A DNA stretch of 64,000 nucleotides, taken from contig PASP01000016.1 of the NCBI GenBank assembly GCA_002712005.1, positions 1 through 64,000 of the forward strand. The letters are read 5' to 3'. Numbering within the stretch: the first letter of the stretch is position 1; every line of letters starts with the position of its first letter. The stretch is from Halobacteriovoraceae bacterium (GTDB taxonomy: Bacteria > Bdellovibrionota > Bacteriovoracia > Bacteriovoracales > Bacteriovoracaceae). Shown here in pieces: positions 1 to 64,000 of the stretch. The notes beneath the pieces are model-generated. The model was not told where the DNA came from. It ran no database searches and was given only the letters and a program-made list of their open reading frames with translations. The position numbers were made by a program, and so were the translations under genes.

Positions 1-897
1 CTTTAAGATCTTTCCTGCACTAGGAGCTGTGGTGGTTAAATCCACATCGGAGATATCACCGATTGAAGAAGTACTCTTATCAATTTGCGCCCAGGTATAA
101 TCCCCTGTGGTGGGAACAATACCGCCCGTTCTTCCGTTAAAACTTGTAACATCAGATGAGTTACTAATTTGATCCCAAGAAGCCGTGACATCGTTATAAA
201 CAATCCAGTCTCCTTGAGACCACGAACGAGAATTGCCATCACCTGGATCAGAAACTCCATCATTGGAAACGATATAATACTCTCCACCCACAGCGGAAGG
301 ATTTGGATTTCCTCCAATGGAAGCATCCCATGTTCCGGCATAAGTGAGAGCATCTAAATCAGCTGCCACCCACGAAGATCCATTCCATCTTAAAAGCTGA
401 CCCGTAAGTGCTCCCATGGAAGAAAGCTTAACAGAAGTAATCGCCCCATCAGCAATCTTCGCCGTTGTCACTTGATCATCCCCAATCTTAGCGGTGCTCA
501 CGGAAGAGTCCGGAAGATTAAAGGTCACCTCAATAACGGCGGCTCCATAAGCGTCTTCGAGAGTGAGAGTCATGAGTGTATTGAGTGCGAGCGCGACTTT
601 GGAAGAAGAGCTTAAAATCAGCTTAGTTGCACTTTTTGAAACAATAGATAAAAGAGAATCACTTCCCGATTGAGTGACCTTCACTTTTGTTACACCATCG
701 AGGTCAGTTCCTGTGATTACGATTTCGTCGTTAACGAGAGAAACACTTGCTACAGCGACCTGACTTTTCTTTGAACGATTTCTCGCCTCTTGATCTTTTG
801 AAGAGAGATCCAAAGAGACCTTACCTTTTTCTGTAGGAAGAAGGCAGGAGCTTAAGCTCAAGGCGGTAAATAGGTAAAGATAAGAAATTCGGTTCAT
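1..897 (-). CDS. Fibre-like surface lipoprotein, 3' end cut by window edge
   Basis: The minus-strand frame is open from an ATG at 897 to base 1 (299 residues, no stop), so the C-terminus lies outside the window. A lipoprotein signal peptide ends in LSSC with the lipid Cys at residue 18. An IPT/TIG-like beta stretch (VTKVKVTQSGSD) follows. Next comes a repetitive section with motifs such as STAKIGDDQVTTAKIADG and GQLLRWNGSSWVAADL, which resemble phage tail-fibre and S74-chaperone-terminated surface proteins. Role inferred: outer-membrane-anchored adhesin or fibre. The missing C-terminus would show whether it ends in an S74 domain. Its divergent neighbour at 1169 is also an envelope protein. 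Confidence 0.75.
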   Translation of the reverse strand, partial: MNRISYLYLFTALSLSSCLLPTEKGKVSLDLSSKDQEARNRSKKSQVAVASVSLVNDEIVITGTDLDGVTKVKVTQSGSDSLLSIVSKSATKLILSSSSKVALALNTLMTLTLEDAYGAAVIEVTFNLPDSSVSTAKIGDDQVTTAKIADGAITSVKLSSMGALTGQLLRWNGSSWVAADLDALTYAGTWDASIGGNPNPSAVGGEYYIVSNDGVSDPGDGNSRSWSQGDWIVYNDVTASWDQISNSSDVTSFNGRTGGIVPTTGDYTWAQIDKSTSSIGDISDVDLTTTAPSAGKILK

Positions 898-1070
898 AGT
901 CTCCAATAAAATAAGGATATCCTATAAACATTTCGGATAGATGGGCGCTCAATAAAACCAACTACATAGATTTATTTGATAAACGGAAAAAACGTCCCCT
1001 GTGGCCGATTTGTAAGGCACTGGGCTACGTAATTTAAATGGCTTAGTAGCTTAGTCACTTATCGCATTTC

Positions 1071-1100
1071 TTCGTATCTCTTCGTATCTCTTCGTTTCTC
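1071..1100. repeat. Three tandem 10-bp repeats in a divergent promoter region
   Basis: The 271-base gap between the divergent genes at 897 and 1169 contains ttcgtatctc, ttcgtatctc, ttcgtttctc in direct succession (1071-1100). The 10-bp period would place each copy on the same face of the helix, which would suit a regulator site, but no function is shown. Nothing else is recognisable in the gap. Confidence 0.5.
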
Positions 1101-1168
1101 TACGGCAAAATTCACTATAGAGCGGGCAAATATTCCCCAGTGCCAAGCTCCCCTACTAAACTGATATC

Positions 1169-2254
1169 ATGGGAGTGATGAAGCGAAACTGGCCAATTAT
1201 TCTATTTATCCTCATTCTCTCTTTTTCTCCAGTAATCGAAGCTAAAGAAAAAGATCCCTTGGGTCCCTCCGAAGTCGTAGAGAAACTTCGCTCTAAGGGC
1301 TATTCGATTCAGTATATAGATGATGAGGTTTCCGTTGTTGAAATGGCCAAGACTCTTAAGGAAGAAAAAAGTAATCTCTATTACCTTGAGCTGGCAGATA
1401 TCGTAAAGAATCTCAAACGTTGGAATCGGCATGTAAAGACCTTCACCAATTTGAAAGGTGAATATATTTACACTGAATCTCCAGCCGATCCCTACTTAAG
1501 TTATGAATATATTCCTCAATTACCTTTGAATCAAAGAGAGCCTGAAAGAAGATTGGCCTCCATCTTTGTTCCTGAAACCATCATGATCGAAGAGAATAAT
1601 TTGGACTATACTGAATTATCTCAAAGAAGATATACCTTCTTTGCTCACGTCACCGTATCTCAAGGTTTTTTCAACGAACAGGTTAATGAGTCAGTTCTAG
1701 AGAACCAACAAAACTCTCCCCTAACTGTTGGAACAGGTGCTCATGTGCGCTTCTCAGATCAATGGGCCGTTGCTAGTTCTGTTTACTTCTCGAAACTCAA
1801 TGCCTCTATTGTGGACACTGCCGAACTGGATCAATCGGAACTCGTAGTAAATGACGAAATTGGGGGGAATCTCTATCTCGAATATAAAATGGCCGATGCT
1901 AGCTATAGCTTCTATGGTGGGCTTGATTACGAACAATTCACAACTCTTAATCTCGATGAGATTATTTCTGGTAGAAGTAATAAAATTAATACCAATAAAG
2001 AGAAGATGGGATTTGCTACAGTGGGCGTATCCTTTTTCAAAAAATTATTTCTTCCCTCAACGATCAAACTTAGTGCCTCTCCTGTTATTCACTCTAATAC
2101 AGGCTTTGGCGGATACAAGTATATGTTCTATATCAATCAGAGAATTACCGACAATACTTGGTATCACTTTCTCTTAAAGCATCATGAGCTTGAACAAGAA
2201 TCACGCTCAGTTTCAATAACTCGTTATGGATTTGGAGTTGGTGTAACTTTCTAG
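1169..2254 (+). CDS. Outer-membrane beta-barrel-like protein of unknown function
   Basis: The 361-residue product has a typical Sec signal peptide (hydrophobic core IILFILILSFSP, cleavage likely near IEA/KEK). A polar N-terminal domain of about 100 residues comes next, then many short alternating strands (GGNLYLEYKM, YSFYGGLDY, ITRYGFGVGVTF) ending in a C-terminal Phe, the usual signature of Bam-inserted barrels. The ATG at 1169 has no clear Shine-Dalgarno; an in-frame ATG at 1178 would also give a good signal peptide. I do not recognise the family. It lies 14 bases upstream of the methyltransferase-like gene at 2269 and may be co-transcribed with it. Confidence 0.7.
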   Translation: MGVMKRNWPIILFILILSFSPVIEAKEKDPLGPSEVVEKLRSKGYSIQYIDDEVSVVEMAKTLKEEKSNLYYLELADIVKNLKRWNRHVKTFTNLKGEYIYTESPADPYLSYEYIPQLPLNQREPERRLASIFVPETIMIEENNLDYTELSQRRYTFFAHVTVSQGFFNEQVNESVLENQQNSPLTVGTGAHVRFSDQWAVASSVYFSKLNASIVDTAELDQSELVVNDEIGGNLYLEYKMADASYSFYGGLDYEQFTTLNLDEIISGRSNKINTNKEKMGFATVGVSFFKKLFLPSTIKLSASPVIHSNTGFGGYKYMFYINQRITDNTWYHFLLKHHELEQESRSVSITRYGFGVGVTF

Positions 2255-2268
2255 TACACTCAACTTCC

Positions 2269-3357
2269 ATGAAAGTAGTCGATAAGAAAAATCTCTATCA
2301 CAAGTCCAATTTAGAAATCGATCAAATCTTTGGCTTTAAAGACTATGCTTTAGATTTGCCTGATTATCCATCAGATATTTTCTATACAGATGGGCTTACA
2401 TCTGCAGAAGCACTCTATTCAGACTATCAAGACCTTCTACAAATTCATACCTTTCTTGAAGAGAAGAAAATCAAAAGTTTCTGTGATTTAGGAGCCGGTA
2501 TAGGAAGAGCAAAAATCCTCTTTGATTCCTTAAAATCATCTTTTCAAAGTTACTCCCTTGAGTTTGTTCAACAGCGACATGAGGAAGGAAAAAGAGTTCA
2601 TAAGGAAAATCAACTTTCTCATGAGGAAGGTTTTATTCAATGTAATTTACTAACAGACCCTATCCCAAAATGTGAATGTTACTTTATTTATCTTCCTGTT
2701 GGAGAAGTCCTAATCAAAACGATGGAAAAAATAAAGAATCTAACCCTGGAAGAAAAATGTCTTATCATTGCTATCGAATCCCATGGAGATCTTCTCTCTT
2801 ATTTAGAAAAAACTCATCGCCATTTAAGCCTAAGAGATAGGATTCCACTAAGCGCAAAAAGACATACTGAATTTATTCATATTTATGAGTACCAACCTAA
2901 AGATAACCCCTCTCCATTAGAATCGGATATCTTTAATCATTTGGACAACAGAACGAATAAAGACCAGCCGCTAAGAATTAACTTTTCAGAAGAGCTTTCT
3001 TTTTGGGAACTCTGGAAAAAATTAAGAAAGAGAGATGAGTTTCAAGTTCTCGTAGAAGATCAAAATGGACAGTGGTTGGCCGATTTGAAAGATTCTCAAT
3101 TTGGGATTCAACCATCGACTCTTGAAACGCAATATCCTCAACGGATCATTCCTCTTTCAGAAATAAAAGCTTTCGTTAGAGCTCCCCTGTCTTGGCAAGA
3201 ACTTATAAGAAAACGGAGAAATAAAGAGGATGGCCCCCTTGGAGAGATAAGAAAACTTATTGTTTTCCCATCTCCCCAAGTTGAATTTTCACGGGGCCAA
3301 AAAAGGGAGTTAGAAACTGCGTGGGACTGGGAGTTGTTCACCACGCTGGGAGTATAA
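2269..3357 (+). CDS. SAM-dependent methyltransferase-like protein with an extra C-terminal domain
   Basis: The 362-residue product contains a class I methyltransferase glycine motif, FCDLGAGIGRAKILF (about residues 67-81), an acidic strand end (YSLEFVQQRHEEGK) and a motif IV-like stretch (CYFIYLPVGEVLI), as in DOT1-like or rRNA-type methyltransferases. From about residue 240 a separate domain begins (WELWKKLRKRDEFQVLVEDQNG) that looks like a small beta-barrel (WLADLKDSQFGIQP) and is unknown to me. There is no signal peptide, so it is cytoplasmic. The substrate cannot be read from sequence. It follows the outer-membrane protein gene by 14 bases. Confidence 0.6.
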   Translation: MKVVDKKNLYHKSNLEIDQIFGFKDYALDLPDYPSDIFYTDGLTSAEALYSDYQDLLQIHTFLEEKKIKSFCDLGAGIGRAKILFDSLKSSFQSYSLEFVQQRHEEGKRVHKENQLSHEEGFIQCNLLTDPIPKCECYFIYLPVGEVLIKTMEKIKNLTLEEKCLIIAIESHGDLLSYLEKTHRHLSLRDRIPLSAKRHTEFIHIYEYQPKDNPSPLESDIFNHLDNRTNKDQPLRINFSEELSFWELWKKLRKRDEFQVLVEDQNGQWLADLKDSQFGIQPSTLETQYPQRIIPLSEIKAFVRAPLSWQELIRKRRNKEDGPLGEIRKLIVFPSPQVEFSRGQKRELETAWDWELFTTLGV

Positions 3358-3879
3358 AAAGGTTTCTCTTTCTCTATCCTCTACCATTCTACTGATTCGT
3401 CCTTTATTCAAAGGTAGCGAATTCTCCAACTTAGACAGATAAAATAGAGAAAGTGAATCGGCCATAAGTGCAGGATGGCAAGGCCGATTATTATAATCAA
3501 GATTTGTGGTACTGTGCGCCCAAATAGGAAGGGTTAAGAGGCGGGCGTTGGAGTTTTTGGAAATTGTGTGTGCGATAAACGCCATGATCACCATAGTTAT
3601 CAAAGTAACGACAACCATAGAATTCATCATATAGATTTGTGGGAGAGCGTTAATCACAGTACCACCTTGTGTATGAGGCTGGGGCCAACTCCCCTACCTT
3701 TCATAATTCAAAGATAATACGACTGCGTGGAGATTCAAGGTTGATAAAATCGAATTTACATAGAGTTGACAATAATTCGTGAGATAACTCACTAAACTTA
3801 TTAGGGAGAACGCTTGCCTGACATAGACGCAAAGCGCATAAAAAAGGTATAAAAAAGCCCCTTAGAAAGGGGCTATCAC
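3358..3879. other. Gene-poor stretch with a possible frameshifted gene remnant
   Basis: No convincing intact gene lies here. On the minus strand a 50-codon open stretch at 3649-3497 has no start codon but reads like real protein, with YDEFYGCRYFDNYGDHGVY and FQKLQRPPLNPSYLG. A second minus frame just upstream (HTQGGTVINALPQIY) would join it through a single frameshift. This suggests a decayed short gene. The 115-residue open frame at 3657-3310 overlaps the 3' end of the preceding gene by 48 bases and looks like a shadow. The right end of the stretch holds the terminator of the small minus-strand gene at 3880. Confidence 0.25.
3851..3874 (-). terminator. Rho-independent terminator of the small gene at 3880-4083
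   Basis: On the minus strand, five bases after the stop codon, AGCCCC and GGGGCT form a 6-bp GC-rich stem around a 7-base loop, followed at once by six T residues (the aaaaaa at 3851-3856). Confidence 0.85.
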
Positions 3880-4083
3880 TTATTCTGCAGTTTCTTCTGC
3901 AGCAGCTTCCTCAGCAGGAGCTTCTTCTTTCTTTGGCTCAGCAACTTTGATAAGCCCTTCACCTAGAAGTACTTTTACTTTGTCATCAGCGTTTACCCAT
4001 TTACCTGAGGCATTCTTAACACCGTAACGTCCGTTTCTCTTTTTAAATACTGTAAATTCTTTTGTTTGCTTAACAACTTCCAT
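3880..4083 (-). CDS. Small conserved-type basic/acidic protein of unknown function
   Basis: The 67-residue product has a folded-looking N-terminal part (FTVFKKRNGRYGVKNASGKW, then VLLGEGLIKV) and an Ala/Glu-rich low-complexity tail (EEAPAEEAAAEETAE). It has no signal peptide or membrane segment. A good Shine-Dalgarno (AGGAG, 6 bases before ATG) and a strong terminator right after the stop show a separately expressed monocistronic gene. The two aromatic/basic halves resemble a small nucleic-acid- or protein-binding beta domain, but I do not recognise a family. Confidence 0.75.
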   Translation of the reverse strand: MEVVKQTKEFTVFKKRNGRYGVKNASGKWVNADDKVKVLLGEGLIKVAEPKKEEAPAEEAAAEETAE

Positions 4084-4232
4084 GACATCTCCTTTGATCT
4101 GGTCACTACTCGTTAATAAAAATTGAGATAGCTTTATAACATTGCTTTCCTAGTCATCGCAACCTTTTCCCACGAGATGAATATGTTACAATAGTGGAAT
4201 ACAGTTCTAATTGATTCAACTGAGGAGCCCTG

Positions 4233-4784
4233 ATGGGGCGTTATTTTATCGGCATTCCTCTTCCCAAAGAAACGAGGAAGAAATTGAAAATTCAAAGTTG
4301 GCCAGGGCTTAGCCGCTACAAAGATGAAAAACTAGTCCCTCAAAATAATTGGCATATTACCTTAGCTTTTATTGGTCACCTTGAAGATGATCAAAGAGAT
4401 GCACTTATAGAACTCCTAAAAGTCTATCAATGGGGTGATGCCTTTAAAGCATCGGCTAGACACTTTGGTGCATTCCCTACTTTTGAACAAACGAAGGTCC
4501 TTTGGATGGGAATCTCCAAAGGAAGAGATAAAATTGAAAAGATGGCCTTAGAACTGCGCCAAAGACTAGATGAAATGGGGATTACTTACGATAATAAACC
4601 CTTTATCCCCCACATCACTATTGCAAGACTTAGGTCTCCAAAAAATTGTAGTCGCCTAGCAGACAATGGAAAAATGAAACAAGAAGTCTCCTTTCCTGTT
4701 AATGAAATCATTCTCTACAATTCAGAAAAGGAAAAACATCCCTATGGCATAGAGGCTCAAATTCCCTTAACATCAAATCATTAA
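4233..4784 (+). CDS. thpR: RNA 2',3'-cyclic phosphodiesterase (LigT/ThpR family)
   Basis: The 183-residue product carries the two catalytic HxTx motifs of the 2H phosphoesterase superfamily: WHITLAFIGHL (about residue 43) and PHITIARL (about residue 129). Length and order fit bacterial ThpR, which hydrolyses 2',3'-cyclic phosphate ends of RNA. It starts with the family-typical FIGIPLP. A strong Shine-Dalgarno (GAGGAG) precedes the ATG. It is the first gene of an operon with DUF938, ceramidase-like, MscS and RNA methyltransferase genes, spaced by 10 bases and then overlapping. Confidence 0.9.
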   Translation: MGRYFIGIPLPKETRKKLKIQSWPGLSRYKDEKLVPQNNWHITLAFIGHLEDDQRDALIELLKVYQWGDAFKASARHFGAFPTFEQTKVLWMGISKGRDKIEKMALELRQRLDEMGITYDNKPFIPHITIARLRSPKNCSRLADNGKMKQEVSFPVNEIILYNSEKEKHPYGIEAQIPLTSNH

Positions 4785-4794
4785 AGGACGGATC

Positions 4795-5442
4795 ATGAAC
4801 TCTGAATCACCAAGCCCAGAAATTAACTTAGCTCATTCACCAGCATGTGAAAGAAATAAAGAACCTATCTTAGATATTCTGAAGCGCTTTATTCAGTCAG
4901 ATTCTCATCCATCCACATTTCTTGAAATTGGACATGGAACTGGACAACATGCTTGTCACTTCTCTAAATCATTATCTCATCTCAATTATATCGCTGCCGA
5001 TCAAAAACAATATCATAGTGCATTCCAAAGTCGCATCGATCATTTGGGAAAACCCGAAAATCTTGATGGTCCCTACCGCTTTCAAGTCAAAGAGCAAGAG
5101 GTTCGACATAATCTTCCCCTTCAAGAATACGATTATATTTTCACAGCAAATACTCTTCATATTATGTCTTGGTCGGAAGCTCAGTGTCTCTTAAAAGAGA
5201 TGAGGAATCTATTAAAGAAAGATGGTCTTCTCTTTATTTATGGACCCTTTAAATTTGAGGGAGAATTTACGAGTGCAAGTAATGCCTCCTTTGATAACAA
5301 CTTAAAAAATGAAAATCCAGAAATGGGAATTCGAGACTTTGAAAGTATTCAAGAGCTTCTTGGTAAAAAGTATATTGAAAAAGTTGAAAAAATAGATATG
5401 CCTGCAAACAACCATATTCTTATCTTTAAGAGGAATAAGTGA
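4795..5442 (+). CDS. DUF938 family SAM-dependent methyltransferase-like protein
   Basis: The 215-residue product has the DUF938 signature order: SPACERNKEPILDIL at the N-terminus, a glycine-rich SAM motif FLEIGHGTGQHACHF (about residues 42-56), an acidic strand (YIAADQKQ), and TANTLHIMSW where motif IV sits. The family includes mammalian METTL26 and has no firmly known substrate. It is cytoplasmic. Its TGA stop overlaps the GTG start of the next gene (5439-5442), which indicates translational coupling. Confidence 0.85.
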   Translation: MNSESPSPEINLAHSPACERNKEPILDILKRFIQSDSHPSTFLEIGHGTGQHACHFSKSLSHLNYIAADQKQYHSAFQSRIDHLGKPENLDGPYRFQVKEQEVRHNLPLQEYDYIFTANTLHIMSWSEAQCLLKEMRNLLKKDGLLFIYGPFKFEGEFTSASNASFDNNLKNENPEMGIRDFESIQELLGKKYIEKVEKIDMPANNHILIFKRNK

Positions 5443-6191
5443 AATTACTCAACCCACACCCTCCTGGGTGCTTTTGGCACGAAATGGCCGAAACTTATGG
5501 GGCTCCCGATATTAAATATTGTGAAGAGACTCTCTGTGCTTTTATAAGTGAGCCCGCTAATACATGGTCCAATATGGCCTTCGTGATTGTGGGATTATTA
5601 ATTATCTTAAATTTCAAAAGATTAACTCAGAATCAAGACTCCAATAGCCTTTCTCCTGCATTAAAAGTCTATGGACTCAATATGATTTCGGTAGGACTAA
5701 CCTCCTTCTTCTATCATCTATCTAATAACTTTCTTACTCAGTTCTTCGACTTTCTCGGAATGTATGCCTTTGGTGGACTTCTTATGTTCTATCATCTCGA
5801 ACAACTTGGAAAACTTAAGTCTCAATCTCTTATTCGAAACTACCTTCTGTCTTTTATTCCCTTCACTCTTATTTTCTTCGCTTTGAGAGCTTTACAACTT
5901 CCCGTTCAATTCTCGGTTATCACTGTAGCACTCATCGTACTGGCCACAAAAATTAAACTTGTAAAAATTTATCGTCCCAAATTTAAATTATTTTTCTATA
6001 CTCTTATTCCTTTTGCTCTGGCCGTGACTTCTCAGATTCTCGACATTAATAGAGTCGCCTGTAATCCGCAAAATCATATCTTCCAATTCCATGCGCTTTG
6101 GCATATCTTCAATGCCTTAGGCATGGGAATGCTCTTTTTATATTATTTAAATTTCCATAAAACAGTAATGAAAAGAAAAGAAACAGTATGA
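5439..6191 (+). CDS. Alkaline ceramidase-like integral membrane hydrolase (CREST superfamily)
   Basis: This is a 250-residue polytopic membrane protein with about seven hydrophobic segments. The zinc-amidase residues of alkaline ceramidases are present with the family spacing: Ser89-x3-His93, Asp104 eleven residues later, and His218-x3-His222 in HALWH. The N-terminal CEETLCAFISEPANTWSN resembles the calcium-site/E..NT.SN region of the family, though shortened. Known members cleave the amide of ceramides; some bacterial homologues have no assigned substrate. Bacteriovorax relatives are reported to make sphingophosphonolipids, so a sphingolipid substrate is plausible but inferred. Starts at GTG 5439, overlapping the upstream stop, and overlaps the MscS gene by 4 bases. 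Confidence 0.8.
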   Translation: MKLLNPHPPGCFWHEMAETYGAPDIKYCEETLCAFISEPANTWSNMAFVIVGLLIILNFKRLTQNQDSNSLSPALKVYGLNMISVGLTSFFYHLSNNFLTQFFDFLGMYAFGGLLMFYHLEQLGKLKSQSLIRNYLLSFIPFTLIFFALRALQLPVQFSVITVALIVLATKIKLVKIYRPKFKLFFYTLIPFALAVTSQILDINRVACNPQNHIFQFHALWHIFNALGMGMLFLYYLNFHKTVMKRKETV

Positions 6192-7066
6192 AGCATCTCG
6201 ATAAACTACTAGACTTTCTCGGTGTTGAACTCTCCACTCTAGGACAAGAGCAACTCCTCCATATTTTAAGCACCCTTATTCTCATCTTTCTTGTCTGGAG
6301 TACACGAAATATCTTTAATCGAAGTATTCGTAAGTCCAATTGGAGAATGGAGGAAAAGAGAAAATGGTATGTCACCATAAGAAACTGGTCATCGATGATT
6401 CTTCTCTTTGGCTTTATTAGTATCTGGTCGACAGAGATCCAGACCTTTGCCGTTTCAGTTGTTGCCGTTTCAGCCGCTCTCATTATTTCGGGAAAGGAAA
6501 TCATTCTCTGTATTCATGGAGGGCTTCTACGCTCACTCAATGGACTTTTTAAAATTGGAGATCGAATTGAAATTGACGGGATTAGAGGTGATGTCATCGA
6601 TACCAACCTATTTGTTACAAAACTTATGGAAATTGGTCCTCAAAATTTCACTCATCAATTTACAGGCCGATCCATCAATATCCCCAATGCGCTCTTTCTT
6701 ACTAAAGAAGTGATTAACGAATCTTTTATGCATAAATATGTACTCCATGTTTTTAAAATGGCGTTCAAGCGAGATGAAGATCTTCAGTTTGCAGAAAAAT
6801 GTATGAAAGAAGCAGCCGATCTTATCTGTGGGGAATTCGTTGAAAAAGCTCAAAGAAATATGGATCAAATTCGAGTCAAAGAGGAAATTGAAGTACCTCG
6901 TGCAGAGCCAAGAATTACTTTTCGCTTTCCCAATGCAACAGAAGTAGAAATGATCATTAGAATTCCCTCCCCTGCTTCTAAAAAGGGTAACCTCGAACAA
7001 GCTGTATTGAGAGAATTCATGAAGCGTTATCAAATGAATACTATAAACCGTAGAGAAGATGGGTAA
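6188..7066 (+). CDS. MscS-family mechanosensitive ion channel
   Basis: The 292-residue product has about three N-terminal membrane segments (LSTLILIFLVWS, MILLFGFISIWS, FAVSVVAVSAALIISGKEIIL). The pore-helix/beta-domain boundary of MscS follows (SLNGLFKIGDRIEIDGIRGDVIDTN) and then a cytoplasmic alpha/beta domain. It acts in the inner membrane as a tension-gated release valve or related channel. The cytoplasmic part is short, so it is a small MscS type. The ATGA overlap with the upstream gene and the 8-base overlap with the downstream gene place it within the operon. Confidence 0.88.
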   Translation: MKHLDKLLDFLGVELSTLGQEQLLHILSTLILIFLVWSTRNIFNRSIRKSNWRMEEKRKWYVTIRNWSSMILLFGFISIWSTEIQTFAVSVVAVSAALIISGKEIILCIHGGLLRSLNGLFKIGDRIEIDGIRGDVIDTNLFVTKLMEIGPQNFTHQFTGRSINIPNALFLTKEVINESFMHKYVLHVFKMAFKRDEDLQFAEKCMKEAADLICGEFVEKAQRNMDQIRVKEEIEVPRAEPRITFRFPNATEVEMIIRIPSPASKKGNLEQAVLREFMKRYQMNTINRREDG

Positions 7067-7937
7067 GAAATCAAAGAAAGTAAAACAAACGGGCGCAGAA
7101 CTCTTTCATTCTTTTTATGAAGAAGTCTTCGGCGAACGTTGGGAATCCTTAAGAGAATCTCTGTTGCTAGAAAAATCCTATGTCCTCTTAAAAAATCCCT
7201 ATAAGAACTTTCAGACCGAGGGTCTGACTCCCTTCTTTGGACTGCCCCATCTTTATGAGCTTTCAAAGAGAGCTCAGGACCCTGGTGAAGCCCAGGCCTA
7301 CTTTCTAGATGGAGCCTCTGCCCTAGCTCCCATGGCCCTCGATATTCAACCAGGAGAAGATGTTCTTGATCTCTGTGCCGCACCTGGTGGAAAATCCTTA
7401 ATTCTAGCCTATGCTTTACAAGGAGAAGGTTCTCTCACGGCCAATGACAAATCTCCCAATCGTAGAGGGAGATTAAAACAAAATTTAAAACAATTTCTAC
7501 CTGAAGAAATCTTTGAAAAAATCATTCGGGTTACGGGACATGATGCAAGTAGTTGGTGCCTTCATGAAAAAGAGGCCTACGATAAAATTCTACTCGACGC
7601 TCCCTGTTCTTCTGAAAAGCACGTTCTTGAGTCCCCGAAGCATCTCGAACAGTGGAAAGTGGGGCGAACTAAGCGTTTGGCCACCCTCCAGTGGTCTATG
7701 CTCGCCTCTTCATGGGAAGTTCTCAGAACAGGAGGAAAGATGGTCTATTCTACCTGCTCCATTTCTCCTCTAGAGAACGACCAGGTTGTGGCCAAGTTGA
7801 TCAAAAAATATGGCGCACAGGTCAAAATTCTCGCCAACCCCTATCCAATTGGAACTTCATCAGAATATGGGACTTGGATTACCCCTGACGAGCATGGTCA
7901 TGGCCCCTTCTTCTTCACCCTCCTTCAGAAACTTTAA
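7059..7937 (+). CDS. RNA (cytosine-5-)-methyltransferase, NOL1/NOP2/Sun family
   Basis: The 292-residue product contains SAM motif I DLCAAPGGKSLILA (about residues 105-118), the catalytic DAPCSS loop of motif IV and STCSISPLEND of motif VI, whose second Cys is the nucleophile. These are diagnostic for RsmB/RsmF/NSUN m5C methyltransferases. It lacks the NusB-like domain of RsmB and the C-terminal PUA-like part of RsmF, so it is a minimal NSUN4-like form. Target (rRNA or tRNA) is not determinable here. It is the last gene of the thpR operon. Confidence 0.88.
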   Translation: MGKKSKKVKQTGAELFHSFYEEVFGERWESLRESLLLEKSYVLLKNPYKNFQTEGLTPFFGLPHLYELSKRAQDPGEAQAYFLDGASALAPMALDIQPGEDVLDLCAAPGGKSLILAYALQGEGSLTANDKSPNRRGRLKQNLKQFLPEEIFEKIIRVTGHDASSWCLHEKEAYDKILLDAPCSSEKHVLESPKHLEQWKVGRTKRLATLQWSMLASSWEVLRTGGKMVYSTCSISPLENDQVVAKLIKKYGAQVKILANPYPIGTSSEYGTWITPDEHGHGPFFFTLLQKL

Positions 7938-8028
7938 AAGAGCTCAAAAACAGCCCCCTTTAAAAATTTGAAGGTACACAGCTTCTGTTCTATGATTGCC
8001 GTTCAAAAATTTAGCAAAGGTGTTATCT

Positions 8029-10065
8029 ATGAAATTGATGAATTACTGTCTAGGTGAATGGAATGAGGGAAAGAATGTTCAAAAGGAACTCTTTAATTCA
8101 GTAAATGGAGAATTCATCGCCAGTGCATCTACTGAAGGACTTAATTTTGAAGAAATTCTCAATTATGCGCGCACAGTTGGAGGCACAAATTTAAGAAAGA
8201 TGACCTTTCATGAAAGAGGTCGTGCCCTTAAGGCCTTGGCCTTTCATCTCCTCTCCAAAAAAGACCAATTCTATGCCATCAGCTTTCAAACGGGGGCCAC
8301 AAAAGTAGACTCTTGGATTGATATCGAAGGTGGAATTGGAAATCTCTTTGCCATGAGTTCTAAAGCAAGAAGAGAAATGCCTGATGATTATATTTATACC
8401 GATGGAAAAGCAGAGATTCTCTCAAAAGAGGGCAGCTTTATCGGACATCATATTTATACTCCTAAAAAAGGAGTGGCCGTTCATATCAATGCCTATAATT
8501 TTCCCGTATGGGGGATGTTAGAAAAAATAGCGGTCAATCTTGTTGCCGGTGTTCCCTCAGTGGTTAAGCCTGCAACTATCACCTCTTACTTAACAGAAGC
8601 CGTTGTGAAAGAAATTATCGCTTCAGGAATTCTCCCTGAAGGTTCTCTTCAGCTTGTTTGTGGAAGTGCGAGAGAAATTCTTGATTTCACCAACTCCCAA
8701 GATGTTATCACCTTTACCGGATCGGCCTCAACAGGGCGAATGCTCAAGTCCCATAAGAATATCTTAGAGTATTCCATTCCCTTTAATATGGAAGCTGATA
8801 GCTTAAATTGTTCGATTCTAGGAGAAGATGCTGTTCCCGGTACTGAAGAGTTTGACCTCTTTATCAAAGAAGTCTCTAAAGAGATGACTGTCAAAGCTGG
8901 TCAAAAGTGTACGGCCATCCGTCGTGCCATCATTCCCGAAAATTTGATCGAAGATGTATCTAAGGCCTTGACCGCACGACTTGAAAAAGTCGTTATTGGT
9001 GATCCTCGTGAGAAAGAGGTAAGAATGGGGGCTCTGGCGTCTCGCGAACAACTTGAAGAAGTCCAAGGTAAAATCGAGGAACTTAAAGCATCAACAGAGC
9101 TTCTCTATCATAATACTGACCTCAAACTTGCAGGAGCGGCTAGCTTAGAAAAGGGCGCCTTCATTTCACCAACCCTCCTTCTTGCTAAAGATCCTATGAA
9201 TACTCCGGATGTACACAGTGTGGAAGCCTTCGGACCTGTATCTACACTTCTTCCCTATAAAACAGTTGAAGAAGCTGCACGCTTGGCCAATATGGGAGAA
9301 GGTTCACTAGTAGGATCCATTGTTAGTTACGATTCAAAATTTATTTCAAAAGTCACTTCAGAGATCGCCTCTCATCACGGAAGACTTTATTTTCTAGATA
9401 GAGAATGTGCAAAAGAGGCCACAGGGCACGGCTCCCCTCTACCTCAACTTGTCCACGGCGGTCCAGGACGTGCTGGTGGTGGAGAAGAAATGGGTGGAGT
9501 AAGAGGTGTCTTTCACTATATGCAAAGAACAGCGGTCCAAGGTCATCCTAGTGTGATTACGGATATCACTCATATTTATCAGCCAGGCGCTAAGAAAGTA
9601 GAAAGTGAACACCATCCTTTCCGCTACCACTTTGAAGATCTCTTCATTGGTCAAACTTTAACAACCCATAGAAGAACGATAACAGAAGCAGATGTGGTCA
9701 ACTTTGCCAATGTATCTTGGGATCACTTCTATGCTCACACCGATGATACAAGTTTTGAAAATACACTATTTGAAAAACGCGTGGCCCATGGATATTTCAT
9801 TATATCTGCTGCCGCAGGTCTCTTTGTTCATCCGGCCAAAGGTCCAGTTTTGGCCAATTATGGTCTTGATGAGCTTCGCTTTACGAAGCCCATGTATGTA
9901 GGCTCTACCATTTATGTGAAGCTTACATGTAAGGAAAAAATCGTCCAAGAAGATCGCGAAGATGAAGTACCAAGAGGAATTGTGAAGTGGAATGTAGAAG
10001 TCTACGATGAAACGCACGAGCTCTCTGCTCTCGCAACGATTCTTACTATGGTAGCCAAAAAGTAA
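8029..10065 (+). CDS. paaZ: Bifunctional aldehyde dehydrogenase / enoyl-CoA hydratase, PaaZ type
   Basis: The 678-residue product (E. coli PaaZ is about the same size) has an N-terminal ALDH domain with GQKCTAIRRA (catalytic Cys) and FNMEADSLN (general-base Glu). A C-terminal MaoC/hot-dog hydratase domain has DHFYAHTDD and VAHGYFIIS (Asp/His dyad). In the phenylacetate pathway PaaZ opens the oxepin-CoA ring and oxidises the semialdehyde. No other paa gene is nearby, so the role here may differ. I chose ATG 8029 (aaagg 8 bases upstream) over the TTG at 7996, because it gives family length and a PaaZ-like N-terminus. Confidence 0.9.
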   Translation: MKLMNYCLGEWNEGKNVQKELFNSVNGEFIASASTEGLNFEEILNYARTVGGTNLRKMTFHERGRALKALAFHLLSKKDQFYAISFQTGATKVDSWIDIEGGIGNLFAMSSKARREMPDDYIYTDGKAEILSKEGSFIGHHIYTPKKGVAVHINAYNFPVWGMLEKIAVNLVAGVPSVVKPATITSYLTEAVVKEIIASGILPEGSLQLVCGSAREILDFTNSQDVITFTGSASTGRMLKSHKNILEYSIPFNMEADSLNCSILGEDAVPGTEEFDLFIKEVSKEMTVKAGQKCTAIRRAIIPENLIEDVSKALTARLEKVVIGDPREKEVRMGALASREQLEEVQGKIEELKASTELLYHNTDLKLAGAASLEKGAFISPTLLLAKDPMNTPDVHSVEAFGPVSTLLPYKTVEEAARLANMGEGSLVGSIVSYDSKFISKVTSEIASHHGRLYFLDRECAKEATGHGSPLPQLVHGGPGRAGGGEEMGGVRGVFHYMQRTAVQGHPSVITDITHIYQPGAKKVESEHHPFRYHFEDLFIGQTLTTHRRTITEADVVNFANVSWDHFYAHTDDTSFENTLFEKRVAHGYFIISAAAGLFVHPAKGPVLANYGLDELRFTKPMYVGSTIYVKLTCKEKIVQEDREDEVPRGIVKWNVEVYDETHELSALATILTMVAKK

Positions 10066-10079
10066 TTTAATTATCTTGC

Positions 10080-10117
10080 AGAGGGCAAGAAGTTTAATTC
10101 TTGTCCTCTTTTTTTAT
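10080..10117 (+). terminator. Rho-independent terminator after paaZ
   Basis: agagggcaagaa and ttcttgtcctct form a 12-bp stem (one G-T pair), followed by an uninterrupted run of seven or more T residues, 15 bases after the paaZ stop. Confidence 0.9.
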
Positions 10118-10118
10118 T

Positions 10119-10571
10119 TTAGTCACTAAATAAAGAAGTCCAGTCAGCACTTATTACAAATACCCTATTTTGATAAAGATAAAATATTATTTCTACGCCT
10201 TCATCTGTAAATGTCCTCAGAGTTTGTAAGCCTTCTTCCTCTCTAGAGTAAATATGTTCAAAGAAGTTATACAGATCAAATTCCTTCATTCCATAGAATT
10301 TTAGTAATTCAGAATTGCCTGTAATAAGTGACAGTTCTTTCGCTCTCTGCTCAGACAACGTTGCTTTCAACGTTTTAAAAGTATCGAAACTACATGCTAA
10401 AAAGTTGTTTTCTCCAAAATAAACATATCTTAAGCTATCACCCAAACCGTATTGAACATCTTCAAAGTTTTCTTCAATTATCTGACAGTAGCTTTCTTTA
10501 AGACCAACAAAGTCTGCATTAATTGATACGATTGAAATAACTGTTATAAAAAATAAAAACATTTTTTTCAT
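10119..10571 (-). CDS. Small secreted protein of unknown function
   Basis: The 150-residue product has a clear Sec signal peptide (MKKMFLFFITVISIVSINA) and an acidic mature part with two Cys (SYCQII and FLACSF) that could form a disulfide in the periplasm. No known domain is recognised. A GAGG Shine-Dalgarno precedes the ATG. It is divergent from the small secreted protein gene at 10721; the 149-base gap is very AT-rich and holds an inverted repeat. Its 3' end abuts the paaZ terminator. Confidence 0.7.
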   Translation of the reverse strand: MKKMFLFFITVISIVSINADFVGLKESYCQIIEENFEDVQYGLGDSLRYVYFGENNFLACSFDTFKTLKATLSEQRAKELSLITGNSELLKFYGMKEFDLYNFFEHIYSREEEGLQTLRTFTDEGVEIIFYLYQNRVFVISADWTSLFSD

Positions 10572-10588
10572 ATGACCTCACGACAATA

Positions 10589-10602
10589 ATTCCACATGGA
10601 AT
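10589..10602. promoter_or_regulatory. Short inverted repeat between divergent secreted-protein genes
   Basis: attcc-acat-ggaat is a perfect 5-bp inverted repeat 18 bases upstream of the minus-strand start at 10571 and within the shared promoter region of the gene at 10721. It could be an operator. No regulator is known. Confidence 0.3.
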
Positions 10603-10720
10603 ACCAATATTTTTAATAAACAACAAGTACAATTTAAAAATAAAATTATTTATTGTTTTATCGTACTTCTTTTAATAGGTTCCCATCACATTTAAAAAAT
10701 CTAATTAAAGGAGTTATCAA

Positions 10721-11029
10721 ATGAAAAAAATCTTTATTACTTTTCTTATGGTAGTGAGTACCCTATCAACTTATGCTTACACTTTTACAGCAAACGCAAA
10801 TGTACAAGTTACTCCTACTCTAGGCACAGTACAGGTTTATAACCACTTAAATAGACCAATCATTTGTTCAGGTAGAGCAGATGGTGTAACAAGAAGTGGC
10901 TTGCTTTATCAAGCATTTATAAAAAATCAACTGATATATCCAAATCTGTTTGCATATATGTATGTACAAACAAACCAAATGGATATTTTTAGATATGTAA
11001 AACCGTATATTTCTTGTCATACCATCTAG
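10721..11029 (+). CDS. Small secreted protein of unknown function
   Basis: The 102-residue product has a signal peptide (MKKIFITFLMVVSTLSTYAYT) and a mature part beginning with a beta-rich stretch (VQVTPTLGTVQVYNHLNRPI). It has two Cys (IICSGR and ISCHTI), probably disulfide-bonded. The start is supported by AAAGGAG 7 bases before the ATG, and the end by a very strong terminator 12 bases after the stop. No family is recognised. The paired arrangement with the divergent gene at 10571 suggests joint control of two exported products. Confidence 0.7.
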   Translation: MKKIFITFLMVVSTLSTYAYTFTANANVQVTPTLGTVQVYNHLNRPIICSGRADGVTRSGLLYQAFIKNQLIYPNLFAYMYVQTNQMDIFRYVKPYISCHTI

Positions 11030-11041
11030 TTTCTTCATACA

Positions 11042-11095
11042 GCATGCTTTGAAAATACTTTGTAATGATTTTCAAAGCATGCATTTCTTTTTTTT
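11042..11095 (+). terminator. Strong rho-independent terminator
   Basis: A perfect 15-bp inverted repeat (gcatgctttgaaaat / attttcaaagcatgc, loop 11 bases) is followed by atttc and a run of eight T. It ends the small gene at 10721-11029. The same hairpin also lies just past the end of the minus-strand patatin gene but has no T run in that direction. Confidence 0.92.
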
Positions 11096-11105
11096 CAATT
11101 CAATT

Positions 11106-13340
11106 TTAAAAAAATTCTAGAAACTGATAACCAAAGAAGAACATAAGTTGAAAACGATTCGAGCCTGCTCGTTTCCAAGGATAGATCTGTCCAAAGAGAT
11201 GAAATTTAAGACGCTCTAGAATCGTCATAGATAGAGTCGGTCCAATTACCCATTGAGAGCATCCGTAGGAAAGAGACTGACTCTGATCGGGATCACAGGC
11301 ATCACTTCCAAGATCATCTCCCGTACTAAAGAGATGCCCCCCTTTAAAACCAAATTGGTATTGGGTGAATTCATCACTCAAATAAAGAGATTCATATTCA
11401 AGCCCAAGCATGGGGGTAAAGGCCGATATAGGTCTTGCTTCGCCAAGAAGTGTATCTGCTCCTTGGTAGAGAAATGAGCCATGTAAACGGATACGAGATC
11501 CTAGTCCTGGTCCAGCTTTCAAGGCCCGACTGAAACCAACTTCTAAACCAGATCCTACAGAGATATAGGCAGTAGCGGGAGATGGTGTATACTTTATATA
11601 GTTAAGGGCAGGCTTAAAAATAGTATCTAAGGCGAATCCTTGACCTGATGGTTGTTTTTCGGCCAATTTACTATTCATATCAGATAGCTTTTTTTGAATT
11701 TGAATTGTTGCGAACATGGGGTTCTCTTTCGCTTCGTCTAAATCGTGGAATTGAAAGTTTCTCTTTTCTAAGATTTCCATAAAATATTGAAAATCATTCT
11801 TATATTCAATATCACTCAACACAGTTCTCTGTGTTTTTTCTATCACCTTACAGCTTCTAAAATCGCCCTCATTTTTCATATCACTGGAAAGACTACAATA
11901 GTAGGCCAAGCGATCAAAGCTTGCCTGGAGCAATGTGAGGAAATTGGGATCATCAACATCTTCACAATGACCGATACCTTTTTGAGTTTCTTCAAATTTA
12001 GAAATGATACAAAGAAGAGGGGCCCATTGAGCTTTTCTCTTATGAGAGGCCATAAATTCTTTAACAATCCCTCGGCTATCAAATGGAATCATATGTTGAT
12101 AGGCATCGAACATCCCTACATAGAAGTCAAAACGCCTAAACGATTCTTCAAAAAAGCCTAGGAAGGCCAATAGCGGTTCACTGGCCAGAGGAAGATAATT
12201 CTTTGTCGTCGCTAAAATCGAACTATAGCGGGGATACTCTTCTATCAACGAGGCAAGTTCTTTAGAACGAGCAGAAGAGATAAATTGATTTAAAAAGCGA
12301 TAGAAGAACTGAAAAATCCCCTCTACTTGGGTGGAATACTCATCTTTCAAGGTGGGATACTCTTTCAGATTCGTATCAATAAAGGCAAATTGAATATCAT
12401 CAGGAAGACCTTCTCTTTCTTTCTTCTTCTTTCTCCAATTCCAATCATTTTTGGTATATTCAAGCCCATTCGCAGCTAAATTAAAAGCTGTACGAATAGG
12501 ACCATTATCAAATACCCCTCCATCCAAGAATTTATCTGTGCGGGAGTTTTCCTTGGTGCAATGTCCTCCTTTTTCTAAAGGCTTTTTAATACAGTAGGAA
12601 ATAGGAACCGGAGAAAATGCAAGCGGAAAAGCAGCTGTTGCTGAAAGGAGTTTTCTTATAATTCCAAAATTATCTTTTGTTTCAGAAGAGTGTCCATGTC
12701 GAAAAGGTAGGAGAAGACGAATCCTTTTCTCATCGGGAAAGAGATAATTGGAAAGCTTTGGAGCTCTGCCCTCTCCTCTCCCCTCAATCCTAACCATAAA
12801 GGTTTCGGCCAATCTTGGTACACTTAATCTTTCAACAATGGGAAGGTCATATTTATTGGCCCTCGTTACAGATACACTTAGCACCACATCACAATCTTTC
12901 TTAAAACCTCTACGCCAATGTTCCTCCATAAGATCAAGAATCAATTCAACTTGATCTCTAGAGAAGAGATTATACTTTCCTACTTTTTTGGGATCATAGA
13001 GAGTATCAATATTTAAGGGAATCCAGCTCTTCCAAAAGATATTATCTTGGGGGCCACTATTTTCTAAAGAGCATTGATCGATGATAGAGAGGAGAGAGTT
13101 AATACCTCCAGCACTTGCTCCCGTAACGAGTTTCAATTCATGAGACTGGGCCAATTTTATAATCTGATTAGAAAAGTAAAGTAAACCGCCTTGATAAGAG
13201 CCTAAACTCACTCCTCCAGAAGTCGTTAACGCCAGGGCTTTTTTCTTTAATTGATTCTTCTTTTCAGAGGTCTCTGAAGCAAAAATAGAAGAAGATATTA
13301 TCAGGACAACACTGATCAAATAAAGAAGGTTTCTTTTCAT
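11106..13340 (-). CDS. Patatin-like phospholipase with a C-terminal outer-membrane-barrel-like region
   Basis: The 744-residue product has a signal peptide (about 21 residues), then a patatin domain. The oxyanion-type glycine motif is SGGVSLGSYQGG (about 41-52), the nucleophile is Ser76 in GASAGG, and the partner Asp is in FLDGGVFDNGP. These form the Ser-Asp dyad of patatin lipid acyl hydrolases. After a long helical middle part the last ~150 residues are strand-like (LGSRIRLHGSFLYQG, FQLMFFFGYQFLEFF) and end in Phe-Phe, suggesting a small barrel or outer-membrane attachment. It differs from type Vd PlpD proteins in domain order and size. Predicted role: surface or secreted lipolysis. Confidence 0.8.
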   Translation of the reverse strand: MKRNLLYLISVVLIISSSIFASETSEKKNQLKKKALALTTSGGVSLGSYQGGLLYFSNQIIKLAQSHELKLVTGASAGGINSLLSIIDQCSLENSGPQDNIFWKSWIPLNIDTLYDPKKVGKYNLFSRDQVELILDLMEEHWRRGFKKDCDVVLSVSVTRANKYDLPIVERLSVPRLAETFMVRIEGRGEGRAPKLSNYLFPDEKRIRLLLPFRHGHSSETKDNFGIIRKLLSATAAFPLAFSPVPISYCIKKPLEKGGHCTKENSRTDKFLDGGVFDNGPIRTAFNLAANGLEYTKNDWNWRKKKKEREGLPDDIQFAFIDTNLKEYPTLKDEYSTQVEGIFQFFYRFLNQFISSARSKELASLIEEYPRYSSILATTKNYLPLASEPLLAFLGFFEESFRRFDFYVGMFDAYQHMIPFDSRGIVKEFMASHKRKAQWAPLLCIISKFEETQKGIGHCEDVDDPNFLTLLQASFDRLAYYCSLSSDMKNEGDFRSCKVIEKTQRTVLSDIEYKNDFQYFMEILEKRNFQFHDLDEAKENPMFATIQIQKKLSDMNSKLAEKQPSGQGFALDTIFKPALNYIKYTPSPATAYISVGSGLEVGFSRALKAGPGLGSRIRLHGSFLYQGADTLLGEARPISAFTPMLGLEYESLYLSDEFTQYQFGFKGGHLFSTGDDLGSDACDPDQSQSLSYGCSQWVIGPTLSMTILERLKFHLFGQIYPWKRAGSNRFQLMFFFGYQFLEFF

Positions 13341-13470
13341 AAAACCATTATAGAAGGCCTTTTCAGGATACGTCGAATAAAAAGAAAAAAAAACTGATTA
13401 TAGTTTATACAGTTTACTAATTTTTCCATAAATCCTTGGGAAAAAATGAGATCCCTTGGTAAATTAGATT

Positions 13471-14517
13471 ATGGCCAGAATGCTCAAATCACGCCCCCAT
13501 TTAACTCATCACTCTCTTCACTATATTAGAAAAGATAGATTACTGGATACTCCACTGTGTGAGCTCCCCTTAAGCCTTGATCGTCATTGGGTAAAAAAGA
13601 ATATTCAAAAGCTTTATCGAGAACTCAAAAATAAAGGCATAAAATTTAAACCTCATATTTGGATTTCGGATGACTGGTTCTCTCCAGATGGAAGCGCTGG
13701 ATTTGCTCTTCCCTTTTTTATTCTCCATCCTCGCTTAATTGAATTAGAGATTGAAATGATTGGAGAAGCAGAAGGAGCTACCCCGAAATGGTGTATGCAA
13801 TTGATGAGGCATGAAACTGGCCATGCCATGGATAATGCCTATCATTTGAGAAAGAATAAGAAACGCCAAGAACTTTTTGGATTGACTACTGAGCCCTATC
13901 CCGAGGCCTATCTCCCTAACCCTAGGTCTAAAGAATTTGTACGTCATCTTGCCGGTCACTATGCTCAATCTCATCCCGATGAAGATTGGGCGGAAACATT
14001 CGCAACATGGCTCACTCCACGCTCTGGTTGGAGAACCAAATACAAAAATTGGCCTGCTTTAGAGAAGCTCTTACTTCTTGATTCTATGATGGATTCTCTA
14101 AAAGGAAAGAAGCCTCCCCACTTGAAATGGACTGAAGTCGATTCAATTGAAAAAAATAAGCAAACTCTCAGAGAATACTATAGAAAGAAAAGAATTCGTT
14201 TTGGAATGAATAAGTCACCTATGTTTAAACGTGACCTTAAAAGAATATTTTCTTCACATGGAAAAGTGCCCGCATGGAAATTTATCCACTCTCATAAGAA
14301 AGAGATTGTCGAAGAAGTGGCCAAAGAAACAGACTTACAACTTTTTAAAGTTAAAAAGATAGTTGTTGAAATTCAAAGATCCTGCCGCGAAGAAGAGCTT
14401 CGTCTGATTAGCTCTGACACTCAAACTTCTCAGGCCAAGAAAAAAGCTCTTATTCACCTTATCATGGACAATACCGATCGTTTCTTTGAAGAGCGCTCTG
14501 GACATATCATCATGTAA
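13471..14517 (+). CDS. Putative zinc metallopeptidase (HExxH-type, cytoplasmic)
   Basis: The 348-residue product has the zincin motif HETGH at residues 114-118 (MRHETGHAMDNAYHL) and a downstream DEDWAETFATW where Glu175 could be the third zinc ligand. This arrangement occurs in uncharacterised bacterial putative zinc-binding metallopeptidases. It lacks a signal peptide. The C-terminal third is Lys/Arg-rich and helical. It lies 73 bases upstream of an ATP-grasp ligase gene on the same strand. A functional pairing (peptide ligase plus peptidase) is inferred from this position. Confidence 0.7.
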   Translation: MARMLKSRPHLTHHSLHYIRKDRLLDTPLCELPLSLDRHWVKKNIQKLYRELKNKGIKFKPHIWISDDWFSPDGSAGFALPFFILHPRLIELEIEMIGEAEGATPKWCMQLMRHETGHAMDNAYHLRKNKKRQELFGLTTEPYPEAYLPNPRSKEFVRHLAGHYAQSHPDEDWAETFATWLTPRSGWRTKYKNWPALEKLLLLDSMMDSLKGKKPPHLKWTEVDSIEKNKQTLREYYRKKRIRFGMNKSPMFKRDLKRIFSSHGKVPAWKFIHSHKKEIVEEVAKETDLQLFKVKKIVVEIQRSCREEELRLISSDTQTSQAKKKALIHLIMDNTDRFFEERSGHIIM

Positions 14518-14590
14518 GGCGCTGGACTGTCATACCCCCTTTAGTATATTCTTAATTAGGAATGATTAAATTTTATAAAGGGTCTTTATA

Positions 14591-15670
14591 GTGATAGCGA
14601 AAAGATTAAGAATTCTCGTTCTTATGCACTCAGAGCTGGTTCCACCGACTAAGGAACAAGAATCAGAGAAGGAAGAATCTTCAAAAGACCCCTATATTCA
14701 TTTAAAAAAACTCGCCGACAAAGACCGCTTAGAGACTCCATGGACAACGGAACATGATATCCTCTTTCATCTCCAAGAGATGGGTCATAAAGTTAGGGCC
14801 CTAGGAGTCTATTCTGATCTACTTAAGATTAGAGCGGCCATTGATGAGTTCAAGCCCCACATCGTTTACAATCTACTCGAAGAATTCGATGGAGAAACTG
14901 TTTTTGATTCTCACGTGGTCTCTTATCTAGAATTACTCAGAGTACCCTATACCGGTAATAATCCTCGTGCTCTTATGATAGCTAGAGATAAGTCCTTGGC
15001 CAAAAAGATATTAATGTATCACAGAATCAAAACACCAAAGTTTGCAGTCTTTCCAAAGAATAAAAAAAGAAAAGTATCCAAGAGCTTACAATTTCCTCTT
15101 ATCGTGAAGTGCCTCGACGAAGATGCCTCATTGGCCCTAAGTAAAGCATCAGTGGTCCACTCTGAAGAGAAGCTTTATGAAAGAGTCGATTATATAAATC
15201 AAAAAATTGGGGTGGATGCCATTGTTGAAGAATTTATAGAAGGCAGAGAATTCTATGTGGGCGTTCTCGGTAATTACCGGCTAGAGCTTCTTCCTGTCTG
15301 GGAAGTATTTTATAAGAAAGCAGATCATCCTGAAAAAGAATTCTATTCTAGAAGTGCAAAGTGGAATGAGAAATATAGATCACGTAAAGGAATCGATAGT
15401 GGCAAGGCCAAAATTAGTCCTGAGCTAGAAAAGAAAATCCAAACGATCGCAAAGAAAACCTACAAGGCCTTAGATCTTAATGGATATGCTCGTATTGATG
15501 TTCGAATGGACAAAAATGAAAATGTCTATGTGATCGAAGCCAATCCTAATCCCAATATTGCTATGGATGATGAATTTGCAGAAAGTTCATATTACCAAGA
15601 TCAGTGGGATTATCACGATCTTCTTCACAAAATCTTAAATCTCGGACTGGGCTGGCAAAAAGGGAGCTAA
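14591..15670 (+). CDS. ATP-grasp ligase of the D-Ala-D-Ala ligase superfamily
   Basis: The 359-residue product has an N-terminal Rossmann-like part (VLMHSELVPP, then HIVYNLLEEFDGE and YTGNNPRALMIARDKSLAKK, typical of the Ddl group). The ATP-grasp domain follows (FPLIVKCLDEDASLALSK, VEEFIEGREFYVGVLGN) and the metal-binding YVIEANPNPNI near the end. These catalyse carboxylate-amine ligation through acyl-phosphate. The acidic N-terminal insert (KEQESEKEESSKDPY) is unlike housekeeping Ddl, so the substrate is probably another peptide. Start is GTG with AAAGGG 9 bases upstream. Partner of the upstream metallopeptidase. Confidence 0.82.
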   Translation: MIAKRLRILVLMHSELVPPTKEQESEKEESSKDPYIHLKKLADKDRLETPWTTEHDILFHLQEMGHKVRALGVYSDLLKIRAAIDEFKPHIVYNLLEEFDGETVFDSHVVSYLELLRVPYTGNNPRALMIARDKSLAKKILMYHRIKTPKFAVFPKNKKRKVSKSLQFPLIVKCLDEDASLALSKASVVHSEEKLYERVDYINQKIGVDAIVEEFIEGREFYVGVLGNYRLELLPVWEVFYKKADHPEKEFYSRSAKWNEKYRSRKGIDSGKAKISPELEKKIQTIAKKTYKALDLNGYARIDVRMDKNENVYVIEANPNPNIAMDDEFAESSYYQDQWDYHDLLHKILNLGLGWQKGS

Positions 15671-15679
15671 TAAGCTCCC
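15657..15679 (-). terminator. Terminator of the CarD-like gene, overlapping the ATP-grasp stop
   Basis: gggagct / agctccc makes a 7-bp stem with a 4-base loop (15662-15679). On the minus strand it is followed by five T. The left arm contains the last codons of the ATP-grasp gene. Confidence 0.75.
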
Positions 15680-15690
15680 CCATCTCTTTG

Positions 15691-16239
15691 TTATTGGAGA
15701 ATTCGCTTCTTAATCGTCTTCTTAGCTTCATCGACCTCACATTCAAAAACAAATGCGTATTCCTTAGAAACTGTTTCGAGAAGTTCGTTCATAAGCTGGC
15801 GCTCAACAGCACCTTTATCTTTTAAAAGTTGGATCTCTTTAATAACGGCCAGGATATTTCCGAGAGTTACCTGATTAGATCGAACTCTATCTTGATAGTT
15901 AGCAATTCTGTCTTTACGACTGTCATACTCTTTCTTTACATCTTTCTTTTGAATCGTATCTAGAGAGCGATTGAAAGAACCTTTTGTAGCAACCTTACGA
16001 ATGAGAATATCTGAATCAGTAGGAATCATATTCTTCATCTTTTGGTGCATACTTTCGATCGTGAAGAAACTTCTCTCTAATCCAGGCATATGCTCAACAC
16101 CAATCATCTTTCCAATTCCAAATTTTGGAGAAACAACGATATCATTTGGGGAAAATGTGCGTTTTTCAAAAAACTCGAGTTCTTGATCTTGCCCGAAGTA
16201 TTCTTGTTGGCCGGTTAAGGCAGCAGTCGAAGTTTCGAT
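15691..16239 (-). CDS. CarD-like transcription regulator, start codon non-canonical
   Basis: The frame encodes a CarD_CdnL/TRCF RNAP-interaction-type beta domain, with FSPNDIVVSPKFGIGKMIGVE leading into LERSFFTIE and MKNMIPTDSD, then a helical C-terminal part (about 182 residues in all). CarD proteins bind the RNA polymerase beta subunit and steady open complexes. The first in-frame ATG (16107) would delete the opening strands of this domain. Between it and the upstream stop there is no ATG, GTG or TTG. The best candidate is ATC at 16239, with AAAGGA 7 bases upstream. Alternatives are ATT further up, or a sequence error. Confidence 0.7.
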   Translation of the reverse strand: METSTAALTGQQEYFGQDQELEFFEKRTFSPNDIVVSPKFGIGKMIGVEHMPGLERSFFTIESMHQKMKNMIPTDSDILIRKVATKGSFNRSLDTIQKKDVKKEYDSRKDRIANYQDRVRSNQVTLGNILAVIKEIQLLKDKGAVERQLMNELLETVSKEYAFVFECEVDEAKKTIKKRILQ

Positions 16240-16398
16240 AGGACAGTCCTTTGTTATGGGGTTGATCGCAATCCATTGCGTTATGCTCTTACATAGTCTA
16301 TCCCTATGGTATCAACAAAAAATGGAGAAAGTCTAATTTTGTCCAATATTTAAGGCTTAGGGTGTCATTTCTAAGGAAAATAAGGTAAGAGAATTCTT

Positions 16399-17214
16399 AT
16401 GAAAATAGAAATTCCTCAACTCAATGAAACTCAACTTTCAGATTACCACAATCGCTTTGCAGGAGTTGGCCGTCTCTACGGTCAAAAGCTCTATAAGCTG
16501 CTCCCGGGCGTTCATATCACCGTCATCGGAATAGGTGGAGTCGGCTCATGGACAGCAGAAGCTCTCGCGCGATCCGGTGTTGGCAAAATAACTCTTATCG
16601 ATCTTGATGATATTTGTATGACCAATACCAATCGCCAACTACATACAACAGTGGAAACTGTGGGACAAATGAAAGTAGATGTCATGGCAAAGCGACTGGC
16701 CTCCATAAATCCAATTCTTGAGGTTGATACCATTTTAGACTTTGTGACTAAAGATAATCTTGAACAGCTCATTCCTAGCGACTGTCATATTATTGTAGAT
16801 GCAATCGATAGCCTACAAAATAAAGCAGCTCTTGCAGCCTATTGTCGTGATCATCAAATTCCTCTCGTCACCACAGGTGGTGCAGGAGGAAAACAAGACC
16901 CAACTCTTGTGCGCTCCGGAGATCTCTCCGAGTCCACTCAAGATAATCTTCTCAAGCGGCTCAAGAAGAAATTAAGAAAGGATTACGACTTTCCTAGAAC
17001 AGATAAAATGAATATTTCATGTGTCTATAGTACCGAAAGGGCCGTGTATCCAAGTGCTGATGGTGAGGTATGCTACAAAGATGAACTCCAAGACAAGAGT
17101 CAGGCCAAACTCGACTGTGCCGAAGGTATGGGAACAGTAAGTTTTGCCACGGCCAGCTTCGGTTTTGCAGCAGCTTCAGAGGCGATGAAACTCATCCATC
17201 TTTATACAAAATAA
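16399..17214 (+). CDS. tcdA: tRNA threonylcarbamoyladenosine dehydratase (CsdL/TcdA, E1-like)
   Basis: The 271-residue E1-like adenylating enzyme has the nucleotide-binding GIGGVGSWTAEALARSG (about residues 47-63), acidic LIDLDDI and NTNRQLH, all diagnostic for the ThiF/MoeB superfamily. FAVYSTE-type residues (NISCVYSTERAVYP) and the C-terminal GTVSFATASFGFAAASEAMKL match TcdA rather than ThiF. It cyclises t6A37 of tRNA to the ct6A form in an ATP-dependent way. Its stop is immediately followed by the start of the TatD-like gene. Confidence 0.92.
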   Translation: MKIEIPQLNETQLSDYHNRFAGVGRLYGQKLYKLLPGVHITVIGIGGVGSWTAEALARSGVGKITLIDLDDICMTNTNRQLHTTVETVGQMKVDVMAKRLASINPILEVDTILDFVTKDNLEQLIPSDCHIIVDAIDSLQNKAALAAYCRDHQIPLVTTGGAGGKQDPTLVRSGDLSESTQDNLLKRLKKKLRKDYDFPRTDKMNISCVYSTERAVYPSADGEVCYKDELQDKSQAKLDCAEGMGTVSFATASFGFAAASEAMKLIHLYTK

Positions 17215-17898
17215 ATGATTCCTTATATTGATATCCATACCCATCAATCTCAGACCAACCATAAAGATCTCATCTCTATCCACTCCCTCTTACCCCATGA
17301 GAGGGATTTAAATAAAAATCAATTTTATAGCTTGGGCATTCACCCTTGGTATATAGATCATTACTCCTCTTGGTCGGAGGCAAAGGACTTCTTACGAGCT
17401 AGAAGTACATCTTCTGAAATTATTGCCTTTGGTGAATGTGGACTTGATCGATTACAAGGTCCTGATCTTGAAACTCAAAAATCTTGGTTATTAGAGCAAT
17501 TGAACTTCTTTGTTGAGAGTCGCTTCAAAGTCTGTTTCATTCATTGTGTTAGAGCATGGAATGATCTACTCCCTCTGCTTAAAAAGACCCTTTCATCTCC
17601 TTCAACCTCTGAAAAATATTTCATCCTTCATGACTTCAATAGTTCGGCTTCAGAATTTCAACAAATGATAGAAGTGGAGAATTTGTATTTCTCATTGGGA
17701 AATAACTTCTTAAAGCCCCAAAGTAGACTCCATCAATTTCTTGATCAAATCCCTCTGACTCGGCTCTTCTTTGAAACCGACGAATCTGATCGGAAAATAG
17801 GAGAAGTCTATGAACACTACCTCTCTCAATTTGATCAGCTTGACGGCAAAGTCCTAAAAGAGAGGATTTTTCAAAATTACAAGCTTCTCTTTTCTTAA
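17215..17898 (+). CDS. TatD-family metal-dependent hydrolase
   Basis: The 227-residue TIM-barrel-type protein has the N-terminal metal motif IDIHTHQ, then LGIHPWYI, AFGECGLDRL (metal-bridging Glu), IHCVRAWND and RLFFETDES (late Asp), the order of TatD/YabD enzymes. It is shorter than the usual ~260 residues. TatD proteins act as Mg-dependent DNases or tRNA/DNA processing enzymes. It starts at the base after the tcdA stop codon, so the two are co-translated. Confidence 0.85.
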   Translation: MIPYIDIHTHQSQTNHKDLISIHSLLPHERDLNKNQFYSLGIHPWYIDHYSSWSEAKDFLRARSTSSEIIAFGECGLDRLQGPDLETQKSWLLEQLNFFVESRFKVCFIHCVRAWNDLLPLLKKTLSSPSTSEKYFILHDFNSSASEFQQMIEVENLYFSLGNNFLKPQSRLHQFLDQIPLTRLFFETDESDRKIGEVYEHYLSQFDQLDGKVLKERIFQNYKLLFS

Positions 17899-17954
17899 GC
17901 CCACTCCCCTTTATCTGTCTTAACCTGCTGAAAAGTGGTTCTTTTTTCCTAAAG

Positions 17955-17983
17955 TTAACTCGTCTTAGCCCTAGGTGTAAAAT
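17955..17983 (+). promoter_or_regulatory. Likely sigma-70 promoter of the 18014 operon
   Basis: ttaact (17955-17960), a 17-base spacer and taaaat (17978-17983) lie 31 bases before the ATG at 18014. Spacing is ideal and the -35 is a weak match. Confidence 0.45.
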
Positions 17984-18013
17984 AAGAGAGTCATTAAATT
18001 AGGATGCCCCACT

Positions 18014-19210
18014 ATGTCTAAATGGAAAAATAATAGCGTTATAGCTTTTGTCGTCTTGGCCATCATGGCGATGGCCTATTTTCTCTATCTCACGTTCTCT
18101 TCAGATCGTAATGATGAGAATGAAAATATCTTCTTACAAGATATTGCAAAAGTTGATTCGGCAGCAACGGAACTCAACGAAAAGGAAATCATTCTATACA
18201 ATGATACGAAATTAAAATTTAAAGACCTACCTCAAGAATTGCAAAAGAAAATTAGAAATGAGCAAATGGTAGCCCATGTAAAAATAAACACTCTCCTCAA
18301 AGAGTATGTCATTAATTATCATCTTGCTAAAACAAATAACAAAGGAAAAGAAGTAGATCCAAAGAATCTACCAAAGATCGATATCCTTAAAGAAATGGGT
18401 GTAGATGTAAAAGTAATTGATCAAATATACGAACAAAATAAACACCAATTTCCTAAGAATCATGATCCGGCCCAAGTGAAAGCGGATATGACAGTTAAAC
18501 TTGTATCCAACAAGATCTATGAGTTCTACCAGACTTACCTTAATGAAATCTATCTTAAAGAGGACCTCTCCCTTCCATCCTTTCCCCAGTTCCCTGAGAG
18601 CTGGACCCAAACGAAAGTAACTCAGTCTTATGGAAATCAAGACGCTCCCTTTCATCTTGTGTGGGTAGGAAGCTATACCGATGTTAATTCTAAACTTATC
18701 AAAGAAGATATCGGACTCTTAGTAAAGAAATATGGATTGAAAGAACTCAAAGTTTCTTTTATTCCTTTTTCAAATGGAACGTGGGATCTCAATCAGAAAC
18801 TCAATGCTCTCGCTCTCTGTGTAAAAAAAGAAAAGGGAGAGAAGAATTTTTGGAGCTATCACACCCAGGCCCTCAATCATGGAAAAGACCTTGTGGCGGC
18901 AGATCCTAAGGCGGTAGATAAAGCGATTGAGTTTGCGAGGAAAGTTATGAGTGAAATTGACTTTCCTCAAGAAGAACAGAATCAAATCATTGAATGTGCC
19001 GATAATAAGAATAAGCAAAATCCTATTTTTCTTGATCTCCTAAGAGCAAAGAAGGAACTCTCTTTTATTCCCGATCAAAAAATTCCTTTCTTTATTCTCA
19101 ATGGCCGCCTTCTTGATCTAGATGGATCACGAGTCTTTCGAAGCGTTGATCAATCTATTCAAAATATACAAAATAAGAAGAAGCGAAAGAGCGAAGGTAA
19201 TAAATCCTAA
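18014..19210 (+). CDS. Membrane-anchored DsbA/thioredoxin-fold protein lacking the CXXC motif
   Basis: The 398-residue product has one N-terminal membrane segment (VIAFVVLAIMAMAYFLYLTF), then a long charged helical region resembling a SurA/parvulin N-domain. A DsbA-like domain begins near residue 205 (YGNQDAPFHLVWVGSYTDVNS). At the place of the redox CXXC the sequence is SYTD, and the cis-Pro loop is present (KIPFFILNG). So the fold seems kept but the disulfide chemistry lost, which suggests a chaperone or binding role in the periplasm. Its stop overlaps the ATG of the next gene (TAATG). Confidence 0.65.
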   Translation: MSKWKNNSVIAFVVLAIMAMAYFLYLTFSSDRNDENENIFLQDIAKVDSAATELNEKEIILYNDTKLKFKDLPQELQKKIRNEQMVAHVKINTLLKEYVINYHLAKTNNKGKEVDPKNLPKIDILKEMGVDVKVIDQIYEQNKHQFPKNHDPAQVKADMTVKLVSNKIYEFYQTYLNEIYLKEDLSLPSFPQFPESWTQTKVTQSYGNQDAPFHLVWVGSYTDVNSKLIKEDIGLLVKKYGLKELKVSFIPFSNGTWDLNQKLNALALCVKKEKGEKNFWSYHTQALNHGKDLVAADPKAVDKAIEFARKVMSEIDFPQEEQNQIIECADNKNKQNPIFLDLLRAKKELSFIPDQKIPFFILNGRLLDLDGSRVFRSVDQSIQNIQNKKKRKSEGNKS

Positions 19211-21069
19211 TGTTCAACTTTAAGACTCGATTGAAAAAAGACCTCAGGATAAGCCCAGAAAAGATTTGGAACCATCCCTTTACTCTATTTTTTAGTTTGA
19301 GTCTTCTTATTTTCGCACAGGCTTTATCCTACCTTCCTTTTATATTTGATGATTTAACCCATATTTTTGAAAGTCCTCTAATGGATAAATCCCCCTTCTT
19401 TTTTCTCAAAGAAAGTATTACTCCTTTGCCTTTTATTTTATGGAAATTCATTATTTTCTGCTTTGGTAAAAATCAGACTGAAGCTTTTCGAATCACTAAT
19501 CTTATCTTCCATTCATTCAATACTTTTCTCGTTTTTAAGATCGTAAATATCCTTCTGCATGGGCCAAGAAAATATGATGAGAAATTTTCAAAAGAAAATC
19601 CCCATTGGCCTCCTTACCTCGCCGCCTTTATTTTTCTTCTTCACCCTGTACAAGTAGAATCTGTGGTTTGGATTTCATCTTTCCGTATCCTCTTAGGGGC
19701 GACATTTGCTCTTGGTAGCCTGTGGTTCTTTTTAAAGTTCTATTTACTTGAATCTAAACCATTCCAAAAAGGTAAAGAAGTCTCTTCAAATTTAAACTTC
19801 CTCATCCTTAGCTATCTCAATCTATTCTTTGTTGTAATAAGCTATCCGCCAATGATTGCGATTTGCCTAATTTTTCCCTTCTTTATCGCTTTTTTTCGTG
19901 CGAACTGCGAAGAGGATAAATCCACTCTTTCGCTCTTTCCTATTTTTAAAGAAAGATCAGTGTTCATTCTCACCCTCACTCTTCTTGCCTTTCTCTTGAG
20001 TGTATTTCTGCTCCATAAAAAAGAAGTAGTCACGAAAGGTTTTGGAATTATTGATTTTCAAGTCTACGTCGACTTAATCATAACTTCCCTTGGTCAATAT
20101 ATAGATAACCTCCTTCTGCCCTTTCAGCTGAATTTTGACTATCAAATCAATCCACTCACCCTTAATTATTTAAAAGAAGAAGGTATTTTTAGAACTCATT
20201 TTTTTATGGGTCTTCTAGGATTACTCATCGGAATGGGGATGGCACTTATCAAAAAGACAAGAGAATATTCGTTTCTCCTTTTATCTCTTCTTTTCATTCT
20301 TCTTCCCAATATTGGAGTTATCAATCATGACTTCAATAATATAAGTACAGTCGCTGATCGCTATCTCTACTTAGGTCTCCTTCCCTTTTCTCTTATCCTA
20401 GCAACAGCTGTAAAAAGGATTTCTTCTTTTAAATCTCAGTCTCTGATAGCTCTTTTCATTTTCGTTTTGGCCATCGTATCCTTTGTCCAAGTGGAAAGAT
20501 GGAAGGATCAAAAAAGTTTTTTAAGGGCATCCACCCCCCTTAATCAACTCTCTACGCCCTTGCTTATGTCTGTGGCCAATCTATACTTAAAACAAGGCAA
20601 TTATTCTCAAGCTTCTGAACACTTCTTAGAAATTCTAGCTCAAGATCCCAAAAACCTAGCGGCTTTCAACGCTTTAATCGATCTCTTTTTTCGAGACCCC
20701 AATCAAAGATCAGCAGAGAGAGTCACCCATCTCCTAAAAGGAAGAATTTTAAGTCCAGTGGAAACACAATTACTTCCTATTGCTAAAATTTATATTTTTC
20801 TAAAAGATTACGATCAAGCTGCTCACTATGCTAAAGAGTCACTCCTTCTTGGTATTAAGCCCCAAGAATCATCAACGGTTTTAGAAGCGTCCCTTGACGC
20901 TAAGAAACTCATTGTTAAAGATCGTTTAGAAGAGCTCTTTCAAATCTATTACTCATCCAATAAAATCCATATGGCCAATCAGCTCAATGAAGAGCTCATT
21001 AAACTCTTTCCCAAAAATCGCAATTATAAACAAAAGAGAGAGCTTCTCTTGCAAACAAGGCTAAAGTAA
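19210..21069 (+). CDS. Polytopic GT-C/TMTC-like membrane protein with C-terminal TPRs
   Basis: The 619-residue product has about ten hydrophobic segments. It carries the motifs HPVQVESVVWISSFRILL and STVADRYLYLGL, typical of bacterial relatives of TMTC/PMT-type lipid-linked glycosyltransferases, and an early FDDLTHI where GT-C proteins carry the catalytic acidic pair. From about residue 440 there are TPR-like helices (LYLKQGNYSQASEHFLEILAQ). Predicted role: O-glycosylation of exported proteins in the periplasm. It is translationally coupled to the DsbA-fold gene and lies just before the pilin-fibre gene, a possible substrate. Confidence 0.65.
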   Translation: MFNFKTRLKKDLRISPEKIWNHPFTLFFSLSLLIFAQALSYLPFIFDDLTHIFESPLMDKSPFFFLKESITPLPFILWKFIIFCFGKNQTEAFRITNLIFHSFNTFLVFKIVNILLHGPRKYDEKFSKENPHWPPYLAAFIFLLHPVQVESVVWISSFRILLGATFALGSLWFFLKFYLLESKPFQKGKEVSSNLNFLILSYLNLFFVVISYPPMIAICLIFPFFIAFFRANCEEDKSTLSLFPIFKERSVFILTLTLLAFLLSVFLLHKKEVVTKGFGIIDFQVYVDLIITSLGQYIDNLLLPFQLNFDYQINPLTLNYLKEEGIFRTHFFMGLLGLLIGMGMALIKKTREYSFLLLSLLFILLPNIGVINHDFNNISTVADRYLYLGLLPFSLILATAVKRISSFKSQSLIALFIFVLAIVSFVQVERWKDQKSFLRASTPLNQLSTPLLMSVANLYLKQGNYSQASEHFLEILAQDPKNLAAFNALIDLFFRDPNQRSAERVTHLLKGRILSPVETQLLPIAKIYIFLKDYDQAAHYAKESLLLGIKPQESSTVLEASLDAKKLIVKDRLEELFQIYYSSNKIHMANQLNEELIKLFPKNRNYKQKRELLLQTRLK

Positions 21070-21225
21070 TAATATTTGCCATCACTCTATTAATTGCCAT
21101 TAATTAACGGCTATTGCCAATAAACTATTCTTTTAGTCGACCAATTATTAGGCACTTAATGCCGGAAAAACAACGCATTTCGTTATTTAGCGACCCTATT
21201 TTAATATAAGAGTAGGTTTATTTAT

Positions 21226-23517
21226 ATGACTAAGGAAAAGAACGTGAGCTGTAATCAACGATGGAAGAAGTTTTTCAAATTTGATCGCCTCTTGAACCCC
21301 CATTTTTCAAATAGTGACGGATTCTCATTAGCAGAAATAATGGTTGCTGCCGGTATGCTGGGGGTACTCTCTCTTGGTGTAACTCAGCTTATGCAAAACT
21401 CGGCCAAGACAGAAAAAAGACTTAGTCAGCAAGTAAACCTCATCACCCTTGATTCCCAGATTATGGATGCACTACTCGATACGACGAGTTGTGAAAGAAC
21501 CTTGGGAATTACAGGAGGGGCTAACCCACCGGCCAACACTGGAGGGGCGTGGCAAAACCTCCCAACAGGAACAATCTATCGAGGAAATAATCCTGAAGTT
21601 GGTAATTTAAGTGCTCGTTGGAATCGTGTTGTCCAGACCTATGACGGTACTGCAGGTGTATATGGACAAGGATCCAACACGGTTTATATTAAAAATATTC
21701 AATACGCCGGTTTTTTAAGACCTGGTGTCGACAACGCTTATAACGATCCCGCAAATTATGATGCCGCCAGTAGAAGTCCAATTCCTGGAACGACAGATTT
21801 TTATGGAACGATTGTAATACACGTCGACTTTCGCAGAGGAAATCCCGCCTCTTATGAAGCCTTAGCTGATGATGATGAAAGAGCTTTGAAAGCAAGAAAA
21901 TCCTCTTACGGAAATTATAAAGTCCCTCGCTACTATAAAGTAAATGTTAGAGTGAATAACGCTAATAATATTGTCAGTTGTTACGCCTACTCTGAGATTA
22001 TGTCCGATACATATTGCTCTCTCTTTGATGGCTACTTGGACCCAGCAACTGGAAAATGTACCAATGTAAAATTTAGATCTTCCCCTTTAGAGCCCTCTAC
22101 TCCACAAAGTCTCTGGGCCATTACTGCTAAAACAGAGGATGGGATCAACGGAAACTCTCTTGTACAAGGAGGGATGCGAGTCGGTGGAAATCTTACGGAT
22201 GATCCACCAGAAGAAGGAGACCTACGTGTTGTAAGACATAGTCAATTTGACGGAAACCTCTCCATTGGTGAAACAGGGCAATCAACTCCTGGAAATACAA
22301 CAGATGATCTCATTCCCACCATTGCCACTCCAACTTCAACAGGATTCTTAGGTGTTGAAAAGGATGCGATTATTGGTCGAGATGCTCAGGTCAATCGTCA
22401 GTTCAGAAGTGTGCAAGAGGCCCTCTTTCAAGGGAAAGTAAATATAGGTCCTGCCACAATGAATCCTGGAAATTATCTGATGAGAGTGGATCAGTCATCA
22501 AACACAGAACTCGTTACTTTTATAGGAAATGGAGCAAATGCTTCCGAGGTGCGAATTAATGAAAGTGTGAGCACCAATGGAAAAATAGAGCTCAATAATA
22601 ATGGAAGTGAACCCCTTAGAATCTTAGAAGGTACTAATCTCGTTTTTAAAGTTAGCCAAAATGGTCGCATCGATTTCTATAATGGAAATGGCGGTGGCGA
22701 TAATACGGCAATCATCCGCAATGATGGACAATTTGATCTTCTCAATAGTTCTGGAGATACGGTTGTAAGTATTGGTGATGGAGCCTTTGGTTCCAATTAT
22801 CGACCAATTAAAATCTTCAATCAACCCACCAATGTAGCGGATATGCAACTTCCCAATTCTTCCGTGGCTTCTGAAGTTCCCACTAAGGCATGGGTTCGAA
22901 CCATGGTCTTTGGTCAATACAATGATGAGTATAATGACACTGATATTCAAAATATCTTAAATAGTATTGAAGACTATGCTCAACACCATACCATTGAGCA
23001 AATTGCTAGTACGATGTGTACAAAAATGAATCTCCGCTGGGGAACGAATACAAATTCTCTTGGACGCTCCTATTGTACTTATAGTGGAGGTCAATGTTAC
23101 TGTAATCCCGTCAACTGTTCTGATGAACTCGCCAATGGGAGAAAGGTCTGTGAAGATATTTATCTGTCAGGACGTATCGATGCCGATGGACAAATCCACT
23201 CGGATACCAATATTTCAGCAAATGGAAATATCGTAGCTGGTGGAAATATCACAACGGAAAATGGTCGAGTGAAAGGGGAAACCGTAGTAGCAGACTCCTT
23301 CTCACGAGCTCAAAAGTTCTTCACCGCAACCAATGGAATCACAGGAGCTGCTACAGGAGCTGGATGGATGTACGCCAATCGTCTCCAAGCGAGAGAAAGA
23401 ACCTGTGTTACCGGTGGTGGATGCTATACGAAATTTGGTAAGTTCATGTGTCCTTATCGCCACGTTATGGTAGGGATCGCCTATGGACAGCCTATTTGTA
23501 CCGTGGTGGGACCGTAG
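21226..23517 (+). CDS. Prepilin-like protein fused to a long fibre-like domain
   Basis: The 763-residue product has a type IV prepilin site: a 32-residue basic leader ending in Gly32, then FSLAEIMVAAGMLGVLSLGV with the Glu5 and a hydrophobic helix. The remainder is far longer than a pilin. It is Asn/Gly-rich with repeated short strands (GNLSIGE, GVEKDAIIGRDAQ, GGNITTENGRVKG) like tail-fibre or trimeric adhesin shafts, with a Cys-rich patch (CTYSGGQCYCNPVNCSDE) and a Cys-containing C-terminus. Inferred role: minor pilin or tip adhesin. No pilus assembly genes are in the window. Confidence 0.78.
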   Translation: MTKEKNVSCNQRWKKFFKFDRLLNPHFSNSDGFSLAEIMVAAGMLGVLSLGVTQLMQNSAKTEKRLSQQVNLITLDSQIMDALLDTTSCERTLGITGGANPPANTGGAWQNLPTGTIYRGNNPEVGNLSARWNRVVQTYDGTAGVYGQGSNTVYIKNIQYAGFLRPGVDNAYNDPANYDAASRSPIPGTTDFYGTIVIHVDFRRGNPASYEALADDDERALKARKSSYGNYKVPRYYKVNVRVNNANNIVSCYAYSEIMSDTYCSLFDGYLDPATGKCTNVKFRSSPLEPSTPQSLWAITAKTEDGINGNSLVQGGMRVGGNLTDDPPEEGDLRVVRHSQFDGNLSIGETGQSTPGNTTDDLIPTIATPTSTGFLGVEKDAIIGRDAQVNRQFRSVQEALFQGKVNIGPATMNPGNYLMRVDQSSNTELVTFIGNGANASEVRINESVSTNGKIELNNNGSEPLRILEGTNLVFKVSQNGRIDFYNGNGGGDNTAIIRNDGQFDLLNSSGDTVVSIGDGAFGSNYRPIKIFNQPTNVADMQLPNSSVASEVPTKAWVRTMVFGQYNDEYNDTDIQNILNSIEDYAQHHTIEQIASTMCTKMNLRWGTNTNSLGRSYCTYSGGQCYCNPVNCSDELANGRKVCEDIYLSGRIDADGQIHSDTNISANGNIVAGGNITTENGRVKGETVVADSFSRAQKFFTATNGITGAATGAGWMYANRLQARERTCVTGGGCYTKFGKFMCPYRHVMVGIAYGQPICTVVGP

Positions 23518-23529
23518 GACGGCTAAGCA

Positions 23530-24186
23530 CTATTCTTTATGGTTCTTTAACCTCTTTTTAACTACTTTATAAGCATGCCTTTGAAGTTCATTACAATACT
23601 TCTTAGGCATGAGAATTTCACCATAATTAAAAAGAACAGGCATCTCGATCTTCATTTTATGAGAAGCCTGAGAGGTCACTTCTTTTATAATATAGACGCT
23701 CTTTGCTTCATGAGAGCCGAGCTTATTTCTTAAAATAATCACTTTACTTCCGGTTTGAATAATCCCCTCTTCAACGATCCAATAATTAAAGTCACTGATA
23801 TGAAATGGCTTTGCCCCCTTGGCCTTAACCACAGCATAATTTCCTTGAAAGAAAACGATGATTTGATTGTCCTCTCGATTCTGACTACAAAAGAAACTAT
23901 CTTCAATAAAGTCTAAGGGGTTTAAGATTTCCAGTTCCGATAGGGAAAATCCTCTATCCCTATTTCGGGATAAGGAAACATCTCTATGCAGCTTAAGGAG
24001 TGACTCTTGTTGTTCTTTCATAGAAGAGACGATTTCATGCGCCTTATCCCTTTGTCTGACAAAAAAGATTAGGTTTATAACGAGGCCCAAAGAACCTAGA
24101 GATATAAGGATAATAGACTGTTTTCGAATTTTCTTACTTTTATTATTGATCATTATCTCTAGCTGCCAAGATTCATAAGTGTCCAT
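23530..24186 (-). CDS. Membrane-anchored protein of unknown function
   Basis: The 218-residue product has one transmembrane segment near the N-terminus (SIILISLGSLGLVINLIFFV), a coiled-coil-like stretch (AHEIVSSMKEQQESLLKLHRD) and then a soluble beta-rich domain. ATG 24186 was chosen; an internal ATG at about residue 12 is possible. The layout (short basic N-terminus, hydrophobic helix, amphipathic helix, beta domain) resembles pseudopilins, but there is no prepilin cleavage site. It is convergent with the pilin-fibre gene and divergent from the similarly built protein at 24260. Confidence 0.6.
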   Translation of the reverse strand: MDTYESWQLEIMINNKSKKIRKQSIILISLGSLGLVINLIFFVRQRDKAHEIVSSMKEQQESLLKLHRDVSLSRNRDRGFSLSELEILNPLDFIEDSFFCSQNREDNQIIVFFQGNYAVVKAKGAKPFHISDFNYWIVEEGIIQTGSKVIILRNKLGSHEAKSVYIIKEVTSQASHKMKIEMPVLFNYGEILMPKKYCNELQRHAYKVVKKRLKNHKE

Positions 24187-24259
24187 TTACTCTAATGGAT
24201 TCTCAAGCTCTTTCATCATATCGCTATAAGGAATTAGATTTCAAGGTTATAATCAGAGT

Positions 24260-24775
24260 ATGTTTAAAAGTAAGATTTCCACTCCCCTACTCTTTATTCT
24301 CTTTTTATTCTTTGCCGTGAATTTCTTTTTGATAAGAGAAACGGCATTAAGCTTTGATAGAATCGCCTCTCAAAAAGAGTCATTAGCTTTAATCACTCAC
24401 CATAGACTCACTCAGCTTAGAAAGACAAATCCTCAAATAGGACACAACAAGATCATTTCCTCTCCTACATCTTTTATAAATAATAATAAAAGCTATTGTG
24501 CCTATAGAGATGGTTTGGCCTTTCAATTTCACTTTAAAAGAAATCAAGTAGAAACCGTTGTTTGGATGTTAGGAAATAAAGACTACTTTGAAGAAGAAGA
24601 ACTTCATCCTATACAAACAAGTCTTCTACAGGAAAAGGGAGCCTATTTTTGGAATATTTCTCTCTTAGGCAATCAACATCATTTCAAAATAATTCCCGCC
24701 TATGATAGCTCCTTTCTCATTTCAACGGCCAAGGGAAGACGAGAAATTATCTTTCTCGGTAAGTGCGCAACTTAG
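24260..24775 (+). CDS. Membrane-anchored, pseudopilin-like protein of unknown function
   Basis: The 171-residue product has an N-terminal membrane helix (PLLFILFLFFAVNFFLI), an amphipathic helix (DRIASQKESLALITHHRL) and a small beta-rich domain with two Cys (SYCAYRD and LGKCAT at the very end). It resembles minor pilins in layout but lacks the processing site. Its last 29 bases overlap the 3' end of the radical SAM gene on the other strand. With the genes at 21226 and 23530 it may belong to a pilus- or fibre-related group. Confidence 0.55.
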   Translation: MFKSKISTPLLFILFLFFAVNFFLIRETALSFDRIASQKESLALITHHRLTQLRKTNPQIGHNKIISSPTSFINNNKSYCAYRDGLAFQFHFKRNQVETVVWMLGNKDYFEEEELHPIQTSLLQEKGAYFWNISLLGNQHHFKIIPAYDSSFLISTAKGRREIIFLGKCAT

Positions 24776-25868
24776 TTGATAACTCAGACATTAGAGTCGC
24801 CCTGTCAAGAGGCTTGAGATCGTGTCCAATCGCTAAAAGACTTCTCGTAACTCTCTGCAATTCATGACCTGAACACATATCAATAATACTTAGGCCTACG
24901 TCTAATTCTTCTTCTGAGGAATAGTCCCAAAGGGAAAGCTCCTTGGGATCATAACAATTATTAACCGTTAAACGAATTCCCTTCTCTTCTGTAAAACGAA
25001 CAACTTCAGGAAGCTCATGCCAATTATTCTTCATCACTAAGAAGTGAAGAGTTAACCCTAGAGAGCTTTTTCCTTCTTTCTTCCTTAACTTTTCATAATC
25101 GAGAAGATCGTCCAAGGTTTGAAGAACTTGCTTGAGTTTCCCTCCTCTTCGAATTTCTCCATAGAGATCTTCATCGAGGCTATCGATAGAAAAAATGATA
25201 TTCTTAACGACAATTTTATCCAAGGCTTTTTTGATGGCCTGATTCCATTTCCAGAATCCATTAGTCGTTATTGACCAAAGAGTTTCAGGATTCACTTGGG
25301 ATACTTGCTCTATTAAACGATAAGTATCTTTTTGGATAAAGGGTTCTCCACTCAGTAATTCTATTTCTTTAATAAAGGGAAAAAACTCTTTCTCAGATCG
25401 TTCCCAAAAACCGATACGATCATAGAGTCCGTTTTCCATCATCCAGACATCACACATGGTACATTTTAAATTACATTTACCATTGAAATTGGCCGTCAAT
25501 TTTATAGGGAGATTCTTTTGATCTTTAGTTAAGTCAATTTCTGGAAAGAAAACATAATTATCAGCAGAAAGATGGCAAGCATCTGTGGCCACTTCTTTCT
25601 TACAAATTTCGATATTTCCGGTTAAAAACTCTTCTCTCCACTTTTGAAGATACTCTCCCTTCCAAATATCTTCTAAAGAGTCTTTTAGAATATTTCCAAC
25701 GACATGCTCTGTCCCTTTTTGACGACAAACCCCAATGTCTCCACTGGGATTAAGAATAAGATTACTAAAAGGTACGATGCAAAACTGAGAAGGTAAATCA
25801 TGGCGAGCAAAAAGCTCTTGAAGCTCTTTTGGAGTATAGGTCAATTTAAGTTTCTTTATCTTACTCAT
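24747..25868 (-). CDS. Radical SAM protein with N-terminal twitch domain, one cluster Cys missing
   Basis: The 373-residue product has an N-terminal auxiliary-cluster (twitch) module with Cys30 (QFCIVPF), Cys48 (IGVCRQKG), Cys89 and Cys98, then a radical SAM TIM-barrel with CNLKCTMC (Cys132, 136, 139). IELLSGEPF is the GGEP-like SAM contact. The family is N-terminal-twitch radical SAM, of unknown reaction. It is a clear paralogue of the protein at 38504 (shared SLEDIW/TWKEIW, LWSITTN, SIDSL). That paralogue has a further Cys (CNLC) where this one has Ser101 (CHLS), so its auxiliary cluster may have an open iron site or be absent. Confidence 0.85.
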   Translation of the reverse strand: MSKIKKLKLTYTPKELQELFARHDLPSQFCIVPFSNLILNPSGDIGVCRQKGTEHVVGNILKDSLEDIWKGEYLQKWREEFLTGNIEICKKEVATDACHLSADNYVFFPEIDLTKDQKNLPIKLTANFNGKCNLKCTMCDVWMMENGLYDRIGFWERSEKEFFPFIKEIELLSGEPFIQKDTYRLIEQVSQVNPETLWSITTNGFWKWNQAIKKALDKIVVKNIIFSIDSLDEDLYGEIRRGGKLKQVLQTLDDLLDYEKLRKKEGKSSLGLTLHFLVMKNNWHELPEVVRFTEEKGIRLTVNNCYDPKELSLWDYSSEEELDVGLSIIDMCSGHELQRVTRSLLAIGHDLKPLDRATLMSELSTKLRTYRER

Positions 25869-25930
25869 GTACGAAATTTCTTGGTAAAACTTCCTATTAT
25901 TCTATCATGGAGTGTCTATCGCTCTAAATT

Positions 25931-25960
25931 TTAATCCATCTTAATCTATCTTTATCCATA
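25931..25960. repeat. Three near-identical 10-bp tandem repeats in a divergent promoter region
   Basis: ttaatccatc, ttaatctatc, tttatccata follow one another between the divergent radical SAM gene (start 25868) and the S24/S26-like gene (start 26003). The same gap carries ctaaattttaat (25924-25935), which also occurs at 35862-35873 in front of the second S24/S26-like gene. Possible binding site of a common regulator; not proven. Confidence 0.35.
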
Positions 25961-26002
25961 GTTTGGCTAGAAAAAAGGACAAAATGACCCTATAGTATTG
26001 AT

Positions 26003-26398
26003 ATGAGTAAAAGCCTTGCCCATTCAGAAGAAAACCTCATCATGGTTTATATCGACAAATTTGAGTTCGCTACCATAAAGAAATATCTCGCACTGAGAGG
26101 GCCTGTTTTTTGTAAAGTTGTCCATGACGATATGTACCCTCTCATAAAGTTTCATGAAAAACTAAAAATCGTAAATTCTTCAAATGACCCGAAAAAGAAT
26201 GATTTGGTCGCGATCTGGGATAAGGGCCAGCTCCATTTTGGGATTTGTCTTGAGTGTTCAGATCATGCAATAAAAGTGCGATTTATCAAAAAGAAAGAAA
26301 TATTAGAAGTCGAAAAGCTCTATTTCCTAGGAAGAGTTGCCAATAAGAAAATCCCACTCCATTTTCGCTGGAATATATTTTCAAGATTTATCAAATGA
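26003..26398 (+). CDS. S24/S26-peptidase-like protein without the catalytic serine
   Basis: The 131-residue product has the hydrophobic-strand layout of the S24/S26 beta-fold: VFCKVVHDDMYPLIKFHEKLKI aligns with the S.SMEPLI motif of the protein at 35944, followed by KKNDLVAIW (the GD.V.. strand). The nucleophile position is Asp43 rather than Ser, so peptidase activity is unlikely. There is no signal peptide or membrane segment. Such small S24/S26-like proteins accompany PqqD and radical SAM genes in some peptide-modification loci; role unknown. No Shine-Dalgarno is visible. A tatagt box ends only 6 bases before the ATG, hinting at a leaderless mRNA. Confidence 0.6.
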   Translation: MSKSLAHSEENLIMVYIDKFEFATIKKYLALRGPVFCKVVHDDMYPLIKFHEKLKIVNSSNDPKKNDLVAIWDKGQLHFGICLECSDHAIKVRFIKKKEILEVEKLYFLGRVANKKIPLHFRWNIFSRFIK

Positions 26399-27856
26399 CT
26401 GGAGGAACTTCTCTTTCTTGCATTCAATATAGAAAGTTCTCAGTTCAGGAAATACCTCAATAAAATTCTTTCGATAACGTTTATCGTATTCGTTAACAAA
26501 TACATAGAAGTCCGCCATCATTTTCTTGGTCATAATTGAGCTTTCAGAAGAAACTTCTTCTGTCGCTTTCATCCACTGATAGATACGGTCTAACTTATTC
26601 ATTTCGTGCTCAGAAAATGAGTTCGAATTCTCTTTCATAAATAAGAGGCATCCTTTCATTTCTTCAAACCAAACCTCTCGATCACTACTATACTTTAAAA
26701 GGTTCGCTCTTAAATATTCAGGATCTCTTAAATAACTTAAATCTAGAATTAGTTCAGGATGCTTTTCTTTTAACTTCACTACATACTCAAGTAAGTCTTT
26801 AAATTGGGGAACACTGAGAAGATTAAAGGTCACCATTAAAATCATTCGGTCACAAGCTTTCATATCTAATATTAATTCCAGATTCTTTTGAAACTTTCCA
26901 AAATTAAGACCTTGCCTTATATACTCTGCTTGTTCTCCATAGGTATCTACACTTACATAAATTTCATTAGCAAAGAGAGCTCCCTTCTCCTTGATCTCTT
27001 TCACCTTTTTTAAATATCTTCCAATACGCTCATCATCTATTCCAAGGTTAGAATTGATAGCAAAGGTTAAATTCTTCTGAGGATGAAGACTTATGTAATC
27101 GAGCAGTCGGTAGGTATGCTTGCTCAATAAAGGCTCTCCGCCAGTAATACGTAAAGTATGAAGACCTTGCCAGATATCAGGTAGCCAATTCCAAAAAGCT
27201 TCAACAAATGGATTCTCATCAAAAGCACTTAAATCCCGCTTCCATTGGTTGTCATTTTCTCTATGATGATGAAAAAAAAGGGGGTATGGGCCATAGTCAT
27301 TCATTTCTTTTTGAATGGAACTGGAAATATCGGCCATACAGTAACTGCATGAAAAGTTGCAGGCCTTATCAAACATAACCTCTAGATAGTGAGGATTATA
27401 GTTGCCTGTTGAACCACAATCCAAAACTTTTTCAAAGTAAGGAAAAGACCATGGATCTGATGACTTTATCACACGATCTGAATAATGTTCACCTGGCGTA
27501 TCTTCGATATTCCAACAATACTGACACTCACTAGGCCTTTTACCTTCTAACATCTCAGATCGTACTTCTTTCTTATATGAAGTATTATGAAGAGCGCTAG
27601 GATTATTTCTTATCTCATCAATATCAATAATATGACGTTTAGGATGATGGCAACTATGATTCGTTCCATGAACTAAGTCTAAAGTGAGCTGAGTCCATTT
27701 TGCCATACAAAATGAAGGCGAAACCTCATTGAGAAGTCTAGATACATGCTTGCGCCCCTCATCTGTTGAAGGGTCTTTCGTTTGACGTATCTCCTCCCAA
27801 TCAAGGAGCTTTCTCTTTAGATCCTTATCGTAGCTAATGCTCTTCTCCTCACTCAA
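26381..27856 (-). CDS. Radical SAM protein with N-terminal twitch domain (full Cys set)
   Basis: The 491-residue product has auxiliary-cluster Cys50 (SFCMAKW), Cys69 (NHSCHHPKR), Cys111 and Cys114 (SECQYCWNIE) in an N-terminal twitch module, then the radical SAM motif CNFSCSYC (Cys166, 170, 173) and RITGGEPLLS. The CHHP element and long spacer are typical of N-terminal-twitch radical SAM proteins, whose chemistry is not known. The start is TTG 27856 because no ATG precedes the first Cys; this is uncertain. It overlaps the S24/S26-like gene at its 3' end by 18 bases and diverges from the pqqD-like gene. Confidence 0.85.
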   Translation of the reverse strand: MSEEKSISYDKDLKRKLLDWEEIRQTKDPSTDEGRKHVSRLLNEVSPSFCMAKWTQLTLDLVHGTNHSCHHPKRHIIDIDEIRNNPSALHNTSYKKEVRSEMLEGKRPSECQYCWNIEDTPGEHYSDRVIKSSDPWSFPYFEKVLDCGSTGNYNPHYLEVMFDKACNFSCSYCMADISSSIQKEMNDYGPYPLFFHHHRENDNQWKRDLSAFDENPFVEAFWNWLPDIWQGLHTLRITGGEPLLSKHTYRLLDYISLHPQKNLTFAINSNLGIDDERIGRYLKKVKEIKEKGALFANEIYVSVDTYGEQAEYIRQGLNFGKFQKNLELILDMKACDRMILMVTFNLLSVPQFKDLLEYVVKLKEKHPELILDLSYLRDPEYLRANLLKYSSDREVWFEEMKGCLLFMKENSNSFSEHEMNKLDRIYQWMKATEEVSSESSIMTKKMMADFYVFVNEYDKRYRKNFIEVFPELRTFYIECKKEKFLQSFDKS

Positions 27857-27954
27857 AGCTTGATCTCTAACTAGAAGTAAATATATACTAGCTTTAGAAT
27901 TTTAATTTAGCTATGACCCATTATACCATAGGCTCATGCGCTGGAGGATCAATC

Positions 27955-28233
27955 ATGTCCATATTAGATCAAAATATAAGCCTTAAAGAAGACCTCGTGG
28001 CCAGAAATAATGACGATGGTACTGTTGTTATCATGAGAATGGATGAATCAAGTCTTTTCTACAAGATAGAAGGTGTTTCAACTGAAGTTTGGAAAGGCTT
28101 AAATAAAGGAATGAGCTTAAAAGAAATCTTTGCTCAAATTAAAACTCAATATGATGTTGAAGACGAACAGTTACTCTCAGATATCACGAAATTTATCAAA
28201 GACCTTGAGTCTAGAGAGCTCATTGCGAACTAA
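27955..28233 (+). CDS. PqqD-like peptide-recognition (RRE-type) protein
   Basis: The 92-residue product has the PqqD pattern: a beta-hairpin (VVIMRMDESSLFYKIEGVSTEVW) then helices (LKEIFAQIKTQYDVEDEQ, LSDITKFIKDLESREL). PqqD-family proteins bind leader peptides and present them to radical SAM or other modifying enzymes. ATG 27955 has GGAGG 7 bases upstream and gives the usual ~90 residues. An in-frame ATG at 27913 would add MTHYTIGSCAGGSI without a ribosome site. Its position between a twitch radical SAM gene and a sugar-aminotransferase gene is unusual. I found no certain precursor peptide nearby. Confidence 0.8.
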   Translation: MSILDQNISLKEDLVARNNDDGTVVIMRMDESSLFYKIEGVSTEVWKGLNKGMSLKEIFAQIKTQYDVEDEQLLSDITKFIKDLESRELIAN

Positions 28234-29407
28234 GCTGAATAACCTTGCTTATTTTCTCTTGTTCTTTATCTAGCGAAATATCGAGATCAATAATAATTTT
28301 CAAACATTGACCTAAAGTCATAACTGTAGGTAGAAACTGGGCTTTATCATATCGATACTCCTTATCAGTGAGACGATAAGGATTTAACCCTGGCACAAAG
28401 TAGTCTCTCTTGCTCATTGACTCCATCCATTGCCAGCACGCATGTGCAGGTTTGAATTGGGCGGGTAAGGCCTTAATATTTTCTTTAAGAAGCTTTTTCG
28501 CTAAAAGAGCGGCTTCCATAGGATCAGAACATTTTAAATGAATACAGGTAGAAGTATCACCTTTTTGATCATGTCCTTTATAGTAAGAAACTCCAGCACT
28601 CTCAAAAGCTTTAACCCACATACTCTTTCTTTCTCTCAACTTTTCTAAGATTTTAGGTAGTTTAAAGAGCTGTTCAGAGAGCATGGCAGAATTAATTTCA
28701 TTTAAGCGAGAGGAGATCCCGAAGAAGGGAGCTATATCCTTAAACTCCTCTTTCATGGTTTGGCCATACTGTGAAGCTGTATCATGAGTGATAAAGGCCC
28801 TCTTTTTTATTTCCTGATGCATACCTTTTTTTATAACGAGTAATCCTCCCTCACCACAGGAGATGACTTTATCCATATTAAAGCTAAAGGCACCGAAGTC
28901 TCCGATCGTTCCGACTTTTTGACCTTTATATTCACCACCACAGGCTTGAGCCGCATCTTCGATTAGGTATATTTGCTTTTCTTTACAAAAATCACTCAAA
29001 GAATCCAATTCAGAAACAAGACCATCCATATGAACAGCAATTATCGCCTTCGTTCTATCAGAAAAGACCTTTTCCACTTCTCTTATATCTAAAGTTAAAG
29101 ACTCATCAATATTAGCAATAACAGGTATCGCTCCAACTTGCATTACTGCACTCGCTGTGGCGACAAAAGTATAGGATGGAATAATAACCTCATCCCCTGG
29201 TCCTATACCAAAAGCGGCCATACCTACAACGAGAGCATTTGTACCACTCGTGAGTAAGAGAGAAAAATCGGTTTCTAAATAGTCACACCACTGTTTCTCA
29301 CATTTGCTTGTTCGAGTTTCAACCCCAGGGCCTTGATAGCGAAAGTAATTTCTTGTTTTAATAACTTCACTTACTTCTTTGATTTCTTTTTCGTCTACCC
29401 AATACAT
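28220..29407 (-). CDS. DegT/DnrJ/EryC1/StrS-family PLP aminotransferase
   Basis: The 395-residue product has TSGTNALVVGMAAFGIGPGDEVIIPSYT-type cofactor elements: TSGTNALVVG near residue 54 and VIIPSYTFVATASAV. IEDAAQACGG binds the PLP ring, and the Schiff-base Lys is in FNMDKVISCGEGG. These enzymes transaminate keto-sugars linked to nucleotides, or cyclitols. It is last in a minus-strand operon (35811 to 28220) with glycosyltransferases and a carbamoyltransferase, so an amino-sugar or aminocyclitol precursor is likely. The 3' end overlaps pqqD-like by 14 bases. The gene before it ends 2 bases upstream of this start. Confidence 0.88.
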   Translation of the reverse strand: MYWVDEKEIKEVSEVIKTRNYFRYQGPGVETRTSKCEKQWCDYLETDFSLLLTSGTNALVVGMAAFGIGPGDEVIIPSYTFVATASAVMQVGAIPVIANIDESLTLDIREVEKVFSDRTKAIIAVHMDGLVSELDSLSDFCKEKQIYLIEDAAQACGGEYKGQKVGTIGDFGAFSFNMDKVISCGEGGLLVIKKGMHQEIKKRAFITHDTASQYGQTMKEEFKDIAPFFGISSRLNEINSAMLSEQLFKLPKILEKLRERKSMWVKAFESAGVSYYKGHDQKGDTSTCIHLKCSDPMEAALLAKKLLKENIKALPAQFKPAHACWQWMESMSKRDYFVPGLNPYRLTDKEYRYDKAQFLPTVMTLGQCLKIIIDLDISLDKEQEKISKVIQLSSQ

Positions 29408-29409
29408 GC

Positions 29410-30627
29410 CTATTTCTCCAATGCCCCATAACAGCGATAGAATTGCATGAGAAGAGGATCACTCAAGCTGTGAAAAGCTTTCTGTGGATTATCTTTCTTT
29501 AATTCTTCTCTTTGGGCCAATAATTTTTTTCCAAATTCTGTGAGTTTTAACTGCTCTCTACTTCCTTTTCCCTCTTTAAAGAAATTCTGCATACAGGACA
29601 ATATCTGAGAATAAGAAAAGAAATCCGTCTCTGAATATTTTGCCTGGAGGGAAAGCTTTAAATTTTCTGCAACCTCTTGTGGATCACATTCAAGAGACTC
29701 TCCATTATGATAAATAGGAAAAGTAAAAACTCCAGAAGAAAGCTTCTCATTATAATTCTTATGCCCACCCCAATCAGAGAGGACAAGTGGGGCTCCCATT
29801 CTCAAGGCCATAAAAGCGGCCATTCCAAAGTTTTCATCACTATGAAATGAAGGACTACAAAATACAAAATCTTTATTTCTCCACTTCTTTGCAATCTCTT
29901 CTCGAGGACAAAAGCCATGAAAATGAATATTCTGATCTCTACCTAACTTTGAAACGAGTGACTTTAGCTCTTCTAAATAACTCTTTTCACTTTTTAGTCC
30001 TAAGTTTGGATAGTCTAAGTAATCTTCTTTGCCATAGAAATGAAGCTGAAACTCTCTTTTATCTTCTTTGATCAGTAGATCAAATCCTTTAATAAGCTGC
30101 TCTAAATTCTTCTGTCTACTGATTCGACCTATAAAAACGAAATCTAAGATATTCTCTTTGGGAATAATCTCAATCTTTTCCACATCAGGTGACGAAAAGG
30201 GCTGGAGAAAGAACTGAATATTCTCAAAGCATAAATCTAAACTTAGTTTATCTCCCTCACAGGTTCCAATAAAGATATCATCTTGCCTTAGAAGTTCACC
30301 TATTTTGAGTTCGTATAATGGCCAAAGACCCAAGGTGGCTTGGTTATGTAGATAAAATCCCCAAGGAGCGTTGATCCCCAAAGAGTCTCTAATGATCCTC
30401 AACCATTGAGCCATTTTTCCGTTGAAACAAGAAACGATAATGAGATCACACGAAAAAAGCTCTTGTCTAAATAGTGAGGGTCTTCCCTCATCAACAGTAA
30501 TCACCTTTACCTCACAACCCCTTTGTTGACCATAGTCCTCCCATAGCCTTTTGATATAGGGAATAATCTCTTCCATAGAGGTCCAAACAAAATTAGCTTG
30601 TGAATAGAGTAGAACGATTTTTTTCAT
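29410..30627 (-). CDS. GT4-family glycosyltransferase
   Basis: The 405-residue GT-B fold protein has VFIGRISRQKNLEQLIKGFDL (donor-domain start), YGKEDYL, NIHFHGFCPREEIAKKWRNKD and CSPSFHSDENFGMAAFMALRMG, the E-x7-E region of GT4 enzymes. It transfers a sugar from a nucleotide donor. The late LVLSDWGGHKNY is shared in style with the second GT4 at 34498 (ILTAWGGFSSF), so the two probably act in one glycan pathway. It overlaps the upstream carbamoyltransferase gene by 4 bases. Confidence 0.85.
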   Translation of the reverse strand: MKKIVLLYSQANFVWTSMEEIIPYIKRLWEDYGQQRGCEVKVITVDEGRPSLFRQELFSCDLIIVSCFNGKMAQWLRIIRDSLGINAPWGFYLHNQATLGLWPLYELKIGELLRQDDIFIGTCEGDKLSLDLCFENIQFFLQPFSSPDVEKIEIIPKENILDFVFIGRISRQKNLEQLIKGFDLLIKEDKREFQLHFYGKEDYLDYPNLGLKSEKSYLEELKSLVSKLGRDQNIHFHGFCPREEIAKKWRNKDFVFCSPSFHSDENFGMAAFMALRMGAPLVLSDWGGHKNYNEKLSSGVFTFPIYHNGESLECDPQEVAENLKLSLQAKYSETDFFSYSQILSCMQNFFKEGKGSREQLKLTEFGKKLLAQREELKKDNPQKAFHSLSDPLLMQFYRCYGALEK

Positions 30628-32414
30628 TTGCTTATCATCACATTGTCTAAAACGAGAAATTGAACTTCACTATTTTCAAAAAATCGAAGAACATCCTTGT
30701 AGTCTTCAACAATAGGTTCTCCCATTATATTTAAACTGGTATTGAGAAGAATACTTTCTCCAAATGACTTTTGACATGCTTTCAAAAGCTCATAATATCG
30801 CTTATTTTGACCTTTCATCACTGTTTGCATTCGGCAAGTTCCGTCAACATGAGTAACATCACTTAGGAGTTGTTGATATTCCTTTCTTACAGGTATTGTG
30901 AAGGACATAAAAGGATTTTGAAAGCCTTGAGGAATATCAAAATAATGATGGGCCTCTTCCCAAATGACGCTGGCTCCGTAGGGTCGAAAATCTTCTCTAA
31001 ACTTTATATGAGAATTGAGATAGTCCTTCTTCCCTTTCAAATCAGCTCGACATAAAAGACTTCTATGACCCAACGCTCTGGGTCCGCACTCACTCTGTCC
31101 CTGAAACCAAGCGACCACTGCACCATCTTTGAGAAGCTCTGCAGTTTGCTTCACAAGTTCAGAGTATCCTCCTTCATTTTCTTCAAATACCTGGCATTGA
31201 TAGGAAGAAAGATTGTGATGATCTATTTGATCATTGTGATCGATCCCATAATTGGACCTTTGTCCACTCCAACTCATAGGATGCCACACCAAGCTTTCTT
31301 CATTATAAGCTTGAGAAAATGCGGCTCCAAGAGAAATAGACTCATCTCCAGGAAAAGGAGAAACGTATATCTCTGGAAATATCGCTTTCTTATAGAGTTT
31401 AAAATTTGCGGTACAATTTAGAGCACAACCTCCAGTCATGGCCAAAGGATGCTCCCCTAGGGATTGACTCCATTTCTCAATGGCGGACTCCATAAAAGAA
31501 AAGAGGTAATTTTCAAATTCATATTGAACGGAAGCTGCTAAATCTCTCCATTTTAGATTTTCTAAAGAATTTTCCCAACATTTCTTCTTATTGATCGAAT
31601 CAATTTCTCCTAACTCTTTTGCGAGAACATGGGAAAACGAAGAATCCCAAGGCCATTGCTCCTGCCAGGCATGTAAATTCATTTTTTTATTTTTCGAATA
31701 CGCGGATTTATTTCCATAACCCGCTAAACCCATCACCTTTCCAGAAGAGAGAGGATCGGAAAAGATCAACTCTGCGGCTTTCTCATAGAGAGAACCCATT
31801 CCCTCTGAAAACTTCTTATTTTCAATTGAAGAGCTCTTATAGGAAAGAAATTTCTTTTCCAATAACTTAAGCTTCACTCCATCCCAAAAGTATAGGCTCA
31901 AGTGCTCTATTTTGTTTCCTACCCCTTTATAGGTATGACTATGTTCACGATGAAAAGGATCTCTTTCATAGAATCCTAGATCATTTCCTCCTCCATCCAT
32001 TACCAAAATATAAGATTTTGCAAAAGGCAGGGTCGCAATCGCGGCATAAGCATGAGCAGGGTGATGGGAAATCTGAAGTAGATTTTTATTGAAGTACGAG
32101 GAACACTGTCCCAATCCTTTTAAGTCTAACATTTCAAAAAAGGGAGAATATTTATTTAAGAGATCTTCCATAAATTCAGGAGGGTTCATATCTCTATTTT
32201 CACTAATCCTGAGCCCTTCCCCAATAAGATTGGGAATATCTAATTTCAGAAGCGATTGAAGCGGCCATTGTCCTGAGTATTTCTTTCTATCAAATCTTTC
32301 CTGTATGGCCATGGTCCATTCATAATTCTCTTTATTTCCCCTATCAATCGTAAGAAGGGTTGCATTTGAATTATGAGTATTCTTCCCAATCCCTAAATAT
32401 TTCATCGACTTCAT
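30624..32414 (-). CDS. NodU/CmcH/TobZ-family carbamoyltransferase
   Basis: The 596-residue product has an N-terminal Kae1-like domain with HHPAHAYAAIATLPF (metal His) and ILVMDGGGND. A C-terminal YrdC-like part contains WFQGQSECGPRALGHRSL and FREDFRPYGASVI, all hallmarks of O-carbamoyltransferases that use carbamoyl phosphate and ATP. Family members carbamoylate sugars of Nod factors or antibiotics such as tobramycin and cephamycin. The start has GGGGAG 6 bases upstream and overlaps the preceding gene's stop. In this operon it most likely decorates a sugar or aminosugar. Confidence 0.9.
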   Translation of the reverse strand: MKSMKYLGIGKNTHNSNATLLTIDRGNKENYEWTMAIQERFDRKKYSGQWPLQSLLKLDIPNLIGEGLRISENRDMNPPEFMEDLLNKYSPFFEMLDLKGLGQCSSYFNKNLLQISHHPAHAYAAIATLPFAKSYILVMDGGGNDLGFYERDPFHREHSHTYKGVGNKIEHLSLYFWDGVKLKLLEKKFLSYKSSSIENKKFSEGMGSLYEKAAELIFSDPLSSGKVMGLAGYGNKSAYSKNKKMNLHAWQEQWPWDSSFSHVLAKELGEIDSINKKKCWENSLENLKWRDLAASVQYEFENYLFSFMESAIEKWSQSLGEHPLAMTGGCALNCTANFKLYKKAIFPEIYVSPFPGDESISLGAAFSQAYNEESLVWHPMSWSGQRSNYGIDHNDQIDHHNLSSYQCQVFEENEGGYSELVKQTAELLKDGAVVAWFQGQSECGPRALGHRSLLCRADLKGKKDYLNSHIKFREDFRPYGASVIWEEAHHYFDIPQGFQNPFMSFTIPVRKEYQQLLSDVTHVDGTCRMQTVMKGQNKRYYELLKACQKSFGESILLNTSLNIMGEPIVEDYKDVLRFFENSEVQFLVLDNVMISK

Positions 32415-33460
32415 AGAAGCTCCCCTTCTCCTAAAAGTCTCAATTTATATATCCCCCTTTTTAGAAAAGAGGATCGTGAATCTTCTTTGAAAATATTGAG
32501 CATTTGCTCAAGGTGATCGAGATGTAACGTAACTTCACTACTTAAATCAAATTGAAAGAAATGAGTATAAAGGCCCCAAATCTCCCAAGAAACCTGTTCA
32601 AAGAAAGTATCTAAGAGAACCGGTTTATTTTCCACAAAAGCCTTTAATGTAGAAAGGGTCTCCTCAAAGAGATCAAGATGAATTGCACTTCCCATCCAAA
32701 TTTGAGGATAACATAGCGCCAAATAATGATGAGTTATCATCGGTTCTGATTTTAAAGTATCATTTTCGGATTTCTTTTCAACTTTCCTATTGAACAAGAA
32801 CGTATTCAATATTGAAAATAAGCTCTCCCATTCAATCTGCTGAGTCTCATCATCTATTTTAAATTCCTTTAAAATACCATTTAATAAATCTTCTGCTCCA
32901 ATATAGGATATCGATTTCATAGATGCGAGCTGTTGAAAACGCCTAACTTTATTCTTTCTCAGCAGAGGATTTTCTTTCATGCGATGGTAATCATTTAGAA
33001 TCCAGTTAAGGAGAAATGCCTTCTTTAACGGATTTAATTTATCCACTCGAAAAGACTCTAATAATAGAGGATCACGAGCAAGTTCCAAGGAGGAACCATA
33101 GGCCATGAAATGACTAAGAACATCCTCCTCGTAAAAGAGAACTTCTCCAACAAAAGGAAATACTAACCTCAAAGACTTTACGACGATCAATATTTGTTTC
33201 TTCCTAAAGGGTGAAACTTTTTTCGAGAAATAGAATGTGATATCCAAATCGGATAGCCCAAATACCTCTTCTTTAAAATACACACTATTTCTTGCCCAAA
33301 CTTTTGCACGTATAAAAAGAATGAGTAACAAAAAGCGTGCTACAAAGATTGGCATTAAATAAATCAAATGCGTGACGAAGCTAGGAAGTGCCTTTCCCAT
33401 ATAAATAGAAAGTCGTTGAATTTTCTTTTTCCTAGCGTACATTCTCTTTATTTTCCCCAT
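32411..33460 (-). CDS. Nucleotidyltransferase-like protein
   Basis: The 349-residue product has a basic N-terminus with a hydrophobic stretch (LIYLMPIFVARFLLLILFI), then VFGLSDLDITFYF (Gly68, Ser70, Asp71, Asp73). This fits the helix-turn plus DxD-type metal site of polymerase-beta-like nucleotidyltransferases. The rest is helical and unfamiliar. Related uncharacterised nucleotidyltransferases occur near PqqD proteins in lasso-peptide-type loci, so a link with the PqqD protein is possible but inferred. It overlaps the upstream gene by 29 bases and the carbamoyltransferase gene by 4. Confidence 0.5.
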   Translation of the reverse strand: MGKIKRMYARKKKIQRLSIYMGKALPSFVTHLIYLMPIFVARFLLLILFIRAKVWARNSVYFKEEVFGLSDLDITFYFSKKVSPFRKKQILIVVKSLRLVFPFVGEVLFYEEDVLSHFMAYGSSLELARDPLLLESFRVDKLNPLKKAFLLNWILNDYHRMKENPLLRKNKVRRFQQLASMKSISYIGAEDLLNGILKEFKIDDETQQIEWESLFSILNTFLFNRKVEKKSENDTLKSEPMITHHYLALCYPQIWMGSAIHLDLFEETLSTLKAFVENKPVLLDTFFEQVSWEIWGLYTHFFQFDLSSEVTLHLDHLEQMLNIFKEDSRSSFLKRGIYKLRLLGEGELL

Positions 33461-34457
33461 AAAGTTTTTGCGCTATGACTTGTGCCATCTTTTCAAATTT
33501 ATTTTGTGTGTAGAAGACTTTAAAATAATCATCTATATTTCTGTCTCCATTACCTTGATCATTAAAGAACTCCCCTGAGGGGAATTGAAAGTCATCAAAT
33601 AAAAGTTTCTTAAGCTCTGCATTTATATGCTTTCCTCCCCTATGGATACTCATAGAGTGATAGGGTCCCAAATCAATATTCATAGATTCGTTATTCTTTT
33701 TATCTGGTAATTCAATATTGGAAATTCCTTGATTGAGATAATAATGGTTCACAAACGAATCACTAAACCAATACTTATAGGGATTAAAATTGAGAAAGGA
33801 TGAGCTTTCCCTATATTCACTTATCAGGCCACCAAGTTTATGAAGGCCAACAAAATCAACTTCTCGTCCTTTAAAGAGAGAGTCAGACATTCTAAAGGCT
33901 TGGGAGCGATCGTAATCTAAATAATCTTCCCCTCTTAAAATATTCAACGAGGTCGTTACAAAGACGTTTCCTTTCACTGAATTCAGGATCTCATTGAGTT
34001 GAATGATTGAATCATCTGTATGTTGATATTTCGAAAAGGTGAGAAAGAGAAAAAGATTTTCTTTCAAGGGTCCTTCTTTCTTTCCTCTTATTTTAAAATA
34101 AAAGATTCTCTCTTTCCAAGAGTCAGGCACTAAAGGCTCAAATTCCTCATCAATTATAATTTTACTTATTAATCCTTTGGGAGAGGGAAAACGTTGGAAA
34201 AATTTTAATAAATGGAGAACCCCGTCTCTTAGCAACACATGACTAAAAGCATTCAAAGACGTTAGGGATTTAATTTCAAAAGAAAAAATGGGTCTCAGAC
34301 GACTAAAATATTTTCTCGAATGGGGCGCTAAGAATTCCAAGTACTTTTCATCAAGAGTATCTTCTCGATTCCATGAGTTTCTTTTATTGAAACCCGCTGT
34401 CTCTTCATTTGCGTTATGTCCGAAACATGGGATGGAGGCTTCTATTTTTTTAGTCAT
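33432..34457 (-). CDS. Operon protein of unknown function
   Basis: I do not recognise a family for this 341-residue protein. It is soluble, without a signal peptide. It has a strand-helix pattern in the middle (LKENLFLFLTFSKYQ, GNVFVTTSLNIL), a His-containing YHSMSIHRGGKHI near residue 270 and an Asn/Asp-rich loop (FFNDQGNGDRNIDD). The layout could be a divergent glycosyltransferase or sugar-modifying enzyme. Its tight coupling (40 bases after a GT4, 29-base overlap with the nucleotidyltransferase gene) marks it as part of the same pathway. Confidence 0.55.
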   Translation of the reverse strand: MTKKIEASIPCFGHNANEETAGFNKRNSWNREDTLDEKYLEFLAPHSRKYFSRLRPIFSFEIKSLTSLNAFSHVLLRDGVLHLLKFFQRFPSPKGLISKIIIDEEFEPLVPDSWKERIFYFKIRGKKEGPLKENLFLFLTFSKYQHTDDSIIQLNEILNSVKGNVFVTTSLNILRGEDYLDYDRSQAFRMSDSLFKGREVDFVGLHKLGGLISEYRESSSFLNFNPYKYWFSDSFVNHYYLNQGISNIELPDKKNNESMNIDLGPYHSMSIHRGGKHINAELKKLLFDDFQFPSGEFFNDQGNGDRNIDDYFKVFYTQNKFEKMAQVIAQKLYGENKENVR

Positions 34458-34497
34458 GAGTTCTCTTCTTTATATTTTTGATATATTTTCTCTAATC

Positions 34498-35811
34498 TTA
34501 TTTATATTCTTTATTAATCGCTCTTCTAGAGTAATTCTTATAAATATCGTGATAAAAGAGTGAATAGCCACCTTGGGCAGATCGAAAGGGGGAATGAGGA
34601 TTATTCTCAAATTGAGCACAAAGTTTACTAAATTTTGGAGTATACCCCCCAAATCTTTTTCGATTACAATTTTTGAAAATATTTTTAAGTTTAGATGATA
34701 CGGCCTGGATTCCTAAAATTTCATGAGCCGTAGTTGCCATCAAAGTACGATCAGATGAAATTTCACTATTAGATTCCTTTTTTATAAAAACAGAAGCCAT
34801 GGCCTTAAAAGTATTATGAGACAGCGGTAAGTTTCTATCTCCCCTATTTTCAACATCAACTAAATCAACCCAACTTGGTAAGTAATGACCAAAAGAAGAA
34901 AAACCTCCCCAAGCGGTAAGAATACAGGGCAAACCTGTGCAAAGGGCTTCAGCGGGAGACATTCCGTAATCTTCGTCATTATGGGTACTCAGGGAGATGT
35001 AGCAATCTGCCGCATTATAAACTTCAAATAGCTGGACTTGATTACAGTCTCCTAAATAAAGGATATGCTCCTGCAGTTCATATTCCTTGATCGCCTCTTC
35101 CCAATGAAAATAGAATGTTCCTGGTAAAGCTTCTTTTCCTAGATAAGGAATAGCTAAATCATCCATCGGTCCAGCAACAACAAGCTTAGCCTTTTGATCG
35201 AAATTCTTAATGAAGGTCGAAAAGTTGCTTAGAAGTGTAGTAATATTTTTTTGATAACTTAATCTACCGGTATAGAGAAAGATAAATTCTTTTTTAAAGT
35301 TGTACTTCTCTCTGGCCTTTTCTCTAACCTCTTCACTATAGAAATAATCAAGATCAGATACAGGAAAAGGGATAACATCACATTCATCCTCTTGATGAAA
35401 GGAATCAATTAGAGCCGCTTGGTTATGGGAAGCGCAAATGAACTGAGTCTTAAACTCCTTCAAATCCTCTTCCATTTCCCTCCACTGTAAACATTGCAGG
35501 ACATAGTCTCCGAAAATATGAAAGACAAGCAAAGGCAGTTCTAAACTATTTTTTTGATAATAGCTTCTAAGAGCTTTAATAATAGGTGCCGGATGAGGAT
35601 AGTGATCGATAAAAGAGATAGCTGTAGGTTTTATTTTTATCAACCTAAGGACCAATGCATGAGCTTCGAATACCGTTATACTGGGATTCACCCTTTCAAA
35701 ATAAACGCTCTCATCAGGCATTATTTCGTAGCCCTTTGCCAAATTACTGGTAATGCCTTGGCAACTTTTCCATTCAGACGCTCCCTCTTTTTGAATTATA
35801 ACAATGCTCAT
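34498..35811 (-). CDS. GT4-family glycosyltransferase
   Basis: The 437-residue GT-B fold protein has LYTGRLSYQKNITTLLSNF and KLVVAGPMDDL at the donor domain, and HILYLGDCNQVQLFEVYNAAD and LSTHNDEDYGMSPAEALCTG, which carries the E-x7-E type signature (DYGMSPAEAL). It is the first gene of the minus-strand glycan operon. Its start faces the divergent S24/S26-like gene with a 132-base AT-rich gap. Acceptor and donor are unknown. Confidence 0.85.
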   Translation of the reverse strand: MSIVIIQKEGASEWKSCQGITSNLAKGYEIMPDESVYFERVNPSITVFEAHALVLRLIKIKPTAISFIDHYPHPAPIIKALRSYYQKNSLELPLLVFHIFGDYVLQCLQWREMEEDLKEFKTQFICASHNQAALIDSFHQEDECDVIPFPVSDLDYFYSEEVREKAREKYNFKKEFIFLYTGRLSYQKNITTLLSNFSTFIKNFDQKAKLVVAGPMDDLAIPYLGKEALPGTFYFHWEEAIKEYELQEHILYLGDCNQVQLFEVYNAADCYISLSTHNDEDYGMSPAEALCTGLPCILTAWGGFSSFGHYLPSWVDLVDVENRGDRNLPLSHNTFKAMASVFIKKESNSEISSDRTLMATTAHEILGIQAVSSKLKNIFKNCNRKRFGGYTPKFSKLCAQFENNPHSPFRSAQGGYSLFYHDIYKNYSRRAINKEYK

Positions 35812-35861
35812 GCTCGACCTTTCGACGCTTAAATGTTTGTAAAATATTTTCTTCGATTCAC

Positions 35862-35873
35862 CTAAATTTTAAT
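35862..35873. promoter_or_regulatory. Shared 12-mer in the 35.8 kb divergent promoter region
   Basis: ctaaattttaat is identical to 25924-25935. The following atatctttataatatcatgatatcc holds a TATAAT-like box. The gap serves the minus-strand glycosyltransferase operon and the plus-strand exporter operon. Confidence 0.3.
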
Positions 35874-35943
35874 ATCTTTATAATATCATGATATCCTATA
35901 TCTATAGTCAAACTTAGATATATGAACACGAGGAGAAGCCTTT

Positions 35944-36339
35944 ATGGGCAAAGCCACGAAAAGTCGGCATAAAGCAGAAGATTTCGATCTTTTGGCCCTA
36001 AGGCGAATACTTGAGAAAAGCGGTTCCCACTCATTGAGTGTCGTCTCAGATTCTATGGAGCCTCTTATAAAAGTGGGCGAAAGAATTACTCTCGCTCCTC
36101 CTCAAAAGGAAGAGCTCAAAGTTTTTGATGTTATTCTCTTTGATCAGGCCAATCGACTCAATTGCCACTTCGTAACACGAATCAATCATCAAAAGGATAG
36201 CTACACCACGAGATCCCTAAAATTTCCCCACTCCCAAGATTATCCTATAAAATGGGAACAAATAATTGCCTTCATCCCAGCAAAGAAACTTAACTGGTTT
36301 CACAAATTAAAAGTTATTTGGGCCGAGATTAGAGCATAG
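35944..36339 (+). CDS. S24/S26-peptidase-like protein with catalytic serine
   Basis: The 131-residue product has VVSDSMEPLIKVGERITLAPP with the S26/S24 nucleophile at Ser37, then LKVFDVILFD (the G.DvV.. strand). In the second box, CHFVTRINHQKDSYTTRSLK, the usual His or Lys before Arg-Ile is Thr, so an intact dyad is doubtful. There is no membrane anchor, unlike true signal peptidases. Shine-Dalgarno GAGGAG 7 bases upstream of the ATG. It is 7 bases before the ABC permease gene and is probably needed with export or maturation of the product. Homologue of the protein at 26003. Confidence 0.65.
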   Translation: MGKATKSRHKAEDFDLLALRRILEKSGSHSLSVVSDSMEPLIKVGERITLAPPQKEELKVFDVILFDQANRLNCHFVTRINHQKDSYTTRSLKFPHSQDYPIKWEQIIAFIPAKKLNWFHKLKVIWAEIRA

Positions 36340-36346
36340 GTTTATA

Positions 36347-37105
36347 ATGAATATTTTTACGCGACAACTCTATTCACTCACATTTGCCAATATGAAGGCG
36401 CGCTATAGAAAGACAGTAGCAGGATTTATATGGGTTATCTTAAATCCCATCATTCTCTATTCGGTGCAAAGCCTAGTGTTTAGAAAAGTTTTGAGAATTC
36501 AGCTTCCCGATTACTCATTATTTCTCCTAGGGGGATTACTCCCTTGGATTTTTATAACGAATACTCTGGAGATGAGTATCCCCTACCTCTTTAATGCCCA
36601 TAATTTATTAAGAGGTTTTCGAATCAATCCACTTCTCCTTATTCTCAGTCAGGTACTCGATAACTTTATTAATTTCTTGATCGCCTTTTTTCTCATTCTC
36701 TTACCTGTAATCTTTCTTACCGAGGATAATACATCCGCGTTTTACTTGCTTCCCATTCCCATTCTCATTCTATTTTTGGCCATCGCTGCTCTCTCCTCGC
36801 TGGCCTCTCTCATGAATGTCTTCTACCGAGATACTAAATTTGTGCTCTCTTTTGGGCTAAATATTATGTACTTCATAACTCCTATTTTTTATCCCGTAGA
36901 ATATGTTCCCAAGCAGTACCAATGGATTATAAACCTCAATCCTCTCTACTATCTCATCGAAGCCTTTCGAAGTGCAGTATATGGATTTAATTCACAGATA
37001 TTTTGGATGGCCTGTCTAAAAGCATTTCTTGTAACCCTAGTCATCATTATTATCTCATGTCTTTACTGGAATAGGAGAAAGAATGACCTCTACTACTACA
37101 TCTAG
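36347..37105 (+). CDS. ABC-2 type permease for polysaccharide-like export (Wzm-like)
   Basis: The 252-residue product has six hydrophobic segments and the typical N-terminal amphipathic stretch ANMKARYRKTVAGFIWVILNP found in Wzm/TagG/KpsM permeases. FYLLPIPILI and YFITPIFYPVEYVP are also family-like; the latter matches the ITPI.YP motif of O-antigen and teichoic acid exporters. It forms the membrane channel with the ATPase encoded by the next gene, which it overlaps by 23 bases. Confidence 0.9.
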   Translation: MNIFTRQLYSLTFANMKARYRKTVAGFIWVILNPIILYSVQSLVFRKVLRIQLPDYSLFLLGGLLPWIFITNTLEMSIPYLFNAHNLLRGFRINPLLLILSQVLDNFINFLIAFFLILLPVIFLTEDNTSAFYLLPIPILILFLAIAALSSLASLMNVFYRDTKFVLSFGLNIMYFITPIFYPVEYVPKQYQWIINLNPLYYLIEAFRSAVYGFNSQIFWMACLKAFLVTLVIIIISCLYWNRRKNDLYYYI

Positions 37106-37895
37106 TGATCACATTCTAGAGATTAGAAATCTTCATCTCTCTTTTGATTTAGACCTGCAAAAAGGTCATACCATCAGAGATGCTTTCGTGAATCTAATTA
37201 ATCATCCCGTACAATCAATTTTAGGAAAAAGAGAAGTTCATCCTGTACTTAAAGATATCTCCTTGAATTTAAAAAAAGGAGATAAATTGGCCTTGATTGG
37301 AGAAAATGGTTCAGGAAAAACAAGTCTTTGTCGCTGTATAGCTGGTATGATCGTACCTCAGCAAGGGACTATAAATAGAGTAGGCTCTATTCAGGCCGTC
37401 TTTAGTACGGCAAGTGCTATTCACTTCTCTTTGACCGGAAGGGAGAATGCCTACTTATTGGGAGAACTTATTTTTCCTCATCTCTCAAAGAAAGAATTAT
37501 CTTCTCGCATTGAAGAAGCCTTAGACTTTTCAGAGTTAGGAAAATTCTTAGAGGCCCCTTTCTATACCTACTCTAGAGGTATGCAAGCCCGTCTTTTTCT
37601 CTCGGTTGTAACCGCCTACCCTACAGAACTTTTAATTCTCGACGAAGTCTATGATGGAGCAGATGAATTCTTTCAAGTTAAAATGCAATCCCGTATGCAT
37701 GATGTGATTAAAAATTCGGGAGCTGTCATTTTCATCTCCCACAATGCAGAACTTGTCAGTGAAGTCTGCAATCGGGCCATTGTCCTCCATGAAAATGAAG
37801 TTCTCTTTGACGGCGAGAATATTCCCAAAGCTCTAGCCCTTTATAAGGCCCTTCATTATGGAGGCCAAAAAACTGGTCAATTTTCAAAGACTTAA
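37083..37895 (+). CDS. ABC transporter ATPase for polysaccharide-like export (Wzt-like)
   Basis: The 270-residue product has Walker A GENGSGKTS, the signature YSRGMQARL, Walker B LLILDEVYDGAD and the switch His in VIFISHNAEL. The N-terminal LEIRNLHLSF plus the FVNLINHPVQSILGKRE insert is typical of KpsT/TagH/Wzt ATPases that energise glycan flipping. It lacks the C-terminal carbohydrate-binding domain of some Wzt proteins. With the upstream permease it would export the finished product of this locus. Confidence 0.9.
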   Translation: MTSTTTSSDHILEIRNLHLSFDLDLQKGHTIRDAFVNLINHPVQSILGKREVHPVLKDISLNLKKGDKLALIGENGSGKTSLCRCIAGMIVPQQGTINRVGSIQAVFSTASAIHFSLTGRENAYLLGELIFPHLSKKELSSRIEEALDFSELGKFLEAPFYTYSRGMQARLFLSVVTAYPTELLILDEVYDGADEFFQVKMQSRMHDVIKNSGAVIFISHNAELVSEVCNRAIVLHENEVLFDGENIPKALALYKALHYGGQKTGQFSKT

Positions 37896-37979
37896 CTTTT
37901 ATACCCGTAAAATAACTACGTAATTTTAATAACTTAAGGCAATTTCTGACTCTTTATTTTTCATTTAAAGAATTAAAGG

Positions 37980-37985
37980 TATAAT
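37980..37985 (+). promoter_or_regulatory. Probable -10 box before the S74-domain gene
   Basis: A perfect TATAAT lies 31 bases before the ATG at 38017, in a 121-base AT-rich gap after the ABC ATPase gene. No good -35 is seen at 16-18 bases. It suggests that the S74 and radical SAM genes can be transcribed separately from the exporter. Confidence 0.4.
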
Positions 37986-38016
37986 ATTTGAGTATTCACA
38001 TAGCGGAGATAATACC

Positions 38017-38490
38017 ATGTCGGACACTTCAGATAAGAAAAACCCTCAACCTCAATCTTCTCAAGCAAAGAAGCCCTACCAATTTGGAGGGATTAAAGAC
38101 TTTAATTTAGAAGAAATCGAAAATGAGGTTCTCAATGACAGTGTTTACTTAGATGTATTCGCAGGGTCTGATATCCGTTTTAAAGAAAATATTGAACCTC
38201 TCAAGGGTGGACTTGAAGAGCTAAAAAATATTCAAGCTTATGAATATCACTATAAAACAGACGAATTTCCTGAGCACAATTTCCCAAAAGAGAAGACTGT
38301 TGGGGTAATGGCCCAACAATTAGAAAATATTCTTCCTCTGGCCGTTAAAGAAGACGATAAAGGAATGAAGTATGTAAACTATGCTTCCTTAGCCCCTCTT
38401 CTTATCGAAGCTGTCAAAGAGCTATCGGCTAAGGTAGACCAACAAGCTGAAGAAATAAATTCTCTCAAAATTGAGCTAAAGAATAAGTAG
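38017..38490 (+). CDS. Stand-alone S74 intramolecular-chaperone/autoprotease domain protein
   Basis: The 157-residue product consists of a ~50-residue polar N-terminus and a full tail-spike chaperone domain: GSDIRFKENIEPL (Ser/Lys autoprotease pair of the S74 family), EYHYKTDEF, VGVMAQQLENILPLAV, MKYVNYASLAPLLIEAVKEL and a C-terminal coiled coil. This domain normally ends long phage or surface fibres, trimerises them and cuts itself off. Here it has no fibre and no signal peptide. It sits 13 bases before a radical SAM gene and could be that enzyme's substrate or a trans-acting scaffold. Shine-Dalgarno GGAG precedes ATG. Confidence 0.82.
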   Translation: MSDTSDKKNPQPQSSQAKKPYQFGGIKDFNLEEIENEVLNDSVYLDVFAGSDIRFKENIEPLKGGLEELKNIQAYEYHYKTDEFPEHNFPKEKTVGVMAQQLENILPLAVKEDDKGMKYVNYASLAPLLIEAVKELSAKVDQQAEEINSLKIELKNK

Positions 38491-38503
38491 CTCTTTCCCT
38501 TCT

Positions 38504-39658
38504 ATGAAAAATCTCATCTTGGAGCATCCTCTTTTAAAGAAAAGGCGAAAGGAGCTCCAAGAGAATATTAAAAAAATTGAAGCCCTAGGTTTTAATCCCC
38601 ATACATTCTGTGCCATGCCCTTTGTGAATATCATCTTAGAGCCAGATGGCTCGGTTGGATTCTGTCGCCACAAAGGAACCGATCATCGTTTAGGAAATCT
38701 AAGAGATCATACGTGGAAAGAAATTTGGAATGGTGAAGCGGTCAAAAAATGGAGAAAAGAATTTCTCGATTCAAACCCAAAGACTTGTACTCAAGAAATC
38801 AAAGATATAGGTTGCAATCTGTGTCCCGAGCTCGCGAAACTTTCTCCTCCTAGTAAAGAAGACTATCATGTAGAAATGAATCGCCCTTTGCGTCTGACGG
38901 CCAATCTCAATGGTCAATGCAACCTACAGTGCCAAATGTGCGATGTCTGGCAACTTCCCAATGGTTATTATCAAGAGGATAATTTTTGGTCACCTGCTCG
39001 TTCAGAGCTTTTTCCGTTTCTCAAAGAAATTGATCTTCTCTCCGGTGAGCCTCTCATTCAACAAGATACTTTCAGATTAATTGATGAAGTCTCCGAACTT
39101 AATCCTGATTGTCTTTGGTCCATTACTACCAATGCGCATTGGAGTTTCAATCAAAAAAGAAAAGACTACCTGAATAAAATTTCAATCAAAAATCTTATCC
39201 TCTCTGTCGATAGCCTCAATCCTGATGTCTATGCAAAAATCAGAAAACCAGGAAACCTATCTGTCGTCTTAAAGACAATTGAGGATCTTGTTCACTACGA
39301 TAAAGAAAGAATAGAGACAGGACTTGGTTCCATGAATATGAATCTCAACTTCCTTATCCAAAAAGATAATTGGACAGAAGCTGCTGAGGTTATCCATTTT
39401 TGTCTAAAGAGAAATATTCATCCCTTTCTTACCTTTTGCTACACCCCATCTGAATACTCTTTATTAGATTTGAGTGAAGAAAAACGCATTGAAATTCTCC
39501 ATTATTACTTAAATACTCTGAACTGGGGTGAGTTAACCCTGATTAAGAGAATTACAGCCCCTCTCATTCACTCTCTGCCAAAAATGGCCAAATATGAAGC
39601 ATTGACGGCCCTTGAAAAGAAAAAGATTAAATACGAAAATACTCTGAATACTTTTTAA
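38504..39658 (+). CDS. Radical SAM protein with N-terminal twitch domain
   Basis: The 384-residue product has auxiliary-cluster cysteines at 36 (TFCAMPF), 54 (VGFCRHKG), 95, 104 and 107 (GCNLCPEL), then the radical SAM motif CNLQCQMC (139, 143, 146) and IDLLSGEPL. It is a paralogue of the protein at 24747-25868, with near-identical blocks around LWSITTN and SVDSLNPDVYAKIR. It has the extra Cys that the paralogue lacks. The reaction is unknown. Its pairing with the S74-domain gene (13-base gap) and the exporter upstream links it to the same pathway. Confidence 0.88.
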   Translation: MKNLILEHPLLKKRRKELQENIKKIEALGFNPHTFCAMPFVNIILEPDGSVGFCRHKGTDHRLGNLRDHTWKEIWNGEAVKKWRKEFLDSNPKTCTQEIKDIGCNLCPELAKLSPPSKEDYHVEMNRPLRLTANLNGQCNLQCQMCDVWQLPNGYYQEDNFWSPARSELFPFLKEIDLLSGEPLIQQDTFRLIDEVSELNPDCLWSITTNAHWSFNQKRKDYLNKISIKNLILSVDSLNPDVYAKIRKPGNLSVVLKTIEDLVHYDKERIETGLGSMNMNLNFLIQKDNWTEAAEVIHFCLKRNIHPFLTFCYTPSEYSLLDLSEEKRIEILHYYLNTLNWGELTLIKRITAPLIHSLPKMAKYEALTALEKKKIKYENTLNTF

Positions 39659-39677
39659 TCTAAATCCAAGGACTTCA

Positions 39678-40730
39678 GTGCATCGTTTTATATTCCCTTC
39701 TCTCCCTCTTCTCTTTCTTTATGTCAGTTTATTTCTAACGAATTCTTGCTCTAGTGTTAATCACTTATCCCGTGTTGAGCTCGAAGAAGTCGCACCTAAA
39801 TTAAAATGTATCAGAGAAAGAGGCGCACTCGATATAGGCTCGGGATCAACTAAATTCACTCTGGCCAAGGTCAATCTTTGTGAAAATAAAATTGTTCAAA
39901 TCTTAGAAAAGAAACAATTTCCTCTTAAATTTAAAGAGCACCTTTCCTATAACAATGGAGTTCTTAAAGAAGAAATTTATCAACAGGCCACAAATGAGCT
40001 CATTACCTACTTCAAAAATATACCTTTAGAAAAGAAATATATAAAAGCTGTCGCAACAGAGGTCTTTCGCCAGGCCATGAATGGAGAAGAATTTGTAGGT
40101 CGCCTCTCTCAATCTTTAGGAATTGAAATTCATCTGATCTCTCAAGAAGAGGAAGCCCTACTTGGATTTAAAGGGGCACAAGTTGTAACAGGGAAAAAGG
40201 CCTCCGAAATTGTCGTGTGGGATATTGGAGGTGGAAGTATGCAAATGACTTCTTCACATCTAGGCGGTTATCACTTCTATAAAGGAAAACTCGCTTCAGT
40301 GAGTTTAAAAAATGAAGTTCTCAAATGGAAAGGAAAGAAGAGAGGAAGTCCTAATCCTCTTGGTCAATATTTAGGCCAAAAAGCACTTTATCATAGTGCC
40401 CATTATGCCAAAGAAAATGTTCCCTCCCTCATTAAAGAAGCTATTGAAAAAGGCAAAGAAGTCATTGGAGTAGGAGGAGTCCATTACTACTCGATTAGAG
40501 AACAGCTCAATCTCTACGCTAATACACCCTACTCTTATTATCAGCTTGAGCAGGCTTTAGATAAAAGAGTCCATTTTCATGACCAACAATTCAACGGGCA
40601 TTACAAAGAAACGGAAGCAACCAATATAGCTCTAGTGCTAGGACACATGAAAGAGCTCAATATTAGAACGGTTCTTCCTGTAAAAGTAGATCTGGCCACA
40701 GGTCTTCTTTTTACAGAAAGATTTTGGTGA
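39678..40730 (+). CDS. Exported (probable lipoprotein) Ppx/GppA-family protein
   Basis: The 350-residue product has an export signal with a lipobox-like LTNSC (Cys24), then the ASKHA phosphatase fold: GALDIGSGSTKFTLAKV (phosphate 1), ATEVFRQAMNGEEF, LISQEEEALLGFKGA and VVWDIGGGSMQMT (phosphate 2). These match Ppx/GppA exopolyphosphatase and pppGpp hydrolases, which are normally cytoplasmic. The lipobox is imperfect (Thr at -3). An exported member would need a different substrate, perhaps extracellular polyphosphate or nucleotides. GTG start with AAGGA 6 bases upstream. Next gene is 4 bases away. Confidence 0.75.
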   Translation: MHRFIFPSLPLLFLYVSLFLTNSCSSVNHLSRVELEEVAPKLKCIRERGALDIGSGSTKFTLAKVNLCENKIVQILEKKQFPLKFKEHLSYNNGVLKEEIYQQATNELITYFKNIPLEKKYIKAVATEVFRQAMNGEEFVGRLSQSLGIEIHLISQEEEALLGFKGAQVVTGKKASEIVVWDIGGGSMQMTSSHLGGYHFYKGKLASVSLKNEVLKWKGKKRGSPNPLGQYLGQKALYHSAHYAKENVPSLIKEAIEKGKEVIGVGGVHYYSIREQLNLYANTPYSYYQLEQALDKRVHFHDQQFNGHYKETEATNIALVLGHMKELNIRTVLPVKVDLATGLLFTERFW

Positions 40731-40734
40731 TTTT

Positions 40735-41415
40735 ATGAGCTATTTCATTTCTCTATTTATCTCTCTCACAATCAAAGCCTTTGTGAAACTCTTCTACAAA
40801 GTAGAAGTCATCTACATTAATGATGATGAAGATACCTTTTGGAGCAATGATATCAATGTCTTTGCCTTTCTCAATCATACCAGTCTTTTCGAACCTCTGC
40901 TCTTTGCCAGCATTCCTAATCAATTCTTTAAAGAAAACTTAAAGCGAGTTGTTGTCCCTGCAGCTGATATAACGATGAAAAGACCTATTGTTGGAAAAAT
41001 ATATAAATCCTTCTTTCCCCAGGCCATTCCCATTAGTCGAAAAAGAGATGAAACTTGGAATTATTTTAAAAAGAAGATAAGAGAAAACTCTCTCGTGGTC
41101 ATTGCTCCGGAAGGAAGAATGATGCGAGAAGATGGTCTCGACAAGCATGGTAAACCTATGACTATAAAGTCAGGAATTGCCGACATTCTTAAAGAAACAG
41201 AGCAAGGACAATTGGTTTTGGCCACTTCGGGAGGGCTCCACCACGTTCAAAAACCTGGCGAGCCTTTTTTCCGATTATTTAAAACAATTAAAATAAGCTA
41301 CGAAAAGATTTCTATTTCAGACTATAAAAAACTCATCGACTTCCAACAACGAGACTTTCAAAGACAAGTCGTAAATGATCTCACAATGAGAATGAAAAAA
41401 AACCTACCTAGCTAA
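40735..41415 (+). CDS. PlsC-like lysophospholipid acyltransferase
   Basis: The 226-residue product has the LPLAT motifs NHTSLFEP (an HX4E form of the usual HX4D), then PISRKRDE (motif II region), VIAPEGRMMR (motif III, EGR) and an N-terminal hydrophobic segment. PlsC enzymes add the second acyl chain to lysophosphatidate at the inner membrane. The Asp-to-Glu change and the short size make the exact acceptor uncertain. It follows the Ppx/GppA gene by 4 bases and overlaps the converging FMN protein gene by 8. Confidence 0.75.
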   Translation: MSYFISLFISLTIKAFVKLFYKVEVIYINDDEDTFWSNDINVFAFLNHTSLFEPLLFASIPNQFFKENLKRVVVPAADITMKRPIVGKIYKSFFPQAIPISRKRDETWNYFKKKIRENSLVVIAPEGRMMREDGLDKHGKPMTIKSGIADILKETEQGQLVLATSGGLHHVQKPGEPFFRLFKTIKISYEKISISDYKKLIDFQQRDFQRQVVNDLTMRMKKNLPS

Positions 41416-43033
41416 AAGGAACAGGACTTACCTTTTTTAAGTTCTCAAAACTTTCAGCTGAAGCCATCTCATAAGGCCAAAGATAATCTGCCGGAAGCTT
41501 CCCTTTAAGAAAGTCTCCATCATCTACAAAATCAAAAATTTGAGCAAAGTTTTTAATTTCATTAGGCCCTGTTCTCACCATAAGATTCCAAGGTCGCAAA
41601 TGATCAGGATGAGTCACTCCCATAGCTCCAAGCATCTCCGCAAAATGCCTCAAGGTTTCTCTATGAAAATTAGCGACTCTCCCTCTCTTATGAGAGACCA
41701 CGAGTCCCGCTTCCAGATGAGGGTTATTGGTCGCGACTCCAGCAGGACAATGGTTGCTATTACAGCGCAAGGCCTGAATACAGCCCAAGGCCAACATCAT
41801 CGATCGAGCGGCATAACAAGCATCCGCTCCCACGGCCAACCTTTTCATCATATCAAAACTAGAAGCAATTTTTCCCGAACTCATCACCTTCATTTTCTTT
41901 CTTATTCCAAAACCAGTTAAACAGTTATGGACAAAAATTAAAGATTCCAATCCTGGACTTCCAATATGATTGGAAAATTCAAGAGGAGCTGCACCAGTTC
42001 CCCCTTCTCCACCATCCACGGAAATATAATCGGGATAAATCCCTGTTTGAACCATGGCCTTACAAAGGGATATAAATTCTCTTCTCTTTCCAATACAGAG
42101 TTTGAAACCTACAGGTTTCCCCCCTGAGAGATCTCTCAATCTTTTAATAAATTCGAGTAGTCCGATAGGTGTATTAAATTCGGAATGACTTGGGGGAGAG
42201 ATAACATCTTGACCCATAGGAACACCGCGAATCTCGGCAATCTCTTTCGTAATTTTCCCAGCAGGCAAGATCCCCCCATGTCCTGGTTTCGCCCCTTGAG
42301 ATATTTTAAGTTCAATCATTTTAACTTCAGGTCGGTGGGCATTCGTTTTAAACATTTCAGGATTAAACGTCCCGTCTGGATTACGGCACCCAAAATACCC
42401 CGTACCTATTTGCCATATAAGATCACCACCATGCTTAAGGTGATAGCGACTTATCGAACCCTCTCCTGTATTGTGAGCAAAATTTCCATCCTTTGCTCCC
42501 CCATTCAAAGATTCTATCGCACGTCCGGACAAAGACCCGTAGCTCATCGCTGAAATATTTAAAATACTAGCAGAATAAGGCTGCTTACAATCCTCACCCC
42601 CAATCACGACTCTCATTGTCGCCATATCCACATGCTTGGCCACAATAGAATGCTTCACCCATTGATAACCCACTTGATAAACATCCTGCTGGGTTCCAAA
42701 AGGTACTGTATCCAGCTCTCCCTTAGCTCTTTGATAAACTAAGGAGCGCTCTTCCCTACTAAATGGCCTACCATCCGTATTTCCCTCAATGAAATATTGT
42801 TGAATCTCCGGTCTAATTCTCTCCAGTAGATAGCGAAAATGTCCCAAAACAGGAAAGTTCCTAAGAATGGCGTGGCGTGTCTGCAAGAGATCATAGAGTC
42901 CGATCCCAATCAGAATTCCTCCAATGACCCCAATAGTAGTATGCGCTGCATGATAAATATCGGGGAGAAAGAAATAACCACCAACGTAGATCGCAACTAT
43001 TGCGCATACCAATAAAACAAACTCTCTTCTCAC
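41408..43033 (-). CDS. FMN-binding glutamate synthase-family protein
   Basis: The product is about 541 residues, with an N-terminal membrane helix (VLLVCAIVAIYVGGYFFLP). A GltB-like FMN TIM-barrel follows: INISAMSYGSLSGRAIESL-like segment, AKPGHGGILPAGKITKEIA, YISVDGGEGGTGAAPLEF and a Cys-rich LRCNSNHCPAGVATNNP (3Fe-4S type). Stand-alone, membrane-anchored members without the amidotransferase domain are widespread and not well defined. I chose GTG 43033 (AGGGGG 5 bases upstream) over GTG 43057, which lies in a hairpin. It overlaps the acyltransferase gene at the 3' end. Confidence 0.85.
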   Translation of the reverse strand: MRREFVLLVCAIVAIYVGGYFFLPDIYHAAHTTIGVIGGILIGIGLYDLLQTRHAILRNFPVLGHFRYLLERIRPEIQQYFIEGNTDGRPFSREERSLVYQRAKGELDTVPFGTQQDVYQVGYQWVKHSIVAKHVDMATMRVVIGGEDCKQPYSASILNISAMSYGSLSGRAIESLNGGAKDGNFAHNTGEGSISRYHLKHGGDLIWQIGTGYFGCRNPDGTFNPEMFKTNAHRPEVKMIELKISQGAKPGHGGILPAGKITKEIAEIRGVPMGQDVISPPSHSEFNTPIGLLEFIKRLRDLSGGKPVGFKLCIGKRREFISLCKAMVQTGIYPDYISVDGGEGGTGAAPLEFSNHIGSPGLESLIFVHNCLTGFGIRKKMKVMSSGKIASSFDMMKRLAVGADACYAARSMMLALGCIQALRCNSNHCPAGVATNNPHLEAGLVVSHKRGRVANFHRETLRHFAEMLGAMGVTHPDHLRPWNLMVRTGPNEIKNFAQIFDFVDDGDFLKGKLPADYLWPYEMASAESFENLKKVSPVPFS

Positions 43034-43055
43034 AATATCCCCCTGAAACTGCCCC

Positions 43056-43189
43056 ACAACAGTGGGGATGTTCTTCTAGCAGCACCCTATTAGCATTGAG
43101 ATTAATCCAAATGAAACGCAACATTTTCGTACTTTCACTCAAATCCTTAATCCTTCTTAGGACTTATAGACTTTTATCCCCACTGTTGT
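43056..43189. repeat. Perfect 14-bp inverted repeat spanning a divergent promoter region
   Basis: acaacagtggggat at 43056-43069 is repeated inverted as atccccactgttgt at 43176-43189, 106 bases apart, between the FMN protein gene (minus) and the helicase gene (plus). The left copy also forms a local hairpin, ccccac-aaca-gtgggg (43052-43067). It may be a pair of operator sites or a structured leader. Confidence 0.6.
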
Positions 43190-43244
43190 AGTGCAGTTTA
43201 ATTATAGTACCAAGTTGCTTTAGACTCTCTGGGCAAAAAGTAGC

Positions 43245-43264
43245 TTAGTCATTAAATTGACTAA
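43245..43264. promoter_or_regulatory. Palindromic operator candidate upstream of the helicase-KhpB gene
   Basis: ttagtca-ttaaat-tgactaa is a perfect 7-bp inverted repeat with a 6-base spacer, 44 bases before the ATG at 43308. Symmetry and position fit a dimeric regulator site; the regulator is unknown. Confidence 0.4.
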
Positions 43265-43307
43265 ACCCCTATGCCTTTTACATTTATAAAGGTATATATA
43301 AGAGCTT

Positions 43308-45380
43308 ATGGAAACTACTACATCTTTTAAAGATTTTAATCTTAATGACGCACTACTAAATTCTCTAGACACAATAGGCTTCGCTATGGCTTCGCCTATT
43401 CAAGAGCTCACTATAAAACCCATCCTTGAGGGAAAAGATATTTTTGCTCAAGCGGAGACAGGAAGTGGAAAGACTGGTTCTTTTGCTATTCCTATTATTG
43501 AGCAAATTCTAAGGGATGAGGATGGAACTCCGGCTGAAGAAAAATTAGTTCAGTATGTGGTTCTTAGTCCTACTCGTGAATTGGCCCAACAAACCCATAA
43601 AGTATTTAATCAACTTGGTACTGAACTTGGAATTAATGCCGCTTGTTTGATTGGTGGAGAATCCATTGATAAGCAAAAGGAAATTCTTGGTAAAGGTACT
43701 CGTATTCTTGTCGCAACACCTGGTCGTTTAGTTGATCTTATTAAGCAAAAGGCTGTTAAGCTCGATCAAGTTAAGAGTGTTGTTTTTGATGAAGCTGATC
43801 GTTTATTCGATATGGGCTTCCAAAAAGATATTGAATTCATATTGAGTAAAGTAAGTGATGACCGTCAACTTATTATGGTCAGTGCCACTTCTAATATGGA
43901 AGTTTTAAAGACGGCTTACAAATTTAAGTCACACCCTCTTGAATTAAAACTCAATGAAGACTCCCTTGTGGTTGATCATATTGATCACAAGCTGGCGATG
44001 GTGACTCAGAAAGAGAAAATGCCTCTTCTCGTAAATACTCTACGCCAACATGAAGATGTTTACGCCATTGTCTTCTGTAATACTCAACTCCAAACCCACC
44101 TTGTAGCCGAATGGCTCAGATTAATGGATTTTAAAGCGAAACCTATATCAGGGAAGCTTCCGCAAAATAAAAGAACTCGTCTTATGGAAGAGTTCCGTAA
44201 CAAAGATGTAACGATCTTAGTCTGTACTGATGTCGCCGCTCGTGGACTTGATATCAAAGATGTTAATCTTGTTATTAATTATGACCTACCTCAAGAAGCC
44301 GCCAATTATGTTCACAGAATTGGAAGAACTGGACGCGCCGGAGCCCAAGGTCGCGCAATTAGCTTTTGTGCCCATGAAGATTGCGAAAACCTCGATGATA
44401 TTTATGAATTCTTAGAAACAAAAATCGAAAAAATGGATATCAAAGACGAAGATGTTACAGCGGAGCTTCCACCGAAACCTTATATCGATGGAAAAACTAT
44501 GCGCCCAACAGAAAGAAAATCAAATCAAGACCGTTCAAAAGGAAAAGGTCGCGACCAAAAGTCTAAATCAAGAGACTCTAAACCTAAGCAAGAATTTGAA
44601 GCCCCTAAAGAGAGAGCCTTCCCTACTCCACTGAAGCGTTTTGTACCTAGTGAAGATAAGAAAGGCGATCGTCGTAGCTTTGTTATAACCACAGATAATA
44701 CTGATGATGCTGACCGTATGGCACTTGGTTATTTCATGATCAACGATGAATCTCTTCTCAAAAGAGAAGTCTTGAAAAAAGGACGTAAGCGCTTCTTCCT
44801 TTTTGGAGCCAGAAGAAATACTTATCGCTATACACTTGATGCTCACTATAAGAAGTTAATTCTTCCTTTCCTTATTGAAATCCTTACCCTTTCTCATATC
44901 AATGTAATGGCCAAGGTAGGATTAAAAGGAGATACGGTAGAAATTAGCTTCAATGGACCTGATGAAGGCCTACTCATGAGAAACCGTGGCCAGATGCTAG
45001 ACGGGCTTGAGCAAATTCTTCGCCTCTATCTTGCTAACAAAATTACCATTCCACCTAAATTACGTTGGAATATAACGGTTAAATCAAAGAGAAACAACGA
45101 CCGTAATAGAAACGCAAAAAATTCTAGAGGTCCACAAAAAGACCGCTCAAGAACTTCAAAGTCTCGCGAAGAGCAAAATGCTAAGAGAGAAAAAGAAGTG
45201 ATTAAAATGGTTGAAGAAATCAAGACTCAAGTTCTTGAGAAAAAAGAAGCTATCATCATGAAGCCTCTTGATCCAAGAGACCGTAGAACAGTTCACCAAT
45301 TCATAAGTGAGGATGATAAATTCCAAACAAAGAGTATCGGTGAAGGAAGATTAAAGAAGATAGAAGTTTCACTCAAATAA
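43308..45380 (+). CDS. DEAD-box RNA helicase fused to a Jag/KhpB-like (Jag-N, KH, R3H) module
   Basis: The 690-residue product has helicase motifs in order: Q motif, Walker A AETGSGKT (49-56), PTRELAQQ, FDEADRLFDMGF, SATSN, and HRIGRTGRAG in the second RecA domain. After a basic linker (about 390-480) come a Jag-N-like stretch (LLKREVLKKGRKRFFLFGAR) and a KH fold (FLIEILTLSHINVMAKVGL, DEGLLMRNRGQMLDGLEQIL, with GXXG altered to RNRG). An R3H domain closes it (LDPRDRRTVHQF, KSIGEGRLKKIEV). Jag/KhpB is an RNA-binding protein. Here it would target the helicase to RNA. I know of no described protein of this layout. Confidence 0.85.
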   Translation: METTTSFKDFNLNDALLNSLDTIGFAMASPIQELTIKPILEGKDIFAQAETGSGKTGSFAIPIIEQILRDEDGTPAEEKLVQYVVLSPTRELAQQTHKVFNQLGTELGINAACLIGGESIDKQKEILGKGTRILVATPGRLVDLIKQKAVKLDQVKSVVFDEADRLFDMGFQKDIEFILSKVSDDRQLIMVSATSNMEVLKTAYKFKSHPLELKLNEDSLVVDHIDHKLAMVTQKEKMPLLVNTLRQHEDVYAIVFCNTQLQTHLVAEWLRLMDFKAKPISGKLPQNKRTRLMEEFRNKDVTILVCTDVAARGLDIKDVNLVINYDLPQEAANYVHRIGRTGRAGAQGRAISFCAHEDCENLDDIYEFLETKIEKMDIKDEDVTAELPPKPYIDGKTMRPTERKSNQDRSKGKGRDQKSKSRDSKPKQEFEAPKERAFPTPLKRFVPSEDKKGDRRSFVITTDNTDDADRMALGYFMINDESLLKREVLKKGRKRFFLFGARRNTYRYTLDAHYKKLILPFLIEILTLSHINVMAKVGLKGDTVEISFNGPDEGLLMRNRGQMLDGLEQILRLYLANKITIPPKLRWNITVKSKRNNDRNRNAKNSRGPQKDRSRTSKSREEQNAKREKEVIKMVEEIKTQVLEKKEAIIMKPLDPRDRRTVHQFISEDDKFQTKSIGEGRLKKIEVSLK

Positions 45381-45382
45381 AA

Positions 45383-45404
45383 AAGGCCTGCTTAAGCAGG
45401 CCTT
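45383..45404. terminator. Bidirectional terminator between helicase and cold-shock genes
   Basis: aaggcctgctt / aagcaggcctt is a perfect 11-bp stem with T-rich tails on both strands (tctttttt to the right, ttttttattt on the minus strand). It lies between two convergent genes and serves both. Confidence 0.92.
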
Positions 45405-45429
45405 CTTTTTTCTATATATAGTGCTTTAA

Positions 45430-45624
45430 TTATTTTTTCTGAACATTGATAGCACATGGACCTTTACGTCCTTCACCCATTTCATATTCTACTTTGTCAC
45501 CATCTGCAATTGGAGAACCTGCAAGTCCTGTTGCGTGTACGAAGATATCATTTCCACCTTCGTCTGGAGTGATAAAGCCAAAGCCTTTAGATTCGTCATA
45601 AAATTTTACTGTACCTGTCTGCAT
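45430..45624 (-). CDS. Cold-shock protein (CspA family)
   Basis: The 64-residue product is a full cold-shock domain, with GTVKFYDESKGFGFITPDEG (RNP-1 motif KGFGFI), DIFVHATGL (RNP-2) and VEYEMGEGRKGPCAINVQ. It binds single-stranded RNA and DNA and melts RNA structure. It has its own promoter and a leader of about 117 bases with a hairpin next to the ribosome site, as in thermosensing csp leaders. It is convergent with the RNA helicase gene, whose product has a related role. Confidence 0.95.
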   Translation of the reverse strand: MQTGTVKFYDESKGFGFITPDEGGNDIFVHATGLAGSPIADGDKVEYEMGEGRKGPCAINVQKK

Positions 45625-45639
45625 AATAATTCCTTGTGT

Positions 45640-45663
45640 CTCAGCGGGATTATTCCAACTGAG
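45640..45663 (-). promoter_or_regulatory. Leader hairpin of the cold-shock gene
   Basis: On the minus strand CTCAG-tt-GG...CC-cg-CTGAG forms an interrupted hairpin ending 15 bases before the start codon, just before the AAGGAA ribosome site. It may modulate translation with temperature; inferred from position only. Confidence 0.35.
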
Positions 45664-45747
45664 GGTTAATCATGGATTTAGCCTATACCGATTCCCCTAC
45701 TGAGGAAAGCTTTTTTTTAAAAAAAACATGTTTAGGGATACTGCATT

Positions 45748-45776
45748 ATTATAGACGTCTTTTAGACTTAACTTAA
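45748..45776 (-). promoter_or_regulatory. Sigma-70 promoter of the cold-shock gene
   Basis: On the minus strand TTAAGT (45776-45771), a 17-base spacer and a perfect TATAAT (45753-45748) predict a transcript start near 45741 and a 5' leader of about 117 bases. The following leader contains a T8A8 tract. Confidence 0.65.
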
Positions 45777-45786
45777 TTTATTGAAA

Positions 45787-46458
45787 TTACATTAATAATA
45801 GACTCTTAAATTGATCAACTAAGCTCTGCTCCCAAGTACTCAGCACACGCTTACGCTCAAGCATTGTTAAGCGATTTTTATAGAATTCCTCTAAAAAAGC
45901 CTCATTTTTTGGTCTTGAAATCATCTCAATAGACTCCTTTGGCCCTTTGAATTCGACTTTTTGAATATCATAAAATCGGGAACGATCTCTGCATAGAATC
46001 TCTTCAACCTGGGTATAGCCTAAAGTCATTAAGTAATGCCTTAACTCTAAATCGTAGTAACTGGGACATAGAATGAACTGAAGGCTCCTATAGTGTTTCT
46101 CAGGGTGGCGCTCTTTCCAAAGCTTTAAGCACTCTTTCAATAAGAGTCCTCCTACACCTGAGCATATGACTAGAGAGTTTTCTTCAAAAGAGAGCTTACG
46201 AGCATCTTCGATTAAAAATTGATAAGAGCGAGAGTGCTCTATCCCTCTATCCTCAATAAATCTTTGTTCTATTTTATTTCTAATCTCTTCAACAAGATGG
46301 GGAACTTGATCATTGAAAAAGACTCTATGTCCTTTCTTTAGTAATTCCATTCCTACTTTACCATGATCACAAAAGAGATCATAAACGACACGGTTCGAAT
46401 CATCTGCTGAGTGGGCAAGTTGAATAATTTGAGAAATCCGATTCAATTCAGTCCTCAT
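45787..46458 (-). CDS. trmK: tRNA (adenine22-N1)-methyltransferase TrmK-like protein
   Basis: The 223-residue product starts with a short helix followed by SAM motif I, VVYDLFCDHGKVGMELL. This matches the D.G.DHa.. pattern of TrmK rather than other methyltransferases. HRVFFNDQVPH, VICSGVGGLLL (the motif IV region, GMGG-like) and LQFILCPSYYDLELRHYL are also TrmK-like. It would methylate N1 of A22 in some tRNAs, using SAM. It has no ATG problem and is divergent from the transglycosylase gene. Confidence 0.75.
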   Translation of the reverse strand: MRTELNRISQIIQLAHSADDSNRVVYDLFCDHGKVGMELLKKGHRVFFNDQVPHLVEEIRNKIEQRFIEDRGIEHSRSYQFLIEDARKLSFEENSLVICSGVGGLLLKECLKLWKERHPEKHYRSLQFILCPSYYDLELRHYLMTLGYTQVEEILCRDRSRFYDIQKVEFKGPKESIEMISRPKNEAFLEEFYKNRLTMLERKRVLSTWEQSLVDQFKSLLLM

Positions 46459-46565
46459 TTACAGTTTTGAGTTATTTTTAAGATATTTGAAAAGAAGTAA
46501 CCCATAAGTATAATAATTATTGTATTCAGTCACTCATATCGTCTATCGACAAGGCATTCCCTCCC

Positions 46566-48581
46566 ATGATGAAATTAAAACTTTTTATAACTCTACTTTT
46601 CTTAGCACTCTCATCAAGCCAAGTCTGTGCTCAAACTCAATTGAAAGAGTATTATAAAGATGCTGAACTTAGAGAAGATTTTCCAATTAAAGGAAGCCTG
46701 GTTGATAGAGTAAGTTTTTGGAAAAAAGTTTATACTGAAATAACAACGAAAGAAGCTTTTCTTCATGATAGTGAAGATCTCGCTATCATTTATAAGAAAG
46801 TAAGCCTTCCCTCTTCGAGAAGATCCCGTATCCGCTATCTCAAGCAAGAAAGACGAAATATGAGATCTGTACTTCGCTCTATTGCTAAAAAAGGCGGCCA
46901 AAATTTAAATTCTCAAGAGCAGCTCATATATAAGAAAATATCACATAAGAAGATATCAGAAATAAGACAAATGGCGCGCCAACTCCGTTTCCAATACGGC
47001 CTACGTGATCGTTATTACAAAGGACTCATACGCTCTTATGAATACCTCGATTATATCAAGTCTATTTTTAAAAAATATAATCTTCCTGATGAACTTGTTT
47101 ATCTTCCTCATGTGGAATCCTCATTTAATTACAATGCCTACTCTAAGGTAGGAGCTGCCGGAATTTGGCAATTTATGAGATCTACTGCACGATTGTATAA
47201 ACTTAAGGTTGATTATGTTGTTGATGAAAGAAGAGATGTTATCAAAGCGACAAAAGCAGCGGCTAATTTATTAAAAGATAACTATCGGATTCTTAAGTCG
47301 TGGCCCTTAGCCTTAACCGCTTATAATCATGGGGCCAGAAGTATGCAAAGAGCGGTATCCAAACTTGGTACTAAAGAGATTCATAGAATTATTGATGAAT
47401 ATGGAGGAAGACGCTTCGGCTTTGCTTCGAAGAACTTCTATGCGACCTTTATGGCGACTGTCCTTGTATCTCGAAGCCCTGAAAAGTATTTTAAAGAATT
47501 TAAAATGCCTACTCCCTTTAGGTATTCTGTTCTCCATTTAAAAAAGCCCTATACGGTAGAACAAATTGCTAAAGAACTCAAACTCTCCAAGCGAACCATA
47601 GGAAAGTATAATCCATCCATTCGTAAATCAGCCTTAAGATCCCCTCTCTTTCTTCCTAAGAACTTCAAACTTCACATTCCCAGCGTAAAGAAGAAAAGAC
47701 TTATCGCTCTTCAGTCAAAAGTCGATAAGCTGAAAAATATGAGAAAAGATCTCCAACTTGATCGTCTTCATATTATTTCCAGAGGGGAAAATTTATACGA
47801 TATATCGAAAGCATATAATGTGAAGTTAAATGACCTCATCGCCTTTAATCAAATCGTAAATCCATCGCGCATATATGCGGGAATGAAGCTCAAAATTCCG
47901 GGAAAAGATACTAAAGTTAAGAAAGTCGTGGCCAAGCTTGAAACAAAGAAGCTTCCTCCAAAGAAAAAGCAAGAGATGAAAGAGCCTATTATCATTGCTC
48001 AAAAACCGACAGCTTCTCAAACGAAGACTTTAAATCCAAAGAAAGTGAGCTATGGACCTCGTCCAATCAAAGTTCCCAAAGATACCTCTTCCCTAGAAGG
48101 GCATGACCTTTCCTTAAAGTCTTTATCCAGAGGTATCTATCTCATTAAAGTTGAAACAGATGAGACCCTAGGTCATATCGCAGAGTGGGCATCTGTGCGT
48201 ACGCAAAAGATAAGAGACCTCAATCGTCTAAAGTATGGGAAATCAATTCACCAGGGTCAAAAATTAAAAATTCCTCTATCTAAAGAAAAAGAGATTATCT
48301 TCAAACAAAATAGAAATGAATATCACCTATCTATACAAGAAGACTTCTTTAACAGTTTCAAAGTCACTGGAACAGAAGAGTACACGGTTAAAAGAGGCAA
48401 TACCATTTCTGGGATACTCAAGAAGTTTGAACTCCCCTTTTGGTTACTTAGAAGATATCAAAAAGATCAAGAGCTATCACCGAATCTAAGAGTGGGACAG
48501 AAGATCACCATTCCTCAGCTCGAAGCCCTTGAAGATTCAGTAGAGCCACCTACTTCACAATCCTTAAGTGAAGAAGAATAA
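46566..48581 (+). CDS. LysM-containing lytic transglycosylase (MltD-like)
   Basis: The 671-residue product has a signal peptide, a long basic helical region, then an SLT domain: LVYLPHVESSFNYNAYSK with the catalytic Glu, GAAGIWQFMRST, and PLALTAYNHGARSM. C-terminal LysM repeats follow: LHIISRGENLYDISKAY, YLIKVETDETLGHIAEWA and EYTVKRGNTISGILKKF, plus a weaker one near YTVEQIAKELKLS. It cleaves peptidoglycan glycan strands to 1,6-anhydro products in the periplasm. The multiple LysM domains bind the wall. The N-terminal extension and three or four LysM make it larger than E. coli MltD. Confidence 0.92.
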   Translation: MMKLKLFITLLFLALSSSQVCAQTQLKEYYKDAELREDFPIKGSLVDRVSFWKKVYTEITTKEAFLHDSEDLAIIYKKVSLPSSRRSRIRYLKQERRNMRSVLRSIAKKGGQNLNSQEQLIYKKISHKKISEIRQMARQLRFQYGLRDRYYKGLIRSYEYLDYIKSIFKKYNLPDELVYLPHVESSFNYNAYSKVGAAGIWQFMRSTARLYKLKVDYVVDERRDVIKATKAAANLLKDNYRILKSWPLALTAYNHGARSMQRAVSKLGTKEIHRIIDEYGGRRFGFASKNFYATFMATVLVSRSPEKYFKEFKMPTPFRYSVLHLKKPYTVEQIAKELKLSKRTIGKYNPSIRKSALRSPLFLPKNFKLHIPSVKKKRLIALQSKVDKLKNMRKDLQLDRLHIISRGENLYDISKAYNVKLNDLIAFNQIVNPSRIYAGMKLKIPGKDTKVKKVVAKLETKKLPPKKKQEMKEPIIIAQKPTASQTKTLNPKKVSYGPRPIKVPKDTSSLEGHDLSLKSLSRGIYLIKVETDETLGHIAEWASVRTQKIRDLNRLKYGKSIHQGQKLKIPLSKEKEIIFKQNRNEYHLSIQEDFFNSFKVTGTEEYTVKRGNTISGILKKFELPFWLLRRYQKDQELSPNLRVGQKITIPQLEALEDSVEPPTSQSLSEEE

Positions 48582-48619
48582 TGACATAAATAATTTGCCT
48601 TAAAATAGAAAAATAAACG

Positions 48620-48651
48620 AACTAAAGCCTTGTTATCACGAGGTTTTAGTT
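48620..48651 (+). terminator. Hairpin after the transglycosylase gene
   Basis: aactaaagcct / aggttttagtt forms an 11-bp stem (one G-T pair, loop 10 bases), 38 bases after the stop. The tail taaatttctttg is only partly T-rich, so termination strength is uncertain. Confidence 0.5.
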
Positions 48652-48694
48652 AAATTTCTTTGTGAGTTTTAAAGAGTCCCATAGAATAGAATGA

Positions 48695-51040
48695 ATGAAA
48701 GTCATCAAACTCATTCTCCCTCTCATTATCTTGGCCTTTATATGTAATGAAATTACAGCTAAGGAACTTCAGAACTTTGCCTATCAGGAAACGAATATAA
48801 GAGAATATCAATTTGATAAGAAGGCCATTATTACGGCGAAACGAGATAGTGATGGAAATGCCTTCGTTCTCGAACTTAAAATAATCAATGATGTTAAATA
48901 TTATCATCTCTTTAAAATTGATATTAACCAAAAGAAAATATGGTCTAATCTATTACAAACTTCTACTGCTCCTGATACACAGGCATTATTTTCAGATCTG
49001 ACTCTATCTCCTCAAGGAAATATCGCCCTCACCTTTCTCATCAAAGGTAAAATTCAAGGGCCAAAAGGGAAAAAATGGGAGGCCATCAAGCAAGATGCTC
49101 TCTATCTTTTTATCGATAATTATGATGGACACCTTCTCAAAGATATTCACCTTAAAGGAAAAGAAGATGAATTCAACGCAAAAGTGGTTTTCGGGACAGG
49201 AGGAGAAGTATTTCTCCATGCTAAAACAAAATCAGAAAAAGTAAGTTATTTAAATGAGAATTATACTTTTCGCTTAAAGACAGATAAACAAATTGTAAGA
49301 GATCTCGTTTTATCCCTTTCCCCTACTTTCTCAACTCGTTGGGCTAGGTCCGTTGAACCTTCTACTCTTGAAGGTATACGCCTCTATAAGGATAATCTCT
49401 TAGTAGCGTTCTTTAATTATTCATCTAATTTTAGTATTTATAAAAAAACGGGATTTGTTAAAAATTTCAAAAACTATACTCGAAAAAATAGAGGTGCAGT
49501 GCTGACCTTTAATGACCAAGGAAATAAGAATTGGGTTACTAAATTCACTCACCCTCGTAATTCCATTAATCTCTCCTCGATCAAGGTCTACCCAAAAGGC
49601 AATATTGGTGTCAGTGGGACTTTTAATAAGAGTTTCTATATTGATAATAAGCACACGATTAATCAACTCAGTACACCAACGATTGGCGGCAATTTCTTTA
49701 GTGTATCACTCGATGATCATGGAAGTGTTGAAAATGAGTTAGTCCTAAAGTCAAAACTATCTATCCATATTGGTGATCAAGGTGCTAATCATACAATGTT
49801 AACCTTTCGCACCGATAAGAAAACAAAGAATGAAGGAGTCTATTTTCGCTCAAGAGGATCTGGTAATGGTGTGCTCTATTCATCCTATGATGAATCTTGT
49901 AAAAATCATTTTTTCATCAATGATGAACTTAAACCGATTTATAAGGAGAATGGAGGACAATGTTTTAATAAAAGTAGATTATGGTATCGTTTAAGTGAGG
50001 GAAAGATAAAATATTTCGTACTCAAGAAAAGGCTCACCTATGCAGAAGTCCCCTATGGAAAAGATGAAGAAAATGAAGAAGAGATCCCAGGCCTTGCTTT
50101 TAAACCCAAATTCTATCATGGGGATCCTTCTCTAAATTCGAAGGCCATTCTCTCCTATGCTATTGCCGAAAATTCGGAACGTGCCCTTGTCTACTTTCCT
50201 CCTAAGGGCATGAAGCAAAGAGAGTTTCTTGCCAATTCTCTTGTGCAAGCAACGCTAAACTCTGCCTACTTTAGAGGCTTTAGTATCTTTGTTCTTTCTT
50301 CTCATGAAATCATTTCTACCTATCTCGTTGAGAACTACTTTTCACCTCTTGAAGAAAGAGATTTTTTTAAGAAGCTCAAATATTGGCATGTGGTAGGTTA
50401 CGAAGACAGAGCGATGGACTTAATTAATACTTACGATAAGAGTATCAAAATAAGTGAAGCCCCCTATTTTAACAATATGAGTATGTCTCTCTACTTCCCA
50501 GAAATACCGCCAGAATCTATGGGATCAGAGGAGGCCATGGCAAAAATGGCTTCCAAACTCCCCGCAACTTATGTCGTAACAGGGATTAAAGATTTAGAAC
50601 TTAGAAAAAGAATGAGAGTTCTTCAAAAAACATTTCTAGAGTACGGAACTGATTTTAGCCATATTCACTCTAATGGGACACCGATAACAAAACGAAGCTT
50701 TTCTGCTTTAAACTCTTATGGGGAAGATAAATCGGAGAGAATCTATAAATCGCTACAAAAAGCTTTTTGTCTTGATTCAAAGGGCCTACTTAATACCGAC
50801 CCACGAGAAAATGACTTCCTTAAAAAATGTGTAAAAGAAGGTTTACCTCTCTCCCAGCAAGATGAAAGCTCTCTCGCGGCTGAAAAGGATTTTATACAAC
50901 ATATGGAGGTACTCTATGGTTATGAAGGCCATACCCCCTACTTTGATCCCGAATATTTTGAATTTATAGGTTATATAAAAGAAAACCACGTTGTCCAAAA
51001 GAAGAAACGTGGTGGTGATACGAACTCAGTCCTTCGTTAG
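48695..51040 (+). CDS. Large secreted protein of unknown function
   Basis: The 781-residue product has a signal peptide (KLILPLIILAFICNEITA). The first ~430 residues show repeated strand pairs around phrases such as LTLSPQGNIALTFLI and GNIGVSGTFNKSFYI, suggesting a beta-propeller. The last ~350 are mixed alpha/beta (ALVYFPPKGMKQREFLA, FSIFVLSSHEIISTYLV) with a His/Asp-rich IHSNGTPITKRSF. I recognise no family. No Shine-Dalgarno is evident before the ATG. Its last 4 bases overlap the converging metG gene. It is exported to periplasm or surface. Confidence 0.6.
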   Translation: MKVIKLILPLIILAFICNEITAKELQNFAYQETNIREYQFDKKAIITAKRDSDGNAFVLELKIINDVKYYHLFKIDINQKKIWSNLLQTSTAPDTQALFSDLTLSPQGNIALTFLIKGKIQGPKGKKWEAIKQDALYLFIDNYDGHLLKDIHLKGKEDEFNAKVVFGTGGEVFLHAKTKSEKVSYLNENYTFRLKTDKQIVRDLVLSLSPTFSTRWARSVEPSTLEGIRLYKDNLLVAFFNYSSNFSIYKKTGFVKNFKNYTRKNRGAVLTFNDQGNKNWVTKFTHPRNSINLSSIKVYPKGNIGVSGTFNKSFYIDNKHTINQLSTPTIGGNFFSVSLDDHGSVENELVLKSKLSIHIGDQGANHTMLTFRTDKKTKNEGVYFRSRGSGNGVLYSSYDESCKNHFFINDELKPIYKENGGQCFNKSRLWYRLSEGKIKYFVLKKRLTYAEVPYGKDEENEEEIPGLAFKPKFYHGDPSLNSKAILSYAIAENSERALVYFPPKGMKQREFLANSLVQATLNSAYFRGFSIFVLSSHEIISTYLVENYFSPLEERDFFKKLKYWHVVGYEDRAMDLINTYDKSIKISEAPYFNNMSMSLYFPEIPPESMGSEEAMAKMASKLPATYVVTGIKDLELRKRMRVLQKTFLEYGTDFSHIHSNGTPITKRSFSALNSYGEDKSERIYKSLQKAFCLDSKGLLNTDPRENDFLKKCVKEGLPLSQQDESSLAAEKDFIQHMEVLYGYEGHTPYFDPEYFEFIGYIKENHVVQKKKRGGDTNSVLR

Positions 51041-52752
51041 CCTAAATTCGATAACTCTTCTAATCTCGCCTTAATCTGATCATCAGTAATCTTAGGAACG
51101 AGGGCCTCTACTTTTTCTTCTAACTTATGCCCATCCTTGAATAATTCATCAAGAATATCAAGTTCACCTTTATAGATTGACCTCTCTGCTTCAGGAGTCA
51201 CTCTCTTTTCAAAGTGACCTAGAATACTTGAAGACAACTCTGGTAGAAATGGTCTTAGCGCCACACCTAAGCAAAGAGCATAGAGTGCAGAATGGGCCAA
51301 TACGGTACCGGCTTTATCTTTATCTTCTTTAATTAAAGCCCATGGTGCTCTATCCGAAAAATAATTATTGGCCTTCTGTCCCAGAGACATAACTTGTTCC
51401 ATTCCCTTCTTAAATTGTTTCTGGTCTAAATAATCATTTATCTTTTGAATATCCTCAGAAATAGAAGTTGCTTCTTCGCTCCCTACGAAACCTTGATAAT
51501 AGGAGGCTGGCATCCCCTCTGGCCAATTCTTTTGGGTAAATTTCAAACAGCGATTTAGAAAATTTCCAATATTATTAGCCAGTTCATTATTTACTTTCGC
51601 TTGAAATTGCTCCCAGCTAAAACTTGAGTCAGTCGACTCTGGTAAAATTGAAAGTAAATAGTATCTCAGAGCATTTTGTCCGAATTCATCCATTGCTCCC
51701 AATGAATCAACATAATGTCCTGTAGACTTAGAAAATTGCTTACCTTCAAGATTTAAAAATTGATTCGCCGGAACATCATTACAGGCCTTCGCCATTCCTG
51801 AAGCAAGACTCATGGCCGGAAAAATAATGGTGTGAAAAATGATATTATCTTTTCCAATGAAGTTAACAAGTTCAACATCTTCGTTTTGCCACCAGTCCTT
51901 GCGGTAATCTTCTTGGGAGCCCTTTTGCTTTAAGGCTTCCTTAGTATTAGAAACATAGCCAATAGGAGCATCAAACCAAACATAGAGCTTCTTTCCCTCG
52001 GTACCAGGAAGGGGAACATCTATTCCCCAATCGAGATCACGAGTAATCGCCCTATCATGAAGACTTTCTTTTGTTAGAGAATCAACATATGGCCATACTG
52101 TTTTACGCCAATCCCCCTTCTTTTGTTCAAACCATTTACGGAACTCTCCGTGAAATTTGGACAGAAGAAGATAGTATTGAGTCACAGTAACTTCTTTAAT
52201 ATTTTGAGAACCACAGATTTTACAAACAGGATCCTTTAACTTTACTGAGTCAATTAATTCTCCACAGTTTGGACATTCATCACCACGGGCATTTTCATAA
52301 CCACATTCATAACAACCCCCTTCAACAAATCGATCAGGTAAATGATTTTCACAATCATTACAAAATAATTGCTGACCATCTTTAGTTCCTATAAGACCTT
52401 TCTCATTTAATTCATGAAACCACTGAACCACTTCCTCTTCATGATATTGAGCAGAGGTTTGTCCGAAGAAATCAAATTCAACTCCGTAACGAGAAAGAAC
52501 TTCTTTATGTTCTTCATGCCATTTATTTACGTAGCTTTGATAGTCTTCGCCAGCTTTCTTAGCATTGAGCATGATGGCCACACCGTGTTCATCGCTACCA
52601 CAAATAAAGAGGGTTTCATTTCCTTTCATTCTTTGGTGGCGATTATAAACATCCGCAGATAAATAAGCTCCGGCCAAGTGACCAAAGTGAATAGGCCCGT
52701 TAGCATAGGGCAAAGCGGAAGTGATCAGGTATTTCTTAGCCTGTTGACTCAT
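51037..52752 (-). CDS. metG: Methionyl-tRNA synthetase
   Basis: The 571-residue class I synthetase has YLITSALPYANGPIHFGHL (HIGH motif as HFGH), a zinc-knuckle insert (CNDCENH, CYECGYE, CPNCGEL, CKICGS), W-rich DAPIGYVSNTKE, and KQFSKSTG as the KMSKS loop. It charges tRNA-Met in the cytoplasm. It lacks the C-terminal dimerising tRNA-binding domain, as in many short MetRS. I chose ATG 52752 (AAAGGA 8 bases upstream) rather than TTG 52770. It converges with the unknown gene at 48695 with a 4-base overlap. Confidence 0.96.
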   Translation of the reverse strand: MSQQAKKYLITSALPYANGPIHFGHLAGAYLSADVYNRHQRMKGNETLFICGSDEHGVAIMLNAKKAGEDYQSYVNKWHEEHKEVLSRYGVEFDFFGQTSAQYHEEEVVQWFHELNEKGLIGTKDGQQLFCNDCENHLPDRFVEGGCYECGYENARGDECPNCGELIDSVKLKDPVCKICGSQNIKEVTVTQYYLLLSKFHGEFRKWFEQKKGDWRKTVWPYVDSLTKESLHDRAITRDLDWGIDVPLPGTEGKKLYVWFDAPIGYVSNTKEALKQKGSQEDYRKDWWQNEDVELVNFIGKDNIIFHTIIFPAMSLASGMAKACNDVPANQFLNLEGKQFSKSTGHYVDSLGAMDEFGQNALRYYLLSILPESTDSSFSWEQFQAKVNNELANNIGNFLNRCLKFTQKNWPEGMPASYYQGFVGSEEATSISEDIQKINDYLDQKQFKKGMEQVMSLGQKANNYFSDRAPWALIKEDKDKAGTVLAHSALYALCLGVALRPFLPELSSSILGHFEKRVTPEAERSIYKGELDILDELFKDGHKLEEKVEALVPKITDDQIKARLEELSNLG

Positions 52753-52841
52753 TGTGACAATCCTTTTCAAAAAACTCTTATTTTCTTGATCTATAAGCGC
52801 TTCACTATAGCAAAATCTCTAATCATTTGCTACTAAGACCC

Positions 52842-53639
52842 ATGGCATTTAATATACCTCCAAAAGCTTTTCTCTCTTTTTCTAAAAAACAAGTGGTCGA
52901 CACTTTATGGAGAATTGCCGGCCAAATTGAACAGTCCCTTGAGTCACAAACTAAAACTCAAAAAAATATCCAATCCCTAAATCTCTACCTCGATACATTG
53001 GCCAATCATATACAGCCTGAAGTGGCCAAATTATCTTTAGAGATAAAAGAGATGGCTCCATTTGATCAGCTTGAAAATCTACAAAAGACTTTGATGCTCT
53101 TAGAGCGCCTCAATCAGATGGATCTCAGAGATGATCAATTTCTTATTTCAACAGAAGATACTGAATACAAAAAAGTGAAAGTTTCCCAAGAGGTTCATAT
53201 CATTCTGGATAACTTGAGAAGCTCCTTCAATGTAGGATCTTTAATTCGATCTGCAGAAGCCCTTGGAGCGGTCAAGCTCCACCTATGTGGTTATACCGCT
53301 ACTCCAGACAATGCAAAGACGGCCAAATCTGCTCTTGGTGCTGACTTTTGGGTAGAGTGGACGTATTGGGAAAATACCCATGACTGTATTAAAAAGCTTA
53401 AGGAAGAGGGATTAACTCTCTATGCTTTTGAAACTGCAAAAGAAGCAATTACTCTTCATGAGATTGAGCCTCAATACCCATGTGCACTTCTGTTGGGCAA
53501 TGAAAGATATGGAGTCTCAGAGGGAACCCTTTCTTTGGTCGACCACCTCATTTCAATTCCTTTAAAAGGACGAAAAAACTCCCTCAATGTTGCCGTTTGT
53601 GGTGCCATTGGTATGCACCACTTCTTAGCTAAACTCTAA
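52842..53639 (+). CDS. TrmH/SpoU-family RNA 2'-O-ribose methyltransferase
   Basis: The 265-residue product has a helical N-terminal extension (about 110 residues) and a SPOUT domain with motif 1 LDNLRSSFNVGSLIRSAEALGA, here shown only in part as NLRSSFNVGSLIR, motif 2 LLLGNERYGVS and motif 3 IPLKGRKNSLNVAVCGAIG. Glu in GNERYG and the Ser-Leu-Asn-Val-Ala knot are the family signature. The substrate (tRNA or rRNA) is open. ATG 52842 is preferred over TTG 52827. It converges with the stress-protein gene, overlapping 4 bases. Confidence 0.88.
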   Translation: MAFNIPPKAFLSFSKKQVVDTLWRIAGQIEQSLESQTKTQKNIQSLNLYLDTLANHIQPEVAKLSLEIKEMAPFDQLENLQKTLMLLERLNQMDLRDDQFLISTEDTEYKKVKVSQEVHIILDNLRSSFNVGSLIRSAEALGAVKLHLCGYTATPDNAKTAKSALGADFWVEWTYWENTHDCIKKLKEEGLTLYAFETAKEAITLHEIEPQYPCALLLGNERYGVSEGTLSLVDHLISIPLKGRKNSLNVAVCGAIGMHHFLAKL

Positions 53640-54094
53640 TCAGGTCGAATCACCAAAACATCACAAGGAGCATGGGCCACTAAGTAAAAGGCCAAGCTGT
53701 GACTTGCAGCTGCTCCAAGATCATCTTCTCCACTAGAGGCCACGACACAAGAGTCCGCACCACTATCTTTTAAAAAGTTAATCGCAGATAGTTTTGTATC
53801 ACTATTGAGAATAATTTCTTTTTCTATTTTAGGACGTCGATCCGAGTCGATAAATTCTTCTTCAAATTTTGAAAATTGTTGATAGATATAATCCTCAACT
53901 TCTTGCTCATTCTTTATATCAATACTGGGTGGAAATTGTGCTTTCGACTTTTCATTAAGAATATGAACTAGCACAAAAGTTGAAGAATCGTTATAAAAGC
54001 CATCTTTAAGTAAATGCTCAAAAGTGTGTTGATGAACTTCTTCTGGGCCCATAAAGATAACTGTTTTGGCCCTTTTCATTTTCTTTTTTACCAT
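53636..54094 (-). CDS. Universal stress protein (UspA)-like protein
   Basis: The 152-residue product has a UspA-type fold: KTVIFMGPEEVHQHTFEHLL at the N-terminus, FVLVHILNE, and near the end INFLKDSGADSCVVASSGEDD followed by SHSLAFYLVAHAPCDVLVIRPD, the S..V....CdVlvv pattern. ATG 54094 has GGAGG 8 bases upstream. The longer reading from 54217 overlaps the ElbB gene end and looks untranslated. It is probably co-transcribed after elbB (82-base gap). Role is general stress tolerance; nothing specific shown. Confidence 0.75.
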   Translation of the reverse strand: MVKKKMKRAKTVIFMGPEEVHQHTFEHLLKDGFYNDSSTFVLVHILNEKSKAQFPPSIDIKNEQEVEDYIYQQFSKFEEEFIDSDRRPKIEKEIILNSDTKLSAINFLKDSGADSCVVASSGEDDLGAAASHSLAFYLVAHAPCDVLVIRPD

Positions 54095-54176
54095 GCGACC
54101 ATCCTCCATAAATTTTCTTTCTATAGAATAGCTTATTATGGAGGATGAAAGTTTGTAAGTTATGTGATTTTTTTGT

Positions 54177-54839
54177 TTATTTACGCATTTCCAATACCTT
54201 AGATATACATTTTTCAATTCCAGAAGCTACTCCTGAAATTGGAGCTCCATCATACATATAGGCAGGAGTGGAAATAATTTTGTGCTCTTCATCTACATGA
54301 ATTTCATCAACTTCACATGAGATATGCTTAGCCCCTAGAGCTTCTATCGCCTCGGCCGTGGATGAGTCATTTCCTATCGTTACTGAAATTCCATGCTTAC
54401 CTAAGGCTAAACATATTACAGCAGGAGCAATACAAATAGCGCCTATAGGTTTTCCTTCATTATAAAAGTCTTCAAGAATCGCCTGAAAGGTCGAATCAAT
54501 TTTTCCTTGAGGTCCATCAAAGGCGAGAGTGGAAAGATTCTTGGCCACCCCAAATCCACCTGGAATGACTAAAGCATCAAAGTTGGAAGAAGATAGTTCA
54601 GTAAGGGGTGAAATCTTCCCTCGAGCAATACGACCCGCTTCTTGTAAAATATTTCTTTCACCAGAAGCCTCCTCACCCTTACAGTGATTGATAACATGAT
54701 ACTGATTTCGATCAGGTGCAAAGATACTTACTTCACAGTTCAGTTTATCCAAGCTCAAAAGGCTTAGCACTGACTCTCTAATCTCTGCACCATCTAAATA
54801 ACCACATCCCGATAGAATGACTGCAACTTTGCTACTCAT
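54177..54839 (-). CDS. elbB: ElbB-type glyoxalase/isoprenoid-associated DJ-1-like protein
   Basis: The 220-residue DJ-1/PfpI-superfamily protein is close in length to E. coli ElbB. Motifs: VAVILSGCGYLDGAEIRES, FAPDRNQYHVINH, LVIPGGFGVAKNLS, and the nucleophile-elbow Cys in IGAICIAPAVICLALG. The E. coli enzyme is reported as a glyoxalase and was linked to early isoprenoid synthesis. The start ATG 54839 has AAGGAG 7 bases upstream and beats the in-frame ATG at 54857. It is followed by the usp-like gene. Confidence 0.92.
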   Translation of the reverse strand: MSSKVAVILSGCGYLDGAEIRESVLSLLSLDKLNCEVSIFAPDRNQYHVINHCKGEEASGERNILQEAGRIARGKISPLTELSSSNFDALVIPGGFGVAKNLSTLAFDGPQGKIDSTFQAILEDFYNEGKPIGAICIAPAVICLALGKHGISVTIGNDSSTAEAIEALGAKHISCEVDEIHVDEEHKIISTPAYMYDGAPISGVASGIEKCISKVLEMRK

Positions 54840-54908
54840 ATTCTTCTCCTTATCCATTATTCACTTCTACAGATTAGGGAATAAGAAGAATTTTCTCAAG
54901 CAAAGTTT

Positions 54909-55637
54909 CTAATACATAGGGACTTCAATCGCCAAAACTTCACTATCTTCTTCAAAGACAAGTTCAATTTTTGAAGTATCCCAAACTCCTAGAGCATCTT
55001 TACTCTGTAAGATTTCACTTTCTTCACCTGAATGATTCTTAAGAAAAAACTGACCAGAGAGATTCATTAAAAAGAGGCCGTGATTCTTTCTTGAGATTTC
55101 ATATTCAACAGTGGAGCTCTTTTCAAAGAGTCCTCTTTTCAAAAAGGCATCTTGATTTATCGTCAAAGAACCATGGCTGCCATCAGGTGAAATCATAGTC
55201 ACCCAGTCATTTCTATTGTCTTTGAGACTAAAGTTTTTTTGATCATATTTAGGGGAAATGCCTTTAACTTTAGGCAGGATCCATATTTGTAAGAAGTGGG
55301 CATTTTCACTATCTGAATTATTAAATTCACTATGTAAAACACCAGTTCCGGCACTCATAACTTGAATTTCCGAGCCTTTCACCACATAGGAATTATTCAT
55401 ATTATCTTTATGTCTGAGTTCCCCAGATATGGGCACAGAGATAATCTCCATATCTTGGTGGCCATGGGTACCAAAGCCTGAGCTAGGAGCAATGACATCG
55501 TCATTTAACACTCTTAAAGTACCAAACCCCATTCTATTGGGGTTAAAATAACCTGCGAAGCTAAAGGTATAAAAGCTCTGAAGCCATCCATGATGAGCAG
55601 AGCCTCGAGACTCAGCAGAATAAAATATTGATTGCAT
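54909..55637 (-). CDS. Pirin family protein (YhaK/YhhW-like)
   Basis: The 242-residue bicupin has the pirin N-terminal SRGSAHHGWLQSFYTFSFAGY and the metal site FGTHGHQDMEIIS plus GVLHSEFNNS (His, His, His, Glu). YhhW/YhaK relatives show quercetin 2,3-dioxygenase activity or respond to redox state. Shine-Dalgarno GGAGG 5 bases upstream. It lies 69 bases upstream of elbB on the same strand; both may counter reactive-carbonyl or oxidative stress, consistent with oxyR and dps nearby. Confidence 0.92.
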   Translation of the reverse strand: MQSIFYSAESRGSAHHGWLQSFYTFSFAGYFNPNRMGFGTLRVLNDDVIAPSSGFGTHGHQDMEIISVPISGELRHKDNMNNSYVVKGSEIQVMSAGTGVLHSEFNNSDSENAHFLQIWILPKVKGISPKYDQKNFSLKDNRNDWVTMISPDGSHGSLTINQDAFLKRGLFEKSSTVEYEISRKNHGLFLMNLSGQFFLKNHSGEESEILQSKDALGVWDTSKIELVFEEDSEVLAIEVPMY

Positions 55638-55836
55638 ATCGACCTCCGTAGTCTCATCTTAAGGGATAGAAGTATAAATAAAAATTTAATTATTCCTTAT
55701 GAGATGATAACTTTTCCTTATCAGGTTCAACATATTCCACAACGAATAATATGGAAATTTGTACCTCTGAGTAGGTTTATACTTTCAAATCCATTCTTCG
55801 CTTATAATAGCTAAATAACCCAAAACACGAAGAACC

Positions 55837-57612
55837 ATGTCCGAATTAAAGAATAAAATTACCCGTAAATACCTTATTGCCCTCATCATTGTTGGGCTAC
55901 TCGATACCGTGAGTTTCACCGCTCTACTCTTGGCCATAAATTTTAACAAAGATAATGCCTATTTAGTTAATATCTCTGGTAGACAAAGAATGCTGTCTCA
56001 GAGAATTACTCTCATTCTCAATCAAATTGAAAATTCTGATAAAGAAGACAATTCAAATCTCATAGAAGAAGCCCAAAATAATATCGATCTCTTTGAAAAT
56101 TCTCACGCGATACTCACCGGCCGCTCCACAGAGCAGTCTCCGCATATTTCCAAAGAGATCCTCTCCTTCTATTTTGATGAAAATGGCCTAGACAATGCCG
56201 TTAAATATTTCATCTCTCGGGCTCGACAAATTTTGCGAGAAAAAACACATCAACCTGAACATAGAATAGGGCTCGCTGAATTCTCCGAATTCACAAAAGG
56301 AGATCTTCTTAAGCGCCTAGATGATGCTGTTTTAAGGTTTGAAGAGAGATCCAATAATCTGAACCGACTACTTGTTTATATCGAAGTTTGTATATACTTT
56401 ATCTCTTTTATCAATCTTGGGTTTATTCTTAAACTTCTCTTTATACCTATGAGAAATGACATTTTAAAACGGGAAGAGGAGCTTGGTGAATTCATCCAAA
56501 AGTTAAAGCAAGAAGGAGAATATAAATCAATGTTCTTGGCCAATATGGGTCATGAGCTACGTACTCCCTTAAATGGAATTCTTGGGGTAACCGACTTAAT
56601 CCAAGATACTCAACTATCTAAAGAACAAATTAAGCTCACTCGTATTATTGAAGAGTCCGGCCACAACCTTCTACATATTGTAGACGACATCCTCGATCTT
56701 ACTAAACTAGAGATGGGACAAGTCAAATTGAATGAATCAGACTTCTTCCCTGAAGTCATCATCAGTCAACTTTCTCAAGTCTACAAATTAGAAGCAGCTA
56801 AAAAGAATCTCGATTTTGAATGGGAAAATATAAACCTCCCCCCTATTTTAATTGGTGATGAAATTAAGATTAAACAGGTCTTTAAAAACTTACTTAACAA
56901 TGCAATTAAATTCACTCGTAAAGGTGGTGTAAAAGTTGTAACCGAGTTTAATAAAACCACGAATGAATTTATTGCCAAGATTCACGACACTGGTATTGGT
57001 ATCGAGCATGAAAAACTTGAACTCATTTTTGATCCCTTCAAACAAGCAGACTCCTCAACCACAAGATTATTTGGAGGAACAGGACTTGGCCTATCCATTA
57101 GTAAACAAATTGTTACGGCCATGAGAGGAAGCCTCACGGTGGCTTCTCAGCCAGAGGTGGGTACGACCTTTACCTTCACCATTCCTCTGCGAACCAATCA
57201 TTCTGCGCAATCCTTCCCTGTTGAAGAGGAAAATGAAAATCAAGTTCTCCTTGAAGGGGATATACTTCTCATCGATCCAAATGAGATTAGTCAGAATCAC
57301 TTAACTCGAATTATAACCAGACAGGGTCCCTTAGTTGAAAGTGCTCTATCCTTAAAAGTAGCCAATCGACTTCTCTCAACTCGTGTTTATCAAATTGTAT
57401 TTATAAGTGTCTCCGAGAACCACGATGAAATTAGTGACTCACTTCATGGCTTCTTAGAGCAAATTCCACAAAGTACAAAGGTCTACCTCATGGCGACCAC
57501 ATCAGATCTCAATCTAGCAGAGAAGGTCAAAAATAGAATTGAAGATATTCTCGTCATTCCAATTCAGAAAAAGAAAATGATTAAATTATTGGAAAAGAAT
57601 TTATTAAGTTAG
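55837..57612 (+). CDS. Membrane histidine kinase with PilJ-type sensor and degenerate receiver
   Basis: The 591-residue product has two membrane helices flanking a periplasmic PilJ-type sensor helix bundle (NISGRQRMLSQRITLI). HisKA follows with the phospho-His in FLANMGHELRTPLNGILG (about residue 239), then HATPase with NLLNNAIKFTRKG, DTGIGIEHE and GGTGLGLSISKQIV. The last ~120 residues fold like a receiver (DILLIDPNEISQNHL, YQIVFISVSENHDE), but the phospho-acceptor Asp is Ser and the late Lys is Ile. So the receiver is a pseudo-domain. No response-regulator gene is adjacent. Confidence 0.88.
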   Translation: MSELKNKITRKYLIALIIVGLLDTVSFTALLLAINFNKDNAYLVNISGRQRMLSQRITLILNQIENSDKEDNSNLIEEAQNNIDLFENSHAILTGRSTEQSPHISKEILSFYFDENGLDNAVKYFISRARQILREKTHQPEHRIGLAEFSEFTKGDLLKRLDDAVLRFEERSNNLNRLLVYIEVCIYFISFINLGFILKLLFIPMRNDILKREEELGEFIQKLKQEGEYKSMFLANMGHELRTPLNGILGVTDLIQDTQLSKEQIKLTRIIEESGHNLLHIVDDILDLTKLEMGQVKLNESDFFPEVIISQLSQVYKLEAAKKNLDFEWENINLPPILIGDEIKIKQVFKNLLNNAIKFTRKGGVKVVTEFNKTTNEFIAKIHDTGIGIEHEKLELIFDPFKQADSSTTRLFGGTGLGLSISKQIVTAMRGSLTVASQPEVGTTFTFTIPLRTNHSAQSFPVEEENENQVLLEGDILLIDPNEISQNHLTRIITRQGPLVESALSLKVANRLLSTRVYQIVFISVSENHDEISDSLHGFLEQIPQSTKVYLMATTSDLNLAEKVKNRIEDILVIPIQKKKMIKLLEKNLLS

Positions 57613-58554
57613 ACCTATAAGTTCAATATCTTTACGCTTTAATGATCGAATCTGTTTAGGTAAAGAATCTAAAATAATTTTTTCCATTGATGAAATGATA
57701 CTTTCTTTTAAAAAGAAACGGCTATGAACCAAACTCACCTCTCTTGTGGGAGCTGGTTTTTTAAACTTACGAACATGTTCTTCTTTTTCAGTATCATCAA
57801 GTTCAAGAACAGCAAGCTCTGGTAAAAGTGTATATCCATCAGATCGTTTAACCAGATGTTTTAATGTTTCTAAGTTCCCACTAGAAAACTCTACATTTTG
57901 GAGAACCTTATTCTTATGTTCGAGAGAACACACTTTGAGAACTTGATCTCTAAAACAATGCCCCTCTTCAAGGAGCCAAAGATCACTACTCAAAAGATCC
58001 TTCTCTGTTAAAGATTTCTTTTTAAGCAGTTCATGTCCACAGGATGCGTAGGAATAAAAGGGCTCAAAAAAGAGATGACGTTCAATAATCCGCTCATCTC
58101 CCAAAGGAGTAACTAATATACCGGCATCGATATCATCATTGGCCAGAAGCTTGATGATATCGTCTGTTTTATATTCACTTATTTTTAAATAGACTTTAGG
58201 ATACTGTTTTGAAAACTCAGCGACAAAAAGTGGTATCAAGTAGGGAGCGAGAGTCGGAATCACCGCAAGGTGAAACTCTCCCCTTGGCTCATGACCTGTT
58301 CCATCTGCTATAGACTCAAGCTTCGAATGCTCTCTCACAATAATTTTCGCTTGAGAGATAATATCTTTACCAGCTTCCGTGACTAGAATAGGTTTCTTGG
58401 AGCGGTCAAAGATTACCACTCCAAGTTCTTCTTCAAGCTTTTGAACTTGGGAAGAAAGAGAAGGCTGACTAACATGACAAGCTTGCGCGGCCCTACCAAA
58501 ATGACGTTCTCTATCTACTGCGAGCACATATTCTAACTGAGTGATGGTAGACAT
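57604..58554 (-). CDS. oxyR: Hydrogen-peroxide-sensing LysR-type regulator OxyR
   Basis: The 316-residue product has an N-terminal LysR winged helix (ITQLEYVLAVDRERHFGRAAQ, SQPSLSSQVQKLEEELG). The regulatory domain has the redox cysteines at 200 (EEGHCFRDQ) and 209 (LKVCSLE), nine residues apart exactly as in E. coli OxyR. Peroxide makes this pair a disulfide and switches on antioxidant genes. It lies 28 bases downstream of dps on the same strand, so the two are likely co-transcribed, which couples the sensor with a key target. Confidence 0.93.
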   Translation of the reverse strand: MSTITQLEYVLAVDRERHFGRAAQACHVSQPSLSSQVQKLEEELGVVIFDRSKKPILVTEAGKDIISQAKIIVREHSKLESIADGTGHEPRGEFHLAVIPTLAPYLIPLFVAEFSKQYPKVYLKISEYKTDDIIKLLANDDIDAGILVTPLGDERIIERHLFFEPFYSYASCGHELLKKKSLTEKDLLSSDLWLLEEGHCFRDQVLKVCSLEHKNKVLQNVEFSSGNLETLKHLVKRSDGYTLLPELAVLELDDTEKEEHVRKFKKPAPTREVSLVHSRFFLKESIISSMEKIILDSLPKQIRSLKRKDIELIGLT

Positions 58555-58582
58555 ATCTTTCTTTCCCCAAAATTCCTAGAGA

Positions 58583-59053
58583 TTAACCTAGAAGACTCTT
58601 AAGCATCCAAGCTGTTTTTTCATGATACTCAATTCTTGCTCCTAAAAGGCTATTTGTCCCTTCATCATTTGCATCTTCAAGAAGAGGAAGCATATCTTTT
58701 GCTGTTCTTACCACTTGCTCATGGTCAGCAAGAAGATTCTTGATCATATCTTGGGCATCTGTATCCATTGTTGCATCTTCTTTTACTTGGCTTAGCTCAG
58801 AGAACTCTTTATATGAACCTGGAGACTTAACCCCCATAACACGAATTCTTTCTGCAATTTCATCTACCGCAAGGGCCAAAGCTGTATAGTGCTCTTCAAA
58901 CATTACATGAAGAGTTTGAAACATTGGACCTGTAACATTCCAATGATACTTATGAGTTTTTAAATAAAGAGTATATGTTTCGGCTAAAAGCTGTGAGAGG
59001 CCTTTAGAAATATCGACTCTTTTGTCTTCATTAATTCCAATATTCAATGCCAT
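58583..59053 (-). CDS. dps: Dps ferritin-like DNA-protection protein
   Basis: The 156-residue four-helix protein has the Dps ferroxidase signature spread over THKYHWNVTGPMFQTLHVMF and EEHYTALALAVDEIAERIRV (His, then Asp/Glu across the dimer interface). It takes up iron using hydrogen peroxide and shields DNA. It is followed by oxyR (28 bases). The ribosome site is GAGGAG. Upstream lie a GC hairpin and an OxyR-like half site. Confidence 0.95.
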   Translation of the reverse strand: MALNIGINEDKRVDISKGLSQLLAETYTLYLKTHKYHWNVTGPMFQTLHVMFEEHYTALALAVDEIAERIRVMGVKSPGSYKEFSELSQVKEDATMDTDAQDMIKNLLADHEQVVRTAKDMLPLLEDANDEGTNSLLGARIEYHEKTAWMLKSLLG

Positions 59054-59118
59054 GCTACTACTCCTCGTAATAAGTTTTAGGATTATTAAATATAATAAAT
59101 TTGTAACATGAAAGATCT

Positions 59119-59141
59119 AGGGGGAACAAGATATTCCCCCT
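59119..59141 (-). terminator. GC-rich hairpin between the helicase gene and dps
   Basis: agggggaa / ttccccct form a perfect 8-bp stem with a 7-base loop. No T-run follows on the minus strand, so it may be a weak or rho-assisted terminator of the helicase mRNA, or a stabilising 3' end. Confidence 0.5.
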
Positions 59142-59149
59142 ATACATAG

Positions 59150-59164
59150 ATAGGATAAAACTAT
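59150..59164. promoter_or_regulatory. OxyR-like half site upstream of dps
   Basis: atag-gataaaa-ctat matches the ATAG-N7-CTAT half of the classic OxyR recognition element. It lies about 100 bases upstream of the dps start. The second half site with N7 spacing is not intact. OxyR control is biologically plausible; direct binding is inferred. Confidence 0.4.
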
Positions 59165-59200
59165 TATATGCTAGACATCAAATAGTTATACTTGATTAGA

Positions 59201-60802
59201 TTAGGCTTCTGCTGTGCGGCTACGTCCACTGCCCCCGCGACGACGTCTTCTTGGAGCTCCAGAGCGTTGACCTCTTGAGTCACTTCCATCACGAGAATCT
59301 CTTCTTCCACCAGAGTCTCTAGATTGACCTCTTCTACCTGAACGAGAGCTTCTCTCACCAGAGTCAGAACCTTGACCTCCACGTCTTGAACGCGAACGTC
59401 CACCGCCGTTTCTGCGAGATGAAGAACCTCCACGATTTCCACGCCTTTCAGGACGAGAACTTGCCGGTGTAATTTTTAGACCCTCTTCGATCAAACGGAA
59501 CTCTCTGTTAAAGCGTGAGCTAAAGAGAATCTTCAGAATTTCTTCCTTACTTAGATCTTCAAAGAAGTTTTCAAAAATGCCGTAACTATCATCAACATTA
59601 AATTGTTTTTCTAAAGTCTGGACGGCCTCTTTAAGCTTTTCCATCTTCTCAAGATCACCTTCAACTTTAATCTTTTTAATCTCAGATGGAGTGGGAAGAA
59701 GGTACTCTTTAAGAACTTGATTTGTAGTTCTCTCTACTTTCTTAATCTCATAACGAGCATTAGGAGAAACAAATGTAATGGCCGTTCCGTGCTCACCTGC
59801 ACGTCCAGTTCTCCCGATACGGTGAACATAAGACTCTGTTTGTCTAGGAAAGCCCATATTAAAGACATGGCTAACATGACTTACATCAATTCCTCTAGCT
59901 GCGATATCGGTACATACGAGAAATCTAATTTTCTTATCTTTGAAGCGCTTCATGGCAAAGTCTCTTTGTGCTTGAGACAGGTCACCGTGGAGAGCTAGTG
60001 CCGAAAGTCCACTATCCATAAGATGATCAGCAACGGTACGAGACTCGTGTCTCGTTTCGCAGAAAATAATACCGTAGGCATCTTTATTTGCTTCAATAAT
60101 AACTCTTAGACCTTTTTGAAAGTCTTTACGATTAAGCATGCAATAGTACTGATCAATATTATCATTTGTTAAATTTTGTTTTTTAACCTTAAGAAATTGA
60201 GGATCTTGAAACTCATATTTAACTAAGTCTGAAATGGCCTTTGGCATAGTTGCAGAGAACATCCAAATCTTTCTTTGCTCAGGTAATTCAGTAATAATGC
60301 GTTTAACATCATCAAGAAATCCCATATTCAACATTTCATCAGCTTCATCAAGAATGAGGTTTTTACAATCTTCTAATTTGAGAACACCCCTATCAATAAG
60401 ATCAATCACTCTTCCCGGAGTTCCTACCACGATCTGAGTTCCCTTCTTCTTTAGCTGAGAAATTTGACGATCATAAGGTACTCCCCCATAAACTGTCATG
60501 GCCTTAACTTCGTTAAACTTAGAAACATTTTCAAGTTCTGTGTAAACCTGAGCTGCGAGTTCACGAGTAGGTGCAATAACAATTGCCTGAACTGATTTTG
60601 CTTTAGTATTGAGCTCTTGAAGAAGCGGTAGAAGAAAAGCTAGAGTCTTTCCTGTCCCTGTCTGTGCTTGTCCCACAAAGTCACCTTTGTGATCCAATAA
60701 CATAGGAATGGCCTGAGCTTGAATTTCAGTTGGGTTTTCAAAACCAAGTTTTTGAATTCCCTTTAATAAATTATCTTTTAATTGAAAGCTTTCGAATGAC
60801 AC
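59201..60802 (-). CDS. DEAD-box RNA helicase with RGG-rich tail (DeaD/CsdA-like)
   Basis: The 533-residue product has FQLKDNLLKGIQKLGFENPT (Q motif), AQTGTGKT, PTRELAAQ, LDEADEMLNMGF, FSATMP and HRIGRTGRAG in order. A DbpA/CsdA-like spacer follows, then a tail rich in Arg, Gly and Ser (RGNRGGSSSRRNGGG-like). This resembles CsdA-type helicases used in ribosome assembly and cold growth. GTG 60802 with AGGAG 5 bases upstream is the best start; the longer frame from 60835 has no ribosome site. It is paired in theme with the helicase-KhpB fusion at 43308. Confidence 0.93.
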   Translation of the reverse strand: MSFESFQLKDNLLKGIQKLGFENPTEIQAQAIPMLLDHKGDFVGQAQTGTGKTLAFLLPLLQELNTKAKSVQAIVIAPTRELAAQVYTELENVSKFNEVKAMTVYGGVPYDRQISQLKKKGTQIVVGTPGRVIDLIDRGVLKLEDCKNLILDEADEMLNMGFLDDVKRIITELPEQRKIWMFSATMPKAISDLVKYEFQDPQFLKVKKQNLTNDNIDQYYCMLNRKDFQKGLRVIIEANKDAYGIIFCETRHESRTVADHLMDSGLSALALHGDLSQAQRDFAMKRFKDKKIRFLVCTDIAARGIDVSHVSHVFNMGFPRQTESYVHRIGRTGRAGEHGTAITFVSPNARYEIKKVERTTNQVLKEYLLPTPSEIKKIKVEGDLEKMEKLKEAVQTLEKQFNVDDSYGIFENFFEDLSKEEILKILFSSRFNREFRLIEEGLKITPASSRPERRGNRGGSSSRRNGGGRSRSRRGGQGSDSGERSSRSGRRGQSRDSGGRRDSRDGSDSRGQRSGAPRRRRRGGSGRSRTAEA

Positions 60803-60975
60803 GTTAACTCCTATGAATTCCATCGCTTCCCACAATTTCGTTCATGGGGCTATAAATAATTACAATTCCTTAAAAGCCCATACTAGGCTTTTTTCTAACC
60901 AAATAGGGAATTTCTTCTCTAAACAGGTTAAAATTACATACCCAACACTATTCAAAACTAAATAAAATCCGAATT

Positions 60976-61506
60976 TTAAAGGTGATTACAGGGAACTGGA
61001 TAAGTATTGTGTTCCCCTTCTGACTCTAAGGAATATAGTTGATAAGTACTCAGGCAGAAATAACCTCTACCTGCAGTGGTTAGCGCCTTTTTACAGATAT
61101 TAGGATAAGTTGAAAAGCTTTTTTGCTTTTTAAGCGAAAAAAGCTTGTAAGCACTTTCACAATAATGACCCGTATCCACGCTAAGTATGGCGTCTGAACA
61201 AAGAATCGGATAGGAGTTGAATTCTTCCTCAGTGATAAGGTTTCGATATTTATAAGGTTTTATACAATAGAAGCCCCATTGAGCATCATTAGAGACCTCT
61301 TCACATCTTTTGGGATAAGTATTTCGAGTATCGCTATTGGAAATAAAAGTGAGCTCATAAGAGTCACTACAATAGAAATGAAGAGGACTCTCCTTAACTT
61401 CGCCTAAACCAATTGAAGATAGGCTGAATCCTTCTTCTTGGGCCATCCTCACAGAAGAGAAGAGAACCACGATTAAGATTCCAATATGATAGATATATCG
61501 ATTCAT
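60976..61506 (-). CDS. Small secreted protein built of four Cys-containing ~35-residue repeats
   Basis: The 176-residue product has a signal peptide (IGILIVVLFSSVRMA) and then four tandem repeats of about 35 residues. Each starts with an aromatic-Cys pair (FYCSDSY, FYCIKPY, HYCESAY, YFCLSTY) and ends with a YP..C element (NTYPKRC, NSYPILC, STYPNIC, NTYPVPC). Eight Cys imply one disulfide per repeat or linked repeats in the periplasm. I do not recognise the repeat. It is probably a separate gene between the helicase and the efflux operon. Confidence 0.72.
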   Translation of the reverse strand: MNRYIYHIGILIVVLFSSVRMAQEEGFSLSSIGLGEVKESPLHFYCSDSYELTFISNSDTRNTYPKRCEEVSNDAQWGFYCIKPYKYRNLITEEEFNSYPILCSDAILSVDTGHYCESAYKLFSLKKQKSFSTYPNICKKALTTAGRGYFCLSTYQLYSLESEGEHNTYPVPCNHL

Positions 61507-61581
61507 AAGCTCTTTCTAACTCCACAAAAATATCTATTCAAGTCAATTTTCTTTATCGACACCTTTCTACAGAGTAGCCTC

Positions 61582-62946
61582 TTAAAGCTGAGAGCTTATC
61601 AAATTATCATTTAAACTTAGCCACTGAATCATCGTTTTTGCATATTGAACTTCGTAAGAGTTAAGCTCAGTTCGTGAAGTTGCATAATCACTAACGGTAT
61701 CAATTAAGGTTTCAAGATCAATTCTACCAATCTTATAGCGTCTCTTCTCTTGCTCTAAGATTGTCTTCGTTACTTTGATCTTTTTACGGCCAATTTCAAC
61801 TCTCATTTTTAAAGTCTCAATCTTATTTCTTAAATCATTGCTCTCATTTCTATAAGTAATGAGGGCCTTTCTCTTTGTCATTTCCGCCTTATACTTTTCA
61901 ACTCCAAGTGAAGCAGTCGTCGCCTCTTGTTGATCATCAAAAAGAGGAATATCAAGTTTAACCCCAATAACCGCTTCATTTCTATTTGCGGTAGCATTAT
62001 ATCGCTCGGACTCATCCCTGTTAAAACCAGCTACAATATTTAGATTAGGATTATTCGCCCTTTTAGCTAATGTATATTCTTTATCTTTGATGGATTCAGT
62101 CATTTGAGCAATCAGATAATTTCTTGTTTCATCTCCTTGAATCGTTTTGCTTTTTGAAAAGAGTTGCTCTAAAACTCGTACGATATCTCCTTGATCAGCA
62201 GGGAGAATATCAGAAAAAGCATTTCCTGTGAGTGTCTGAATATTCTTCTTCATTTCAGTAAAGTTTCTTTGTTCGTCGAGATAGTTTTCCTGCCTCTCTA
62301 GAACTAATAATTCACCTCTAGCGAGATCTGTATCCGTTGCAACTCTAGAGCTATGACGACTCTTTATATTCTTCTCTAATTTTCGGGCTTCATCATAAAT
62401 CGTTTTAGCTAAATTCATACTCTGATAAGCTTGCTTAAAATCGAGGAAGACCGATATCCCCTCCTCTAAGTAAGTCTCGTAGTTTTCTTGCACTTGCAGC
62501 AATGTTGATTCTTTCTCAGCTTCTAGAGCACTCGCCTGTAAACGAACATCTCTACCAAAAGCATTATTTAATATAGATTGCTCTACTCGAAGTTGCGTTA
62601 AATTTACATTCGTACCAATCTGCTTAGATTTCATATAACTGGCCGATACACTCGTTCCTGTTTTTACAAAATCCTTACTTACTGTTGTACTAAAATCAGA
62701 CGTATTTCCTGCATCCGAAGTATATCCATTTTCCTTTTGAAGACTCAAAAGAAGTTGTGAATTAGGAAGTCCCTTTTCAACAATATATTGAGCATTCTTT
62801 TCATCGGCAAAAATAGATTTATATTCTGGATCATGTTTCTTTAATAATTCTATAAAGCCAGGAATATTAAGTTCTTTTGCTAAAGTTCCCTTTGAAATGA
62901 GGGTGGCCCCTACTAAGCTAACGAAAAGATTCAAATAAATTCTCAT
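61582..62946 (-). CDS. TolC-family outer-membrane efflux factor
   Basis: The 454-residue product has an N-terminal signal peptide and the OEP architecture of two alternating coiled-coil/strand repeats. Examples are QVQENYETYLEEGISVFLDF, YDEARKLEKNIKSRHSS with RVATDTDLARGELLVLE, and YRNESNDLRNKIETLKMRVE followed by RRYKIGRIDLETLIDTV. The RYKIGR..L..LID motif near the C-terminus is typical. It forms the outer-membrane/periplasmic tunnel for the RND pump encoded upstream in the same operon; the genes overlap by 4 bases. Confidence 0.85.
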   Translation of the reverse strand: MRIYLNLFVSLVGATLISKGTLAKELNIPGFIELLKKHDPEYKSIFADEKNAQYIVEKGLPNSQLLLSLQKENGYTSDAGNTSDFSTTVSKDFVKTGTSVSASYMKSKQIGTNVNLTQLRVEQSILNNAFGRDVRLQASALEAEKESTLLQVQENYETYLEEGISVFLDFKQAYQSMNLAKTIYDEARKLEKNIKSRHSSRVATDTDLARGELLVLERQENYLDEQRNFTEMKKNIQTLTGNAFSDILPADQGDIVRVLEQLFSKSKTIQGDETRNYLIAQMTESIKDKEYTLAKRANNPNLNIVAGFNRDESERYNATANRNEAVIGVKLDIPLFDDQQEATTASLGVEKYKAEMTKRKALITYRNESNDLRNKIETLKMRVEIGRKKIKVTKTILEQEKRRYKIGRIDLETLIDTVSDYATSRTELNSYEVQYAKTMIQWLSLNDNLISSQL

Positions 62947-64000
62947 GAATCAGCTCCTTTAAGTTTTATTCCTGCATAAAAGCTGTAGATACAAGGGACT
63001 AGGATGAGAGTAATAAACATCCCAAAGAGAAGTCCCCAACACATGGCGAGCATCATTTCGGCCAACATAGAATCATAACCTCCAACTCCATAGGCCGTAG
63101 GAAAAAGACCAGCGACAGTTGTAAAGGTCGTAATAAAAATGGCTCTTAACCGAGTCGAGGAGACTTTTGCTATTTGATAAAGCATATTATCTCGACTTGT
63201 GATTTTCTCATTGAGTTTATCGATCAAGACGATGGAGTCATTGATCACCACTCCAATCATACCAAGAGTTCCCACAACAGAGAAAAATCCATACTGTTGC
63301 ATTCCATGAAAATAGAAGGCCAAAACTGATCCTACGACTCCAAATGGAATAATGGCTCCAATAAGTAGGGGTGTCCATAAACTATCATAGAGAAAAATGA
63401 GTAAGAGATAAATAAGACCTACTACCATTAAAATAGAAACCGAGAAGTCCGACTGCGATTCTCTTGAGTCTTTAACTTCACCAACAAAATTAAGATGAGT
63501 TGTGGGTTTACCTTTTAATATTTCTGGGAAAAAGCGCTCTTCGATTTTTTGGGCCATCTCTAAAGGAGTAATGAGTAGCCCCCTCTTAATCGAAGCATAG
63601 ACAAGTGTCGTTCTCTTAAAATTTACTCTTTGAATATTTGCATCTTTATTGCCTTCTTCTACGTCCACAAGCTGTCGGATAGGAACGAGATACCCATCTT
63701 CATTTCCAACCGTAAGATTTAAAATCTTTTCAAGGGAGTCTTTATTCTCCGTTCTTCCCGTTAGGCGAACATCGACCTCTTCTTCTCCTTTATTTAAGGT
63801 ATAAAGAATACTTCCCTCTATGTAGGCCCTCAAAGTAGAGGCGAGCTGGGAGTAACTCACATTTAAACGGCTCGTTTCTGCTTTATTAATGGTTAAACGG
63901 AATTCATTTTTTTGAACAGGCTTTTCAATTTCAATATCTACGATTTGCCCATCCGATTCGAGCTTAGCAACGAGATCTTTTACAGCCTGAGCTCTTCTTT
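62943..64000 (-). CDS. RND-family efflux transporter, C-terminal part; 5' end cut by window edge
   Basis: The frame is open to the last base, so only the C-terminal ~352 residues are present and the apparent internal GTG start at 63860 is not real. Features: part of the periplasmic PC subdomain (AETSRLNVSYSQLA, VRLTGRTENKDSLE), then transmembrane helices 8-12 with VGLIYLLLIFLYDSLW, IIPFGVVGSVLAF, GTLGMIGVVINDSIVLIDKLNE and FITTFTTVAGLFPTAYG. This is the HAE1/HME-type AcrB fold. It pumps substrates by proton force to the TolC-like partner, encoded with a 4-base overlap. Confidence 0.92.
   Translation of the reverse strand, partial: RRAQAVKDLVAKLESDGQIVDIEIEKPVQKNEFRLTINKAETSRLNVSYSQLASTLRAYIEGSILYTLNKGEEEVDVRLTGRTENKDSLEKILNLTVGNEDGYLVPIRQLVDVEEGNKDANIQRVNFKRTTLVYASIKRGLLITPLEMAQKIEERFFPEILKGKPTTHLNFVGEVKDSRESQSDFSVSILMVVGLIYLLLIFLYDSLWTPLLIGAIIPFGVVGSVLAFYFHGMQQYGFFSVVGTLGMIGVVINDSIVLIDKLNEKITSRDNMLYQIAKVSSTRLRAIFITTFTTVAGLFPTAYGVGGYDSMLAEMMLAMCWGLLFGMFITLILVPCIYSFYAGIKLKGADS

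Follow-up and report, generated by a model that had tools for sequence, protein, structure and literature searches.

What a cluster that combines radical SAM enzymes, a PqqD-like protein, glycan enzymes and an ABC exporter makes is the question raised by this locus, which lies on a contig from a Halobacteriovoraceae bacterium (the window, the whole stretch analysed, is 64,000 nucleotides long). The first-pass annotation had proposed an exported glycan or glycopeptide with radical-installed changes, and every gene that it listed (15/15) was found where it had been placed (Table 1), including the three N-terminal-twitch radical SAM proteins, rSAM1, rSAM2 and rSAM3. The giant pilin-like fibre protein and the membrane protein with C-terminal TPR are recurrent neighbours of the system, the pilin-like gene being found near it in several genera, and their membership of the cluster is unsettled.

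Table 1. Features of the cluster and its neighbours (positions in the window)
Feature	Position	Strand	Basis
Membrane protein with C-terminal TPR	19210-21069	+	TPR
Giant type IV pilin-like fibre protein	21226-23517	+	N_methyl motif GFSLAE
rSAM1, twitch radical SAM	24747-25868	-	PF13186 (residues 30-90, N-terminal), PF04055
S26a, S26-like without catalytic Ser	26003-26398	+	HDDMYP instead of SxSMxP
rSAM2, twitch radical SAM	26381-27856	-	NF033640, 304 bits
PqqD / RiPP recognition element (RRE)	27955-28233 (listed ORF from 27913)	+	PF05402, E 1.5e-11
DegT aminotransferase	28220-29407	-	PF01041
GT4a glycosyltransferase	29410-30627	-	PF00534
NodU-type carbamoyltransferase	30624-32414	-	PF16861, PF02543
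Nucleotidyltransferase-like protein	32411-33460	-	SDxD motif, weak solved-structure match
Unk341, no family assigned	33432-34457	-	Possible GT-B-like partner of GT4b
GT4b glycosyltransferase	34498-35811	-	PF00534
S26b, soluble signal-peptidase-like, candidate leader peptidase	35944-36339	+	TIGR02228, catalytic residues
Wzm-like ABC-2 permease	36347-37105	+	PF01061 (ABC2_membrane)
Wzt-like ABC ATPase	37083-37895	+	PF00005
S74 precursor protein, 157 aa, proposed leader-guided substrate	38017-38490	+	PF13884
Leader Y21-E35 (YQFGGIKDFNLEEIE)	38077-38121	+	Conserved YxFG motif
Conserved block E37-G50 (EVLNDSVYLDVFAG), candidate core peptide	38125-38166	+	YLDVFAG conservation
S74 self-cleavage motif S51-D-x-x-x-K56	38167-38184	+	Predicted cut between G50 and S51
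rSAM3, twitch radical SAM, directly behind S74 gene	38504-39658	+	PF13186 (residues 36-96), PF04055

Concerning the proposal that these genes form one system, their order was retained in five congeners (L038-L042) and linkage was found in distant genera, so that the cluster is more than chance; it is not an accident of position. Unlinked orthologues were looked for and not found, with the sole exception of one genome (G020) that carries the genes on two contigs. In rearranged form, the core of the cluster is also found in 17 genera of Bdellovibrionota. Co-occurrence was counted, with kinship ignored throughout, in 369 genomes, 31 with the S74 motif described below and 338 without it. PqqD was present in 30/31 of the former and 7/338 of the latter (Fisher p about 3e-36), and G075 carries the S74 motif without a cluster-type PqqD. 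An rSAM2 orthologue (at least 620 bits) was found in 22/31 genomes with the motif and 1/338 others. Two gene orders recur, rSAM2-PqqD-S74 (L047, L048, L101, L112 and L113) and S74-rSAM3 (L039-L041, L097, L099, L100, L105 and L116).

The S74 gene, passed over in the first-pass annotation, is the key gene of the cluster. Its product had been described as a lone S74 domain; the domain was confirmed, but it is not lone, as 50 residues lie ahead of it, part of them near-invariant. The N-terminus YxFGxI...IExEVLxDSVYLDVFAG-SDxxxK was near-invariant in 32 proteins, and the leader residues Y21, F23, G24, L31, I34 and E35 were invariant in alignment A1. YLDVFAG, with L or I at the second place, was present in all of the proteins (32/32), as was the [SC]DxxxK motif (32/32). 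Cleavage at the equivalent Ser has been demonstrated in the Bdellovibrio S74 protein Bd3182 (PMC10769870). The S74 protein is probably the leader-guided substrate, and its recognition as the likely precursor shifts the balance from a glycan towards a peptide. A second short precursor peptide in the window was rejected, as no other convincing small ORF bears the YxFG leader.

The primary structure of PqqD, whose true start is probably the later of the two in Table 1 on alignment with orthologues, was then compared with solved structures. The best match of its profile was TbiB1, a leader-binding RRE of lasso peptides. PqqD and S74 are fused as one protein in three genomes (L116, L122 and L124); in the window the two genes are in separate operons with 9.8 kb between them. 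In a predicted structure of a fusion, the PqqD part matched TbiB1 with its leader (5v1v), the S74 part matched the MyRF self-cleaving domain, and the leader region (pLDDT 87-92) contained a strand. At the sequence level, the TbiB1 match, the pairing with S74 and the natural fusions support the earlier view of PqqD as a leader-binding element. In other genomes the partners of PqqD are small peptides, unrelated apart from their common YxFG leader, and the neighbouring genes encode YcaO and nitroreductase, a LanM-like enzyme or a glycosyltransferase (GT2); in L141 one such partner is again an S74 precursor, its gene separated by 2 bp from the YcaO gene that follows, with a nitroreductase gene next. 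Related YxFG precursors carry large, variable tails. The leader likeness to non-S74 peptides covers a short stretch; searched with a profile of S74 proteins only, just three of these peptides reached E 0.02-0.03.

We therefore consider, with a probability of about 0.75, that the cluster is a leader-guided (RiPP-like) peptide-modification pathway with the S74 protein as substrate. General features of RiPPs are present, namely a ribosomal precursor whose N-terminal leader is conserved and an RRE/PqqD linked to this precursor, and recognition and linkage are well supported by sequence. As for the chemistry, cleavage sites and product that we infer, PqqD would bind the leader as an added beta-strand, like lasso-peptide B1 proteins, and would deliver the conserved residues E37-G50 to the radical SAM enzymes of the twitch type. 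In rSAM1 and rSAM3 an N-terminal SPASM/twitch domain precedes the radical SAM domain, and both match NF033640 ('twitch domain-containing radical SAM protein') below its cut-off; rSAM2 matches this family over its full length, above the cut-off of 170 bits. Of the product first proposed, the peptide side is now favoured through the S74 precursor; one of the S26 proteins looks inactive and DegT is not found in the congeners.

Both of the annotated S24/S26-like proteins were found, but only S26b retains the catalytic residues (Ser37, Asp at +24 and His at +38). S26a has lost the catalytic Ser and is probably a pseudo-peptidase, judging from its sequence. S26b matches TIGR02228 with E 1.2e-8, which is below the cut-off, and its Ser/His/Asp spacing corresponds to that of the leader peptidase LppS, which belongs to a RiPP family first described in print in 2026; S26b was found in 15/31 S74 loci, many of them broken by contig ends. 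With this LppS-like signal-peptidase fold, S26b would remove the leader. Alignment with LppA places I34-E35 at -3/-2 (F-3 and E-2 in LppA), but the residue that follows, number 36, is frequently D, E or K. A site between A49 and G50 carries the signature [VIALE][FY][AGST] in 13/13 precursors against a shuffle mean of 3.1, the pattern having been picked post hoc. Both are candidate sites, the second agreeing better with general signal-peptidase specificity than the I34-E35 register. For the S74 domain we predict trimerisation and autocleavage between G50 and S51, in the role of a self-cleaving follower. Release of E37-G50 as the core is predicted only tentatively, with the odds somewhat against it; an S26b site between A49 and G50 would be adjacent to the S74 site and may leave no core between them. 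TATAAT promoter-like sites upstream of S26b and the S74 gene were no commoner than in shuffles and are given no weight.

Attachment and decoration of a sugar would fall to GT4b with its partner Unk341 and to GT4a, the carbamoyltransferase and DegT, and Wzm/Wzt would export the product; whether the product carries a sugar at all we judge to be evenly balanced. The nucleotidyltransferase-like protein had no Pfam match, and its sole solved-structure match was a weak one to a putative nucleotidyltransferase, yet the S-D-x-D motif (S70, D71 and D73) is invariant in 21 orthologues, in keeping with its annotation. For Unk341, no family was found and a sequence search against solved structures gave no useful result. 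Its structure model (pLDDT 86.5) gave weak GT-B and Asp1 matches (Z 6.5 or less), and GT4b is its same-strand neighbour in 35/40 cases; a GT-B-like partner of GT4b is a lead only, drawn from the model. DegT, absent from congener clusters, is an accessory gene.

Wzm/Wzt and carbamoyltransferase genes are usual in glycan loci. The cluster might accordingly be a surface glycan locus that exports a carbamoylated polysaccharide through Wzm/Wzt, in which the S74 protein, PqqD and the radical SAM proteins would have accessory or regulatory roles and no modified peptide would be produced. Two GT4 enzymes, DegT, carbamoyltransferase, nucleotidyltransferase and an ABC-2 exporter are all present, and the glycan/export module (GT4b-Unk341, S26b-Wzm-Wzt) can be present where the S74 precursor is not: Unk341 was found in 81 genomes and the S74 motif in 31, Unk341 was present in 30/31 genomes with the motif and 51/338 others, and GT4b-Unk341 is carried by many genomes that lack the motif. 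On the other hand, none of the cluster proteins was recognised by Pfam as an initiating sugar-phosphate transferase (one may lie elsewhere in the genome), PqqD accompanies the S74 protein with hardly an exception, three fusions join the two, and the YxFG leader also occurs on peptides beside RiPP-type enzymes. We consider this explanation improbable.

We also took into account that S74 is a fibre trimerisation domain (PMC10769870) and that the same genome encodes five large S74 fibres. The S74 protein could be an in-trans chaperone for the giant pilin-like fibre, which the enzymes would decorate, PqqD merely recruiting the chaperone; pilin-like genes are repeatedly found close to the system across several genera, and L098 has its S74 gene directly behind the pilin gene. 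However, a pilin-like gene is within reach at only 11/31 S74 loci (several contigs are short), no signal peptide was seen on the S74 protein, whose N-terminus is charged, and the YxFG leader on unrelated peptides and the S74/YcaO adjacency in L141 are left unexplained, making this role quite unlikely. Excision of the Tyr/Asp/Phe block into a small redox cofactor comparable to PQQ or mycofactocin would suit PqqD, the twitch/SPASM-type radical SAM proteins and the invariance of the block, but is very unlikely, as the resemblance to the PQQ-synthesis proteins PqqD and PqqE is only distant, the linked exporter and sugar genes point to a secreted product, and related precursors have large, variable tails. 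A phage origin was rejected, with no relative of the S74 leader on viral contigs and PHROG matches limited to the S74 domain and generic radical SAM, as was antiviral defence, with only weak viperin matches through the radical SAM fold.

Compared with known systems, no described RiPP, O-antigen or capsule gene set was found to match the cluster, as had been claimed. Linear polyphosphorylated peptides (LPP) of Bacillota (Popov et al. 2026, PMC13381572) share with it a discrete PqqD-type RRE, a nucleotidyltransferase, glycosyltransferase-rich loci, a soluble leader peptidase that resembles archaeal-type signal peptidases and has similarly spaced Ser, His and Asp, and precursors in which a Tyr-led leader is conserved and the C-termini vary. 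In contrast, the LPP leader is YxxPxVLxHQxIxFETxxS and that of the cluster YxFGxI...IE; LPP loci have an HprK-like kinase and an MsbA-like exporter, whereas here Pfam detected no kinase among the cluster proteins and the exporter is of the Wzm/Wzt type (ABC2_membrane and ABC ATPase); and the LPP core set lacks the S74 precursor, twitch radical SAM and carbamoyltransferase, all three found in the cluster. Lasso peptides (split B1/B2/C) resemble it in the RRE, which is closest to B1 (TbiB1), and in a leader aromatic at 0 and aliphatic at +5, as in YxxPxL, but here Gly replaces Pro, the precursor bears S74, and no macrolactam synthetase C or B2 cysteine peptidase was present among the proteins scanned (18,014 to 40,730). 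Bdellovibrio MAT fibres (PMC10769870) and MyRF likewise carry SDxxxK, the self-cleavage motif, in an S74 domain, following long beta-helical or other N-terminal parts rather than 50 residues with an RRE-type leader. The ABC-2 exporter, GT4 enzymes and sugar tailoring are shared with Wzm/Wzt O-antigen and capsule loci, but the cluster has a peptide precursor, an RRE and twitch radical SAM proteins, and no initiating transferase was found in it. No S74-RiPP link or PqqD-precursor fusion was found in the open-access literature.

These results raised the possibility, to which we give slightly less than even odds, of a new Bdellovibrionota RiPP class defined by a YxFG leader and a lasso-type RRE, with an optional self-cleaving, trimerising S74 follower and optional RRE fusion, in which two cuts, by a signal-peptidase-like leader protease and by the precursor itself, would free the core, and in which twitch radical SAM, YcaO, LanM-type and glycosyltransferase enzymes would be interchangeable behind one leader. 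If the S74 protein is indeed the substrate, a folding domain of phage tails, predator fibres and MyRF would have been recruited into a natural-product precursor that processes itself, and twitch radical SAM (NF033640) enzymes would gain a concrete candidate substrate. The PqqD-S74 fusions are ready-made constructs for studies of leader recognition, and the YxFG leader provides a handle for finding such clusters in a predator phylum with little-described natural products.

Protein family scans of the window confirmed, gene by gene and in place, the list that the first-pass annotation had drawn up for the cluster, while two of its details were revised: the start of PqqD (a RiPP recognition element, RRE) and the peptidase state of one S24/S26-like protein (see table). 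The G+C content of the cluster, about 0.35-0.38, is near that of the flanking DNA. The co-occurrence check proposed in the same annotation was then run. In five of six congeners the order is conserved as rSAM1, S26a, rSAM2, PqqD, GT4a, CarbT, NTase, Unk341, GT4b, S26b, Wzm and Wzt (rSAM, twitch radical SAM; GT4, glycosyltransferase; CarbT, NodU-type carbamoyltransferase; NTase, nucleotidyltransferase-like; Unk341, a protein without known family; Wzm/Wzt, ABC exporter), and the S74 and rSAM3 genes come after the Wzt end of this block in three of the five. The cluster of genome G006 lacks Wzt, its contig stopping there, and the S74 gene of G003 lies on a separate contig. DegT was found in none of the congener clusters. 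Linkage of the same gene families was retained outside the genus, though with shuffled order; in G020 they occupy two sites on different contigs. The cluster genes form one conserved system. A type IV pilin-like protein (763 aa, GFSLAE prepilin motif, fibre-like body) is also encoded in the window, and its relatives recur next to the system in several genera along with a TPR membrane protein.

Coordinates of features in the window and in related loci
Feature	Sequence	Position	Remark
Cluster	window	24747-39658	
TPR membrane protein	window	19210-21069	
Type IV pilin-like protein	window	21226-23517	
S26a	window	26003-26398	peptidase serine lost
PqqD	window	27955 (probable start)	from sequence comparison with orthologues
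Unk341	window	33432..34457 (-)	
S26b	window	35944-36339	Ser/His/Asp set retained
S74 protein	window	38017..38490 (+)	157 aa, proposed precursor
S74 precursor, tandem leader motifs	L048	16740-17249	
S74 precursor, Ser to Cys	L111	9983-10408	
Precursor	L141	9801-10373	leader, EFAS, Gly/Ser-rich stretch and S74 within one protein
YxFG-leader peptides	L135	8300-8563	
YxFG-leader peptides	L136	11198-11455	
Small protein beside the peptides	L135	5988-6485	
Second PqqD locus	L195	7840-19001	G000 contig 12, about 110,890

The S74 gene product is likely to be the pathway substrate, as far as alignments and gene distribution indicate. Among orthologues, conservation is higher upstream of the S74 domain than within it, with the consensus Y-x-F-G-G-I-x-x-F-N-L-x-x-I-E-x-E-V-L-N-D-S-V-Y-L-D-V-F-A-G|S-D-x-x-F-K; Y[LI]DVFAG and [SC]DxxxK were present in 32/32 S74 proteins read. 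Of 369 genomes scanned from the phylum, 31 contained the N-terminal motif, and these span 17 genera and 3 families. In raw counts that ignore kinship, PqqD occurred in 30 of these 31 versus 7 of the 338 others, Unk341 in 30 versus 51, and an rSAM2 orthologue (620 bits or more; next score after the gap, 556 bits) in 22 versus one, G006. The gene order rSAM2-PqqD-S74 was found at L047, L048, L101, L112 and L113, and PqqD and the S74 protein are fused as a single polypeptide in L116, L122 and L124. A scan of 84,980 species gave 24 loci, all lineage-named ones belonging to Bacteriovoracia, Bdellovibrionota or the old 'Deltaproteobacteria'; the scan patterns were strict, and distant relatives in other lineages could therefore have been missed. 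The L048 precursor carries two tandem YxFGG motifs, and that of L111 a natural nucleophile swap at the cleavage Ser (DVFAGCD). The window's own genome (G000) also encodes, on contigs 3, 7, 18 and 19 (L058-L062), five very large S74-domain proteins (open frames of 1239-1917 aa), likely adhesive fibres akin to Bdellovibrio MAT proteins.

Against solved structures, the PqqD profile matched best TbiB1, a lasso-peptide leader-binding protein (E 5e-11); its top NCBIfam model was lasso PqqD, under that model's cut-off. The predicted structure of the L116 fusion (38-sequence alignment) had a mean pLDDT of 91, with 87-92 for the leader-holding residues 111-130, which include a strand at 122-126, and 64-66 for the conserved block at 131-150. 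Foldseek matched its PqqD part to the TbiB1-leader complex (5v1v) and its S74 part to the MyRF self-cleaving domain (7dc3). Judging only from model confidence and secondary structure, we infer that the leader would dock on PqqD.

Leader-like sequences were also present on other peptides. In genomes without the S74 motif, short ORFs near PqqD carry [YF]xFG[GE][LIV] with variable tails: Pro/Gly-rich in L135 and L136, Cys-rich with tandem copies in L142, and short in L134, L140 and L147; the match is looser in L183, L185 and L187. When a profile of the S74 leader only was used to rank 4,749 small ORFs, L134, L140, L147, L136 and L135 came out on top (E from 0.018 up to 3.2 with Z set to 10,000; the best reversed control reached 4.1). 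On its own this ranking gives modest support for a common leader, and the case is strengthened by the neighbouring genes, which we take from family knowledge to be RiPP-type or plausible peptide-modifying enzymes. In L141 a YcaO gene lies 2 bp downstream of the precursor, followed by a nitroreductase, with PqqD divergent; the precursor resembles those of azole-type RiPPs, with the S74 domain as a follower. Both L185 and L187 encode a GT2 as well as a protein in which a LanM-type domain was matched (DUF4135, at 31.0 and 28.3 bits against a cut-off of 29). The gene order in L142 is PqqD-GT2-precursor-precursor, and L135 contains a JmjC-type protein. The tails in L135 and L136 are collagen-like, and beside these peptides are the JmjC-type protein and a small L135 protein resembling, by eye, iron/2-oxoglutarate oxygenases; prolyl hydroxylation of these peptides is possible.

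Concerning processing, it is established that Bdellovibrio Bd3182 is cleaved in its S74 domain at the serine of the SDxxxK motif (PMC10769870), and the S74 protein here would be cut correspondingly at G50|S51. S26b resembles an archaeal-type signal peptidase (TIGR02228, under cut-off), with a Ser/His/Asp spacing of 38/24 versus 39/25 in LppS, the leader peptidase of linear polyphosphorylated peptides (LPP), which removes the leader only when its RRE is present (PMC13381572). A pattern chosen post hoc, [VIALE][FY][AGST], occurs shortly after the leader in 13/13 precursors tested (shuffle mean, 3.1). It looks like a -3/-1 signal-peptidase site, but could equally be a modification site. In the window, Wzm and then Wzt come after S26b. 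Of the 33 S26-like genes examined, 13 have a Wzm on the same strand no more than 150 bp away.

As for the sugar step, GT4b and Unk341 adjoin on one strand in 35/40 cases, and the predicted fold of Unk341 bears a weak likeness both to GT-B enzymes and to the accessory secretion system protein Asp1. On these grounds, a catalytic glycosyltransferase with Unk341 as its substrate-holding partner is a reasonable guess; PqqD-glycosyltransferase pairs in L142, L185 and L187 point in the same direction.

The nearest described system is the LPP family, reported in 2026 (PMC13381572). The two share a discrete RRE, an SpI-like peptidase (the leader peptidase in LPP, a candidate for that role here), a nucleotidyltransferase or nucleotidyltransferase-like protein, and loci rich in glycosyltransferases. 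The described LPP core genes include neither radical SAMs nor S74, and the leader, kinase and exporter type of LPP are missing from the present cluster. The second PqqD locus of G000, L195, does resemble the LPP gene set: it encodes PqqD, a SPASM radical SAM, an NTP_transf_5 nucleotidyltransferase, a kinase-like protein (weak PEPCK_ATP match), an S24-like protein and a very large protein (2403 aa or more), and similar loci are L188-L191, L193 and L199. No description of a pathway of the present type was found in the papers searched. The cluster is a real, conserved system with recognition in the manner of LPP or lasso peptides, yet it is a member of neither family; with its chemistry and product putative, it most likely represents a leader-guided modified-peptide pathway.
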